Source: Ophiura sarsii
Lineage: Eukaryota; Echinodermata; Ophiuroidea; Amphilepidida; Ophiuridae
DNA length: 64,000 nucleotides
NCBI GenBank assembly: GCA_035610835.1
Contig: JAYJML010000201.1
Location: forward strand, 1-64,000
Direction: 5' to 3'
Shown here piece after piece: positions 1 to 64,000 of this stretch; within the stretch, counting starts at the first letter, position 1, and each line of letters starts with the position of its first letter. Position numbers and translations under genes: made by a program. The notes below the pieces were generated by a model. That model worked only from the letters and a program-made list of their open reading frames with translations, made no database searches and was not told the DNA's origin.

Positions 1-183
1 AACGGACACGGTCGAATATTTTCCTTTCCAATAATGCAACCACTCTGGTCGTTTGTTGATTGGCTTCCCGTTAACCACCACCGATCATTGTCAATAGCCC
101 CCTTAACCGTCGTCAATGGTCACTAGGGCCTCAAACCATTGGGCAGAGGCGGTTAACCATTGTCAATTGCCAGCTTCAAATTG
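1..183. other. Left flank of the satellite array
   Basis: This stretch is not part of the A/B satellite. It holds several degenerate copies of a TTAACC...GTCAAT(G/A)G(T/C)C phrase (around 70-100, 103-122 and 152-170), so it is probably the edge of another simple repeat. No coding potential is visible. Confidence 0.6.
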
Positions 184-599
184 ACTTAAATGGCTCTAGT
201 TTCTAAATTAGCCATAAAATTTCAATGACATTTTGATATGTTTTACTCACAAGGGTAATCTACAACATATCTCAATATGAAGCAAACTTTCTCGTGCACT
301 TTTTTTGCTATAAGCCGCCGCATAACAACGTAGTGATATGCCTACCTAAATTCGGTCTCCGGTCTGGATATCACCGCGTGTGTAAATCGGTCCGTGAAAT
401 TAAAATTGACCTCAAATCACCTAGTTTAAATGTCAGAACATCAACTACACATTTCAAACACAACATATTAGTGAAAAATTATATCATAAACCGTCAAAAA
501 ATAACTCTCTTTCCCGCCAAATAGGAACTATTGTCGTGATAAACTTTGAGTGATCGCGACGATAGCGTGTCGCGATACCTATTTAGGTATGTGCTCCCT
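184..599 (+). repeat. B1, 5'-truncated edge copy
   Basis: The first 53 bp of the module, including the left inverted end, are missing. Homology begins at ACTTAAATGGCTCTAG. The right end (TGTGCTCCCT, 590-599) is intact. This is the left border of the array. Confidence 0.95.
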
Positions 600-2140
600 T
601 ATAGAGCACAAATTTGCTCAAAATCATTCAAAATTGATATCAAATTTTTCAGCGTGAAATTTTGAACAAACTAGCCAAATAAAATTACAATTGAACAATC
701 CGTTTTTGAAATATGATCTGATCACGGAGGCCGCATCTTCCGTAAAATCACTATTATTTTCCGTTTTTTGACTCTAGACACGGCACGCTTTGATTTGTTA
801 GGCCTACACTCACGAAATTCAAACTTTTTGACTCAAATCCAACTGATTTTGATTTCGATCAGTCTCTGATTATGTCGACCTAACCCACCTATAACACATC
901 AACTGAAATAACGCTGTGTTTTGTTTTAAAAAGAGCAACCACACACCCCCCCCCCCCTGTTTTTTAAACCGGACAAAGTTGGCCTATGCCATAAATACAC
1001 TGCCCAGTAGATATCAAAACGCATAGATTTGGGTGAACCCGACTTTTATTTATTGCATTGTGTAATACACCTACACTGGATCGGAGCACGCGGGAGATCG
1101 GGCACCTGGCGCTGAGCACAAATTTGCTCAAAATCATTCAAAATTGATATCAAATTTTTCAGCGTGAAATTTTGAACAAACTAGCCAAATAAAATTACAA
1201 TTGAACAATCCGTTTTTGAAATATGATCTGATCACGGAGGCCGCATCTTCCGTAAAATCACTATTATTTTCCGTTTTTTGACTCTAGACGCGGCACGCTT
1301 TGATTTGTTAGGCCTACACTCACGAAATTCAAACTTTTTGACTCAAATCCAACTGATTTTGATTTCGATCAGTCTCTGATTATGTCGACCTAACCCACCT
1401 ATAACACATCAACTGAAATAACGCTGTGTTTTTGTTTAAAAAAGAGCAACCACACACCCCCCCCCCTGTTTTTTAAACCGGACAAAGTTGGCCTATGCCA
1501 TAAATACACTGCCCAGTAGATATCAAAACGCATAGATTTGGGTGAAACCCGACTTTTATTTATTGCATTGTGTAATACACCTACACTGGATCGGAGCACG
1601 CGGGAGATCGGGCACCTGGCGCTATAAGAGCACAAATTTGCTCAAAATCATTCAAAATTGATATCAAATTTTTCAGCGTGAAATTTTGAACAAACTAGCC
1701 AAATAAAATTACAATTGAACAATCCGTTTTTGAAATATGATCTGATCACGGAGGCCGCATCTTCCGTAAAATCACTATTATTTTCCGTTTTTTGACTCTA
1801 GACGCGGCACGCTTTGATTTGTTAGGCCTACACTCACGAAATTCAAACTTTTTGACTCAAATCCAACTGATTTTGATTTCGATCAGTCTCTCATTATGTC
1901 GACCTAACCCACCTATAACACATCAACTGAAATAACGCTGTGTTTTTGTTTTAAAAAGAGCAACCACACCCCCCCCCCCCTGTTTTTTAAACCGGACAAA
2001 GTTGGCCTATGCCATAAATACACTGCCCAGTAGATATCAAAACGCATAGATTTGGGTGAAACCCGAATTTTATTTATTGCATTGTGTAATACACCTACAC
2101 TGGATCGGAGCACGCGGGAGATCGGGCACCTGGCGCTATA
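600..2140 (+). repeat. A1-A3 (604-1113, 1114-1627, 1628-2140)
   Basis: The A1/A2 junction is the short form (GGCGCT|GAGCAC) and A2/A3 is GCGCTATAA|GAGCAC. A1 has GGTGAACCCGAC, one A shorter than usual, a variant shared with A6 and A10. A3 carries CCCGAATTTT like A4 and A8. The poly-C tract is 12 long in A1. Confidence 0.95.
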
Positions 2141-2611
2141 AGGGAGCACAGCACCAAGACGCTCTCCATAGACTTTACTGTTAAAAAAGGCTTACTTAAA
2201 TGGCTCTAGTTTCTAAATTAGCCATAAAATTTCAATGAAATTTTAATATGTTTTACTCACAAGGGTAATCTACAACATATCTCAATATGAAGCAAACTTT
2301 CTCGTGCACTTTTTTTGCTATAAGCCGCCGCATAACAACGTAGTGATATGCCTACCTAAATTCGGTCTCCGGTCTGGATATCACCGCGTGTGTAAATCGG
2401 TCCGTGAAATTAAAACTGACCTCAAATCACCTAGTTTAAATGTCAGAACATCAACTACACATTTCAAACACAACATATTAGTGAAAAATTATATCATAAA
2501 CCGTCAAAAAATAACTCTCTTTCCCGCCAAATAGGAACTATTGTCGTGATAAACTTTGAGTGATCGCGACGATAGCGTGTCGCGCGATACCTATTTAGGT
2601 ATGTGCTCCCT
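2141..2611 (+). repeat. B2, complete
   Basis: This copy shows all landmarks of the module: AGGGAGCACA at 2141, hairpin GATCGCGAC/GTCGCG near 2570, hairpin TACCTA-TT-TAGGTA near 2590, and TGTGCTCCCT at 2602-2611. Diagnostic variants are AAAACTGACC, TTTTAATATG and an extra CG in GTCGCGCGATAC. B3 and B5 share them. Confidence 0.96.
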
Positions 2612-3129
2612 TATAGAGCACAAATTTGCTCAAAATCATTCAAAATTGATATCAAATTTTTCAGCGTGAAATTTTGAACAAACTAGCCAAATAAAATTAC
2701 AATTGAACAATCCGTTTTTGAAATATGATCAGATCACGGAGGCCGCATCTTCCGTAAAATCACTATTATTTTCCGTTTTTTGACTCTAGACGCGGCACGC
2801 TTTGATTTGTTAGGCCTACACTCACGAAATTCAAACTTTTTGACTCAAATCCAACTGATTTTGATTTCGATCAGTCTCTGATTATGTCGACCTAACCCAC
2901 CTATAACACATCAACTGAAATAACGCTGTGTTTTTGTTTTAAAAAGAGCAACCACACCCCCCCCCCCCCTGTTTTTTAAACCGGACAAAGTTGGCCTATG
3001 CCATAAATACACTGCCCAGTAGATATCAAAACGCATAGATTTGGGTGAAACCCGAATTTTATTTATTGCATTGTGTAATACACCTACACTGGATCGGAGC
3101 ACGCGGGAGATCGGGCACCTGGCGCTATA
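2612..3129 (+). repeat. A4
   Basis: Single A copy. It has GATCAGATCACGG instead of GATCTGATCACGG, shared with A5, and CCCGAATTTT. Confidence 0.95.
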
Positions 3130-3600
3130 AGGGAGCACAGCACCAAGACGCTCTCCATAGACTTTACTGTTAAAAAAGGCTTACTTAAATGGCTCTAGTT
3201 TCTAAATTAGCCATAAAATTTCAATGAAATTTTAATATGTTTTACTCACAAGGGTAATCTACAACATATCTCAATATGAAGCAAACTTTCTCGTGCACTT
3301 TTTTTGCTATAAGCCGCCGCATAACAACGTAGTGATATGCCTACCTAAATTCGGTCTCCGGTCTGGATATCACCGCGTGTGTAAATCGGTCCGTGAAATT
3401 AAAACTGACCTCAAATCACCTAGTTTAAATGTCAGAACATCAACTACACATTTCAAACACAACATATTAGTGAAAAATTATATCATAAACCGTCAAAAAA
3501 TAACTCTCTTTCCCGCCAAATAGGAACTATTGTCGTGATAAACTTTGAGTGATCGCGACGATAGCGTGTCGCGCGATACCTATTTAGGTATGTGCTCCCT
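3130..3600 (+). repeat. B3, complete
   Basis: Nearly identical to B2, with the same three diagnostic variants. Confidence 0.96.
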
Positions 3601-4119
3601 TATAGAGCACAAATTTGCTCAAAATCATTCAAAATTGATATCAAATTTTTCAGCGTGAAATTTTGAACAAACTAGCCAAATAAAATTACAATTGAACAAT
3701 CCGTTTTTGAAATATGATCAGATCACGGAGGCCGCATCTTCCGTAAAATCACTATTATTTTCCGTTTTTTGACTCTAGACGCGGCACGCTTTGATTTGTT
3801 AGGCCTACACTCACGAAATTCAAACTTTTTGACTCAAATCCAACTGATTTTGATTTCGATCAGTCTCTGATTATGTCGACCTAACCCACCTATAACACAT
3901 CAACTGAAATAACGCTGTGTTTTTGTTTAAAAAAGAGCAACCACACACCCCCCCCCCCCTGTTTTTTAAACCGGACAAAGTTGGCCTATGCCATAAATAC
4001 ACTGCCCAGTAGATATCAAAACGCATAGATTTGGGTGAAACCCGACTTTTATTTATTGCATTGTGTAATACACCTACACTGGATCGGAGCACGCGGGAGA
4101 TCGGGCACCTGGCGCTATA
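3601..4119 (+). repeat. A5
   Basis: Single A copy with GATCAGATCACGG and CCCGACTTTT. Confidence 0.95.
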
Positions 4120-4587
4120 AGGGAGCACAGCACCAAGACGCTCTCCATAGACTTTACTGTTAAAAAGGCTTACTTAAATGGCTCTAGTTTCTAAATTAGC
4201 CATAAAATTTCAATGAAATTTTGATATGTTTTACTCACAAGGGTAATCTACAACATATCTCAAGATGAAGCAAACTTTCTCGTGCACTTTTTTTGCTATA
4301 AGCCGCCGCATAACAACGTAGTGATATGCCTACCTAAATTCGGTCTCCGGTCTGGATATCACCGCGTGTGTAAATCGGTCCGTGAAATTAAAATTGACCT
4401 CAAATCACCTAGTTTAAATGTCAGAACATCAACTACACATTTCAAACACAACATATTAGTGAAAAATTATATCATAAACCGTCAAAAAATAACTCTCTTT
4501 CCCGCCAAATAGGAACTATTGTCGTGATAAACTTTGAGTGATCGCGACGATAGCGTGTCGCGATACCTATTTAGGTATGTGCTCCCT
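4120..4587 (+). repeat. B4, complete
   Basis: It carries CTCAAGATGAAG (usual CTCAATATGAAG) and one A fewer in the GTTAAAAAGG tract. B6 shares both. Confidence 0.96.
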
Positions 4588-6129
4588 TATAGAGCACAAA
4601 TTTGCTCAAAATCATTCAAAATTGATATCAAATTTTTCAGCGTGAAATTTTGAACAAACTAGCCAAATAAAATTACAATTGAACAATCCGTTTTTGAAAT
4701 ATGATCTGATCACGGAGGCCGCATCTTCCGTAAAATCACTATTATTTTCCGTTTTTTGACTCTAGACGCGGCACGCTTTGATTTGTTAGGCCTACACTCA
4801 CGAAATTCAAACTTTTTGACTCAAATCCAACTGATTTTGATTTCGATCAGTCTCTGATTATGTCGACCTAACCCACCTATAACACATCAACTGAAATAAC
4901 GCTGTGTTTTTGTTTTAAAAAGAGCAACCACACACCCCCCCCCTGTTTTTTAAACCGGACAAAGTTGGCCTATGCCATAAATACACTGCCCAGTAGATAT
5001 CAAAACGCATAGATTTGGGTGAACCCGACTTTTATTTATTGCATTGTGTAATACACCTACACTGGATCGGAGCACGCGGGAGATCGGGCACCTGGCGCTG
5101 AGCACAAATTTGCTCAAAATCATTCAAAATTGATATCAAATTTTTCAGCGTGAAATTTTGAACAAACTAGCCAAATAAAATTACAATTGAACAATCCGTT
5201 TTTGAAATATGATCTGATCACGGAGGCCGCATCTTCCGTAAAATCACTATTATTTTCCGTTTTTTGACTCTAGACGCGGCACGCTTTGATTTGTTAGGCC
5301 TACACTCACGAAATTCAAACTTTTTGACTCAAATCCAACTGATTTTGATTTCGATCAGTCTCTGATTATGTCGACCTAACCCACCTATAACACATCAACT
5401 GAAATAACGCTGTGTTTTTGTTTAAAAAAGAGCAACCACACACCCCCCCCCCTGTTTTTTAAACCGGACAAAGTTGGCCTATGCCATAAATACACTGCCC
5501 AGTAGATATCAAAACGCATAGATTTGGGTGAAACCCGACTTTTATTTATTGCATTGTGTAATACACCTACACTGGATCGGAGCACGCGGGAGATCGGGCA
5601 CCTGGCGCTATAAGAGCACAAATTTGCTCAAAATCATTCAAAATTGATATCAAATTTTTCAGCGTGAAATTTTGAACAAACTAGCCAAATAAAATTACAA
5701 TTGAACAATCCGTTTTTGAAATATGATCTGATCACGGAGGCCGCATCTTCCGTAAAATCACTATTATTTTCCGTTTTTTGACTCTAGACGCGGCACGCTT
5801 TGATTTGTTAGGCCTACACTCACGAAATTCAAACTTTTTGACTCAAATCCAACTGATTTTGATTTCGATCAGTCTCTGATTATGTCGACCTAACCCACCT
5901 ATAACACATCAACTGAAATAACGCTGTGTTTTTGTTTTAAAAAGAGCAACCACACCCCCCCCCCCCCCCTGTTTTTTAAACCGGACAAAGTTGGCCTATG
6001 CCATAAATACACTGCCCAGTAGATATCAAAACGCATAGATTTGGGTGAAACCCGAATTTTATTTATTGCATTGTGTAATACACCTACACTGGATCGGAGC
6101 ACGCGGGAGATCGGGCACCTGGCGCTATA
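4588..6129 (+). repeat. A6-A8 (4592-5099, 5100-5613, 5614-6129)
   Basis: A repeat of the A1-A3 arrangement. A6 has the short GGTGAACCCGAC and the GGCGCT|GAGCAC junction like A1. A8 has CCCGAATTTT like A3. Confidence 0.95.
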
Positions 6130-6600
6130 AGGGAGCACAGCACCAAGACGCTCTCCATAGACTTTACTGTTAAAAAAGGCTTACTTAAATGGCTCTAGTT
6201 TCTAAATTAGCCATAAAATTTCAATGAAATTTTAATATGTTTTACTCACAAGGGTAATCTACAACATATCTCAATATGAAGCAAACTTTCTCGTGCACTT
6301 TTTTTGCTATAAGCCGCCGCATAACAACGTAGTGATATGCCTACCTAAATTCGGTCTCCGGTCTGGATATCACCGCGTGTGTAAATCGGTCCGTGAAATT
6401 AAAACTGACCTCAAATCACCTAGTTTAAATGTCAGAACATCAACTACACATTTCAAACACAACATATTAGTGAAAAATTATATCATAAACCGTCAAAAAA
6501 TAACTCTCTTTCCCGCCAAATAGGAACTATTGTCGTGATAAACTTTGAGTGATCGCGACGATAGCGTGTCGCGCGATACCTATTTAGGTATGTGCTCCCT
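6130..6600 (+). repeat. B5, complete
   Basis: B2-type copy (AAAACTGACC, TTTTAATATG, GTCGCGCGATAC). Confidence 0.96.
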
Positions 6601-7122
6601 TATAGAGCACAAATTTGCTCAAAATCATTCAAAATTGATATCAAATTTTTCAGCGTGAAATTTTGAACAAACTAGCCAAATAAAATTACAATTGAACAAT
6701 CCGTTTTTGAAATATGATCAAATCACGGAGGCCGCATCTTCCGTAAAATCACTATTATTTTCCGTTTTTTGACTCTAGACGCGGCACGCTTTGATTTGTT
6801 AGGCCTACACTCACGAAATTCAAACTTTTTGACTCAAATCCAACTGATTTTGATTTCGATCAGTCTCTGATTATGTCGACCTAACCCACCTATAACACAT
6901 CAACTGAAATAACGCTGTGTTTTTGTTTAAAAAAGAGCAACCACACACCCCCCCCCCCCCCCTGTTTTTTAAACCGGACAAAGTTGGCCTATGCCATAAA
7001 TACACTGCCCAGTAGATATCAAAACGCATAGATTTGGGTGAAACCCGACTTTTATTTATTGCATTGTGTAATACACCTACACTGGATCGGAGCACGCGGG
7101 AGATCGGGCACCTGGCGCTATA
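6601..7122 (+). repeat. A9
   Basis: Single A copy with GATCAAATCACGG, one further change from the A4/A5 form. Confidence 0.95.
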
Positions 7123-7590
7123 AGGGAGCACAGCACCAAGACGCTCTCCATAGACTTTACTGTTAAAAAGGCTTACTTAAATGGCTCTAGTTTCTAAATT
7201 AGCCATAAAATTTCAATGAAATTTTGATATGTTTTACTCACAAGGGTAATCTACAACATATCTCAAGATGAAGCAAACTTTCTCGTGCACTTTTTTTGCT
7301 ATAAGCCGCCGCATAACAACGTAGTGATATGCCTACCTAAATTCGGTCTCCGGTCTGGATATCACCGCGTGTGTAAATCGGTCCGTGAAATTAAAATTGA
7401 CCTCAAATCACCTAGTTTAAATGTCAGAACATCAACTACACATTTCAAAAACAACATATTAGTGAAAAATTATATCATAAACCGTCAAAAAATAACTCTC
7501 TTTCCCGCCAAATAGGAACTATTGTCGTGATAAACTTTGAGTGATCGCGACGATAGCGTGTCGCGATACCTATTTAGGTATGTGCTCCCT
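7123..7590 (+). repeat. B6, complete
   Basis: B4-type copy (CTCAAGATGAAG) with a private C to A change in TTTCAAAAACAAC. Confidence 0.96.
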
Positions 7591-10167
7591 TATAGAGCAC
7601 AAATTTGCTCAAAATCATTCAAAATTGATATCAAATTTTTCAGCGTGAAATTTTGAACAAACTAGCCAAATAAAATTACAATTGAACAATCCGTTTTTGA
7701 AATATGATCTGATCACGGAGGCCGCATCTTCCGTAAAATCACTATTATTTTCCGTTTTTTGACTCTAGACGCGGCACGCTTTGATTTGTTAGGCCTACAC
7801 TCACGAAATTCAAACTTTTTGACTCAAATCCAACTGATTTTGATTTCGATCAGTCTCTGATTATGTCGACCTAACCCACCTATAACACATCAACTGAAAT
7901 AACGCTGTGTTTTTGTTTTAAAAAGAGCAACCACACACCCCCCCCCCCTGTTTTTTAAACCGGACAAAGTTGGCCTATGCCATAAATACACTGCCCAGTA
8001 GATATCAAAACGCATAGATTTGGGTGAACCCGACTTTTATTTATTGCATTGTGTAATACACCTACACTGGATCGGAGCACGCGGGAGATCGGGCACCTGG
8101 CGCTGAGCACAAATTTGCTCAAAATCATTCAAAATTGATATCAAATTTTTCAGCGTGAAATTTTGAACAAACTAGCCAAATAAAATTACAATTGAACAAT
8201 CCGTTTTTGAAATATGATCTGATCACGGAGGCCGCATCTTCCGTAAAATCACTATTATTTTCCGTTTTTTGACTCTAGACGCGGCACGCTTTGATTTGTT
8301 AGGCCTACACTCACGAAATTCAAACTTTTTGACTCAAATCCAACTGATTTTGATTTCGATCAGTCTCTGATTATGTCGACCTAACCCACCTATAACACAT
8401 CAACTGAAATAACGCTGTGTTTTTGTTTAAAAAAGAGCAACCACACACCCCCCCCCCCCCCTGTTTTTTAAACCGGACAAAGTTGGCCTATGCCATAAAT
8501 ACACTGCCCAGTAGATATCAAAACGCATAGATTTGGGTGAAACCCGACTTTTATTTATTGCATTGTGTAATACACCTACACTGGATCGGAGCACGCGGGA
8601 GATCGGGCACCTGGCGCTATAAGAGCACAAATTTGCTCAAAATCATTCAAAATTGATATCAAATTTTTCAGCGTGAAATTTTGAACAAACTAGCCAAATA
8701 AAATTACAATTGAACAATCCGTTTTTGAAATATGATCTGATCACGGAGGCCGCATCTTCCGTAAAATCACTATTATTTTCCGTTTTTTGACTCTAGACGC
8801 GGCACGCTTTGATTTGTATAGGCCTACACTCACGAAATTCAAACTTTTTGACTCAAATCCAACTGATTTTGATTTCGATCAGTCTCTGATTATGTCGACC
8901 TAACCCACCTATAACACATCAACTGAAATAACGCTGTGTTTTTGTTTAAAAATGAGCAACCACACACCCCCCCCCCCCTGTTTTTTAAACCGGACAAAGT
9001 TGGCCTATGCCATAAATACACTGCCCAGTAGATATCAAAACGCATAGATTTGGGTGAAACCCGACTTTTATTTATTGCATTGTGTAATACACCTACACTG
9101 GATCGGAGCACGCGGGAGATCGGGCACCTGGCGCTATAAGAGCACAAATTTGCTCAAAATCATTCAAAATTGATATCAAATTTTTCAGCGTGAAATTTTG
9201 AACAAACTAGCCAAATAAAATTACAATTGAACAATCCGTTTTTGAAATATGATCTGATCACGGAGGCCGCATCTTCCGTAAAATCACTATTATTTTCCGT
9301 TTTTTGACTCTAGACGCGGCACGCTTTGATTTGTTAGGCCTACACTCACGAAATTCAAACTTTTTGACTCAAATCCAACTGATTTTGATTTCGATCAGTC
9401 TCTGATTATGTCGACCTAACCCACCTATAACACATCAACTGAAATAACGCTGTGTTTTTGTTTAAAAAAGAGCAACCACACCCCCCCCCCCCTGTTTTTT
9501 AAACCGGACAAAGTTGGCCTATGCCATAAATACACTGCCCAGTAGATATCAAAACGCATAGATTTGGGTGAAACCCGACTTTTATTTATTGCATTGTGTA
9601 ATACACCTACACTGGATCGGAGCACGCGGGAGATCGGGCACCTGGCGCTATAAGAGCACAAATTTGCTCAAAATCATTCAAAATTGATATCAAATTTTTC
9701 AGCGTGAAATTTTGAACAAACTAGCCAAATAAAATTACAATTGAACAATCCGTTTTTGAAATATGATCTGATCACGGAGGCCGCATCTTCCGTAAAATCA
9801 CTATTATTTTCCGTTTTTTGACTCTAGACGCGGCACGCTTTGATTTGTTAGGCCTACACTCACGAAATTCAAACTTTTTGACTCAAATCCAACTGATTTT
9901 GATTTCGATCAGTCTCTGATTATGTCGACCTAACCCACCTATAACACATCAACTGAAATAACGCTGTGTTTTTGTTTAAAAAAGAGCAACCACACACCCC
10001 CCCCCCCTGTTTTTTAAACCGGACAAAGTTGGCCTATGCCATAAATACACTGCCCAGTAGATATCAAAACGCATAGATTTGGGTGAAACCCGACTTTTAT
10101 TTATTGCATTGTGTAATACACCTACACTGGATCGGAGCACGCGGGAGATCGGGCACCTGGCGCTATA
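7591..10167 (+). repeat. A10-A14 (7595-8104, 8105-8622, 8623-9139, 9140-9653, 9654-10167)
   Basis: The longest run of A without B. A10 has the short GGTGAACCCGAC and the short GGCGCT|GAGCAC junction, so it opens a third higher-order unit like A1 and A6. The other junctions are GCGCTATAA|GAGCAC. A12 has TTTGTATAGGCC and AAAAATGAGC as private changes. Confidence 0.95.
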
Positions 10168-10636
10168 AGGGAGCACAGCACCAAGACGCTCTCCATAGAC
10201 TTTACTGTTAAAAAAGGCTTACTTAAATGGCTCTAGTTTCTAAATTAGCCATAAAATTTCAATGAAATTTTGATATGTTTTACTCATAAGGGTAATCTAC
10301 AACATATCTCAATATGAAGCAAACTTTCTCGTGCACTTTTTTTGCTATAAGCCGCCGCATAACAACGTAGTGATATGCCTACCTAAATTCGGTCTCCGGT
10401 CTGGATATCACCGCGTGTGTAAATCGGTCCGTGAAATTAAAATTGACCTCAAATCACCTAGTTTAAATGTCAGAACATCAACTACACATTTCAAACACAA
10501 CATATTATTGAAAAATTATATCATAAACCGTCAAAAAATAACTCTCTTTCCCGCCAAATAGGAACTTTTGTCGTGATAAACTTTGAGTGATCGCGACGAT
10601 AGCGTGTCGCGATACCTATTTAGTTATGTGCTCCCT
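10168..10636 (+). repeat. B7, complete
   Basis: First copy with the right-half variant set ATATTATTGAAAA, GGAACTTTTGTCG and TTTAGTTATG. The last change spoils the TACCTA/TAGGTA hairpin. It also has ACTCATAAGGG. Confidence 0.96.
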
Positions 10637-11150
10637 TATAGAGCACAAATTTGCTCAAAATCATTCAAAATTGATATCAAATTTTTCAGCGTGAAATTTT
10701 GAACAAACTAGCCAAATAAAATTACAATTGAACAATCCGTTTTTGAAATATGATCTGATCACGGAGGCCGCATCTTCCGTAAAATCACTATTATTTTCCG
10801 TTTTTTGACTCTAGACGCGGCACGCTTTGATTTGTTAGGCCTACACTCACGAAATTCAAACTTTTTGACTCAAATCCAACTTATTTTGATTTCGATCAGT
10901 CTCTGATTATGTCGACCTAACCCACCTATAACACATCAACTGAAATAACGCTGTGTTTTTGTTTAAAAAAGAGCAACCACACCCCCCCCCCTGTTTTTTA
11001 AACCGGACAAAGTTGGCCTATGCCATAAATACACTGCCCAGTAGATATCAAAACGCATAGATTTGGGTGAAACCCGACTTTTATTTATTGCATTGTGTAA
11101 TACACCTACACTGGATCGGAGCACGCGGGAGATCGGGCACCTGGCGCTAT
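10637..11150 (+). repeat. A15
   Basis: It has CCAACTTATTTTG, shared only with A19. It ends GCGCTAT directly before AGGGAGCACA, one A shorter than usual. Confidence 0.95.
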
Positions 11151-11625
11151 AGGGAGCACAGCACCAAGACGCTCTCCATAGACTTTACTGTTAAAAAAGG
11201 CTTACTTAAATGGCTCTAGTTTCTAAATTAGCCATAAAATTCAATGAAAATTGAAATTTTGATATGTTTTACTCACAAGGGTAATCTACAACATATCTCA
11301 ATATGAAGCAAACTTTCTCGTGCACTTTTTTTGCTATAAGCCGCCGCATAACAACGTAGTGATATGCCTACCTAAATTCGGTCTCCGGTCTGGATATCAC
11401 CGCGTGTGTAAATCGGTCCGTGAAATAAAAATTGACCTCAAATCACCTAGTTTAAATGTCAGAACATCAACTACACATTTCAAACACAACATATTAGTGA
11501 AAAATTATATCATAAACCGTCAAAAAATAACTCTCTTTCCCGCCAAATAGGAACTATTGTCGTGATAAACTTTGAGTGATCGCGACGATAGCGTGTCGCG
11601 ATACCTATTTAGGTATGTGCTCCCT
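11151..11625 (+). repeat. B8, complete
   Basis: A small duplication gives TTCAATGAAAATTGAAATTT, and GTGAAATAAAAATTG replaces GTGAAATTAAAATTG. The right end is CTCCCTTTATA with one extra T. B11 is the same. Confidence 0.96.
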
Positions 11626-12660
11626 TTATAGAGCACAAATTTGCTCAAAATCATTCAAAATTGATATCAAATTTTTCAGCGTGAAATTTTGAACAAACTA
11701 GCCAAATAAAATTACAATTGAACAATCCGTTTTTGAAATATGATCTGATCACGGAGGCCGCATCTTCCGTAAAATCACTATTATTTTCCGTTTTTTGACT
11801 CTAGACGCGGCACGCTTTGATTTGTTAGGCCTACACTCACGAAATTCAAACTTTTTGACTCAAATCCAACTGATTTTGATTTCGATCAGTCTCTGATTAT
11901 GTCGACCTAACCCACCTATAACACATCAACTGAAATAACGCTGTGTTTTTGTTTAAAAAAGAGCAACCACACACCCCCCCCCCTGTTTTTTAAACCGGAC
12001 AAAGTTGGCCTATGCCATAAATACACTGCCCAGTAGATATCAAAACGCATAGATTTGGGTGAAACCCGACTTTTATTTATTGCATTGTGTAATACACCTA
12101 CACTGGATCGGAGCACGCGGGAGATCGGGCACCTGGCGTTATAGAGCACAAATTTGCTCAAAATCATTCAAAATTGATATCAAATTTTTCAGCGTGAAAT
12201 TTTGAACAAACTAGCCAAATAAAATTACAATTGAACAATCCGTTTTTGAAATATGATCTGATCACGGAGGCCGCATCTTCCGTAAAATCATTATTATTTT
12301 CCGTTTTTTGACTCTAGACGCGGCACGCTTTGATTTGTTAGGCCTACACTCACGAAATTCAAACTTTTTGACTCAAATCCAACTGATTTTGATTTCGATC
12401 AGTCTCTGATTATGTCGACCTAACCCACCTATAACACATCAACTGAAATAACGCTGTGTTTTTGTTTAAAAAAGAGCAACCACACACCCCCCCCCCCCCC
12501 TGTTTTTTAAACCGGACAAAGTTGGCCTATGCCATAAATACACTGCCCAGTAGATATCAAAACGCATAGATTTGGGTGAAACCCGACTTTTATTTATTGC
12601 ATTGTGTAATACACCTACACTGGATCGGAGCACGCGGGAGATCGGGCACCTGGCGCTATA
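11626..12660 (+). repeat. A16-A17 (11631-12143, 12144-12660)
   Basis: The junction reads GGCGTTATA|GAGCAC, an otherwise unseen form. It resembles an A-A site with no B inserted. Confidence 0.95.
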
Positions 12661-13128
12661 AGGGAGCACAGCACCAAGACGCTCTCCATAGACTTTACTG
12701 TTAAAAAAGGCTTACTTAAATGGCTCTAGTTTCTAAATTAGCCATAAAATTTCAATGAAATTTTGATATGTTTTACTCATAAGGGTAATCTACAACATAT
12801 CTCAATATGAAGCAAACTTTCTCGTGCACTTTTTTTGCTATAAGCCGCCGCATAACAACGTAGTGATATGCCTACCTAAATTCGGTCTCCGGTCTGGATA
12901 TCACCGCGTGTGTAAATCGGTCCGTGAAATTAAAATTGACCTCAAATCACCTAGTTTAAATGTCAGAACATCAACTACACATTTCAAACACAACATATTA
13001 GTGAAAAATTATATCATAAACCGTCAAAACTAACTCTCTTTCCCGCCAAATAGGAACTATTGTCGTGATAAACTTTGAGTGATCGCGACGATAGCGTGTC
13101 GCGATACCTATTTAGGTATGTGCTCCCT
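12661..13128 (+). repeat. B9, complete
   Basis: Private CAAAACTAACTC change. The right end is followed by ATTATA instead of TATA. Confidence 0.96.
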
Positions 13129-13649
13129 ATTATAGAGCACAAATTTGCTCAAAATCATTCAAAATTGATATCAAATTTTTCAGCGTGAAATTTTGAACAA
13201 ACTAGCCAAATAAAATTACAATTGAACAATCCGTTTTTGAAATATGATCTGATCACGGAGGCCGCATCTTCCGTAAAATCACTATTATTTTCCGTTTTTT
13301 GACTCTAGACGCGGCACGCTTTGATTTGTTAGGCCTACACTCACGAAATTCAAACTTTTTGACTCAAATCCAACTGATTTTGATTTCGATCAGTCTCTGA
13401 TTATGTCGACCTAACCCACCTATAACACATCAACTGAAATAACGCTGTGTTTTTGTTTAAAAAAGAGCAACCACACACCCCCCCCCCCCTGTTTTTTAAA
13501 CCGGACAAAGTTGGCCTATGCCATAAATACACTGCCCAGTAGATATCAAAACGCATAGATTTGGGTGAAACCCGACTTTTATTTATTGCATTGTGTAATA
13601 CACCTACACTGGATCGGAGCACGCGGGAGATCGGGCACCTGGCGCTATA
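13129..13649 (+). repeat. A18
   Basis: Single A copy of standard form. Confidence 0.95.
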
Positions 13650-14118
13650 AGGGAGCACAGCACCGAGACGCTCTCCATAGACTTTACTGTTAAAAAAGGC
13701 TTACTTAAATGGCTCTAGTTTCTAAATTAGCCATAAAATTTCAATGAAATTTTGATATGTTTTAATCACAAGGGTAATCTACAACATATCCCAATATGAA
13801 GCAAACTTTCTCGTGCACTTTTTTTGCTATAAGCCGCCGCATAACAACGTAGTGATATGCCTACCTAAATTCGGTCTCCGGTCTGGATATCACCGCGTGT
13901 GTAAATCGGTCCGTGAAATTAAAATTGACCTCAAATCACCTAGTTTAAATGTCAGAACATCAACTACACATTTCAAACACAACATATTATTGAAAAATTA
14001 TATCATAAACCGTCAAAAAATAACTCTCTTTCCCGCCAAATAGGAACTTTTGTCGTGATAAACTTTGAGTGATCGCGACGATAGCGTGTCGCGATACCTA
14101 TTTAGTTATGTGCTCCCT
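13650..14118 (+). repeat. B10, complete
   Basis: It has CACCGAGACGC near the left end and the B7-type right half. Together with A19 and B11 it repeats the B7-A15-B8 order. Confidence 0.96.
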
Positions 14119-14636
14119 TATAGAGCACAAATTTGCTCAAAATCATTCAAAATTGATATCAAATTTTTCAGCGTGAAATTTTGAACAAACTAGCCAAATA
14201 AAATTACAATTGAACAATCCGTTTTTGAAATATGATCTGATCACGGAGGCCGCATCTTCCGTAAAATCACTATTATTTTCCGTTTTTTGACTCTAGACGC
14301 GGCACGCTTTGATTTGTTAGGCCTACACTCACGAAATTCAAACTTTTTGACTCAAATCCAACTTATTTTGATTTCGATCAGTCTCTGATTATGTCGACCT
14401 AACCCACCTATAACACATCAACTGAAATAACGCTGTGTTTTTGTTTAAAAAAGAGCAACCACACCCCCCCCCCCCCCTGTTTTTTAAACCGGACAAAGTT
14501 GGCCTATGCCATAAATACACTGCCCAGTAGATATCAAAACGCATAGATTTGGGTGAAACCCGACTTTTATTTATTGCATTGTGTAATACACCTACACTGG
14601 ATCGGAGCACGCGGGAGATCGGGCACCTGGCGCTAT
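14119..14636 (+). repeat. A19
   Basis: Shares CCAACTTATTTTG and the shortened right junction with A15. Confidence 0.95.
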
Positions 14637-15111
14637 AGGGAGCACAGCACCAAGACGCTCTCCATAGACTTTACTGTTAAAAAAGGCTTACTTAAATGGC
14701 TCTAGTTTCTAAATTAGCCATAAAATTCAATGAAAATTGAAATTTTGATATGTTTTACTCACAAGGGTAATCTACAACATATCTCAATATGAAGCAAACT
14801 TTCTCGTGCACTTTTTTTGCTATAAGCCGCCGCATAACAACGTAGTGATATGCCTACCTAAATTCGGTCTCCGGTCTGGATATCACCGCGTGTGTAAATC
14901 GGTCCGTGAAATAAAAATTGACCTCAAATCACCTAGTTTAAATGTCAGAACATCAACTACACATTTCAAACACAACATATTAGTGAAAAATTATATCATA
15001 AACCGTCAAAAAATAACTCTCTTTCCCGCCAAATAGGAACTATTGTCGTGATAAACTTTGAGTGATCGCGACGATAGCGTGTCGCGATACCTATTTAGGT
15101 ATGTGCTCCCT
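14637..15111 (+). repeat. B11, complete
   Basis: Same unusual variants as B8. Confidence 0.96.
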
Positions 15112-15626
15112 TTATAGAGCACAAATTTGCTCAAAATCATTCAAAATTGATATCAAATTTTTCAGCGTGAAATTTTGAACAAACTAGCCAAATAAAATTA
15201 CAATTGAACAATCCGTTTTTGAAATATGATCTGATCACGGAGGCCGCATCTTCCGTAAAATCACTATTATTTTCCGTTTTTTGACTCTAGACGCGGCACG
15301 CTTTGATTTGTTAGGCCTACACTCACGAAATTCAAACTTTTTGACTCAAATCCAACTGATTTTGATTTCGATCAGTCTCTGATTATGTCGACCTAACCCA
15401 CCTATAACACATCAACTGAAATAACGCTGTGTTTTTGTTTAAAAAAGAGCAACCACACACCCCCCCTGTTTTTTAAACCGGACAAAGTTGGCCTATGCCA
15501 TAAATACACTGCCCAGTAGATATCAAAACGCATAGATTTGGGTGAAACCCGACTTTTATTTATTGCATTGTGTAATACACCTACACTGGATCGGAGCACG
15601 CGGGAGATCGGGCACCTGGCGCTATA
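15112..15626 (+). repeat. A20
   Basis: Short poly-C class (7 C). The same length recurs in A23, A25, A28 and A31. Confidence 0.95.
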
Positions 15627-16095
15627 AGGGAGCACAGCACCAAGACGCTCTCCATAGACTTTACTGTTAAAAAAGGCTTACTTAAATGGCTCTAGTTTCT
15701 AAATTAGCCATAAAATTTCAATAAAATTTTGATATGTTTTACTCACAAGGGTAATCTACAACATATCTCAATATGAAGCAAACTTTCTCGTGCACTTTTT
15801 TTGCTATAAGCCGCCGCATAACAACGTAGTGATATGCCTACCTAAATTCGGTCTCCGGTCTGGATATCACCGCGTGTGTAAATCGGTCCGTGAAATTAAA
15901 ATTGACCTCAAATCACCTAGTTTAAATGTCAGAACATCAACTACACATTTCAAACACAACATATTAGTGAAAAATTATATCATAAACCGTCAAAAAATAA
16001 CTCTCTTTCCCGCCAAATAGGAACTATTGTCGTGATAAACTTTGAGTGATCGCGACGATAGCGTGTCGCGATACCTATTTAGGTATGTGCTCCCT
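15627..16095 (+). repeat. B12, complete
   Basis: Left-half variant TTTCAATAAAATTTTG, shared with B15, B17 and B19. The right half is standard (ATATTAGTGAAAA). Confidence 0.96.
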
Positions 16096-16616
16096 TATAG
16101 AGCACAAATTTGCTCAAAATCATTCAAAATTGATATCAAATTTTTCAGCGTGAAATTTTGAACAAACTAGCCAAATAATATTACAATTGAACAATCCGTT
16201 TTTGAAATATGATCTGATCACGGAGGCCGCATCTTCCGTAAAATCACTATTATTTTCCGTTTTTTGACTCTAGACGCGGCACGCTTTGATTTGTTAGGCC
16301 TACACTCACGAAATTCAAACTTTTTGACTCAAATCCAACTGATTTTGATTTCGATCAGTCTCTGATTATGTCGACCTAACCCACCTATAACACATCAACT
16401 GAAATAACGCTCTGTTTTTGTTTAAAAAAGAGCAACCACACACCCCCCCCCCCCCCTGTTTTTTAAACCGGACAAAGTTGGCCTATGCCATAAATACACT
16501 GCCCAGTAGATATCAAAACGCATAGATTTGGGTGAAACCCGACTTTTATTTATTGCATTGTGTAATACACCTACACTGGATCGGAGCACGCGGGAGATCG
16601 GGCACCTGGCGCTATA
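16096..16616 (+). repeat. A21
   Basis: ACGCTCTGTTTTTG variant, shared with A26 and A29. Poly-C is 14 long. Confidence 0.95.
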
Positions 16617-17085
16617 AGGGAGCACAGCACCGAGACGCTCTCCATAGACTTTACTGTTAAAAAAGGCTTACTTAAATGGCTCTAGTTTCTAAATTAGCCA
16701 TAAAATTTCAATGAAATTTTGATATGTTTTACTCACAAGGGTAATCTACAACATATCTCAATATGAAGCAAACTTTCTCGTGCACTTTTTTTGCTATAAG
16801 CCGCCGCATAACAACGTAGTGATATGCCTACCTAAATTCGGTCTCCGGTCTGGATATCACCGCGTGTGTAAATCGGTCCGTGAAATTAAAATTGACCTCA
16901 AATCACCTAGTTTAAATGTCAGAACATCAACTACACATTTCAAACACAACATATTATTGAAAAATTATATCATAAACCGTCAAAAAATAACTCTCTTTCC
17001 CGCCAAATAGGAACTTTTGTCGTGATAAACTTTGAGTGATCGCGACGATAGCGTGTCGCGATACCTATTTAGTTATGTGCTCCCT
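16617..17085 (+). repeat. B13, complete
   Basis: CACCGAGACGC at the left and the B7-type right half. B16 and B18 are the same. Confidence 0.96.
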
Positions 17086-18115
17086 TATAGAGCACAAATT
17101 TGCTCAAAATCATTCAAAATTGATATCAAATTTTTCAGCGTGAAATTTTGAACAAACTAGCCAAATAAAATTACAATTGAACAATCCGTTTTTGAAATAT
17201 GATCTGATCACGGAGGCCGCATCTTCCGTAAAATCACTATTATTTTCCGTTTTTTGACTCTAGACGCGGCACGCTTTGATTTGTTAGGCCTACACTCACG
17301 AAATTCAAACTTTTTGACTCAAATCCAACTGATTTTGATTTCGATCAGTCTCTGATTATGTCGACCTAACCCACCTATAACACATCAACTGAAATAACGC
17401 TGTGTTTTTGTTTAAAAAAGAGCAACCACACACCCCCCCCCCCTGTTTTTTAAACCGGACAAAGTTGGCCTATGCCATAAATACACTGCCCAGTAGATAT
17501 CAAAACGCATAGATTTGGGTGAAACCCGACTTTTATTTATTGCATTGTGTAATACACCTACACTGGATCGGAGCACGCGGGAGATCGGGCACCTGGCGCT
17601 TTATAGAGCACAAATTTGCTCAAAATCATTCAAAATTGATATCAAATTTTTCAGCGTGAAATTTTGAACAAACTAGCCAAATAAAATTACAATTGAACAA
17701 TCCGTTTTTGAAATATGATCTGATCACGGAGGCCGCATCTTCCGTAAAATCACTATTATTTTCCGTTTTTTGACTCTAGACGCGGCACGCTTTGATTTGT
17801 TAGGCCTACACTCACGAAATTCAACCTTTTTGACTCAAATCCAACTGATTTTGATTTCGATCAGTCTCTGATTATGTCGACCTAACCCACCTATAACACA
17901 TCAACTGAAATAACGCTGTGTTTTTGTTTAAAAAAGAGCAACCACACACCCCCCCTGTTTTTTAAACCGGACAAAGTTGGCCTATGCCATAAATACACTG
18001 CCCAGTAGATATCAAAACGCATAGATTTGGGTGAAACCCGACTTTTATTTATTGCATTGTGTAATACACCTACACTGGATCGGAGCACGCGGGAGATCGG
18101 GCACCTGGCGCTATA
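17086..18115 (+). repeat. A22-A23 (17090-17605, 17606-18115)
   Basis: The junction is GGCGCTTTATA|GAGCAC. Poly-C is 11 in A22 and 7 in A23. Confidence 0.95.
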
Positions 18116-18584
18116 AGGGAGCACAGCACCAAGACGCTCTCCATAGACTTTACTGTTAAAAAAGGCTTACTTAAATGGCTCTAGTTTCTAAATTAGCCAT
18201 AAAATTTCAATAAAATGTTGATATGTTTTACTCACAAGGGTAATCTACAACATATCTCAATATGAAGCAAACTTTCTCGTGCACTTTTTTTGCTATAAGC
18301 CGCCGCATAACAACGTAGTGATATGCCTACCTAAATTCGGTCTCCGGTCTGGATATCACCGCGTGTGTAAATCGGTCCGTGAAATTAAAATTGACCTCAA
18401 ATCACCTAGTTTAAATGTCAGAACATCAACTACACATTTCAAACACAACATATTATTGAAAAATTATATCATAAACCGTCAAAAAATAACTCTCTTTCCC
18501 GCCAAATAGGAACTTTTGTCGTGATAAACTTTGAGTGATCGCGACGATAGCGTGTCGCGATACCTATTTAGTTATGTGCTCCCT
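18116..18584 (+). repeat. B14, chimeric copy
   Basis: The left half carries CACCAAGACGC and TTTCAATAAAAT like B12. The right half carries ATATTATTGAAAA, GGAACTTTTGTCG and TTTAGTTATG like B13. The switch lies between about 18220 and 18450. This fits a crossover or gene conversion between the two B types. Confidence 0.93.
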
Positions 18585-19615
18585 TATAGAGCACAAATTT
18601 GCTCAAAATCATTCAAAATTGATATCAAATTTTTCAGCGTGAAATTTTGAACAAACTAGCCAAATAAAATTACAATTGAACAATCCGTTTTTGAAATATG
18701 ATCTGATCACGGAGGCCGCATCTTCCGTAAAATCACTATTATTTTCCGTTTTTTGACTCTAGACGCGGCACGCTTTGATTTGTTAGGCCTACACTCACGA
18801 AATTCAAACTTTTTGACTCAAATCCAACTGATTTTGATTTCGATCAGTCTCTGATTATGTCGACCTAACCCACCTATAACACATCAACTGAAATAACGCT
18901 GTGTTTTTGTTTAAAAAAGAGCAACCACACACCCCCCCCCCCCTGTTTTTTAAACCGGACAAAGTTGGCCTATGCCATAAATACACTGCCCAGTAGATAT
19001 CAAAACGCATAGATTTGGGTGAAACCCGACTTTTATTTATTGCATTGTGTAATACACCTACACTGGATCGGAGCACGCGGGAGATCGGGCACCTGGCGCT
19101 TTATAGAGCACAAATTTGCTCAAAATCATTCAAAATTGATATCAAATTTTTCAGCGTGAAATTTTGAACAAACTAGCCAAATAAAATTACAATTGAACAA
19201 TCCGTTTTTGAAATATGATCTGATCACGGAGGCCGCATCTTCCGTAAAATCACTATTATTTTCCGTTTTTTGACTCTAGACGCGGCACGCTTTGATTTGT
19301 TAGGCCTACACTCACGAAATTCAAACTTTTTGACTCAAATCCAACTGATTTTGATTTCGATCAGTCTCTGATTATGTCGACCTAACCCACCTATAACACA
19401 TCAACTGAAATAACGCTGTGTTTTTGTTTAAAAAAGAGCAACCACACACCCCCCCTGTTTTTTAAACCGGACAAAGTTGGCCTATGCCATAAATACACTG
19501 CCCAGTAGATATCAAAACGCATAGATTTGGGTGAAACCCGACTTTTATTTATTGCATTGTGTAATACACCTACACTGGATCGGAGCACGCGGGAGATCGG
19601 GCACCTGGCGCTATA
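18585..19615 (+). repeat. A24-A25 (18589-19105, 19106-19615)
   Basis: Same junction and C-tract pattern as A22-A23: 12 C then 7 C. Confidence 0.95.
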
Positions 19616-20084
19616 AGGGAGCACAGCACCAAGACGCTCTCCATAGACTTTACTGTTAAAAAAGGCTTACTTAAATGGCTCTAGTTTCTAAATTAGCCAT
19701 AAAATTTCAATAAAATTTTGATATGTTTTACTCACAAGGGTAATCTACAACATATCTCAATATGAAGCAAACTTTCTCGTGCACTTTTTTTGCTATAAGC
19801 CGCCGCATAACAACGTAGTGATATGCCTACCTAAATTCGGTCTCCGGTCTGGATATCACCGCGTGTGTAAATCGGTCCGTGAAATTAAAATTGACCTCAA
19901 ATCACCTAGTTTAAATGTCAGAACATCAACTACACATTTCAAACACAACATATTAGTGAAAAATTATATCATAAACCGTCAAAAAATAACTCTCTTTCCC
20001 GCCAAATAGGAACTATTGTCGTGATAAACTTTGAGTGATCGCGACGATAGCGTGTCGCGATACCTATTTAGGTATGTGCTCCCT
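19616..20084 (+). repeat. B15, complete
   Basis: B12-type copy. Confidence 0.96.
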
Positions 20085-20602
20085 TATAGAGCACAAATTT
20101 GCTCAAAATCATTCAAAATTGATATCAAATTTTTCAGCGTGAAATTTTGAACAAACTAGCCAAATAAAATTACAATTGAACAATCCGTTTTTGAAATATG
20201 ATCTGATCACGGAGGCCGCATCTTCCGTAAAATCACTATTATTTTCCGTTTTTTGACTCTAGACGCGGCACGCTTTGATTTGTTAGGCCTACACTCACGA
20301 AATTCAAACTTTTTGACTCAAATCCAACTGATTTTGATTTCGATCAGTCTCTGATTATGTCGACCTAACCCACCTATAACACATCAACTGAAATAACGCT
20401 CTGTTTTTGTTTAAAAAAGAGCAACCACACACCCCCCCCCCCTGTTTTTTAAACCGGACAAAGTTGGCCTATGCCATAAATACACTGCCCAGTAGATATC
20501 AAAACGCATAGATTTGGGTGAAACCCGACTTTTATTTATTGCATTGTGTAATACACCTACACTGGATCGGAGCACGCGGGAGATCGGGCACCTGGCGCTA
20601 TA
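20085..20602 (+). repeat. A26
   Basis: ACGCTCTGTTTTTG variant; 11 C. Confidence 0.95.
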
Positions 20603-21071
20603 AGGGAGCACAGCACCGAGACGCTCTCCATAGACTTTACTGTTAAAAAAGGCTTACTTAAATGGCTCTAGTTTCTAAATTAGCCATAAAATTTCAATGA
20701 AATTTTGATATGTTTTACTCACAAGGGTAATCTACAACATATCTCAATATGAAGCAAACTTTCTCGTGCACTTTTTTTGCTATAAGCCGCCGCATAACAA
20801 CGTAGTGATATGCCTACCTAAATTCGGTCTCCGGTCTGGATATCACCGCGTGTGTAAATCGGTCCGTGAAATTAAAATTGACCTCAAATCACCTAGTTTA
20901 AATGTCAGAACATCAACTACACATTTCAAACACAACATATTATTGAAAAATTATATCATAAACCGTCAAAAAATAACTCTCTTTCCCGCCAAATAGGAAC
21001 TTTTGTCGTGATAAACTTTGAGTGATCGCGACGATAGCGTGTCGCGATACCTATTTAGTTATGTGCTCCCT
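20603..21071 (+). repeat. B16, complete
   Basis: B13-type copy. Confidence 0.96.
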
Positions 21072-22106
21072 TATAGAGCACAAATTTGCTCAAAATCATT
21101 CAAAATTGATATCAAATTTTTCAGCGTGAAATTTTGAACAAACTAGCCAAATAAAATTACAATTGAACAATCCGTTTTTGAAATATGATCTGATCACGGA
21201 GGCCGCATCTTCCGTAAAATCACTATTATTTTCCGTTTTTTGACTCTAGACGCGGCACGCTTTGATTTGTTAGGCCTACACTCACGAAATTCAAACTTTT
21301 TGACTCAAATCCAACTGATTTTGATTTCGATCAGTCTCTGATTATGTCGACCTAACCCACCTATAACACATCAACTGAAATAACGCTGTGTTTTTGTTTA
21401 AAAAAGAGCAACCACACACCCCCCCCCCCCCCCCTGTTTTTTAAACCGGACAAAGTTGGCCTATGCCATAAATACACTGCCCAGTAGATATCAAAACGCA
21501 TAGATTTGGGTGAAACCCGACTTTTATTTATTGCATTGTGTAATACACCTACACTGGATCGGAGCACGCGGGAGATCGGGCACCTGGCGCTTTATAGAGC
21601 ACAAATTTGCTCAAAATCATTCAAAATTGATATCAAATTTTTCAGCGTGAAATTTTGAACAAACTAGCCAAATAAAATTACAATTGAACAATCCGTTTTT
21701 GAAATATGATCTGATCACGGAGGCCGCATCTTCCGTAAAATCACTATTATTTTCCGTTTTTTGACTCTAGACGCGGCACGCTTTGATTTGTTAGGCCTAC
21801 ACTCACGAAATTCAAACTTTTTGACTCAAATCCAACTGATTTTGATTTCGATCAGTCTCTGATTATGTCGACCTAACCCACCTATAACACATCAACTGAA
21901 ATAACGCTGTGTTTTTGTTTAAAAAAGAGCAACCACACACCCCCCCTGTTTTTTAAACCGGACAAAGTTGGCCTATGCCATAAATACACTGCCCAGTAGA
22001 TATCAAAACGCATAGATTTGGGTGAAACCCGACTTTTATTTATTGCATTGTGTAATACACCTACACTGGATCGGAGCACGCGGGAGATCGGGCACCTGGC
22101 GCTATA
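21072..22106 (+). repeat. A27-A28 (21076-21596, 21597-22106)
   Basis: Poly-C is 16 in A27 and 7 in A28. Junction GGCGCTTTATA|GAGCAC. Confidence 0.95.
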
Positions 22107-22575
22107 AGGGAGCACAGCACCAAGACGCTCTCCATAGACTTTACTGTTAAAAAAGGCTTACTTAAATGGCTCTAGTTTCTAAATTAGCCATAAAATTTCA
22201 ATAAAATTTTGATATGTTTTACTCACAAGGGTAATCTACAACATATCTCAATATGAAGCAAACTTTCTCGTGCACTTTTTTTGCTATAAGCCGCCGCATA
22301 ACAACGTAGTGATATGCCTACCTAAATTCGGTCTCCGGTCTGGATATCACCGCGTGTGTAAATCGGTCCGTGAAATTAAAATTGACCTCAAATCACCTAG
22401 TTTAAATGTCAGAACATCAACTACACATTTCAAACACAACATATTAGTGAAAAATTATATCATAAACCGTCAAAAAATAACTCTCTTTCCCGCCAAATAG
22501 GAACTATTGTCGTGATAAACTTTGAGTGATCGCGACGATAGCGTGTCGCGATACCTATTTAGGTATGTGCTCCCT
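22107..22575 (+). repeat. B17, complete
   Basis: B12-type copy. Confidence 0.96.
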
Positions 22576-23093
22576 TATAGAGCACAAATTTGCTCAAAAT
22601 CATTCAAAATTGATATCAAATTTTTCAGCGTGAAATTTTGAACAAACTAGCCAAATAAAATTACAATTGAACAATCCGTTTTTGAAATATGATCTGATCA
22701 CGGAGGCCGCATCTTCCGTAAAATCACTATTATTTTCCGTTTTTTGACTCTAGACGCGGCACGCTTTGATTTGTTAGGCCTACACTCACGAAATTCAAAC
22801 TTTTTGACTCAAATCCAACTGATTTTGATTTCGATCAGTCTCTGATTATGTCGACCTAACCCACCTATAACACATCAACTGAAATAACGCTCTGTTTTTG
22901 TTTAAAAAAGAGCAACCACACACCCCCCCCCCCTGTTTTTTAAACCGGACAAAGTTGGCCTATGCCATAAATACACTGCCCAGTAGATATCAAAACGCAT
23001 AGATTTGGGTGAAACCCGACTTTTATTTATTGCATTGTGTAATACACCTACACTGGATCGGAGCACGCGGGAGATCGGGCACCTGGCGCTATA
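22576..23093 (+). repeat. A29
   Basis: ACGCTCTGTTTTTG variant; 11 C. Confidence 0.95.
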
Positions 23094-23562
23094 AGGGAGC
23101 ACAGCACCGAGACGCTCTCCATAGACTTTACTGTTAAAAAAGGCTTACTTAAATGGCTCTAGTTTCTAAATTAGCCATAAAATTTCAATGAAATTTTGAT
23201 ATGTTTTACTCACAAGGGTAATCTACAACATATCTCAATATGAAGCAAACTTTCTCGTGCACTTTTTTTGCTATAAGCCGCCGCATAACAACGTAGTGAT
23301 ATGCCTACCTAAATTCGGTCTCCGGTCTGGATATCACCGCGTGTGTAAATCGGTCCGTGAAATTAAAATTGACCTCAAATCACCTAGTTTAAATGTCAGA
23401 ACATCAACTACACATTTCAAACACAACATATTATTGAAAAATTATATCATAAACCGTCAAAAAATAACTCTCTTTCCCGCCAAATAGGAACTTTTGTCGT
23501 GATAAACTTTGAGTGATCGCGACGATAGCGTGTCGCGATACCTATTTAGTTATGTGCTCCCT
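23094..23562 (+). repeat. B18, complete
   Basis: B13-type copy. Confidence 0.96.
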
Positions 23563-24600
23563 TATAGAGCACAAATTTGCTCAAAATCATTCAAAATTGA
23601 TATCAAATTTTTCAGCGTGAAATTTTGAACAAACTAGCCAAATAAAATTACAATTGAACAATCCGTTTTTGAAATATGATCTGATCACGGAGGCCGCATC
23701 TTCCGTAAAATCACTATTATTTTCCGTTTTTTGACTCTAGACGCGGCACGCTTTGATTTGTTAGGCCTACACTCACGAAATTCAAACTTTTTGACTCAAA
23801 TCCAACTGATTTTGATTTCGATCAGTCTCTGATTATGTCGACCTAACCCACCTATAACACATCAACTGAAATAACGCTGTGTTTTTGTTTAAAAAAGAGC
23901 AACCACACACCCCCCCCCCCCCCCCCCCTGTTTTTTAAACCGGACAAAGTTGGCCTATGCCATAAATACACTGCCCAGTAGATATCAAAACGCATAGATT
24001 TGGGTGAAACCCGACTTTTATTTATTGCATTGTGTAATACACCTACACTGGATCGGAGCACGCGGGAGATCGGGCACCTGGCGCTTTATAGAGCACAAAT
24101 TTGCTCAAAATCATTCAAAATTGATATCAAATTTTTCAGCGTGAAATTTTGAACAAACTAGCCAAATAAAATTACAATTGAACAATCCGTTTTTGAAATA
24201 TGATCTGATCACGGAGGCCGCATCTTCCGTAAAATCACTATTATTTTCCGTTTTTTGACTCTAGACGCGGCACGCTTTGATTTGTTAGGCCTACACTCAC
24301 GAAATTCAAACTTTTTGACTCAAATCCAACTGATTTTGATTTCGATCAGTCTCTGATTATGTCGACCTAACCCACCTATAACACATCAACTGAAATAACG
24401 CTGTGTTTTTGTTTAAAAAAGAGCAACCACACACCCCCCCTGTTTTTTAAACCGGACAAAGTTGGCCTATGCCATAAATACACTGCCCAGTAGATATCAA
24501 AACGCATAGATTTGGGTGAAACCCGACTTTTATTTATTGCATTGTGTAATACACCTACACTGGATCGGAGCACGCGGGAGATCGGGCACCTGGCGCTATA
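23563..24600 (+). repeat. A30-A31 (23567-24090, 24091-24600)
   Basis: Poly-C is 19 in A30, the longest in the array, and 7 in A31. Confidence 0.95.
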
Positions 24601-25069
24601 AGGGAGCACAGCACCAAGACGCTCTCCATAGACTTTACTGTTAAAAAAGGCTTACTTAAATGGCTCTAGTTTCTAAATTAGCCATAAAATTTCAATAAAA
24701 TTTTGATATGTTTTACTCACAAGGGTAATCTACAACATATCTCAATATGAAGCAAACTTTCTCGTGCACTTTTTTTGCTATAAGCCGCCGCATAACAACG
24801 TAGTGATATGCCTACCTAAATTCGGTCTCCGGTCTGGATATCACCGCGTGTGTAAATCGGTCCGTGAAATTAAAATTGACCTCAAATCACCTAGTTTAAA
24901 TGTCAGAACATCAACTACACATTTCAAACACAACATATTAGTGAAAAATTATATCATAAACCGTCAAAAAATAACTCTCTTTCCCGCCAAATAGGAACTA
25001 TTGTCGTGATAAACTTTGAGTGATCGCGACGATAGCGTGTCGCGATACCTATTTAGGTATGTGCTCCCT
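24601..25069 (+). repeat. B19, complete
   Basis: B12-type copy. The right end is followed by GTTATA instead of TATA. Confidence 0.96.
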
Positions 25070-25961
25070 GTTATAGAGCACAAATTTGCTCAAAATCATT
25101 CAAAATTGATATCAAATTTTTCAGCGTGAAATTTTGAACAAACTAGCCAAATAAAATTACAATTGAACTGATTTTGATTTCGATCAGTCTCTGATTATGT
25201 CGACCTAACCCACCTATAACACATCAACTGAAATAACGCTGTGTTTTTGTTTAAAAAAGAGCAACCACACACCCCCCCCCCCCCCTGTTTTTTAAACCGG
25301 ACAAAGTTGGCCTATGCCATAAATACACTGCCCAGTAGATATCAAAACGCATAGATTTGGGTGAAACCCGACTTTTATTTATTGCATTGTGTAATACACC
25401 TACACTGGATCGGAGCACGCGGGAGATCGGGCACCTGGCGCTATAAGAGCACAAATTTGCTCAAAATCATTCAAAATTGATATCAAATTTTTCAGCGTGA
25501 AATTTTGAACAAACTAGCCAAATAAAATTACAATTGAACAATCCGTTTTTGAAATATGATCTGATCACGGAGGCCGCATCTTCCGTAAAATCACCATTAT
25601 TTTCCGTTTTTTGACTCTAGACGCGGCACGCTTTGATTTGTTAGGCCTACACTCACGAAATTCAAACTTTTTGACTCAAATCCAACTGATTTTGATTTCG
25701 ATCAGTCTCTGATTATGTCGACCTAACCCACCTATAACACATCAACTGAAATAACGCTGTGTTTTTGTTTAAAAAAGAGCAACCACACACCCCCCCCCCC
25801 CTGTTTTTTAAACCGGACAAAGTTGGCCTATGCCATAAATACACTGCCCAGTAGATATCAAAACGCATAGATTTGGGTGAAACCCGACTTTTATTTATTG
25901 CATTGTGTAATACACCTACACTGGATCGGAGCACGCGGGAGATCGGGCACCTGGCGCTATA
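25070..25961 (+). repeat. A32 (internally deleted, 25076-25446) and A33 (25447-25961)
   Basis: A32 is about 371 bp. It jumps from ...CAATTGAAC straight to TGATTTTGATTTCG near 25168, losing roughly 143 bp. The two breakpoints share AAC in complete copies, so the deletion looks microhomology-mediated. A33 is full length. Confidence 0.95.
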
Positions 25962-26415
25962 AGGGAGCACAGCACCAAGACGCTCTCCATAGACTTTACT
26001 GTTAAAAAAGGCTTACTTAAATGGCTCTAGTTTCTAAATTAGCCATAAAATTTCAATGAAATTTTGATATGTTTTACTCACAAGGGTAATCTACAACATA
26101 TCTCAATATGAAGCAAACTTTCTCGTGCACTTTTTTTGCTATAAGCCGCCGCATAACAACGTAGTGATATGCCTACCTAAATTCGGTCTCCGGTCTGGAT
26201 ATCACCGCGTGTGTAAATCGGTCCGTGAAATTAAAATTGACCTCAAATCACCTAGTTTAAATGTCAGAACATCAACTACACATTTCAAACACAACGTATT
26301 AGTGAAAAATTATATCATAAACCGTCAAAAAATAACTCTCTTTCCCGCCAAATAGGAACTACTTTGAGTGATCGCGACGAAGCGTGTCGCGATACCTATT
26401 TAGGTATGTGCTCCC
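25962..26415 (+). repeat. B20, decayed right-edge copy
   Basis: The last module of the array. It has lost about 13 bp (GGAACTACTTTGAGTG) and one T in the hairpin loop (GACGAAGCGTG). Unique sequence starts immediately after the right inverted end (TGTGCTCCC, 26407-26415). Confidence 0.95.
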
Positions 26416-26686
26416 CAAACATCGACCACGAAGTTGACCCGGAACTTGTGACCCAGACCAAAGCAATAGTTGCGCGCGCAATGGCAACATAGCTGGAAAG
26501 GTTACCCACACCGTAATTTCGCAATATTTTCGCCATTTAATTGCATCATTCACCACTGTCATGAATAAGAATCACAAGCCTAGTCACTGGAGAACAACCC
26601 CGGGAACATCTAAGGAACATTTTGGTATAAACTACAAACAAAGAACACATAAAGAAGGATTTTGAGGTAAGACCTAGACTAGGCTC
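26416..26686. other. Non-repetitive sequence right of the array
   Basis: I see no gene or recognisable element here. There is a short CG-rich patch near 26470-26482. Confidence 0.4.
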
Positions 26687-27637
26687 ACTAGCTCGTTCAC
26701 TGGGTTTACGTAGTACTACTTTAATACGTAGTAGTACAGTAGTACAGGAAACCCATACGTTGGTGTTTTTTCTTCATTTTTTTTTCTGGCCACGCGTTTT
26801 TAGGTGGGCCCATTTCCGTAACATCGTGTGATTTTCCAGAAATCGCGCCATTTTTTTCTTCAATTTGGTATATTTTTGTTGTTCGACATCCAACCCCCAT
26901 GCCATGGCATTAAAAGTACATTTTAATTTTTAGGAAAGGAAATTCTCTCAGGAAGCCAAAAATACAATCAGAAAAGGTGTAGGGTGAAGTCATAAAAAAG
27001 GCTTGAGATCAAAATGTGTGGATTTTTTAATTTTTTAAACATACCCTAGGCTATGCCGGCATGCCAGAAAAGTGTGCATATATTTCAACTCTTCACAGTT
27101 AGAGCTTTCCAGTGTTATATAATTTGTCAGGGGTTATGTTTAGTAATTTTGTGCGATCATCTTTTCACCGTAAAATATGTGTCGCAAATTTAATTGCAGC
27201 ATTGTCTTCAGGGGTTAAAATACTTTTCTGGCTATGAGGGCTATTTTGAGCAAAATCTGCCAAAAATCGCCCCTTAGTACATTTCACCATAGGCCAGAAT
27301 TTTTTCAGGGGGCTATTTTGTGAAAACTGGGGATAATCGCCCTTCGCCCCCGTCTATTTTGAGCCCTGATTGTCTTAATTACCCCTGACGAATATTGCAT
27401 TTGTACAAAATATTAAACGAATGGCAAGATAGATGAGAAAGAGTAGATAAGAACAAGCACAAAGAAGTGTGTTTTTGAGCTCTGGTAATTGCGATACAGA
27501 AATTAACACGAAAATCATATTTAGAAGGAGTCATACTTAGGATGGGGACAGATAGTGAAACATGCAAAATACCCTATGATGAATAATACCAACTGATGAC
27601 AAATAACACTAATGATTTGTTGTACTAGCTCGTTCAC
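26687..27637. mobile_element. Possible insertion between 14-bp direct repeats
   Basis: ACTAGCTCGTTCAC occurs at 26687-26700 and again at 27624-27637, bracketing 923 bp. Just inside the left copy are a small hairpin (GTACTACT/AGTAGTAC, 26713-26737) and AGGAAACCCATACGTTGGTG (26746-26765). The latter recurs inverted near 39764-39782. The inner right part (27396-27577) also recurs inverted at 39078-39265. The repeats could be a target-site duplication. No coding sequence or terminal repeat confirms the class. Confidence 0.4.
27396..27577 (+). repeat. Dispersed repeat, copy 1
   Basis: About 180 bp, from GCATTTGTACAAAATATTAA to CATGCAAAATACCCTAT, matches the reverse complement of 39078-39265 with only scattered differences and small indels. 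Confidence 0.85.
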
Positions 27638-27653
27638 GTAGACCATTCCTTGC

Positions 27654-28017
27654 CTGTGGCGTAGCTAGGATATTCATATTGGGGGGGGGGGGGGCGAGAA
27701 CTGAAAATGAACCGACAAGATGTTTGTGAGTCAAGAATAGCGCGCAAAATTGTTCGACTTTACACCTATTTTTGGCACGATTGAGGTACAATTTGGCTCT
27801 AAACCAGCTTGTACCAAAGAATATTGCATTTTGGTGACTTTTATGCGCGCGAAGCGTGTGAAATTTTTTCATACGTGTACTTTTGACAATAATAATTCCA
27901 TGATTCCTCTGGTCAAATGAACCGACAGTGCCAATCTCAACCGACACGACGTCAATATTGGGGGGGGGGGGGGTGATCGCCCCCCCCCCCCCCCCCCCCC
28001 CTCTGGCTACGCCACTG
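27654..28017. mobile_element. hAT-like non-autonomous element 1
   Basis: The left end CTGTGGCGTAGC and the right end GCTACGCCACTG (canonical CAGTGGCGTAGC inverted) match in 11 of 12 positions. They are flanked by a perfect 8-bp duplication TTCCTTGC (27646-27653 and 28018-28025). Terminal CAGTG and 8-bp duplications are hallmarks of the hAT superfamily. The 364-bp body has no transposase. G runs sit near both ends (27680-27693 and 27960-27973), with a long C run at 27980-28001. Confidence 0.85.
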
Positions 28018-28025
28018 TTCCTTGC

Positions 28026-28624
28026 AGGTGGACAAATTCGCCCACTGATTTAGGGGCCAAATTCTCCCACCAAGACAAAATACGTAATAAATTCACTATT
28101 TTTCATGTTTGAAACCCAAAATAATTGTTCCAATGGAGTGAATAACTGTGAGGTAAGGTTTATGTTTGATTTCCTGTTTGAATTACGCAAATTCTGATAC
28201 TTGTTGAATTTGAAGAGATGAAGAACATTTTGTGATTTTGGGTTTGAGACTGAGAGGCTTGCTATCTCCCAGCACTATATCTGGGTGGGTCCACTAGCCT
28301 AAATGAGTACTTGTGGCCATGGGGTGTGTCAGAAACATCCATTCAGCATCAAGCAAAAGTTTTGTGTAATGTAAAAAAGTTTTTGTAGTGATGGGCGGCG
28401 GGGCAACGATAATCGATACCATGTGATTTTTGTAATAGGGGGGTTTTGTGTGAGGTGAAGGGGTTAGCGATAGGGATGGTATTTGGGTCATTCCATGTCA
28501 AATCAACCAGTGGTCCCCAGGCCAGGTGACCATCTCAGATTTTGATTAAACTTCATCAGATTAATGGACTATGGCAAATATTAACATGCAAAAAAGTAAA
28601 ATCATACTCCATGTCATTTTCCAG
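28026..28624. other. Unassigned spacer
   Basis: No gene or element seen. The last 120 bp (TTCCATGTCAAATCAACCAG onward) lead into E1 without a clear boundary. Confidence 0.4.
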
Positions 28625-30682
28625 ATATGGGCGGGTTCAAGAAAAATGGCACCAAAGTGGGACATTTTGTCGAAAATTTCAAACACGATATCTGTTCATT
28701 TTTTTGCTGTTTTTGTGATGTTAGGATGTCAAAGTTTATAAAATAACTTGAGGGGCATTCCAAAAAATCCAATTAACTTCTTTTTTTGCATCTACAACAC
28801 AGAAAATGCATTTTTTGAGAAAAAACTACTTAATGTATGTGCTTTGGTTATCTTTAAGTAATTGTCTTTATAAACACTACTTTTAAGGTTCAAATGTAAG
28901 TAAGAAGATTGTTCATTTAAAAAAACCACCTTAACAATGTATTTACAACACAAAAAGCGAAATAAATTCATTTTTTGTATAAAACAACACTATTTTTTTC
29001 ATTTTGAGGGCAAGAAGTTTTTTTCCCTTCAAAAACAAGTAACAATAAGATTTAACAATAGCTTTATATCAAAGACCTTGCTAATACAAAACTACACAGA
29101 AAGTTTTAAGTTCCTACTACAATCTATGGCAACATAGTATCACTTAGTGTGTCAGTAAAAACGCATATATATATAATGTTACACTCCTGACAGAGCAATT
29201 CTAGTTAAGGTATCACATATTTTGAGAATCATGAAATGATTCCAAATATTTTTGAACTGATATGGAAGATTGCCCAATACATATTCCAATGGTTATCCGT
29301 CAACCACCATAAAAGTGGACAGTTTTTCATTTTTACCAAGAAGTTTTGAAATTACTCTGAAAGATTTCCACTTTACACTGCCAAAAGTACATAGATTTAA
29401 TAAACAAAGGAAAAGAAAATCAGTTTTCTACAATTTAGTTTAAATATCTCGTTCATACAAAACCATGCTGAAAGAATTGAGTTTCTATTACTATCCACTG
29501 CGCGACAGTGCAGCATTAAAGAAGCACATACATTTGTACAATTTGGTGTTACACTCCTGACTTGGCAATATTGTTGATAATATATGTCACTATGAAGATT
29601 ATGAATAATGGTTCCCATTGTTTACAGTACCTTGAGAGGCATTAAGGTGTACATTGGAAGTATCTCAAAATATTTATGATCAGAATAGGATCATATTAAA
29701 CTCCAAAATCACTTTCCCATTCTCATTTCAAACATTTGGACTTGAACCCATATTCATGAGTAATCATATTTGTCCAATTTAATTAAAAAAACAATAATAG
29801 TAAATGATTTCCCATTTACTAACACACTAACAATTCCAGAGAACAATAACAAATAAAAACTGACATTATAAGTATGAGTATATCTGCAGTAAAAACATTG
29901 ACACATCTAACGTGAAATAGTGTTACACTCCTGACAAACACTTATTTGCTCTCTGTAAAAGACACATGTGACACAACATATTTTGTTTTGTTACATTTAG
30001 TTTATTTCATCAAGGTTCAACAACAAAACAATATTATTGCTTAAGTTCATCTGCTTCATAGTTAAGAAAAATTAAGATGAATGTCAATGTTACACTCCTG
30101 ACATTCCTGGGTTATCACAATAAAATGCGTAACCGTAGATACTGAAATGCAATTATTACAAGTCAATTGGCCATTTAGTGAAAGGCAATAGAATACCAAT
30201 TGAAAATATGCAAAAATGAATAGCAAGCTTTTTGTTCATCTTGCTTACTTTGACCAATTTGTTCAAAGATTTGGATTTGACCTGATTTTTCAGAAAACCA
30301 AACTATAATGATGTATTCATAATTTTGATAGACATATAGCATCTAATGTTCTAAGTGATTTGTTCTGAATAAAAGTTAACACTTCAAATATTAAAAACAT
30401 CCATGTTATGGGTCAGTAGGAACATAGAATTTTTTGTTCTGGCCTAATGAAATTACATGTCCAATTTTAATGTCCCACATAAACGTTACACTCCTGACAC
30501 TTTTTGGGGTCATAAATGGCAACAACAAAAAATCTAAAGTAGCTTCAGTTAACATTTTTTGGCACAAATAAGAGACAATAGTAGCACACATTTTAGAACA
30601 ATTACCTATTCTGTAAATCACTTTGTATTAGTGATAGCAGGTACAATGTGAATGGTGCCATTTTTTTTAAACCCGCCCATAT
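28625..30682. mobile_element. E1, inverted-repeat block with iterated GTTACACTCCTGACA box
   Basis: The ends are inverted copies of a 30-bp sequence starting ATATGGGCGGGTT and ending TGGCACCA (28625-28654 and 30653-30682, 28 of 30 identical). Inside, GTTACACTCCTGAC(A) occurs five times in one orientation at 29178, 29548, 29922, 30089 and 30485. The intervals are 370, 374, 167 and 396 bp, about one or two times 185-200. Sequence between boxes is AT-rich and only loosely alike from interval to interval (for example around 29090 and 29450), as if old tandem monomers had decayed around the box. No transposase or long open frame is present. Possible TA duplication at the ends cannot be separated from the terminal sequence. 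Confidence 0.8.
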
Positions 30683-31356
30683 GGCCCGTTAAAATATGGT
30701 AGAGAACGTGTTTTTTCGCGTTCAAGATTCGCGAAAAGTCATATTTGTAATATCGTCCAACTTTGGAAGCTTATATTTCAGTCTTCCTACTAGGTAGAAA
30801 GCTGAAAGTTGGTATTCTTACTAACTTTTGGCCATATTTCAAGAATCTTACCTCAAATCAACTGTATCTCCTTTACTTTTTATGCTATTGCCCCCCAAAG
30901 TAGCCACTTTATTCAGCCGGAAGTGTTTTTCGGGATTTTGTGGGTCATGCTGTGACCCCACGGGCAGCTACCTATGGGGGGTGGGGGGGGGGGGGGGGGG
31001 TCACATGAATCCCATATTGCATGAGTAATCTAGGGTCACATGTCTATAGCCACAAGCAAGTATAAACTCATCAATGTATTTATAAAAACAAGGTCTTCTA
31101 AAAAACTGGCCGAGACACCAGGAGAGGATAAATGAGCAGTGAACACTGTTTAAGCGCCTAGGACTAACATATCTAAATAGATAATTAGATATGTTAGTCC
31201 CAGGTTTAAGCTAAGAGGGACTTTCCGCGCAATGTTACCTTTCTGTTAGTATCATTTGAGCATGGGAAAAATATTTCAGGGGGCTAATTTGTGAAACTAC
31301 ACTTTAAGAATAAAAAAAAGGTTCTGAAACTGTCCTGTATAGGAATGTGTAATGGT
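30683..31356. other. Spacer with poly-G run and hairpin
   Basis: No gene seen. A G-rich run lies at about 30976-31000. A hairpin with arms GGACTAACATATCTA and TAGATATGTTAGTCC spans about 31158-31201. Confidence 0.5.
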
Positions 31357-34272
31357 TATATGGCTCATTCCATGAAGTTGGGGCATTTGTTAAAATAGCA
31401 GAATTTGGTACTTTAGGCAGCTTATAAACTGTTTTACTCTATGTGTATATCAAATTTTTTTAGTGTCCAAAAACAGTACTAGGTTATAGTATTGAGCCAT
31501 GAAAGAAGAAAAAAAATTGACCCTTCCTTGAAGAAGAAAAAAATAAAAAATTAGGTGGTGTCCAAGACCATTTTTGCTAATAAACGTGACATGGAAAACA
31601 CAACAATTAATATGAGTTTTATGTAAGCAAAACTATCATAGAATTGCTTGGAAATCGATTTGATTAATAAAAGATACATGTATTCATAGTTTACTGACCA
31701 AAACACCTCGTCACGCTGGACTGATTTTTCACCCAAGCAACATGAAAATTGCCTTTCCGATGCTACGCACGGTGTCCACAAAATATACACGTGTAGCATC
31801 GGGAGTTTTCATTGCTGAATGGGGGTAGTTCTCTATCATACATTTTAAAATTATTTTCCAAAATTAAGAGCATTTATCAATTGAAAACTATTGCAAATGA
31901 GAATAAATTTCATGAAGACCATTCCATATATTCATGAAAAAGTATACCGTGCCGTGTGCATGGTGTCCTAACCATAAAATGTAGCATCGTGATAATCATC
32001 CTATGCAATTTGTGGGAATCCCCCCCTGGAGATAAATAAAACATTCCATATTTCTTTTTGTAAGGATAGAGGTCAATAGCTATCAGGTTTGTTTGGAATT
32101 TGCCACACGTGGGCTAGTTTTATCAAGGTTTCAGTCGCTGATGTCCCGTTGTAGCATCGGGACTTTTATGTAGCATCAAAATGTAAACATTGGATAGTTT
32201 TGTGAATGGTAAGTGCGATTGTAATTATTTCTTAATGTTGCTTGTATGTCTGTATTTATTAATGCATTTTTATTGAAAGGGAAACACTGAATCAGAATTT
32301 CTTTTCATGTTATGATATTAATTTTGAGTCACGGACACCATAATAATTTGGCGTCCATGTAGCATCGGGCATAGCATGGGCAATATTTTGCATTGGGTAT
32401 CGTTATAGTTCGTTGAAATTGTATTTTTTTTGTAGAATCACATCATTAATAAACTTTGAAGTTAATAATGAATTAGTTTTTGCTCTTTTAATGCTAATAA
32501 TATAGCTTACCAATACGATGCTACATGGACACCATGTCCATGTAGCATTTCATAAAATTTGCCTAATTAGACTAAAACAATTACCCCATTCGAAATTATC
32601 CATCACCCAAAACATTCAAAACATTGCCTACATTTTACTACACTTTACAGAAAAAAAGGCATATTATGAGAGATGTATATCTAATGAAATATATTAATAC
32701 ACAATGCTACATGGACACCATTTCCATTAGCATTTCACTGAATTCACAATAAACATTCCCTTATTTTAGTTTTATTTACTATAAATAAAACAAATAATTG
32801 TAAATCATTTAAGTTCTCTATCCTTTGCTATTCTTTTTCATGTTAAATGAATAATAAATAAAATACTCCAGCATGATTTTAATATAAATATTTTCCTGCA
32901 ACACAAAAAGTGCAACATGAATAAATAATCTACTCCAATATCAATACACAATGTTCCATGAAGATACTAAGCCATAGGGTTTATTTTGTTTTGCTTTGCA
33001 GGTTCTTGACATTAATTCAGAAGACAGTTCTATCGTCCTGGAATTTATGGAGATGAAGACAAGGAACCCATCATTTTCAAAAACTAGTACCTTTCCAAAG
33101 AAATCCATCATGGCAATTAAATTATTTTTTTGCAAACTGACTTTTTAAGTGATCAAACTTTTCAATCATCTTTATCAATAATAGAGGATGATTCAATCAG
33201 AAACAAGCAAAGAGACTAAGATCACAAAGGGTACTTTAAGAACAACACTGCATGAAGTTTGTTTCAGTGGACATCTTAAGTTTCTTTGATCAATGGTGTA
33301 GGCCTATTGTTATTGTGTAATTGTAAGAAATGGTGTATGTGTATCATAGGTAATTATGTTTTATGCTTCATGGCAGGTTATCTTTTTGTGTAATTTGTAG
33401 TTTTACAATCCATGTTATTAATTTTATCGTGTGCTTATAACATAAAAAGTTAACATCATAGTACATCCTCTCTATTGATCTGAAAAAGATGCACCTGTTC
33501 AAGCTGTTCCAAATATTTTAGGGCACGGTGTCCATGTAGCATCGTAATACTTAAGTACACAGAAAAGGTAAATTTTACATGAACAGTGTTTAGATAAATT
33601 TCAAGCAATTCACTCTGTGTATCTACTTGATATGATGAACAAGTAGACAAACCATTCACACTCAAATAATTGTAACAGTATGAATAGTCTTATTATTAAC
33701 AATGTTACAAGACGCGGTGTCCATGTAGCATCGGTAGTGCATTTTATAACATTATACAGGTAAATAATACTTCATATACTTCAATGTGCATGGTTTATAG
33801 AGTACTTTACATCAAACAAATATTGATATGTACTTTATTTAAATTCATTATACATTTTGCAAAATAAAGAGTCACTTTTCAATGAGTTTTTACATAAAAC
33901 AGTTAATCTACGATGTCTTGTTCGTTAAGTTATGTTCAACCTAGACAAATCTGGTTTCTTTTCATGTATTTGTGGTTCCAAGTAGTTAATTGAGGTATAG
34001 AAACTTGGCCCACATCTTAAGCTATTTTATTAGAAAATGATATGGAAATGAGAAATGGTGTCCATGTAGCATCAGGATTTTTGGAAATGTCATCCAACTG
34101 TTGAACATGTGCGGTTATTTTACACCAAATGTTACATTAAAATAAAAAGTTCTACATTGGACTTTGGTAAATGTAGAACCTAAAAAAGAAGAAAGAGTTG
34201 GAAAATATCCATTTTGAAAATTTCACTTGGATGTCACATAATATGCCCCAACTTCATGGAATGAGCCATATA
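31357..34272. mobile_element. E2, inverted-repeat block with iterated GGTGTCCATGTAGCATCG box
   Basis: The termini are perfect 30-bp inverted repeats beginning TATATGGCTCATTCCATGAA (31357-31386 and 34243-34272). The box GGTGTCCATGTAGCATCG, complete or partial, recurs inside. GTAGCATC cores lie at 31791, 31981, 32151, 32170, 32359, 33536, 33725 and 34066, with a degenerate GTAGCATT at 32542. Inverted partners lie at about 31758, 32516 and 32703. Successive forward cores are 190, 170, 208, 183 and 189 bp apart, with gaps of 341 and 799-994 bp where copies are missing or decayed. The rest is AT-rich and noncoding. Perfect termini around a decayed interior suggest either recent activity or selection on the ends. 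Confidence 0.82.
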
Positions 34273-34745
34273 GCAAATTAGAATGAGTTCTATAAAGGTT
34301 ATAGGCCAAATAATAATAAAAACCTGTTCAGCGTCTTGACCTTTTCCAAAGAAGAAAGGAGGCCCTTTTTATTTTTTCCAACTATGTGCAAAATTGCCCT
34401 AATTAGCAATAAACTTTACGAACCTAATGAAGGAGGAGGCCCTTTTTAATAGGTTTTATTTCATGGTTCTAAGGGGTTTGTGCTTTGAATGAAACACCTG
34501 AAGAATAAGGTTATGACTGAAATAAAATGAGAAAAGAAGAAAATTGAAGTTGACCCAAAAAAGGAAGCAGGAGAGGAAGGTAAACAGGGTTTTTTTTAAA
34601 TATTATTTTGCCATATTTGTATAACCATATTTGGTTTATTAATGGTTAATTAAGAACCCTTTGGGGTCCTAAGTCTTTCCTTATTGTGATTGGTTATAGT
34701 ATTTGCAAATCAGAATTGTCAGGAACTATCCTTGTTTTCTAGGTT
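34273..34745. other. AT-rich spacer
   Basis: Two GGAGGCCCTTTTTA phrases (about 34359 and 34434) form a weak direct repeat. No gene seen. Confidence 0.4.
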
Positions 34746-34753
34746 TATCCAAG

Positions 34754-35174
34754 CAGTGGCGTAGCTCGGGGGGGGGGGGGGGGGGGGGGGGGCAGTTGCC
34801 CCCTGACAGAATTTGTTGTGCCCCCGCCCACTTTGTGCCTCCGCCCCACTCTTCGGATAGGGCTTTTATGCATTTGAACCATTTAAAAATGACCATTTTC
34901 GTTTTGTTAAAGGACATTTATTTTTGAAAACGGCCTAATAAAACACTGAGGATTTACCATTTGTTGACTGTTGTTGTGTTTTTGGGACTGCGACATTTTT
35001 TGATCGTGCGAAATTTTTTGACCGTGCAAATTTGTTGGACCTCACCCCCCCCCCCCCCTCCCCCACTTACGTGAAATTCATGAGGTGACTGACTGAGAAC
35101 AAATTTGGGGCAACCTTTTACGAAAATTTTAGAAATCTTGCCCCCCCTAAACAAATTTCCTAGCTACGCCACTG
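34754..35174. mobile_element. hAT-like non-autonomous element 2
   Basis: The ends are CAGTGGCGTAGCT and AGCTACGCCACTG. Flanks TATCCAAG (34746-34753) and TATCTAAG (35175-35182) match in 7 of 8 positions, a target duplication with one later mutation. It has a G run of more than 20 at the left and a C-rich run near 35043-35064. It belongs to the same family as the element at 27654, with no transposase. Confidence 0.82.
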
Positions 35175-35182
35175 TATCTAAG

Positions 35183-36599
35183 GACCATAAAGGTTTCACA
35201 CAGCACAGAAATACGTTGAGAGGCAAGTCAAGCAAGGTCGGCGGAGTTGGTTCTTTCTCTAGGGTATTCTTTGTATGCGATCAAAAATATTATTTATAAC
35301 ACTTTACTTAATATTGTCAAGTTACACAAAGTTCTTCGAAAGTTAAGCATTTATAAATATATTTAAGCCATAAATATAATTGGTCAAACTAATTAAATTT
35401 ATTTTATTTCGCCATAAAGCGTTAAAACGTTAAAAGCGTTAATTAAACCATAAATGGTTAAACAATAGACCATTTCAAATCCGAGAATATACGATCGGTT
35501 CCGAATGTTTCCGATTAGCCGAGCGATAAAAAAACAAAATAGTCTCGTTCCACGTTTTACTTCTCATGTGTGCACGCGTGTATATAAACATAGTAAATCA
35601 CTAGGCGGACAACCAACTATATAGGACAAGACTGTGAATGCGATCAAGAACGTGACCTGTTTTTCCGAAGATTTCCGAATAATCGAAGGACGGGAATCGA
35701 ATAAAAAGAAATAACCATCAACTTTATTAACCGAGATTCAAACAATCCTTGGCATTGGTTTAACGATGGAATACAAGGTGGAGTCTTTGTTGGCTCGTCC
35801 AATCAGAAATTAAAATCTAGATCAATATCTACGATAAAATTCTCGCGCCAAATGTTTATACAATCCTTTTCATTGGTACGTATATATACGTACTTTAATT
35901 GGTTGGTCGTATCACTATACACAATTTGTATCCAATCGCTTACCGTCTCACACTGTCCAGCACTGTCAAGACTGTTGCTGACGGGCCAAGCACTGCACTC
36001 ACATATTCTCCAATTGGACATAAACATCGAAAGTATGTCAATAAACCCAATCAGTGATCATTGTCTATCGCTATAGAGTTCGTGACGTAAGGTTCGCAGA
36101 TTTGAAGCAATCTTGTAGAAATAATATTTAGCGAATTAAATGAGAATATCTGCGAAACAATTGTACAAAACTTGTCTCGTCACATGTCATTATATTATAA
36201 GCTCCAATATAGGGGTCTCTAATGAAGCTTATTCCAAAATATATCACTTTCGGCTGATTCTTCTATATAATACCATGTGCACCCTTCCCTTTTAACCTCC
36301 GCGAAGACCCATTAGTTGTGGCCTCTAATATGCCTCGACACTTCTGTGTCTCGGCAAAAATGGCATGGCTCCAAAGTTGGGTCCAGGTGAAAAAATGTCG
36401 AAAAGACCCCCTCCGTCTTGTCAATGGTTGACCCCGTGATCAGTTGAAACATGTTTTGAGATTTACAGCAGTTGAACATATGTATCATATCTACTTGTAA
36501 ACCAAATTTCAGCTCTAGTACTCAACTCTTTCAGGGTAATGCCAAGTTTTCATTTTTTTTAAAATTGGGGTGGCAAAAATAAAACGGGTTGGCGTTTGT
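35183..36599. other. Unassigned sequence
   Basis: No gene supported. A short GTTAA-rich stretch lies at about 35422-35465. Open frames here are short and overlap on both strands, as expected by chance. Confidence 0.35.
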
Positions 36600-36935
36600 C
36601 GGATCTTCCGGGTCAAAGGTCGTCTATGGGTCGAATTTTCAAAGTTTGTCCGATCGGGCTTAAACTCGGTGACGGGAAGCCAGAGTACGAGTCGAGCGTG
36701 GAAAAAATAAAACGGCTTTGCTTTTCTTGGGTCGTCCGGGGTCAAAGGTCATCTAGGGGTCAACTTTTTGAATTTTCAAAGTTTGTCCGATCGGGCTTAA
36801 ACTCGGTGACGGGAAGCCCGAGTACGAGTCGAGCGTGGAAAAAATAAAACGGCTTTTCTTTTCTTGGGTCGTCCGGGGTCAAAGGTCATCTAGGGGTAAA
36901 CTTTTTGAAGTTGGTCGGATCGTTTTTAAACCCCA
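36600..36935. repeat. 137-bp tandem repeat, about 2.3 copies
   Basis: AAAGTTTGTCCGATCGGGCT occurs at 36641 and 36778, giving a 137-bp period. Each unit includes GGGGTCAAAGGTC, resembling the minisatellite at 48.7-51.2 kb. Copies are nearly identical. Confidence 0.88.
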
Positions 36936-37357
36936 ATAAGCCTATCTTGATTTATGGGCATAATATTATCTGGACTAGGCATCTGTGATGTGGATTTTAA
37001 GGGTGAATTGGGTATGGGATAAGGATGAGGATCTGGATTTAATACTTTGAAAACATATCATTCTTGCACATTTGCAATGGTTATCATAAATCATAAAGAT
37101 CTACCAAGTAACAGAGCCATACGATTTTTAATTACTTCAAAATCAAGGTTTGAACCGGCAACTTATTTTCAAGAGGCTGAGCGGATTGTCCCCGTTTTTT
37201 CGTAGTGCAAATAGACACGCGTTGCCGCCATTTAGGCCTACAGTGTTTCCTCTACGATCGCAACAGAATACTAATCGGGAATGTTTTATGGAAATCGAAG
37301 CAAATTATGTTAAAAAGTTCATTAAATTGGAAGCTGATTTCCATTACTAAAAGCAGA
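36936..37357. other. Unassigned spacer
   Basis: I recognise nothing here. Confidence 0.35.
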
Positions 37358-37562
37358 AATTTTCGCGGTGGTTTTATTTTCGCGTTTTTTCGCGCAAAAT
37401 AATTTACACGCGAAAATGATAACACGCGAACATATTGTTTTCAACATTCATGCAGTGCATCCAGAAGGTCGCCCGCGAAAAAAACAATTCGCGAAATGTC
37501 TATACTCTATGATATCTAAATGCGCGAAAATATCTTTACGCGAAAATATTGGCTTTTACAGT
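37358..37562. repeat. Cluster of CGCGAAAAT boxes
   Basis: Within 205 bp, CGCGAAA(A)/TTTCGCG occurs about nine times, mainly as CGCGAAAAT on the plus strand and TTTCGCG at the left edge. It ends GGCTTTTACAGTA. The density is far above chance. It could be a small mobile element or a cluster of protein-binding sites. Confidence 0.6.
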
Positions 37563-37734
37563 ATGATTTAGTAAAGTTCTGGGATGTATTTTCAGAGAAA
37601 ATACAGTCACGATCACAAGACAAGACAAGAAATATTTATTAGTCCATGATAGTCATTCCTGATATATATAAGTCAAACATGAATAATCAAGCTAAGGGCA
37701 CCAACTAGAATGGTACATGAAGTATAATAGTAGG

Positions 37735-37930
37735 CTACCTGGATTATTAATGGCACATGGTATATATTATCTGGATTATGTTAGGGGGCTGTCGTTTTCT
37801 TCGGTAAGAGGTCAGAGCCTCTACCAAATATCATTGGTTGTGTCGTGTTTTTACAAGGAAAATATGGCAAGGGGTCATAAAATTAATACCATTGTAAATG
37901 GGGGTGGTGGGCGGGGGGTGGTCAAAACAA
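37735..37930 (+). repeat. Direct duplication, copy 1
   Basis: Matches 38356-38550 from CTGGATTATTAATGGCACAT through the G-rich end and GTCAAAAC, with indels. Confidence 0.85.
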
Positions 37931-38109
37931 GATATATAAATAAGGAGGCTAGGCCTAAAGATGCTTAACCCGATTCTAAATCCAACATAGACCTCAAAAA
38001 GTTATTTTTGGGAGCGCGACCCCTATAGCATTATGCACGCTCACCTGGACATCAGCACACATCATTCATTGTGTCATTATTTGTCCAGTGTCCTCCCCCG
38101 TTATAGCTT

Positions 38110-38200
38110 TATTGCTTGCTATACACCCATCCCAAATGGGCACGGGCTATTGCTTGCTATGCACCCCAACCCAAATGGGTACGGGTTATTTTTGAGCCCC
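38110..38200 (+). repeat. About 43-bp tandem pair
   Basis: TATTGCTTGCTAT(A/G)CACCC...CCCAAATGGG(C/T)ACGGG occurs twice in tandem. Confidence 0.75.
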
Positions 38201-38355
38201 ACCACGTTGAGAGCGCAACCCCAGCCCAGCGAGATGCCCGATCACCTACCTGGACTCCGGCTTAACATGGCCATCCCCGGGGGCGGCAAACACACTTTTT
38301 TGGGTCATTATTTGTTCTGTATTAGGCTACACCCCCCCCCCCCCCACCCCCCATG

Positions 38356-38550
38356 ATCAAGTACCTGGATTATTAATGGCACATGGTATGTTATGGATTA
38401 TGTTAGGGGGGCTGTCATTTTCTTCGGTAAGAGGGCCAGGGTAGAGGTACCAAATATCATTGGATGGAGGTGTCGTGTTTTTACACGGAAAATAGGGGGG
38501 TCATGAAATAAATACCATTATCAGGGGGGGGGGAGGGGTCAAAACTAAAT
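38356..38550 (+). repeat. Direct duplication, copy 2
   Basis: Second copy of 37735-37930, about 620 bp downstream. It is more diverged in the middle, and its G run is longer. Confidence 0.85.
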
Positions 38551-38781
38551 GTTAGTCCAAAAAAATCTTTATTTTGTCTACATTTTTGTCTACCCTTATT
38601 TTTAATTTTCCCTTCCGCATCAACTTTCCCCCAATATTCCGAATTTTACCATTACTAGATAGGCCTGAGCATGGGAGTGGTCATAACAATAATCACGTTC
38701 GTTGAGCGGGGTGAGGGCGGCATAAAAATGACGATACACCAACACACCCCCTACAAACCGCTCAAGTGGGGGGGCTCACTA

Positions 38782-39077
38782 CTAGCGGGGCCCGCGCGAA
38801 GCGCGGGTTCCCGCTAGTTTTGAAAAAAAACAGTATTTTGATCATAGCTCAGTCATTTTTGGTCTAAATTATTTGATTCTGGTGGCAATACCCATGTTTT
38901 GGGGTACAAGGTTTCATTCTATAGCGAATGCGAATGCGAACTTGCTCTTTCGGGGACCGAGCTGCACCCACCCACAAAGTTTGAACGCCGCCCGACCCCG
39001 GGAAGGCGACGAAAAAGCGCGCACAGACAGACAGACCCACAGACAAACAGACAGAGAGTAGCGTATTATAATATAGA
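38782..39077 (-). mobile_element. Small Helitron-like element
   Basis: Read on the minus strand it begins TCTATATTATAATACGC after a host A (T at 39078 on the plus strand). It ends in a GC-rich hairpin and CTAG, followed by host T (38781). Helitrons typically start TC, end with a hairpin plus CTRR, insert between A and T, and lack terminal inverted repeats and target duplications. This 296-bp element meets all of these. A GTCTGTCTGT-rich stretch follows the 5' end. It has no Rep/helicase, so it is non-autonomous. It interrupts or abuts the dispersed repeat at 39078. Confidence 0.7.
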
Positions 39078-39265
39078 TAGGGTATTTTGCATGTTTCACT
39101 TCACTATCTGTCCCCATCCTAAGTATGACTCCTTCTAAATATGATTTTTGTGGTAATTTCTGTATCGCTTACCAGAGCTCAAAAACACACTTCTTTGTAC
39201 TTGTTCTTATCTACTCTTTCTCATCTATCTTGCCATTCGTTTAACATTTTGTACAAATGCACTAT
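39078..39265 (-). repeat. Dispersed repeat, copy 2
   Basis: Reverse-complement match of 27396-27577. It begins exactly at the Helitron-like boundary. Confidence 0.85.
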
Positions 39266-39724
39266 TCCCTTGAAATTTAAGGTGAAATTCTAAGCCCATT
39301 CACTTAACGGCACTAACGATGTTTATCGAAATCGGCACCATGTTTAATTAGTAAATAGACTCGTTTTAATACATTCGTAAGTTCGTAAGTGGTGTGCGTA
39401 GCGTATATAGACGTTTGTTACTTTGCGATGGGGGACGAGACTAAATCTGGACCGCGTTGCCTACTGGGAAAAACTGGGATATTCGCGAAATGTCTCAACA
39501 AAATTCTGCCATTGCGTTTACACGGCGAAGCAAATTATGATTAAATATGGATAATGGAATAATTTAGCATTTTCATGTTTTAAAAAGTGGCTGGAAAGGT
39601 GCGTAGCTAGTATGAAAATCAACGGGAATGCATTTTTGCTGTAATTCCCCCACCAATCATTCGAGAGCCACACCTTTCACTTTATACAGCAAATCAAATT
39701 GACAGTTTCTAGCAATACAATTTC
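39266..39724. other. Unassigned spacer
   Basis: No gene or element recognised. Confidence 0.35.
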
Positions 39725-39776
39725 CCCATACGTTGGTAGGGGGAAAAAAAACAAAAAAACACCACCAACGTATGGG
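39725..39776. repeat. Hairpin CCCATACGTTGGT / ACCAACGTATGGG
   Basis: Perfect 13-bp arms around an A-rich loop. The right arm with its flank (through TTTCCTGTACT) is also present inverted at 26741-26765. Confidence 0.85.
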
Positions 39777-39784
39777 TTTCCTGT

Positions 39785-40520
39785 ACTAGAGGCCTAGAGG
39801 GGGTTAGTGGTGGGGAGGGGTGTGGTGGAGGGCAGGGGTTTGTGATGGCGAATGGAAATGGGATGGCCCTGGGGAGAGGGTTTGTGGTGGGGAAGGGGGA
39901 TGGTGGCGTGGATGCATTGGGTGGGAAGGGTTGGCCTAGGGGTGGGTAGGGTGTTTGTGGTGGGGAGGGGTTTTATGGTGGGGAGGTGTTTTGTAGTGGG
40001 TTAGGGGTTTGTGGTGCGGTTGGAAAGGGGAGGGGGTTTAGGGTGGGGGATTGTGGTGGGGAGGTGGTTGTGGTGGCATGGGTGGGGGTAGGATGTGGGG
40101 TGGGGAGGGTCGGCAGTGGGGTGGGGTGGGTAGGGTGTTTGTGGTGGGAGAGGTTTTTTTTGGTGGGGGAGGGGTTTTGTGAATGGGAGGGAAGGGGTTT
40201 GTGGTGGGGAGGGGGTTTGTGGTGGGGATGGGAGGGGAGGGGGTTTGTGGTGGGGATGGAAAGGGGAGGGAGTATGTGGTGTGGATTGTGATGGGAAAGG
40301 GGAGGGAGTTTGTGGTGTGGATTGTGATGGGAAAGGGGTTGTGGTGGCATGGAGGTGGGTGGGGTGGGGATTTGTGGTGGGGAGGGGAGGTTGAAGGGGT
40401 AGTTTAGATGTGGAGGGGGCATTGTGGGAAGGTGGAGTAGGTTTGTGGTTGGGGTTGTGTGGGTTTGTACATGTGGGGTAGGGTGGGATGGGTTTGTGGT
40501 GGGGGATTGGTGTGTGTATA
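39785..40520. repeat. G-rich GTGGTGGGGAGGGG repeat
   Basis: About 735 bp of irregular GTGGTGGGGA/GGGGTTTGTGGTGG units, with almost no C on the plus strand. It contains many runs of three to five G, so quadruplex formation is plausible. Long open frames in all phases on both strands here are a by-product of the simple composition. Confidence 0.9.
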
Positions 40521-40544
40521 CCAATAAGTACATTTGTACACAAT

Positions 40545-40858
40545 AAGGCCTAAAAAATGGTTTGATTGGCATAACACGACAAAAACAAATAGGGTAGGTC
40601 GGTCGGGATTTTTTTTATTTTTAAATCACCAGCTTTGGGGTCTTAAAATAGCCGAAAATGAAAGCAAACAGTCAGAAACTTTAATACTTTGTTCAATTTT
40701 TATATTTTTTTAAAACATTTAAAAATAAAAATAAATCAAATATTTTTTTAATTTTATTTGTTTTCCTCTCTCAAAATAATAAAAAAATATTCAGGGTCGG
40801 CGATGTATTTAGGGTCGGTCGGGTTAGACCAATCAAACTTCTTCTTTTTTAGGCCTAA
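40545..40858. mobile_element. Small inverted-repeat element (AGGCCTAAAAAA ends)
   Basis: The left end has AGGCCTAAAAAATGG then TTTGATTGG, TAACACGAC and GGTCGGTCGGG. The right end is the inverted counterpart (GGGTCGGTCGGGTTAGACC...AGGCCT). Arms are about 40 bp with small indels, and the element is about 314 bp. It has no coding capacity. Confidence 0.75.
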
Positions 40859-40928
40859 GCGTAGAGGATTCCCTGTTTGTTAATGTAATAGTGCACTTTC
40901 AATGAAAGCTTGAAAATGAAATAGTTTT

Positions 40929-41312
40929 TGCCAAAAATGACTGAAATTGCATCGTTTTTCTAGTAAAACGTAACCATGAATTGTTTTGAAGCGACGCAAA
41001 ATATTTTGGTATCAAGTTCAGCTATCGATACATGAAGGATACATGTAGAAGATGCCATTTTGTGTGTGGGAGCACTACTTTTGGATTAACTGTAAATACT
41101 GGCAAAATGTCCACTTGCTTGCCACAAAATGACTAGAAATGTAATCATTTTTTCTGGCAAAACGCAACCAAGAATTTTTTTGAAGCAACACAAAATATTT
41201 AGGTATTGAGTTAAACAATTGATATATGAAGGGTAGAATATGCCATTTTTTGTGTGGAAGCGCTACTTTTGGATTAACTGTACTTATACTGGCAAATATG
41301 CCCACTTAGCGG
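40929..41312 (+). repeat. 191-bp tandem pair with a conserved box
   Basis: Two diverged tandem copies start GCCA(A/C)AAAATGACT at about 40930 and 41121. CTACTTTTGGATTAACTGTA is identical in both (41075-41094 and 41263-41282, 188 bp apart), while the rest differs at many positions. The pattern resembles the interior of E1-E5. Confidence 0.8.
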
Positions 41313-42495
41313 GCATAACTGCCAGTGCACTGGAAAATTTGCCAGGGCTGGACAATTCGGACACCTGCTAGGAATGAGACTGGTTTGAACTGATGTTTTT
41401 TTATTCGTTGACTTTTGGATTCTTTCAACAAAACTGTTATCATGCTTATCGCAATCGGGACATTAAACATGTTAAAGTGGTGTTGACAATTTTAAATGTT
41501 TAAAAATTTACTTCAGAATTCAAGATGAACATTAAAAATTACCATTATTGTTGTTTCTACTAACAAAAACACAGCAAAACTTGATTAAAACAATACCATC
41601 GCTATTTATTGAAAAACGCCCTCTATGCAAATATGGTTCGCATTATGTATCACACGAACTGCAGCTGGGGATACTATGGAAGTAAAATGCTCGTTGCGGC
41701 TCTATGAGTATTTTTGCATCGACGTTTTGTTGTACAAAGAGGGCTGATTTTCTTAATCCTTATTATAAGTAGGCATAGCACACATAACATTCAAATGATT
41801 GAGACATGTACAAAATTGGATTCAAATGAAAGATTGCAATGAAAGATTTATTTTCCAAAAAGAATTATGACAATCGGTCAATGCATTCTTGTGGTACGGT
41901 GTTTTGAGATACTCGGAAAATGGCCGAAAACCTGCCAAAAACAGTAACAATGCCCACAAATATAATTTATCAGGATTTAGAGAGCTCAATTTGTTAATAA
42001 TGTAACATTCAAAACACCATTTACACATATTTCTTTAACAATTGAATATCTATACCATGTTAAATTAAAAAATATGGTAAAATTATATTGCATTAAGCTA
42101 AAATAACCTAGTGAAATTGGTCATTTTGACCAGTTTTACTGACTGCAATCAAAAAAGTGACTAAGTCCAGCTAATTAATATGCGTAAATGTTATAAATCC
42201 AGATGTGAATGGTGTATTGCAATCGAACTTGGTATTATGGCTAATTGTACGATACCCAATCTTTTAAACTATAATTTAGTTTCATAAGCTCATTAAATAT
42301 GCAAATTAGCTAATTATCTATTCAAGTCATTGATATGCAAATGAGCAATGTCCGACAATTTTTTTCCCATCATAAGAGTGATCGGTAATAGATATATAAC
42401 ATGTATACCCAATTCGATTGACAAATATTGATGGATTTAGAAATTAAACAAGCTTTTCCATTTCTTAAATACCCATATTCAAATTCTCAGTCTTT
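41313..42495. other. AT-rich unassigned sequence
   Basis: No gene or element recognised. Several ATGCAAAT/TTAATTA phrases near 42170-42350 are typical of AT-rich noncoding DNA. Confidence 0.35.
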
Positions 42496-42761
42496 TCCTC
42501 ACACGAGGCACTCAAAGGATGCAAAAACTGAGCATATCACTAAATTGATTGAAGTGTTTAGTACAATATCTCAGGTTAGGTTTATTTAAATCAGCCCAAT
42601 ATATTCAAATTCAGAGCCAATTTCAAAAATTGGTAAAAACAGTCATAACTAAAAAACCTGATGATAAAGTATTTATACCTGGATCAAGGTTATATAGTCC
42701 AAGGTCATGACTACCATATATGGCAAGCTCACTGCCCTACAATGAGTGCCTCTCGTGAGGA
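42496..42761. mobile_element. Small inverted-repeat element (TCCTCAC ends)
   Basis: TCCTCACACGAGGCACTCA (42496-42514) and TGAGTGCCTCTCGTGAGGA (42743-42761) are inverted copies, 17 of 19 identical. The spacing gives a 266-bp element with no coding capacity. Confidence 0.6.
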
Positions 42762-42811
42762 TAATTAATTTTATATAGGGATGTTTTTCAAAGTGGAGCT
42801 GCATACATTAT

Positions 42812-43051
42812 ATGAAAAGATTGTTTTGCATAAGGGCTTACAGACCACTCCTACATGTTACTCATTTTGCATGATTAATTAATCCAAATATTGTATAGCT
42901 GTCTTCATAACTTGGATTAGTGCATCCATGCACGCCAATTGAGGCAACAATACAAAACCATATTCCACATCGTGAATAGCCATCCATTCAATAATGCAAA
43001 ATGAGTAACAGGTAGAAGTGGATGTAGGGCTTTATGCAACACAGCTTTTCA
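42812..43051. mobile_element. Small inverted-repeat element carrying the E4-type box
   Basis: Arms of about 59 bp (42812-42871 and 42993-43051), roughly four fifths identical, run from TGAAAAG through TTACTCATTTTGCAT. The arms include GTGGATGTAGGGCTTTATGC, close to the E4 box (GTGGATGTAGGCCCTTCTGC). Confidence 0.7.
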
Positions 43052-44162
43052 TCATGTTGTTGTTCACTGGTGTAATGCTCCCAGTGGCAGACTCTGTGTG
43101 TGTGCATTGTGCTATGCCTATTATAAGTTCATACATCTAAATACTATTTGTGGCGATTCTGTCTGTCCAATGACTCTGGGTGTAGATTCCTGCTCATCTG
43201 TCCGTGCAATCGCTATGCACAGGGATCTTCGCCCCACGTAGCAACCAGTGCCACGCAACAGTCACAAAAGTGTCGCATGGCCCGCTACCAACAAATTGAT
43301 TTTCTTTAACCCCGGTAGATGTACTATTTGGACTCAAATTGTGGCTTACGGAGTGAGTGATGACATAATGGTCTTCACCCAAAATATTTTCATCAAGGAC
43401 ATAGCTACATTCCTGTATGTGGCTGTTTGTTATCCTATCCTTAAAGATCGCATCTCAATAAGCATTTATACAGGATAATACGACAAACTCTTACACTGTT
43501 GCTGCGCGCTCGCGGTGCGTATAAACAAAACATGGCGCACGCACGCGATTGCCGGCGCAAGCGTCATTGCGCAGACCGTAAGGTGCGTACGCGTTCGTGG
43601 TGCAAGCTCATTCTTTGTTATTTGGCGGGTAAAAGGAGCCAGTCCGTGGCTCCGCAGTGCAAACCGTACAGTAGTTTTTGTATAGGTTAAACCATATGAT
43701 CAGGAGAGGGTTAAATGGGGGGGGGGGGTCAGTCTCTGCATGTGCCCAGCTTTTGGAAACTGGGGGGGGGGGGGACCGACCATAGTTGTACCAACGAAAG
43801 GCATGATGTACCGACTATTTTTTTTATAGACTCCCAAAAAATCGTAAAACTTGCACAATTTTTTCCCGTCAGCAGCTCATGAAATCCTGATAAGTGGATA
43901 GGGGGGGTAGCGATGAATTTGTTCACCTAACCGGCAGAACAAATTGCATGGTCAAAATCGTAAATCTACCGACGGAGGGTTGTGTTTACCGACGGGGTTA
44001 TTCCAGGGGGGGGGGGGGGGGGGGGGGGGCACCAGGCCCACTGGCAAGTTTGTAGTATTTCGGCGGGTTAGGGCTAATAAAGGAACTGGGAGTGTAAACC
44101 GTGTTAAACATGTTAAAGGGATTGCGGGTAGTAGTATTATGGTTATCTGGAATATTAAGGGC
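43052..44162. other. Unassigned, with CpG-rich patch and G runs
   Basis: 43499-43665 is unusually CpG-rich (GCGCGCTCGCGG...). G runs sit near 43718, 43761 and 44006-44029. No gene supported. Confidence 0.4.
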
Positions 44163-45799
44163 ACCTGGTCACATTTTTTAAGTTGGGACCCAATTGGTGC
44201 ACATTTAGCAATTTGGTGAAAATCACCTCTCTTGGCACCTTTTTAGCCGTATCACAAGCATAGTTCATCTAAAGTAAATATAACCATACATTTTTGGAAA
44301 GCTGATATACTACGGATTTTAATGGCACTAATTTTAACCTGATATTCAGGGTGGCCAAAAAATCATATAGGGTGTAACAAAAGAAATATACAGGAAATAC
44401 TTAACTTTTTAAAAGGACTCACATTTTTTCCCAGTATGTATAAATTAAAATCTAACTTATTGATGAGAAAGCATGGTTTTCCCTTTCCAAAAATATATAT
44501 TTGCCGGGGTTTCTTAGTTACAGTAATACTATACAGGGTGTGCAAAAAGTAAAAATTATTACGCTCATTAATTATAAAAAATAGCTAACTATATTCAAAG
44601 TAGCTCAAAATACATCAAAACATATCAATAACTTGTCAGAATCTGAAATTTGATGAAGGATGGTTATTTCCTACTTGAAAAAAATATACCCCATCAAAAT
44701 TAGGAGTTATTTTTTAAAGATTATACAGGGTGCTTCAAATTTTAAAATAAGTCACTGTGACACTGTCACAATGTGTTATTAACTTGGTTGGTTAGACTGT
44801 ATACAGAATGAAATTACTATAGAAGTAGGCCTGTGTTTCAAGCATGTGTTAGACCTTTATTCCAGGGAATAAAAGGCTAAATAATATTTAGTTTGAACTG
44901 TTACACATCAGGCTGGTATAATACAGGGTGGTAAAAAATGTAATCTTCGTAGGTTTAAAATGCATTGATTCATTTCATTGTAACATTATATTAGATTGAT
45001 TGATTGTACAGTGTAATGGACATTTAACTGAGGTTGAAGATGACAACCCTTATCAACTTAATGAAATTCATAAATCATACATTTTGAAATGCACAACCCT
45101 ATAATGTGCCTATCTAGGATTATTCTTATCACATCCGTTTATAAGATTTAATTAATTTTTAATTAATTAGTGTTTATTTCATTAAAAAGTGTCTTTGTAC
45201 ACTAAATACAGATATGATAGTAACTGTAAACTTCAACATCATGACCATTTTTACAGAAAATGTGGGTTCTCTAAGCAATTTCTACTAAAAGCTCATTTGA
45301 ATATAATTTGCAGCCTTATTATCCCCACCTCCACCATGCCGACTAATTATATTTAACGAGTTACATGAATTGATTAAGCTTCATTTAAATGTTTTACCTA
45401 ATTTGTATGATTAGAGCATTAAATTCTCTTTAAAATAAGACCAAACTTGCAATTCCATGTTGTACTAAACCAGAGATACAAGCATTTGAATTTTTTAGAA
45501 TCGTTTACAATGCTATCTCCATTGGAAATACACACACCGCAACCTCCTCCCCCGCAACCTCCTCCCCTTCCACCCATGACTTATTATGTTTAATTAGCTG
45601 TAGTAATTAATTGGTATGCATATTTAATATTATTTTTCTTGATACTGATAAAGAGATAATTGGGCTTTCATATAAGCCCAAATTTGCATATCTGCTATGC
45701 TTATAACAGCACTTTAATTAGAAAACCAATAACAAATTTTACCGAAAATGTGCATATTCCACCTTTTTTGGGTGCCCAACTTAAAAAATGCGACCACCT
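44163..45799. mobile_element. E5, inverted-repeat block with iterated TACAGGGTG box
   Basis: The left end, GGTCACATTTTTTAAGTTGG through CCCAA (44167-44193), and the right end (45768-45795) are inverted copies with one mismatch and one indel. The box (T)ATACAGGGTG recurs at 44347 (as TTCAGGGTG), 44534, 44726 and 44924, 187, 192 and 198 bp apart, in the left half only. The right half is AT-rich with TTAATTA phrases. No coding sequence. Confidence 0.78.
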
Positions 45800-46248
45800 G
45801 TGAAAAATGAAATTTAAGAGTACACATCCCGTGAACCCCCAACCCGAGAACTAACCACCCCACGAACCGCGAATTCTAGTGTAATATAATTGTAAAAATA
45901 TACAAATCCCAGTTTTTATCATACTTTTGTAATTGAGGGCGCTGCCTCCACCATATCTCTTAATGCCCCTATAACGCAATCCCATAAACAAACAATTCAT
46001 AATATTGTTGACAAAAATAACAACACATTATGGTTTACCACGTTATACATCAGTACATTATTAAAGACCCAGTAACGTTGGATTCCCGTTTCTGTTTCAT
46101 GTCAGTCAATAGTCATCAATGTAAAGTTACAGATGTTGCCGGTTGACTCTTTTCACGCCCATCGAGTGTAAACTGTATAATAATTCGTTTACGTCACTTG
46201 TACAGCGTGCGTGTGCTGAAAAACAAACAAAGTAAAAGAATTTCAACG
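45800..46248. other. Unassigned spacer
   Basis: No gene or element recognised. Confidence 0.35.
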
Positions 46249-46364
46249 AAAATAGCACACGTCACGGGGGGACGACGGGGAGAACGAAAATAGCACACGT
46301 CACGGGGGGACGACGGGGAGGACGAAAATAGCACACGTCACGGGGGGACGACGGGGAGGACCGG
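46249..46364. repeat. 38-bp minisatellite, 3 copies
   Basis: Three near-identical units built on GAAAATAGCACACGTCACGG and GGACGACGGGGAG, followed directly by a G run. Confidence 0.92.
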
Positions 46365-47287
46365 GGGGGGGGGGGGGGGACATTCAAGTCAAATATATAT
46401 CAATTATGGGTCATCTTTGCACCTCGTAGTGAGAATTTTACGTTTCTCTCCGAAATTGAGCACACATAAAAAACCGAGAATACCAAATACTACACTTCCA
46501 CCCCTTTTCAAATGTTACAGTACAGGGTGTATCAAAAAAAATTGGACACTTTTTCATGACAGTGTAATACTTGTTATAATCATTGGACCATGACCAATTT
46601 AGTCTCAATGTAAAGCCCAATTACAAATGTAGTTATTATGATATCCTGAAAATAAGAGATCAATCCGATGAAGAATAAGAAAACTAGCATAATTTGCATA
46701 AACCATGTCATGTACTGGTTTGTACAATGGGATTTACATGTATAGACCAGTAAATAACATGGTTTACGTTTCAATACGTTACAATAATTATAAACATAGA
46801 AAATAATCTATCAGTCAATAATAGCAAAGATTCATTTTCTGGCACAAATCAATACAGGCTAAATAATCCACAAATTTAATCAGATTCTTCAAAATTGTGT
46901 AGCATTTCGCTATGCGATACCGGATATATTGCACACTGGGGGGGGGGGGGGTGTTTTCATGTAACTTTTTGATTTGTCGAGTAAGAAAATGACAAGCAGG
47001 GGGGCTGGAGAGGGGGGGGGGGGGGGTAGTTAGAGGCGTTGCGTCCCCATACCGCCGTGAAAAACTGCAATTTCCAACTTAAATTGTCTGTGTTCCTTTC
47101 TCCTTTCTGTCCGTTTCCTTTCCCTTTTGGTCTCTTCTCCCTTTCTTTCCCGTCTAAGCAAAAGGCTTTCTTTCTTTGATGTGCAGCCTCTCCAAGAAAC
47201 ATATAACATGAAATTTCTAAAATTGCATGTGTGCACGCTTCTTAAAGCAAATTCTCCCCGAGGTCCTTTTGCTAGGATACGGAAAGC
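46365..47287. other. Spacer with G runs and one CAGGGTG box
   Basis: TACAGGGTGTATCAAAAAAA occurs at about 46512, a further match to the E5 box and to the end sequence at 47288. G runs near 46940 and 47013. No gene supported. Confidence 0.4.
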
Positions 47288-47770
47288 TATACAGGGTGAG
47301 TAAAAAAACCCTGCAATTTAGTGGAAAGAAGCCATTTTGTTTTCAAAACCGAAATCAATTTTAAAACATTTTAAACGTTGCAAGAATGACATATTTAATC
47401 CTAACTTTGTGTGAAAAAATGAAGGCGATCGCATTTTCCGTTTGTCTTTGGTGACCCTTTTTGCTGCAAAAACAATTTACATGTTTGTCCACAAACACAG
47501 TGATTTTCAATTGAAATTGAACACATTGCATTTTCATATTTGAATATCCCGCCAACAAAAAATTTGGAAAATGTCAGTTTTTTTATAAAAATTTAGAACA
47601 TTATAAGCATTTCATAGCATGGGTAGGGTAAATTGATTATGTTAACTCACATGTAAACAAGAAAGGATGCATCAAATTCCAATAACATCACAAATGTACT
47701 CAAGTTTCCAAATTTGGCATTAGTGTAGTAGAGGACACCTGAACTATTAGGGATTAAATAATAAATATCA
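47288..47770 (+). mobile_element. Left arm of a long inverted pair (TATACAGGGTGAGT end)
   Basis: It starts TATACAGGGTGAGTAAAAAA and runs to GAGGACACCTGAACTA. Homologous inverted sequence lies at 53637-53932, colinear apart from an extra piece of about 170 bp in this arm. The TATA/CAGGG start is compatible with a TA-inserting element. The two arms could be the ends of one 6.6-kb element or two separate copies facing each other. Confidence 0.75.
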
Positions 47771-47861
47771 ACAAATATAAACATTCTAAAGTACTTTTTC
47801 ATATAACAACCTTCAAACATTACAAATCTGTTTGTTTTTTAATAATAAAAAAGTCCTAAGG

Positions 47862-47945
47862 CCAAAAAAAAAAAATTGTTATGTTGTCCTCGACCGCCCA
47901 CTCGACATTTCAGGGCCGCTCCGATTTTTTTTTCCTTCAGATTTT
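47862..47945 (+). repeat. Left member of a nested inverted pair
   Basis: GGCCAAAAAAA...TTGTTATGTTGTCCTC is inverted at 51598-51641. A T-rich CTTCAGATTTTTT stretch adjoins both members. Confidence 0.75.
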
Positions 47946-47961
47946 TTATTTTTTAAAAATC

Positions 47962-48599
47962 ATATATGAAGAGGTATTTTGCAAAAGGGCTATGGTGCAT
48001 TTTTTCAAAAAATGAGTTTGATATAGAAATGTATAGGGAAAAATCATATGTTTCAAGGAAACAAAGTCATTTTTTTCAAAAAGACCTACATCTCATTGTA
48101 AACAGCCATTTAAATTGTTGTTTTGTTGCAAAAGGGCCTGTATCCAGAATTAAATCGGGATACAGGCCCTTTTGCAACAAAACAACAACTTCAATGGCTG
48201 TTTACAATGAGATGTAGGTATTTTTGAAAAAAATGACTTTATTTCTTTGAAACATATGATTGTGACCTATACATTTCAGTATCAAACTTATTTATTTGAA
48301 ATGATTAAAATAAATGATTTTTTGTGTGTGGTATTTTTCTTTATGTACAAACAGATGGAGTTTTGTTGCAAAAGGGCCTACATCCAAATTTTCAAAAAAT
48401 GTAAACATGATTTAAAAAAAACACAAAACTAGCACATTTAAAATTTATTTCAATTTCAATTAGTATGTAGTGTACCTCTTTCATAATCCATTCAGTTTTT
48501 CAATTGCTCAACTTGAATATTTAGAAACAGTTTTTTGACTTTTTCTCAATAAGAGCCAAAGTGGATGTAGGCCCTTCTGCAAAATACCTCTTCATATAT
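47962..48599. mobile_element. E4, inverted-repeat block with GCAAAAGGGCCTACATCC box and central palindrome
   Basis: The termini ATATATGAAGAGGTATTTTG...AAGGGC (47962-47990 and 48571-48599) differ at one position. The box (TTTTGTTGCAAAAGGGCCTR) appears at 47981 in the left terminus, 48128, inverted at 48165-48175, 48368, and inverted in the right terminus at 48571. The last two intervals are about 203 bp. Around 48150 a palindrome has arms of about 136 bp (roughly 48010-48146 and 48153-48290) with high identity. The internal box is the inner half of the terminal repeat. No coding sequence. Confidence 0.8.
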
Positions 48600-48704
48600 A
48601 TTTTTTTAAATCGTTTTTTTGTCTCGCCTGATGTTATCAGAAAGAGACTATGTTATCACTATTTCTGTCTGGCGTCCGCCGTATGGCGTCCGCCGTGTGC
48701 CAAG

Positions 48705-51245
48705 AAATACCTTTGTGACGCGATATCTGAAGATCCGTAAGGCCTATCGTGATGGGACTTGGTGGAGGGAAGGGGGGTGGTGCGTTCTGTTGCTGATTGA
48801 TTTTTCAAGGTCATCGGGGGTCATGCAAGGTCATCGGGGTCAAATATGCTTAAAACTTTTGAGACGCGTTGTGACGCGATATCTAGAGATCCGTAAGGCC
48901 TATCTTGATGGGACTTGATGTCAGGGAAGGGGGTGGGGTCAGGGATACTATTAACTTTGGGATAGGAAAGTTGTATACTAACGTACGTAGCGAAAACGGA
49001 CCTTTTGCATATTTGAATAAATTATGGTTATCGTCCGGAATGTGTCGGTGACCGGCGTTTAACGCGTTTAACAATGTTTAACCAGGTTTAACGGCAGGTT
49101 AAACGGCATGTTAGTCAGCATAGGTTTGGGGGCGCTGCAGACGACGGTGGCCACGTGAAACCTAAATTTTGAATTCGTAGTGAATAACACGTAATCGCGA
49201 ATTTTAAACTATCATTTTGACAAATACATCATAATTAAAAGGATTTTTATCGTTAACCGGGCGATGACTGTTAAAAATAATTCAAAATGGTGCACTCCCG
49301 TTGCCAAATTGGGTCGTCTGAGAGACGCGTGGCCAGCGTTGCGTCGTCTGCTACAATCATCACGCCTGATCGGTATAGCGCCCTCAATTCTATGCTGACT
49401 AAGTTCGATTTAAAAGTGGACCCGATCGGCAAGCTCAGTGACATACCCCTGGTGGGGTGTTCTTTTGCTGATTAGATTTTCAAGGTCATTGGAGGTCATT
49501 CAAGGTCATCGGGGTCAAATAAGATCTGTAAGGCCGATCTTGATGAGATTTGGTGGAGGGAAGGGGGTGGTGTGTTCTTTTTGCTGATTAAATTTCCAAG
49601 GTCATCGGAGGTCATTCAAGGTCATCGGGGGTCAAATATGGGGTCAAATAGATCAGTAAGGCCTATCTTGATGGGATTTGGTGGAGGGAAGGGGGTGGTG
49701 TGTTCTTTTTGCTGATTAAATTTTCAAGGTCACCAGAGGTCATCGGGGTCAAATATGGGGTCAAATAGATCAGTAAGGCCTATATTGATGAGATTTGGTG
49801 GAGGGAAGGGGAGTGGTGTGTTCTTTTTGCTGAATAAATTTTCAAGGTCATCAGAGGTCATTCAAGGTCATCGGGGGTCAAATAAGATCCATAAGGCCTA
49901 TCTTGATTGGATTTGGTGGAGGGAAGGGGGATGGTGTGTTCTTTTTGTTGATTAATTTTTCGGGGGTCATCATGCAGGGGTCAAATATGGGGTCAAATAG
50001 ATCAGTAAGGCCTATCTTGATGGGATTTGGTGGAGGGAAGGGGGTGGTGTGTTCTTTTTGTTGATTAATTTTTCGGGGTCATCGGGGGTCAAATATGGGG
50101 TCAAATAGATCAGTAAGGCCTATCTTGATGGGATTTGGTGGACGGAAGAGGGATGGTGTGTTCTTTTTGTTGATTAATTTGTCAGGGTCATTGGGGTCAA
50201 ATATGGGGTCAAATAGATCAGTAAGGCCTATCTTGATGGGATTTGGTGGAGGGAAGGGGGGTGGTGTGTTCTTTTTGTTGATTAATATTTCGGGGTCATT
50301 GGGGGTCAAATATGGGGTCAAATAGATCAGTAAGGCCTATCTTGATGGGATTTGGTGGACGGAAGAAGGATGGTGTGTTCTTTTTGTTGATTAATTTATC
50401 GGGGTCAAATATGGGGTCAAATAGATCAGTAAGGCCTATCTTGATGGGATTTGGTGGAGGGAAGGGGGGTGGTGTGTTCTTTTTGTTGATTAATTTTTCG
50501 GGGTCATCGGGGGTCAAATAGATCAGTAAGGCCTATCTTGATGGGATTTGGTGGAGGGAAGGGGTGGTGTGTTCTTTTTCCTGATTAAATTTTCAAGGTC
50601 ATCAAAGGTCATTCAAGGTCATCTGGGGTCAAATAAGATCCGTAAGGCCTATCTTGATGGGATTTGGTGGACGGAGGAGGGATGTTGTGTTCTTCTTGTT
50701 GATTAATTTTTCGGGGTCATCGGGGGTCAAATAGATCAGTAAGGCCTATCTTGATGGGATTTGGTGGAGGGAAGGGGGGTGGTGTGTTCTTTTTCCTGAT
50801 TAAATTTTCAAGGTCATCAAAGGTCATTCAAGGTCATCTGGGGTCAAATAAGATCCGTAAGGCCCATCTTGATGGGATTTGGTGGACGGAAGAGGGATGG
50901 TGTGTTCTTTTTGTTGATTAATTTTTCTGGGTCATCGGGGGTCAAATATGGGGTCAAATAGATCAGTAAGGCCTATCTTGATAAGATTTGGTGGAGGGAA
51001 GGGGGTTGGTGTGTTCTTTTTGCTGATTAAATTTTCAAGGTCATCAGAGGTCATCTGGGGGTCAAATAAGATCCGTAAGGCCTATCTTGATGGGATGTGG
51101 TGGACGGATGAGGGATGGTGTTTTTTTTTTGCTGATTAATTTTTTAAGGTCATCTGGGGTCAAATAACATCTGTAAGGCCTATCTTGATGTGATTTGGTG
51201 TAGGGAAGGGGGTTGGTGTGTTCTTTTTGTTGATTAAATTTTTCA
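48705..51245 (+). repeat. Minisatellite of about 100-120 bp, about 18 copies
   Basis: Units contain GTAAGGCCTATCTTGATGGG, TTTGGTGGAGGGAAGGGGG, TGTTCTTTTTG(C/T)TGATTAA and one to three GGTCATCGGGGTCAAA phrases. The number of these phrases varies and sets the unit length. Units start at about 48738, 48893, 49530, 49655, 49774, 49890, 50006, 50114, 50220, 50329, 50427, 50526, 50644, 50735, 50856, 50968, 51076 and 51175. Open frames through the array follow the repeat and are not genes. Confidence 0.93.
48939..49457. mobile_element. 519-bp insertion inside the minisatellite
   Basis: A repeat unit is broken at GGGAAGGGGGTGGGG (to 48938) and resumes after a second GGTGGGG (49451-49457) with TGTTCTTTTGCTGATTA. 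The 7-bp direct repeat looks like a target duplication. The inserted sequence is unrelated to the minisatellite and contains GTTTAAC phrases (49058-49110). Its ends (AGGGATA, and AGGGGTA inverted) are only weakly alike. No transposase. Confidence 0.65.
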
Positions 51246-51597
51246 AGGTATTACATCCCTTGCATGAACTACAATGCATACCTCTGTGACAGTGCTACAT
51301 TGTATCATATGTTTCATCATCATTTCTTTCAAGTCACTTTTGATGAACAGGCGAGACGCGCCGTTCGAGAACCGCCTTGTTTTTTTGTTAAATTTTTTTT
51401 CTTCAGATTTTTTTTTTTTCAGATTTTTTTTAAACAGTTTAAATGGCATTTATATTAAATTAAGTGTTTATAACATATATGTGCGGCTCTTAGAGTGATT
51501 TTAACTTCTTGTTGGCTGAACTTTGAGCTTCTGCTGGTAAAAGATTTTTTTTTTTTTTTTTTTTTTAAATCCGCCCGCCCGCCCGCCACTCCTCTCT

Positions 51598-51641
51598 GAA
51601 AGGTGTGGAGGACAACATAACAATTCTTTTTTTTGGCCTAA
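51598..51641 (-). repeat. Right member of the nested inverted pair
   Basis: Inverted match to 47862-47905 (GAGGACAACATAACAATTCT then the T run and GGCC). (GCCC)n lies just left of it. Confidence 0.75.
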
Positions 51642-51704
51642 TTGTTAACCAAAATAACAATGGAAAACTGGCGAAAATCACTCCTTTTTCCTGATCACCT
51701 TCGA

Positions 51705-52865
51705 ACTACTACTACTACTACTACCTGACATTTATACCGCGCCCAAAACCAATCAAATTGCACTAAGGCGCATAAAAACACAAACAATGGATGAAAAAAA
51801 AAAAAAAAAAAAACATAAGTCAAATAACAGCAGAAAAGTCAATGCAAACATGATGAAATAAGTTATTGATTGTAAGCATTATAGAAGAGATGTTGCTTGA
51901 GCAGTTTCTTGAATATGTGAATTGAGGAAGCACATTTAACATGATTTGGTAATGCATTCCAAAGTTTAGGTCCATAGCAAGAAAAAGATCTGTCTGTTGA
52001 ACGATGTGTCCTGTGCTCAGTGAGAATGAAAGAGGCAGTTGAGGTCGAGCGAAGATTGCGGTGAGATGTTGAAACATGAAGTAGTTCAGAAAGGTAGTCA
52101 GGAGCTGTCTGGTGAAGGCATTTGAATACAATTACAAGAATCTTGAATTCTATGCGCTGCTTTATCGGGAGCCAGTGTAACTTGACAAGATCGGCGGAAA
52201 TGGAGTCATATTTCCGTTTTCTAGTTACAATGCGAGCTGCAGTACGTTGAATGTTTACAAGACGTTTAAGGAGCGATTTACTGATACCAACCAGCAGACT
52301 ATTACAGTGGTCGATTCGTGATGTTACGAGGGAGTGAACAGCCATTTTGGTTGATTCAGTTGTTAACATCTTGCGAGCACGGCCGATGTTTATAAGATGA
52401 TAATTGGCCGCTTTCACAACCTTCGTCACTTGAGCGGACATAGTCATGTTGCAGTCGAACATCACACCAAGATTTCTAACCGCGTTCACCTGCACTGGGA
52501 CATTGACACCAGCGATATTCATCGAGGGGATATGGAATTTATTCAACTGGGCACGAAATCCACACACAATGACCTCAGTTTTCTCAGCGTTCAGTTTCAG
52601 AAAATTTCGCGACATCCAGTTCTGTATATCACTAACACAGTTCTCAATAGTGGATAAAGCAAGATTCACACCATCAGCAGAAATTGGACAAATAGATGCA
52701 TAAATCTGCGTATCGTGTGCGTAAATATGCAGAGCTAAACCGTATTCGCGAATGATGCGACCAAGCGGAAGAGTGTACAGACCAAAAATAGCAAGGGCCC
52801 TAACACGGACCCTTGAGGAACACCATATCGCAGAAACTGAGTACTGGAGAACCCAGAGATCGCAC
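51705..52865 (-). mobile_element. 5'-truncated CR1/L2-type LINE
   Basis: On the minus strand this is the 3' part of a non-LTR retrotransposon: reverse-transcriptase C-terminal region, a 3' untranslated part with a T run (51793-51812 as A on the plus strand), the phrase GCGCGGTATAAATGTCAGG and a (TAG)n tail (51707-51724). A GCGC(G/T)(A/G)TATAAAT...microsatellite end is typical of CR1/L2-like and Rex-like elements. Homology stops upstream near 52835-52865, so the copy is 5'-truncated, as is common for LINEs. Confidence 0.88.
51863..52835 (-). pseudogene. Reverse-transcriptase fragment, inactive
   Basis: The reading frame ending at 51863 encodes the RT palm/thumb and the C-terminal region typical of CR1/L2-like elements (HWLPIKQRIEFKILVIVFKC, near 52130-52190). 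The catalytic YADD box reads YAHD (about 52700-52711): the first catalytic aspartate codon GAC is CAC. Upstream, the conserved GVPQGSVLGPLLF block is present but in another frame, so there is a frameshift at the T run near 52785-52790. Both lesions mean no active enzyme. I see no endonuclease domain. Confidence 0.88.
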
Positions 52866-53636
52866 ATTTAATTCTGATCGGATATTCAATTCTCCCAACA
52901 TGAACAGCCAATAGAAACAGGGAGCTTATATAATGGGAGAGGAAATTTGAATCGCAAAATTGAAGCCTAAATATATGGGCATGTGGGTGAGTACGTGCGA
53001 TGTACCTCTTAATAACTCATTAGCATAATTTAGACGCGTGATGTACCTCTTAATAACTCATAACATGATTTAGAGTTAGACGCGTGATGTACCTCTTGCA
53101 TAATGAGGGCACGCAATGTACTTCTTAGAAAGGCTTCAATCTCGAAAGTGGGAGTCTGTGTACAGTGGCACCGGCCTGATAGAAACAGTTCTACACTACT
53201 GCGTCAACTTTTCAACCAATCAGAGATCGCGTAAAAGATTATTGGGCTCGAGAATTTAAACGGAGATGGCGGCCTGCGCTGTTTTTATGCACAATTTATT
53301 GCTTTTATTTCACTTTTTTGACATCAATCCTGACAAAATATGAACAGTTTCTTAATATTATTTTCTTGCAACGAATTGTGAACTGCATCCAATCATGTGA
53401 GTTTTTACAATTGTAATCACGTTTTTAGTGTTCAAAATAAACTTTTACTGCATACAAATGGTGGTTTTTCATGGAACATTTAAAGCTTGTTGTTTTACCC
53501 CGTAATTTCCCTCCATACTCAATGCCCTGCCCTCTTCCCAAAAATTAAACCTTGTACCATAGAGGGTTGGGAAGCTTTTAAAGCTTGTTAAAATTGTTAT
53601 GATGCTTTAGAATGATAATAAAGTTACTTTTAATCC
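52866..53636. other. Spacer with degenerate minisatellite
   Basis: At 52998-53125 the phrase CGCGTGATGTACCTCTT(AATAACTCAT) recurs three to four times. The remainder shows no gene. Confidence 0.55.
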
Positions 53637-53932
53637 CTTTATACTGTAGCTCAGGTGTCCTCTCCTACACTAATGCCCCAAATTTGAATGAGAGACACGT
53701 TTTGCGATCTGATGCATATTTTGGGTATCTCGTGGACAAACATGTGAAATGGGTGCACGGGTAAAAAGGTTCCCCAAAGGCAAACGGAAAATGATATTGA
53801 CTTCATTTTTCACACTAATTTAGTAACAAATAAGGTATTCTTATAACGTTTAAAAAAATTCAAACTTCAACTTAGTTTTTAAAACAAGATGGCTTCTTTC
53901 CACTATTGCATTTTTTTTACTCACCCTGTATA
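53637..53932 (-). mobile_element. Right arm of the long inverted pair
   Basis: Reverse complement starts TATACAGGGTGAGTAAAAAA and follows 47288-47770 through AAACGTT..., TTTTCCGTTTG, ACATGTTTGTCCAC and GAGGACACCTGA. Substitutions are frequent, so the pair is old. Confidence 0.75.
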
Positions 53933-53987
53933 GGTCCGCTCATAATATTTTACCCTATAGATACATGTAGGTTCGAAAATTATCTTT

Positions 53988-54024
53988 ACTAGCGGGCACC
54001 AGCGCTTCGCGCTGGACCCGCTAG
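53988..54024 (-). repeat. Helitron-type GC-rich hairpin
   Basis: CTAGCGGG...CCAGCGCTTCGCGCTGG...CCCGCTAG is a near-perfect palindrome preceded by ACTAG. It has the form of the 3' end of the element at 38782. I could not find a matching 5' TC end, so this may be a solo end. Confidence 0.45.
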
Positions 54025-54159
54025 AAGATTTCACGGGGAATAAGTAAACAAAGCGTAAGAAAATGTGATACAATAATATCAAGAACATGTCCTACATGTA
54101 TACATAATCCAGACAGGGCCCTATTAAAACAATCCGAATAGCGCAGGTGCTTTTGATAA

Positions 54160-54317
54160 TCCAGGTATACATGTGCCTTAATCTAGGTAGGCCTACGTTT
54201 GTGTTTCCCGATACCTATGTAGGCCTCCCATGAGACCTGAAATGCGGGTACCCGTTGTCCCATTATATCCAGGGACCCCATAGGCCTAAGCCCTACCCCC
54301 TAATCCAGTTGCCCCAT
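54160..54317. repeat. Degenerate CCAGGTACCCATGTGCCC minisatellite, left part
   Basis: Irregular units of about 25-40 bp built from (T)CCAG(G/A)TA(C/T)CC(A)TGTGCCCTTAAT, interspersed with TAGGCCT. The pattern continues right of E3. Confidence 0.6.
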
Positions 54318-55515
54318 GTGGGTGTTTCCATAAATACAGGTACCAGTGGGATATTTGCATTGTCTATATTCAAATGGTTCAATATCCTGTTATACGAATG
54401 TACTTGGTTAATTTTCATTTTAAAATCTGATGAAGTCCATAAAGTTGCACTGGTATAACACCACAATATGTATATTATATCAACATTTTTTCTTATTTTG
54501 GTGAAAATTCGGCAAAATATCCTACAATTTTGGCAAAAAAGTGTGACATTTAAGACAGGGTCAAAATATTAACAATATGGTGATTTTGTTTAGAGTAATT
54601 GTGTTATCTGTAGGCTAAATGATCAATATCAAACTAGTTTTGAAGTGTTAAACACATTTTTCATAAGCAAATTACTGAGAAGTAATAATTGAATACATGG
54701 CAATTTTACCGTCACCGTGTAACATTTGGTGTCTCAAAAACCCGTTACACGGTGAAGGCAGTTTTCTTTAAATTTAGCAGTGACAATAATCTCCATCTTA
54801 TTTCCCTTTTGTTGATTTTACAAGCCTCTCTGATAGGTTAAAGGAAAATAGAAGAGTTAAACTGAAATTGCAACAAACATAGAAAATATAGCTGTTTTTA
54901 AGTTTGAATATTATGTTTGGTGTCTCCAAAAATGTTACGCTGTGAGAACTTTAGGGTAACATCGTAGTTATGTGCCAGCACACTTTATGAATAAATTGTG
55001 TATAAACTGTCTCTTGTTATACATGTAGGCTCCTAGCATACATGGAACAAAAGTTTCCACTTTATCAATATAATTAGAGTTACAAGGAAATTAAGGTTTG
55101 GTGTCTCCGTTACACGGGGACGCATGAAATATCAATTCCACCACCCAAAAAATAGGTAATCTCATCTTTTCACTATTAATGATGTTTATAGAGTAAAGCA
55201 ATGGTAATTGCCTTTAAAAAAACAAAATAAAAGTGATCAGACAGTTTCTGCAGTTGCCAGGCATAATTGAACATTTTGGTGTCTTTTAGTGTCTCAGTTA
55301 CACGGGGAGACAAGTATTTCCAAGAAATACTGATGTTATAATAGTGAAAATGTATCTCTGTACGCTTCAATGACCTGTTCTGATCCATTTTCATGAAATA
55401 GAATAATGGAACATATTATGAAAGTGGTTATTCAGTTAATATAGACACATTTTGAATATTTAGACCTAATTTGTGTATGTCACACATTGGCGCCCTTATT
55501 TATGGAAACACCCAC
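54318..55515. mobile_element. E3, inverted-repeat block with iterated GGTGTCTC...GTTACACGG box
   Basis: Ends GTGGGTGTTTCCATAAATA (54318-54336) and its perfect inverse (55497-55515) continue inward with weaker similarity for about 12 bp. The compound box TTTGGTGTCTCC...GTTACACGG(T/G)GA recurs at 54728, 54919, 55100 and 55278 (position of GGTGTC), 191, 181 and 178 bp apart, all in one orientation. At the first copy an inverted CACCGTGTAAC stands just upstream (54713). The intervals between boxes are not alike. The block interrupts the surrounding minisatellite. No coding sequence. Confidence 0.78.
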
Positions 55516-56560
55516 GTGCTCTTAATAATGCACCGGATACCACATAATCAAGGTAGGCCCACTGCAGTGTGCCGTTATCTCGAGATACCCAGGTGCCCTT
55601 ACTTGATCATATTCAAGTAAATTAAACGCGGGTGCCGAAGATAGCGGGCAGTAAAAGTCCTATCACAATAGGCAGAGGTCAAAGCGTTATAAATGTTTAT
55701 ATAAATATCAAGAGTATGTCCTTAAATAATTCAGGTACTAAAGTGCCCTTGATATAATGTAAGTGACATGGTGCCCTTAATACACCATGAGCCTAGGCCC
55801 AATGTGCTCTTAAATAATACAGATACCCATGTTTCTAATCCAAGTAGGCCTACTCCATCAACGTGTTTTTAATACCCCCAGTTATTACCTCCTGTCAGCG
55901 CATGTTTCCACCTATTTTGTACCCCAAATAATAAAAAGTTGAATTTTTATGTGAAAATTGAAAGTTACTTAAAATTTAGATTTTAAATGTCTCCCCGATT
56001 CTTTTATTACCCCTCCACCCCGTTTTCCTCCTTTAACATTTTGGTGCTGGTGTCGCCACTGCCCATTATGCACATACTGTATCCAGGTAATTCAGTATAG
56101 GCCTACGTTCTGAGCGTTATAGTTTTATAGTAGGTCGTTTAGTTTTATGGTCGGCGGAGTCTATCATCAAGATCACTTGTACCATTCCACGCTTGTACTT
56201 GAGCACAATGTATGCCATCCGGGTTTTGTTTGGCCTATTTACATTAAATACATTATTCCTTCAATAGGCATGTGGGGCCTTACATATAGTATGTAGTCCC
56301 TTTGTCAGGTTTGCTGTGTTCTATAAAGCCTCCCGAGATACTATCTGAGTGTACACCCTTAAAATCCAGTTATCAAACGTGGCCCACCTGCGCATAGTAT
56401 ATCCAGGTAATTTGAGACTCGTTTTATTATAGTGAACCCCGTAATCCAGATACCACGGATGCCCTTAATAAATCCAGACACTCTATAATAATCATGATAA
56501 TGTACCACACAAAAAACACGTTCCGTTTATCCAGATGCCCCATGTGCCCTTATATCCAAG
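55516..56560. repeat. Degenerate CCAGGTACCCATGTGCCC minisatellite, right part
   Basis: Phrases such as CACGTGCTCTTAATAATGCA, CCCAGGTGCCCTTAC, AAGTGCCCTTGATATAATG, GGTGCCCTTAATACACC and CCATGTGCCCTTATATCCA recur irregularly. Strongly diverged, with no gene. Confidence 0.55.
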
Positions 56561-58404
56561 TGCGGAGAGGAGGAGGTGGCTTCAGCTGTTTAGAGTACAC
56601 TATTAGAAAAAGGGTGCAGAGGGGTTCTTGGCTGTCCCGTATATGGTTTAAAGGTTCTTTGATTTTGAAGGCCCCCAAAAGGTTCTGTAATGTTTGCCCA
56701 TATTTCGCCTATTTTGAACCTTAAAATTACAATGTGCACGGTTTGCGCCACAAACGCGTACACTTTTTGTGCTGCGTCATTACGTGTGCGCCGAACCGCG
56801 TTCGCCATGTTAAACGCGGCCGCGCAGCACAACATAGAAACGGTTGACATGGTACTGCCAGTTTCTTTATCGTTAGCAAACGTCGCATTCATCTATGTTA
56901 CTAATGTGAAAGTGTCACTTTAAGATCTGTGTAAGAGTTTTTGTTTACATTTAGAAAATGCCGTGAAATATTTTTATTTGTCGGACGTATAAATGCTTGT
57001 TACTATGCGATCTTTAAGAATAACAAACAGCCGCATATACAGAAATGTAGCTATATCCCTGAAGAAAATATTTTGGGTGAAGACCATATGTCATCACTCA
57101 CTCCGAAAACCACAATTTGTGTCCGAACAGTAGCTACCCGAGTAAAATAAATTCAACATTTTGGATTTTCACATGTGATCCTTTCTGCGCATGTCTGAAA
57201 ACGGGAAAAAACGGGTATTGAACTATCTAATTAGCTCGTGTATTAGAGGCTTAATTACCACGCTTTTTCAGTTGAAGAGGGACGCGAGTGCAAAATTATT
57301 ATTGAACTATCTAATCAGGCGAGGGACCGAAAATTAGTATATAGATTATCGACTTTGCAAGGCTATAATTTCACAATTAATTGCATTTAAAAACTTATAG
57401 GCAGACAGGCCTAGCATTCAGATGCAGCGTTCATGATAACCGCTGTCGCGTCGCAAAATGCTCCACACTTATGAAGTATTGCTATTCAATTGCACAAATG
57501 TGTAGCTAAAAGTGCGACGCAAGAAGATTCCCTACTTGATATTTGATCACGTTCCATCAAAGCCAAACCTAAAAAGATTTCGTTTCATCTTCAAATAACT
57601 AAAAAAAGTATGATAAATCCTCAAGTATCGGCAGTTCATATTTCGTTTTTTGTCTGAGTTAAATACCGTATTGCTTTACATGCATGTGCGCAGAAGTCTT
57701 ACTGTCGGTTTAAAATTAAAAAATGACGGTTTCTGCGCACATCGGAGCAAAGTTATAATCATGACGTCACTTTTGATGCTAGTCTTGTTCCCATGCCGCA
57801 GAGTGTTACGAAAAGGTGAATCGAAAAGGCGCCAACAAAAATGACTTGGAATAAAACTAATGGAGCACCACGGACACAAGGAAATTCCTTGAATGAATGA
57901 ATAAAAAATGGCGTTTAGTAAGAAGATGATGTAAACAATTATGAAATCCATCGTGACTCGTGAGCGAAATAATGCCTGTATTTCCTTTTGTTTTATTACT
58001 AAAATGTGACATGTTAGTTCAAATTGTAAAATCTACATTTGTAGATCGTTTACATGTTACGTATTCTGTATTTTGCTAACGGGACACAGGTTATATGTGC
58101 GTTACACGGTTGAACCGTGTTACGTGCGCATGCCAGATTATGTAGAACGTGCAAAGTTGATGAAATATTAATTTTATTACTAGAAAAAAAGTGCTATACA
58201 AAATTTGTAAATTGCTACACAAAACTAATAGTGCATCACACTTTTTGCTAGTAGCGTATAGGACCCCTGCTATTGGCCTACTGTTTATCATGATTTAAAA
58301 GAGTAATAATAATAAACTTATCTACCGCCCCCCCCCCCCTTTTTGAACATGTTGGATACAATTTGCCTTGGAATGGAATCTTGTGTTTAGAACTTTTAAG
58401 TTCT
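56561..58404. other. Unassigned sequence
   Basis: No gene supported. A CpG-rich patch at 56735-56830 and a pair of ATTGAACTATCTAAT(T/C)AG phrases (57218 and 57301) are the only structure noted. A poly-C run lies at 58329-58338. Confidence 0.35.
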
Positions 58405-58482
58405 TTTGGTTGAGATACCAACATATATGTTCAATTAAAACTAAAAGTGTATAATGTAACATATTACCTTCTTGTCTTTTAG

Positions 58483-58546
58483 AAATGAGTTCCCAAGAAG
58501 AAATTTCATGGTCAGACACAACACAAATCAGTCAATGCCGCCATCA
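58483..58546 (+). pseudogene. Frameshifted copy of the exon at 60330
   Basis: TTGTCTTTTAG|AAATGAGTTCC matches 60310-60340, including the polypyrimidine tract and the TATAATGTAACATATT upstream of it. After ATG AGT TCC the copy keeps GAAGAAAT...TCATGGTCAGACACA. A 5-bp insertion then shifts the frame, and homology ends after CCGCCATCAA. There is no donor site, so I read it as a broken duplicate. Confidence 0.5.
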
Positions 58547-58675
58547 AGAATTTCTTCATTTCTTCATCGATGCGAATTTCTTTAACACAGTAGTTAGAAC
58601 CACCAAATTTTTGTCGATCATCGCGTCACAATTTTATCAGGTCCCACGTGCCTGGTGCACATCACGACGGCTGGT

Positions 58676-58757
58676 GCCGCGAGTGGTGGGCCTGTTGTTT
58701 TGGAATGTAGTGCATCTTAGCGAGTGGTACGCCTGTTGTTTTGGAATGTAGTGCATC
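58676..58757 (+). repeat. About 40-bp tandem pair
   Basis: GCGAGTGGT(G/A)(G/C)GCCTGTTGTT through GAATGTAGTGCATC occurs twice in tandem. Confidence 0.88.
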
Positions 58758-59029
58758 GCAAGACCGCGTTCAACCATTTGGACGCGCGCCCTCAGAACAT
58801 GACGCCATGATCGTAATACATGTATAACATTAAAACGTCAAACGATCTTTACAGATCAGTGACCGCACTACTGTGCATTAGACTTTTGTAGTCTGTAGTA
58901 GACAAGGGCAGTCTCTACGTTATTTCCATTGGTCAAGGGGCAGTCCTTTGGAGGTTCTATTAGAACCAAATTTATATAGTAGGCCAGTGGCAACCTACGT
59001 GTTCAGTGGAAGCGGCAATCCATCTGAAC

Positions 59030-59049
59030 GGCTCTTTTCAGAGCCACCA
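59030..59049 (+). promoter_or_regulatory. Orphan histone-type mRNA 3' stem-loop
   Basis: GGCTCTTTTCAGAGCCACCA matches the metazoan replication-dependent histone 3' end exactly: 6-bp stem, 4-nt TTTC loop, and CCACCA flank. A purine-rich ACAAGTAGGAAAGG follows 10-25 nt later, where the U7 snRNA target would lie. No histone coding sequence stands upstream; the nearest open frame does not resemble a histone. A second hairpin, GGTTCT-ATT-AGAACC, lies at about 58952-58966. It may be the remnant of a retrocopied or rearranged histone gene. Confidence 0.55.
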
Positions 59050-59168
59050 ATTCTTTCACAAGTAGGAAAGGGCACCTACTCTCAAATCATCGGGCAAGGG
59101 GCAGCCCAAATGATGATAACAAGAGAAGTGGCAATCTCTGTTTTGTTTAATATTATAATAATTTGGTC

Positions 59169-59198
59169 CTGAAGAAGTCAGAGCTAATCCTGACGAAA
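59169..59198 (+). ncRNA. Hammerhead-like core, possible Penelope-like element remnant
   Basis: CTGAAGA (fits CUGANGA), then stem GTCAG/CTGAC with loop AGCTAATC, then GAAA. This is the order of a hammerhead ribozyme core with stem II. Such cores are known in Penelope-like retroelements. One unpaired A lies between CTGAAGA and the stem, and I could not establish stems I and III or the cleavage site. It may be a decayed or unrelated motif. Confidence 0.3.
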
Positions 59199-59215
59199 GC
59201 TTGACAGATTAAAAC

Positions 59216-60260
59216 TCGTCCGACGGCGAACCCGTTAAAACTTTTAACTTATAAATGTAATATATAAATATTAAACACCGTTTTAATTATAGTAATATCT
59301 GCAGACCAAGACCACGTACTTTTTTTAAATTTTAGTTTTCCCACGAACACAAAAACACGACAGTCAACATGCATATAATTTTAGTCCCAGAAAATTATGA
59401 TCATCATAATATTCATGATTGGGATGATCATGATGTCAGCCCCTTTAGCCTACATTTAATTCTTGAATTGACCAGGAATGGAAGAAAGCTGAAAATTAAT
59501 AATTGCTACCTTACCGTGTAGGCATGTAGCATAAGCCGACCATGCAAATTATGTGTGGCACTGCACTGGCCAGGCAGCTCGGGCAGCAGCGGAACAACAA
59601 GCCTCTGAATTTGATTCTCACGAAATAGTGATCAAATCGCCATGATCACGTTTTTACGTGATAAGCTCTTGATGAGCACGATTTTCAGTGATTTGTGTTT
59701 CATTATTCAGAGGTCAACGATATTGAATTACCGATCACTAAAATGCGTGATCTACAAAAACCATGATCACTCTATTCAGTGATCAACGTAACAGACAGGA
59801 GAGAAGACACATTTTCCCTAAAAACATATTCATGTATAAAAAAAACATATCCCTCAAGTTTTAAGCTTGTAATCGAAATAAGAAGGTATAAAGTACACAA
59901 AAATAACCTCGGCGTACCATAGTTTTACAAGCTTATGTGCTAAAACTTGAACTAAACTAGCGGACTTAATAATCGATGGAAATTACCCAGTTTCCGATGA
60001 AAACAAAGCTATTTTAAGGTCAACGGCCACGAAGATGAACCGGAAATGAATGGGATCCTTCTCTAGATGCAATATGGGAACTTTATCTGATCTAAAATAC
60101 TGCTAGAACGGATACAAATTGCGTTTGTTGGCCTTTCAGCAGGCACCGAGCTTTCATCATACCGACAACAGATGGCGCACTTTTGTTCACTTTAAAAAGT
60201 GATCATAGTGATCACTGGAATAAGATCGCGAACCAGACTGATTACTGTGTTGTTAAAGAA
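59216..60260. other. Noncoding stretch with many TGATCA(C) words
   Basis: From about 59395 to 60215, (A/G)TGATCA(C/T) and partial forms occur more than ten times, densest at 59630-59790. No gene seen. Confidence 0.4.
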
Positions 60261-60329
60261 ATTTGCATCTCAACCAACATGTTCAATTAAAAGAGTATAA
60301 TGTAACATATTTACCTTTTTGTCTTTTAG

Positions 60330-60419
60330 AAATGAGTTCCAATGAAGAAATGTCATGGTCAGACACAAATCAGTCAATGCCGCCATCAAATGAAGAGATT
60401 CTTGAAGAGATTCTTGATG
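60330..60419 (+). CDS. Candidate small coding exon, unknown product
   Basis: A good acceptor (TTTTTGTCTTTTAG, ending 60329) precedes AAATGAGTTCC, and GATG|GTAGGT gives a consensus donor at 60420. From the ATG at 60332 the exon encodes 29 residues beginning MSSNEEMSWSDTNQS, acidic and Ser-rich, ending EEILD, with one base carried into the next codon (phase 1). I do not recognise the protein. Duplication of the same exon with its acceptor at 58483 is the main reason to take it seriously. No partner exons were found in the window. Confidence 0.35.
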
Positions 60420-60764
60420 GTAGGTATCTTTCATATTTTGGATGTTTTTTCCCCTTTTAAAGGTGCTACAAGGCGCATATCAAGTTGACCGACCTTACCT
60501 AGAAAGTATATGAAAATACCCATCAATGAATAATTCTCCAGCAATTTTATCTCAAAGTTTGTCCCGTCTGTCAATTGCCTTTCATCTGTTATTATGAAAT
60601 GTTAAAAGGAGTTATGTTGCACTGATTGAACAAACAAATGAACATTCTTAAAGTTGATATTAAATTGGTATGATGATGTCAATGATCAAATCTCACAAAT
60701 GTGGTCTGTATCCATAATATCAATTTTCAGAACTTTTGCCTGTACAAATGAATGGGTGAACATT
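60420..60764. other. Unassigned, possibly intronic
   Basis: No further exon or element recognised between the candidate donor and the foldback. Confidence 0.3.
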
Positions 60765-61481
60765 TTAAGGGGGGACTTAAGGAAGTTTTTGATTTGATTT
60801 TTTGAATTTTGTGAGTGCTGTAATTATTGAACTATTAATCAAATGTATATAAAAGTATACATTTTTGGAAAGGAAATGGATCAGAGAATCCAAATTTGGC
60901 GTCAATTTTGACCAAAAAAGTAGATTTTTTGAGAAAATCACAAAATTCACTTTTTTGACCCAAATTTTTTTGAACAAAGCTAACAAAAAATAATTTTGAG
61001 TAAAAAATGGCCAAATCACTTTATAATGATGTTAAGACACTAATGAAGGGACAATTTTTTTTTTTAAAAACCTAATCTAATATTTTTGAAAATGTTGACC
61101 AAAAAGTGCCAAAAAACGTGAAAAATTGATTTTTAATTTTTTTTTACACTTTTTTTGTCAAAATTTCAAAAAAATATTGGATTAGATTATTAAAAAAAAA
61201 AATCGTCCCTCCAGTAGTGTCTTAACATCATCATCAAGTGATTTGGGCATTTTAAACTCAAAATTATGTTTGTTAGCTTTGTTCAAAAAAATTGGGTCAA
61301 AAAAGTGATTTTTTGTGATTTTCTCAAAAAATCAACATTTTGGTCAAAATTGATGCCAAATTTAGATTCTCTGATCCATTTCCTTTCCAAAAATGTATAC
61401 TTTTATATACATTTGAGTCATGGTTCAATAATTACAGCACTAACAAAATTCAACAAAAAACTTCCTTAAGTCCCCCCTTAA
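60765..61481. mobile_element. 717-bp foldback palindrome
   Basis: Arms 60765-61107 and 61147-61481 are inverted copies with scattered mismatches, starting TTAAGGGGGGACTTAAGGAA. The loop is only about 40 bp. Transcripts would fold into a hairpin of roughly 340 bp. Typical of foldback-type MITEs. Open frames in it are AT-rich chance products. Confidence 0.88.
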
Positions 61482-61920
61482 GGGGGCTGTCAAGTGTCAG
61501 AAATAGCTTCCGTAAAACTGCCGTAACTACGTAATTATTCATATATTCCATATACAAGTATACATTTTTTTGAAGGAAAGGGTTCAATAAATCTAACCAT
61601 GAACATAAAATTGCTCTAAAAAGAACCATTTTGGAAAAAATCATAAAAAACGAGAATTTTGACCAGTCTTCAATTCGGACAAGGTAACCAAAAAAATATT
61701 TTCTTAAAATCTGTCCTTTTACGATTTTTGTAATCTTAAGAAAATTACCCGGGTTCCATTTTTTTTGTTTTTTGATATCTGAGATATATTTTTATTTATT
61801 GACCAAATAAGGCAACAAAATGGGATTTTTAAATACAACAAACGTGAATTTCCACAAAATGATCCGAAAAATCGGGAAATAGGCCTAAAACAAAAAACAA
61901 AAAAAATGGAACCTGGGGAA
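61482..61920. repeat. Diverged relative of the foldback plus small palindrome
   Basis: GTATACATTTTTTTGAAGGAAAGGG (from about 61557) and the following ATT-rich part resemble the arm around 60855-60900. CCGGGTTCCATTTTTTTTG (61749) and its inverse (to about 61917) form another palindrome. Confidence 0.5.
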
Positions 61921-62978
61921 GATCATGGTTGTTGCGTTAAACTTACTTGCTGTCCGTCAGATGCAGTTTGTATTGAGTTATCGTGTCTGTAAATCGTATT
62001 TTTACTCAAAAATGAACATAAAGAAATCAACCGATGAATGTGAAAAGTGACAATACCGCCGTTTGATCATGGTTTACGGGGAAATACACGTATTTCAAAT
62101 CCTGTTCTTTAGATATTGTGGGAAACATATAAATCCCCAACTTCGTGCAAAGTTTCATTACAAACCGTTCTTTTCTTGGTATCAAAATAACCTCAAATGT
62201 GTGTTAAAAAACACCTTTTTCATGATGTCGAGTTTGAAAAAGAAGCCATACCATTTTATACGCATTCGAAGTGCGTTCACAATTTCCGGGAAGCGTAACG
62301 CATTCAAGCGCGTGCGTTAATCGACAATGAGCGCAGACGCGCGCGGAATGTTTTGAGTTGGCAAAATAAATGGTGACGCGTGCGCGTTGAACCGGTTGAC
62401 AAAGATTTAGACGCTCGTGTATTAATTTCTGTGCGCAACACTCTGCGGCTTAATCATCAGAGTTTATCATTATAGGCCAGTGTAGTCGAGTCTTTATCAA
62501 TGTGATCATTTAAAAATGCACCGTGGCGGGATTAGTGAGTAGTCTGGGTGTAAAAATCAACACCTATCCTAGATAAAGGACTTAGTAAACATGGTAAAGG
62601 AGAGAGAAAAATTGGAAACAGAGAGAAAGCAAGAAATGGGATGAAGATTTAATTTAAGACCTGTCGTTTGGTAGGCTCTAGTCTAGGCCTACATGTTTTC
62701 TCTTCTTCTACCTCAGATATTTAAAGAGACGGAATCGGGTAAGCTTCTGATTAACAAGATTAATATGAGTCACGTCACGAATTGTAATTTCATCATAAAT
62801 AGTAAAAGGCCACAACATGCCACCTGAACTTGATCCTCGTTATGCCAGCGCCACCGAAAAAGAAACTGAAATATATGTCCGATATGTCTAATGTTTAATG
62901 AAGCAGGAAAATAAATGTAACGGTTTGTAAAATGACTATATGAATTGTCTATGGGTAAACTGTCAAGCGAACGAGTAA
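61921..62978. other. Unassigned, with CpG-rich patch
   Basis: 62265-62410 is CpG-rich (GCGCGTGCG, GACGCGCGCGG, GACGCGTGCGCG). No gene recognised. Confidence 0.35.
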
Positions 62979-63258
62979 CAGTAGCGTATCAGCAGAGTGT
63001 CCCCCCTCGACGGATTTGACCGGGTAGAACAGCTCAAACTACCGGGCTAAAAGGTTTTATTTTCTGTAAATACAGTGGGTTGGGGGAGCAAGGGCCCCAA
63101 TTTGAATCGGATGGGGTGGATTTTGAGAACACCCCCACCCTCCCCGTTTTCAAATGTCGGACTCGGCGGCGGCGGCAATCCTCAGCCTGTAAAGTTAAAG
63201 CCTACCGGGAAGATAGCATTTCCCCCTCTGACAAGCGATCTCATCAGATACGCCACTG
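62979..63258. mobile_element. Degraded hAT-like element 3
   Basis: The ends CAGTAGCGTATCAGCAGAG and CTCATCAGATACGCCACTG are imperfect inverted copies. Flanking octamers ACGAGTAA and GCGGGTTA match in 5 of 8 positions, as expected for an old 8-bp duplication. 280 bp, noncoding. Confidence 0.5.
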
Positions 63259-64000
63259 GCGGGTTATGGAGCACATTTCACAGTAGTTAAATGATGAGTA
63301 TTTTCCATTAGAATGGACTTGGATCCTTTTAAAATTGATTTGAATTGCTATCTACCAAAGATAATTATTAAATAGTGATTGTTCAGTGTTATAACAATAG
63401 CTCTAAGCATTTCGGTTGGATCTCTTATAAAAGTAGTTTGCTATCTACTGATGATAACGTTGAAAACACGGTCATTATTTAACAATTAGCTCTAGTGCTA
63501 GGCCTATATACAGTATTCTGTATTTCCATTACTGCATGGTTTTATTATTTATTGGCTATCCCTATGAATTGCCTTGTCACCTATACCTAGATTGAATTTT
63601 TTTTATTGAGAGGACACAAAAGTACAAGGATATCAAAGGTGCAACCACACATTTAATTAATCAGGCCTATTGTTTACATCTCATAACTTCGTGATAAACC
63701 AAACCGATGTTACCCTATTTTTTTATTGGGGTGGGTCCGAGGGGCAGAAATATAGAGCATCCTCTCCCACCATAATCCCATCCCTTCCACCTTTGCTTTC
63801 AGTCTAGAACATTCGGAAGTTTCATTGATTCAAAATATGAATGATGGGCATTTAGCGATCGAAATGGGAAGATCTCTGTTCTTTGTTCAGTCCGAATTTC
63901 ATTTGGAATGTTCCAGAATTTTATATTATTCAATTTAACTATGACATTTTAGGAGGATTTTATAGAAACATGACTTGTTTGGCCGTATAGGCCTACTTCT
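63259..64000. other. Unassigned sequence at the right edge
   Basis: AT-rich. No gene or element recognised. Confidence 0.35.

Follow-up and report, generated by a model that had tools for sequence, protein, structure and literature searches.

Each of five blocks in the window, the 64,000-nucleotide stretch of DNA analysed here, carries inverted termini and a short box of its own that recurs at steps of about 190 bp. A sequence-only reading of the same DNA had proposed both inverted termini and a block-specific repeated box, and inverted-end alignment together with a blind word search bears this out in all five blocks (E1, E2, E5, E4 and E3). In the clan of families around E1, the box and its spacing have stayed nearly fixed while the DNA between was replaced, which we read as purifying selection. 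We put at about 50% the probability that the boxes bind each family's own transposase, a putative role predicted from sequence.

E1 is a 2050-bp non-coding transposon (28629..30678, plus strand; ends GGGCGGGTTCAAG) whose inverted ends match at 28 of 30 positions, flanked by an ATAT target duplication at 28625-28628 and 30679-30682. The 2906-bp non-coding transposon E2 (31362..34267, plus strand; ends GGCTCATTCCATGAAGTTGGGGC) also has ATAT as its target duplication and matches at 30 of 30 end positions, and the 1629-bp non-coding E5 (44167..45795, plus strand; ends GGTCACATTTTTTAAGTTGGG) has ACCT duplicated on both sides and inverted ends whose 29-column alignment contains one gap and one mismatch. 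E4, a 626-bp non-coding inverted-end element (47968..48593, plus strand; GAAGAGGTATTTTGCAAAAGGGC), matches at 36 of 40 end positions and has ATAT flanks in the window, while the 1194-bp non-coding transposon E3 (54320..55513, plus strand; ends GGGTGTTTCCATAAATA) is inverted over about 20 bp, followed by a weaker tail, and its duplication, ATGT/ACGT, contains one mismatch. No open reading frame (ORF) of at least 90 aa lies wholly within a block, so that none carries a transposase of its own by this measure; three such frames run over block borders, two at the left end of E5 and one at the left border of E3.

Searching the 1.57-Gb genome gave 84-1152 first-look candidates per block, 40 of which were scored for E2 (of 1152), E4 (of 793), E3 (of 334) and E5 (of 408, with full matches at 90-96%). 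E1 has 41 matches, counting the window copy and fragments, and an empty site with a single ATAT was found at L069. Its target duplications, mostly ATAT, are exact in 16 of 20 elements, a set made up of the window copy and 19 of the 20 elements fetched from the 41 matches (L024 was dropped, its right end being unaligned). Duplications were also exact in all three full-length E2 copies fetched and at all seven E3 loci looked at (of 41 matches), but in only three of seven other E4 loci. The one E5 copy read beyond the window, L079, has flanks ATGT/ATCT, with one mismatch, and likewise five AGGGTG words. With inverted ends, target duplications of 4 bp and numerous copies, E1, E2 and E3 are shown to be non-autonomous cut-and-paste DNA transposon families; on its two copies E5 is likely to be such a transposon, and E4 is probably one. 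The five blocks are separate families. The Repbase rule (PMC4455052) assigns elements to one superfamily if their duplications are of equal length and their first 11 bases are alike with at most one mismatch, and the ends of the five blocks (GGGCGGGTTCA, GGCTCATTCCA, GGGTGTTTCCA, GAAGAGGTATT and GGTCACATTTT) differ by more than one base.

The E1 boxes, all on the plus strand, lie at 29178..29192 (box 1, GTTACACTCCTGACA), 29548..29562 (box 2, GTTACACTCCTGACT, with a final T common to subfamily b), 29922..29936 (box 3), 30089..30103 (box 4) and 30485..30499 (box 5), at intervals of 370, 374, 167 and 396 bp. Those of E3 (TTTGGTGTCTC; plus strand, within 54712..55308) are at 54725, 54916, 55097 and 55275, the last copy altered, with intervals of 191, 181 and 178 bp, and a partner word, GTTACACGGKGA, stands in the same range at 54744, 55109 and 55297 and, inverted, at 54712. 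These two series of intervals are identical to those first read by eye, and the steps of about 190 bp stand; in the other three blocks the intervals had to be amended. Two of the E5 boxes (AGGGTG plus an A-rich tail; 44347..44938, plus strand, with starts at 44347, 44368, 44534, 44726 and 44924) are only 19 bp apart, the intervals being 19, 165, 193 and 197 bp. E4 (boxes TTGCAAAAGGGCCTRYATC, 48125..48583, at 48125+, 48159-, 48365+ and 48564-; intervals 147, 38, 202 and 203 bp) contains two boxes in inverted orientation, separated by 38 bp, and its ends double as its outer boxes: the right end contains the box at 48564-, and a shortened copy stands at 47978 in the left end. In E2 some copies are inverted and one gap measures 832 bp, the intervals being 188, 170, 208, 159, 186, 832, 189 and 341 bp: on the plus strand, two split boxes at 31771..31801 (GGTGTCC, 14 bp, TGTAGCATCG) and 31962..31989 (GGTGTCC, 11 bp, TGTAGCATCG), a box with its first half altered at 32143..32159 and boxes at 32351..32367 (GCGTCCATGTAGCATCG), 33528..33544, 33717..33733 and 34058..34074 (one mismatch); on the minus strand, a box with an adjoining inverted copy, forming a near-palindrome, at 32516..32550, and one with one mismatch at 32702..32718.

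In the blind search, each block was scored for its most over-represented 12-mer, with one mismatch allowed and both strands counted, against the best of 25 dinucleotide shuffles. The score exceeded the best shuffle in all five (E1 10.9 vs 5.1, E2 19.1 vs 3.8, E4 14.6 vs 5.6, E3 9.3 vs 4.8, and E5 only 4.6 vs 3.6), and the word positions coincide with the boxes implied by the intervals read by eye; the E3 word is the partner word (GTTACACGG) adjoining the box, and the E5 word recovers three of five box copies. Three of seven control stretches also beat their own shuffles, c1 (9.8) and c2 (6.9) through poly-G/C runs and c5 (5.0 vs 3.9) through a dispersed word, while c3, c4 and c6 stayed below their shuffle maximum and c7 equalled it.

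About 190 bp corresponds to one nucleosome repeat. Pooled over the five blocks, the box positions have a period of 191 bp, with an excess of 15.2, which none of 2000 random placements reached (mean of the null maxima 3.7). When the blind positions were used, the excess was 12.8, reached by none of 1500 nulls (top null 12.3). Within single blocks the periodicity is weak alone (p 0.006-0.072).

Constraint was studied most closely in the E1 clan, whose box has 955 exact copies genome-wide, against four for the reversed pattern, and is seen in six families (a-f). Between subfamilies a and b, differing sites make up 0/75 positions in the boxes, 1/52 in the ends and 301/1955 in the rest (Fisher p 8e-6). 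Across families a, b, c and f, 69/75 box columns are identical, compared with 32/52 in the ends and 666/1923 elsewhere, although here box conservation is partly ascertained because an exact box served to find families c, e and f; the comparison of a with b is free of this. Spacing is kept too, with 167 bp from box 3 to box 4 in five of the six families (a, b, c, e and f) and 392-396 bp from box 4 to box 5; the last interval of family e, for which the right end is assumed, is left out. Family d, in which ends were not located, has a different layout (366, 184, 188, 179), and family f has one or two mismatches in four of its six boxes. E1-like ends, all accompanied by the same box, occur in a, b, c and f and at the left end of e. 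For E1, none of the outcomes that the sequence-only reading had set against itself was seen: the ends are kept, the boxes are better conserved and the spacing peaks near 190 bp or twice that. The ends of a transposon are usually taken to carry nearly all the sequence required for movement; across the E1 clan, a repeated word inside the element is more conserved than the ends.

Private changes are also rarer in the E1 boxes (3/1500 vs 249/38028, p 0.03), which selection on active lineages alone does not predict. Among E2 copies, 1/178 box columns are variable vs 115/2284 elsewhere (p 0.003, with one half-box set 2 bp off). No clear box effect appears in E3 (4/131 vs 57/1016) or E4 (2/96 vs 11/501), where the copies compared are too alike, or in one E5 pair (3/87 vs 84/1493).

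Tandem units, each containing one box, are still recognisable in relatives c and d, at lengths of ~370 and 184-188 bp. This suggests that tandem duplication of ~185/370-bp units built up the arrays, after which everything except the box would have decayed, a course seen in c and d that we infer for the rest. The proposal that decayed monomers of ~190 bp had left only their boxes is therefore well supported for the E1 clan, with its units in c and d and its far more conserved boxes, but the other blocks show no general in-register similarity between intervals. Among 27 within-family pairs of box-to-box intervals the mean z was 0.15, with one above 3 (0.21, again with one above 3, when one member was reversed), and among 93 between-family pairs it was -0.13, with none above 3; in the window only some interval pairs have tandem similarity, such as one in E5 (z 5.7) and one in E1 (z 5.9). 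How tandem repeats turn into sparse lattices is an open issue for satellite DNA, and the clan offers a series for such a change under binding-site selection, from units still recognisable in c and d to a mostly box-only state in a, b, e and f.

We favour the boxes as sites of the family's own mobility protein for two reasons: wherever the box differs between clans the ends differ with it, and the box forms part of the end in E4 and perhaps also in E3. The E4 box was found within the ends (0/2000 shuffles) and the E3 box resembles its ends (p 0.0185), while E1 (p 0.96), E2 (0.105) and E5 (0.31) have no detectable box in their ends. The protein would most likely be a transposase from an unseen autonomous element, and regular spacing, with each family's box repeated at about 185-190 bp or double, could allow more than one molecule to be loaded onto the element, speculatively one per nucleosome linker. 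Neither a transposase nor an autonomous copy turned up among the block ORFs, in the 4.8-kb family e (longest ORF 103 aa) or at the eight E1-matching places L037-L044. These eight are E1 copies, several of them interrupted by other insertions, with a single ORF of at least 150 aa (157 aa, L038) that lies outside the E1 match. A wider claim is possible but doubtful: that transposons encode their own chromatin lattice, with a family-specific box at nucleosome-repeat spacing held under stronger constraint than the ends, transposase loading once per linker, and the architecture arrived at or retained in no fewer than five unrelated families of one genome. The E1 clan opens a direct test of whether transposases read chromatin-scale spacing.

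Short words bound by transposase are familiar from the subterminal repeats of hAT and similar elements, and the boxes may be bound in the same way. However, hAT repeats cluster near the ends and hAT duplications are 8 bp, whereas the boxes here recur every ~185 bp over the full length of the element and the duplications are 4 bp; together with the inverted ends, these duplications reject an assignment to hAT. The CENP-B box of alpha satellite, a protein-binding word of ~17 bp in nucleosome-sized units, is a second parallel, with protein binding putative for our boxes; unlike alpha satellite, the brittle-star units are dispersed, in mobile elements, and decayed around the box.

It is unlikely that the boxes instead bind host chromatin or repressor proteins, such as zinc-finger silencers, whose binding the transposons tolerate or exploit. 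A nucleosome-sized period common to unrelated blocks would fit such a protein, as would the weak box similarity of E1 to E3 (p 0.029) and of E5 to E4 (p 0.032), but neither similarity survives correction for ten comparisons, and one box common to all blocks is not supported. Moreover, the boxes are kept within E1 lineages, and a silencer site would gain nothing from this. A box particular to each block speaks more for a family-specific protein and weakens the host-repressor site put forward in the sequence-only reading. Phasing with nucleosomes, raised there too, would suit the spacing. That the boxes are nucleosome-phasing or boundary elements, with a chromatin lattice of ~185 bp under selection and the box in linkers, is quite unlikely: spacing is closely kept (167 in all but one of the six E1 families, 392-396, 193-203), and, counted from the left end, the positions in E1 (550, 920, 1294, 1461, 1857 and 2050) deviate by no more than 10 bp from multiples of 186, a period picked post hoc, except at box 4 (27 off), but departures are frequent (19, 38, 147, 159, 208, 341). 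We regard internal promoter or processing signals of an element-derived non-coding RNA as quite unlikely. In a, b, c, d and f every box found has the same orientation, as such signals might, but E2 and family e have inverted boxes, and Rfam and tRNA scans of 26400-64000 gave no match, which also rejects known RNA genes. A neutral relic, in which transposons captured tandem arrays and box conservation is only apparent, through local gene conversion or chance, is disfavoured as highly improbable, since, for all that there are known transposons carrying tandem arrays inside them (PMC12628747) and arrays are still recognisable in c and d, it would need conversion tracts ~15 bp long, runs against the a-b difference (0/75 vs 301/1955) and finds no clear excess of half-decayed boxes (10-12 of 15) at missing lattice points (22 vs 5-26 for 12 shuffled boxes, one of them higher).

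The Xenopus elements miDNA4 and Xstir, described in the same source (PMC12628747) as non-autonomous transposons with terminal inverted repeats, or MITEs, bearing internal tandem arrays, resemble our blocks in combining inverted ends with internal tandem units of changing number. Unlike these arrays of repeated monomers, E1-E3 keep little beyond a short box at fairly fixed spacing between dissimilar intervals. Oyster Helitron-type elements with satellite monomers of ~164-166 bp provide another case of nucleosome-sized tandem units inside marine-invertebrate mobile elements, although the 'conserved boxes' described in them correspond mainly to the ends of the element (PMC8268682). Helitrons belong to the rolling-circle elements, and the inverted ends and fixed 4-bp duplications of the brittle-star blocks reject a Helitron or Helentron with central tandem repeats. 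A literature search with four box or end words found no paper, and three short words scanned against viral contigs matched 0, 0 and 8 stretches, the eight being taken for chance.

The 4-bp duplications and short inverted ends partly resemble those of Sola2, whose duplications are AT-rich and of the form AWWT (ATAT, AAAT, ATTT); the excerpt of PMC3627910 mentions no internal boxes, and no Sola2 transposase was found. Duplications of E1, E2 and E3 are mostly ATAT, AAAT and ATTT, with TTAA, ATAA, TTAT, GTAT and ACAT also seen, while E5, unlike Sola2, duplicated ACCT. A left end at 28485, rejected as that of a sixth element, belongs to a repeat of ~310 bp that was the insertion target of E1.

We searched the 1.57-Gb assembly (748 contigs) that contains the window for copies of the five non-coding blocks and for the E1 box, boxes being the short block-specific words repeated inside each block. 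The inverted termini reported in the sequence-only reading are present in all five: E1 (28629..30678), E2 (31362..34267), E5 (44167..45795), E4 (47968..48593) and E3 (54320..55513). No ORF of at least 90 aa lies entirely within any block; three such ORFs cross a block border. A first look gave 84 candidates for E1, 1152 for E2, 408 for E5, 793 for E4 and 334 for E3, with 40 scored for each. For E1, 20 of 41 matches were retrieved, 19 of which (all but L024) aligned over their full length, and the window copy was added; 16 of these 20 copies carry an exact 4-bp target duplication and the remaining four are off by one base. The duplications are mostly ATAT, with TTAA, ATAA and TTAT also seen, and at one locus (L069) the surrounding repeat occurs without E1, with just one ATAT where E1 would sit. 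Exact duplications were found at all seven E3 loci examined (ATAT, ATTT, ACAT, AAAT; the window copy has one mismatch), in all three full-length E2 copies (ATAT, ATAT, GTAT) and at three of seven E4 loci. Of the four E4 loci lacking an exact duplication, L066 and L067 share the same flanks, so that the E4 duplication is tentative. The window copy of E5 lies between two ACCT words, and the one further copy read between ATGT and ATCT. At least three of the blocks, E1, E2 and E3, are gene-less cut-and-paste transposons. The repeat that E1 interrupts (28484-28628 and 30679-30848) is ∼310 bp long and has 222 first-look candidates elsewhere.

The 15-bp E1 box has 955 exact copies genome-wide, against 4 for the reversed pattern. 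The first 100 places listed, all on one contig, form 36 clusters in which a few layouts recur, nine of them single boxes; five clusters were retrieved and yielded families c, d, e (in two copies) and f of the clan that shares this box, in which a is the window subfamily. Family b, ∼85% identical to a, was found via the left half of E1 and not the box alone, so that comparing the two is essentially free of box ascertainment. Between their majority sequences, differences number 0 in the 75 box positions, 1 in the 52 end positions and 301 in the remaining 1955 (Fisher 8e-6), and the possibility that boxes are no more conserved than intervals thus fails for E1. Boxes are not the sole constrained parts, because several other stretches, including box-less ones of up to 56 bp, are also unusually similar between a and b. 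When a, b, c and f are aligned, identical columns number 69 of 75 in boxes, 32 of 52 in ends and 666 of 1923 elsewhere (boxes over ends, p 4e-5), the box figure being somewhat inflated since c, e and f were found through at least one exact box. Family f has one or two mismatches in four of its six boxes, and half-decayed E1-type boxes (10–12 of 15 matches) show no clear excess (22 versus 5–26 in 12 shuffles, one higher). In E2, box columns are less variable than the rest (1/178 versus 115/2284, p 0.003); box and rest do not differ significantly in E3 (4/131 versus 57/1016) or E4 (2/96 versus 11/501), nor clearly in the one E5 pair compared (3/87 versus 84/1493).

By sequence comparison, box spacing in the E1 clan is kept as well as the box. 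In families a, b, c, e and f, the left end lies 549, 548, 556, 552 and 563 bp from box 1, boxes 1 and 2 are 370, 371, 371, 362 and 356 bp apart, boxes 3 and 4 are 167 bp apart in all five, and boxes 4 and 5 are 396, 395, 392, 393 and 393 bp apart; in a, b, c and f, box 2 to box 3 spans 374, 365, 372 and 362 bp, and box 5 to the right end 193, 194, 203 and 195 bp. The intervals themselves, a versus b aside, are 71–83% identical between families when global alignment is forced, the many small gaps nearly cancelling out and a loose gap penalty inflating both gap counts and identities. Family d, whose ends were not located, has a different layout (366, 184, 188, 179), and family f has box 2 doubled, 22 bp apart. 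Family e (L074 992-5790) is a 4.8-kb relative with eight E1 boxes, one of them inverted; that box and a unique ∼2-kb centre with no ORF above 103 aa split its left and right parts. A palindrome lies at 4206-4586, and a 187-aa ORF starts at 5820, directly beyond the presumed end. It is possibly a decayed autonomous element.

Copies within a family are alike, yet the intervals of a single element show little relationship to one another. The intervals would therefore have diverged ahead of the most recent insertions, while their lineages were still moving; for that reason the conserved boxes are probably required by the element. Box and ends are both specific to the block, with no significant cross-block box similarity after ten comparisons, while the E1 families with observed ends share both. 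A single family-specific protein, for which the transposase is the obvious candidate, could read box and ends, so that both would change together, and joint family specificity is what such a protein would produce. Box and end overlap directly in E4, and the resemblance of the E3 box to its ends (p 0.0185) suggests overlap there; none was detected in E1, E2 or E5. The boxes of E2 (31771-34074) and E3 (54725-55308) are split, with mostly intact halves separated by 14, 11, 3 or 1 bp and by 8, 7, 1 and 1 bp, respectively, and may each comprise two recognition sites.

Grouping E1–E5 into one superfamily by ends is ruled out, as the ends are too different under the Repbase rule for non-autonomous elements (PMC4455052). 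The 4-bp duplications resemble the AWWT of Sola2 (PMC3627910); since no transposase was found and the likeness concerns target duplications, not end sequences, we do not claim membership. The closest published cases are inverted-end elements carrying internal tandem arrays (PMC12628747) and, in oysters, Helitrons whose satellite units measure ∼166 bp (PMC8268682); in the openly accessible literature searched, we found no report that such elements carry boxes specific to a family and set at fixed distances.

A blind search recovered box words in all five blocks with scores above all 25 shuffles, narrowly in E5 and as the partner word in E3. Three of seven control stretches exceeded their own shuffles, two via poly-G/C runs and one (c5) via a dispersed word like GTGCCCTTAATAATCCAGGTACC. 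The boxes had been read as ∼190 bp apart, and their pooled period is indeed 191 bp, matched by 0 of 2000 random placements for curated positions and 0 of 1500 for the blind set, which takes away the choice of positions; random placement is a mild null that any tandem origin would beat as well. Neighbouring gaps of 165–210 bp number 14 of 23 (2.05 expected), a clustering still significant when any single block is left out.

The proposal that the blocks are decayed tandem monomers holds in part. Units with one box each are recognisable in family c (∼370 bp, 84% and 76% mutual identity) and family d (184–188 bp, 78%), but the box-to-box test in the window is negative overall: 27 pairs have a mean z of 0.15 with one above 3 (E5, 5.7), no better than the reversed control (mean 0.21, one above 3). 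With fixed 160-bp box flanks, 12 of 136 window pairings exceed z 3, four trivially (overlapping E5 flanks, the E4 palindrome); the others reach 5.9 in E1, up to 6.0 in E5, 4.0 and 3.8 in E3 and 3.1 in E2. Relatives thus show arrays that grew in tandem and then decayed around the box, and we infer the same history for E1–E5. The ∼185-bp length may reflect nucleosome phasing or simply the size that tandem units have when they form; either would do.

Several other features lie in the window. A tandem array at 184-26415 mixes ∼0.52- and 0.99-kb units, mostly 97–99% identical, in a higher-order pattern, with C exceeding G on the plus strand (skew about -0.17). A 6.6-kb inverted-end pair (CAGGGTGAGTAAAAAA, 47292-53928, TATA flanks) encloses E4, a minisatellite of ∼97–118-bp units (48713-51249) and a minus-strand reverse-transcriptase fragment (51863-52867, 334-aa open frame); its end word ACAGGGTG is also the E5 internal box word, with a further copy at 46521. 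The best relative of the fragment is 88% identical, and Amphiura filiformis, for which PMC11310086 describes a burst of DNA transposons at ∼2% divergence, is among the nearest named relatives (62–64%). Words like GTGCCCTTAATAATCCAGGTACC are dispersed over 54147-56660 and at 37734, 38360 and 44142, with 15 places matching at least 15 of 23 positions versus 1–7 for 20 shuffled words; two fall in E3's own ends, E3 is inserted among the copies and E5 directly adjoins one. Finally, 60765-61481 holds a near-palindromic element bounded by TTAAGGGGGGACTTAAGG and flanked by TTAA, and we take it to be piggyBac/Kolobok-like from its TTAA target.
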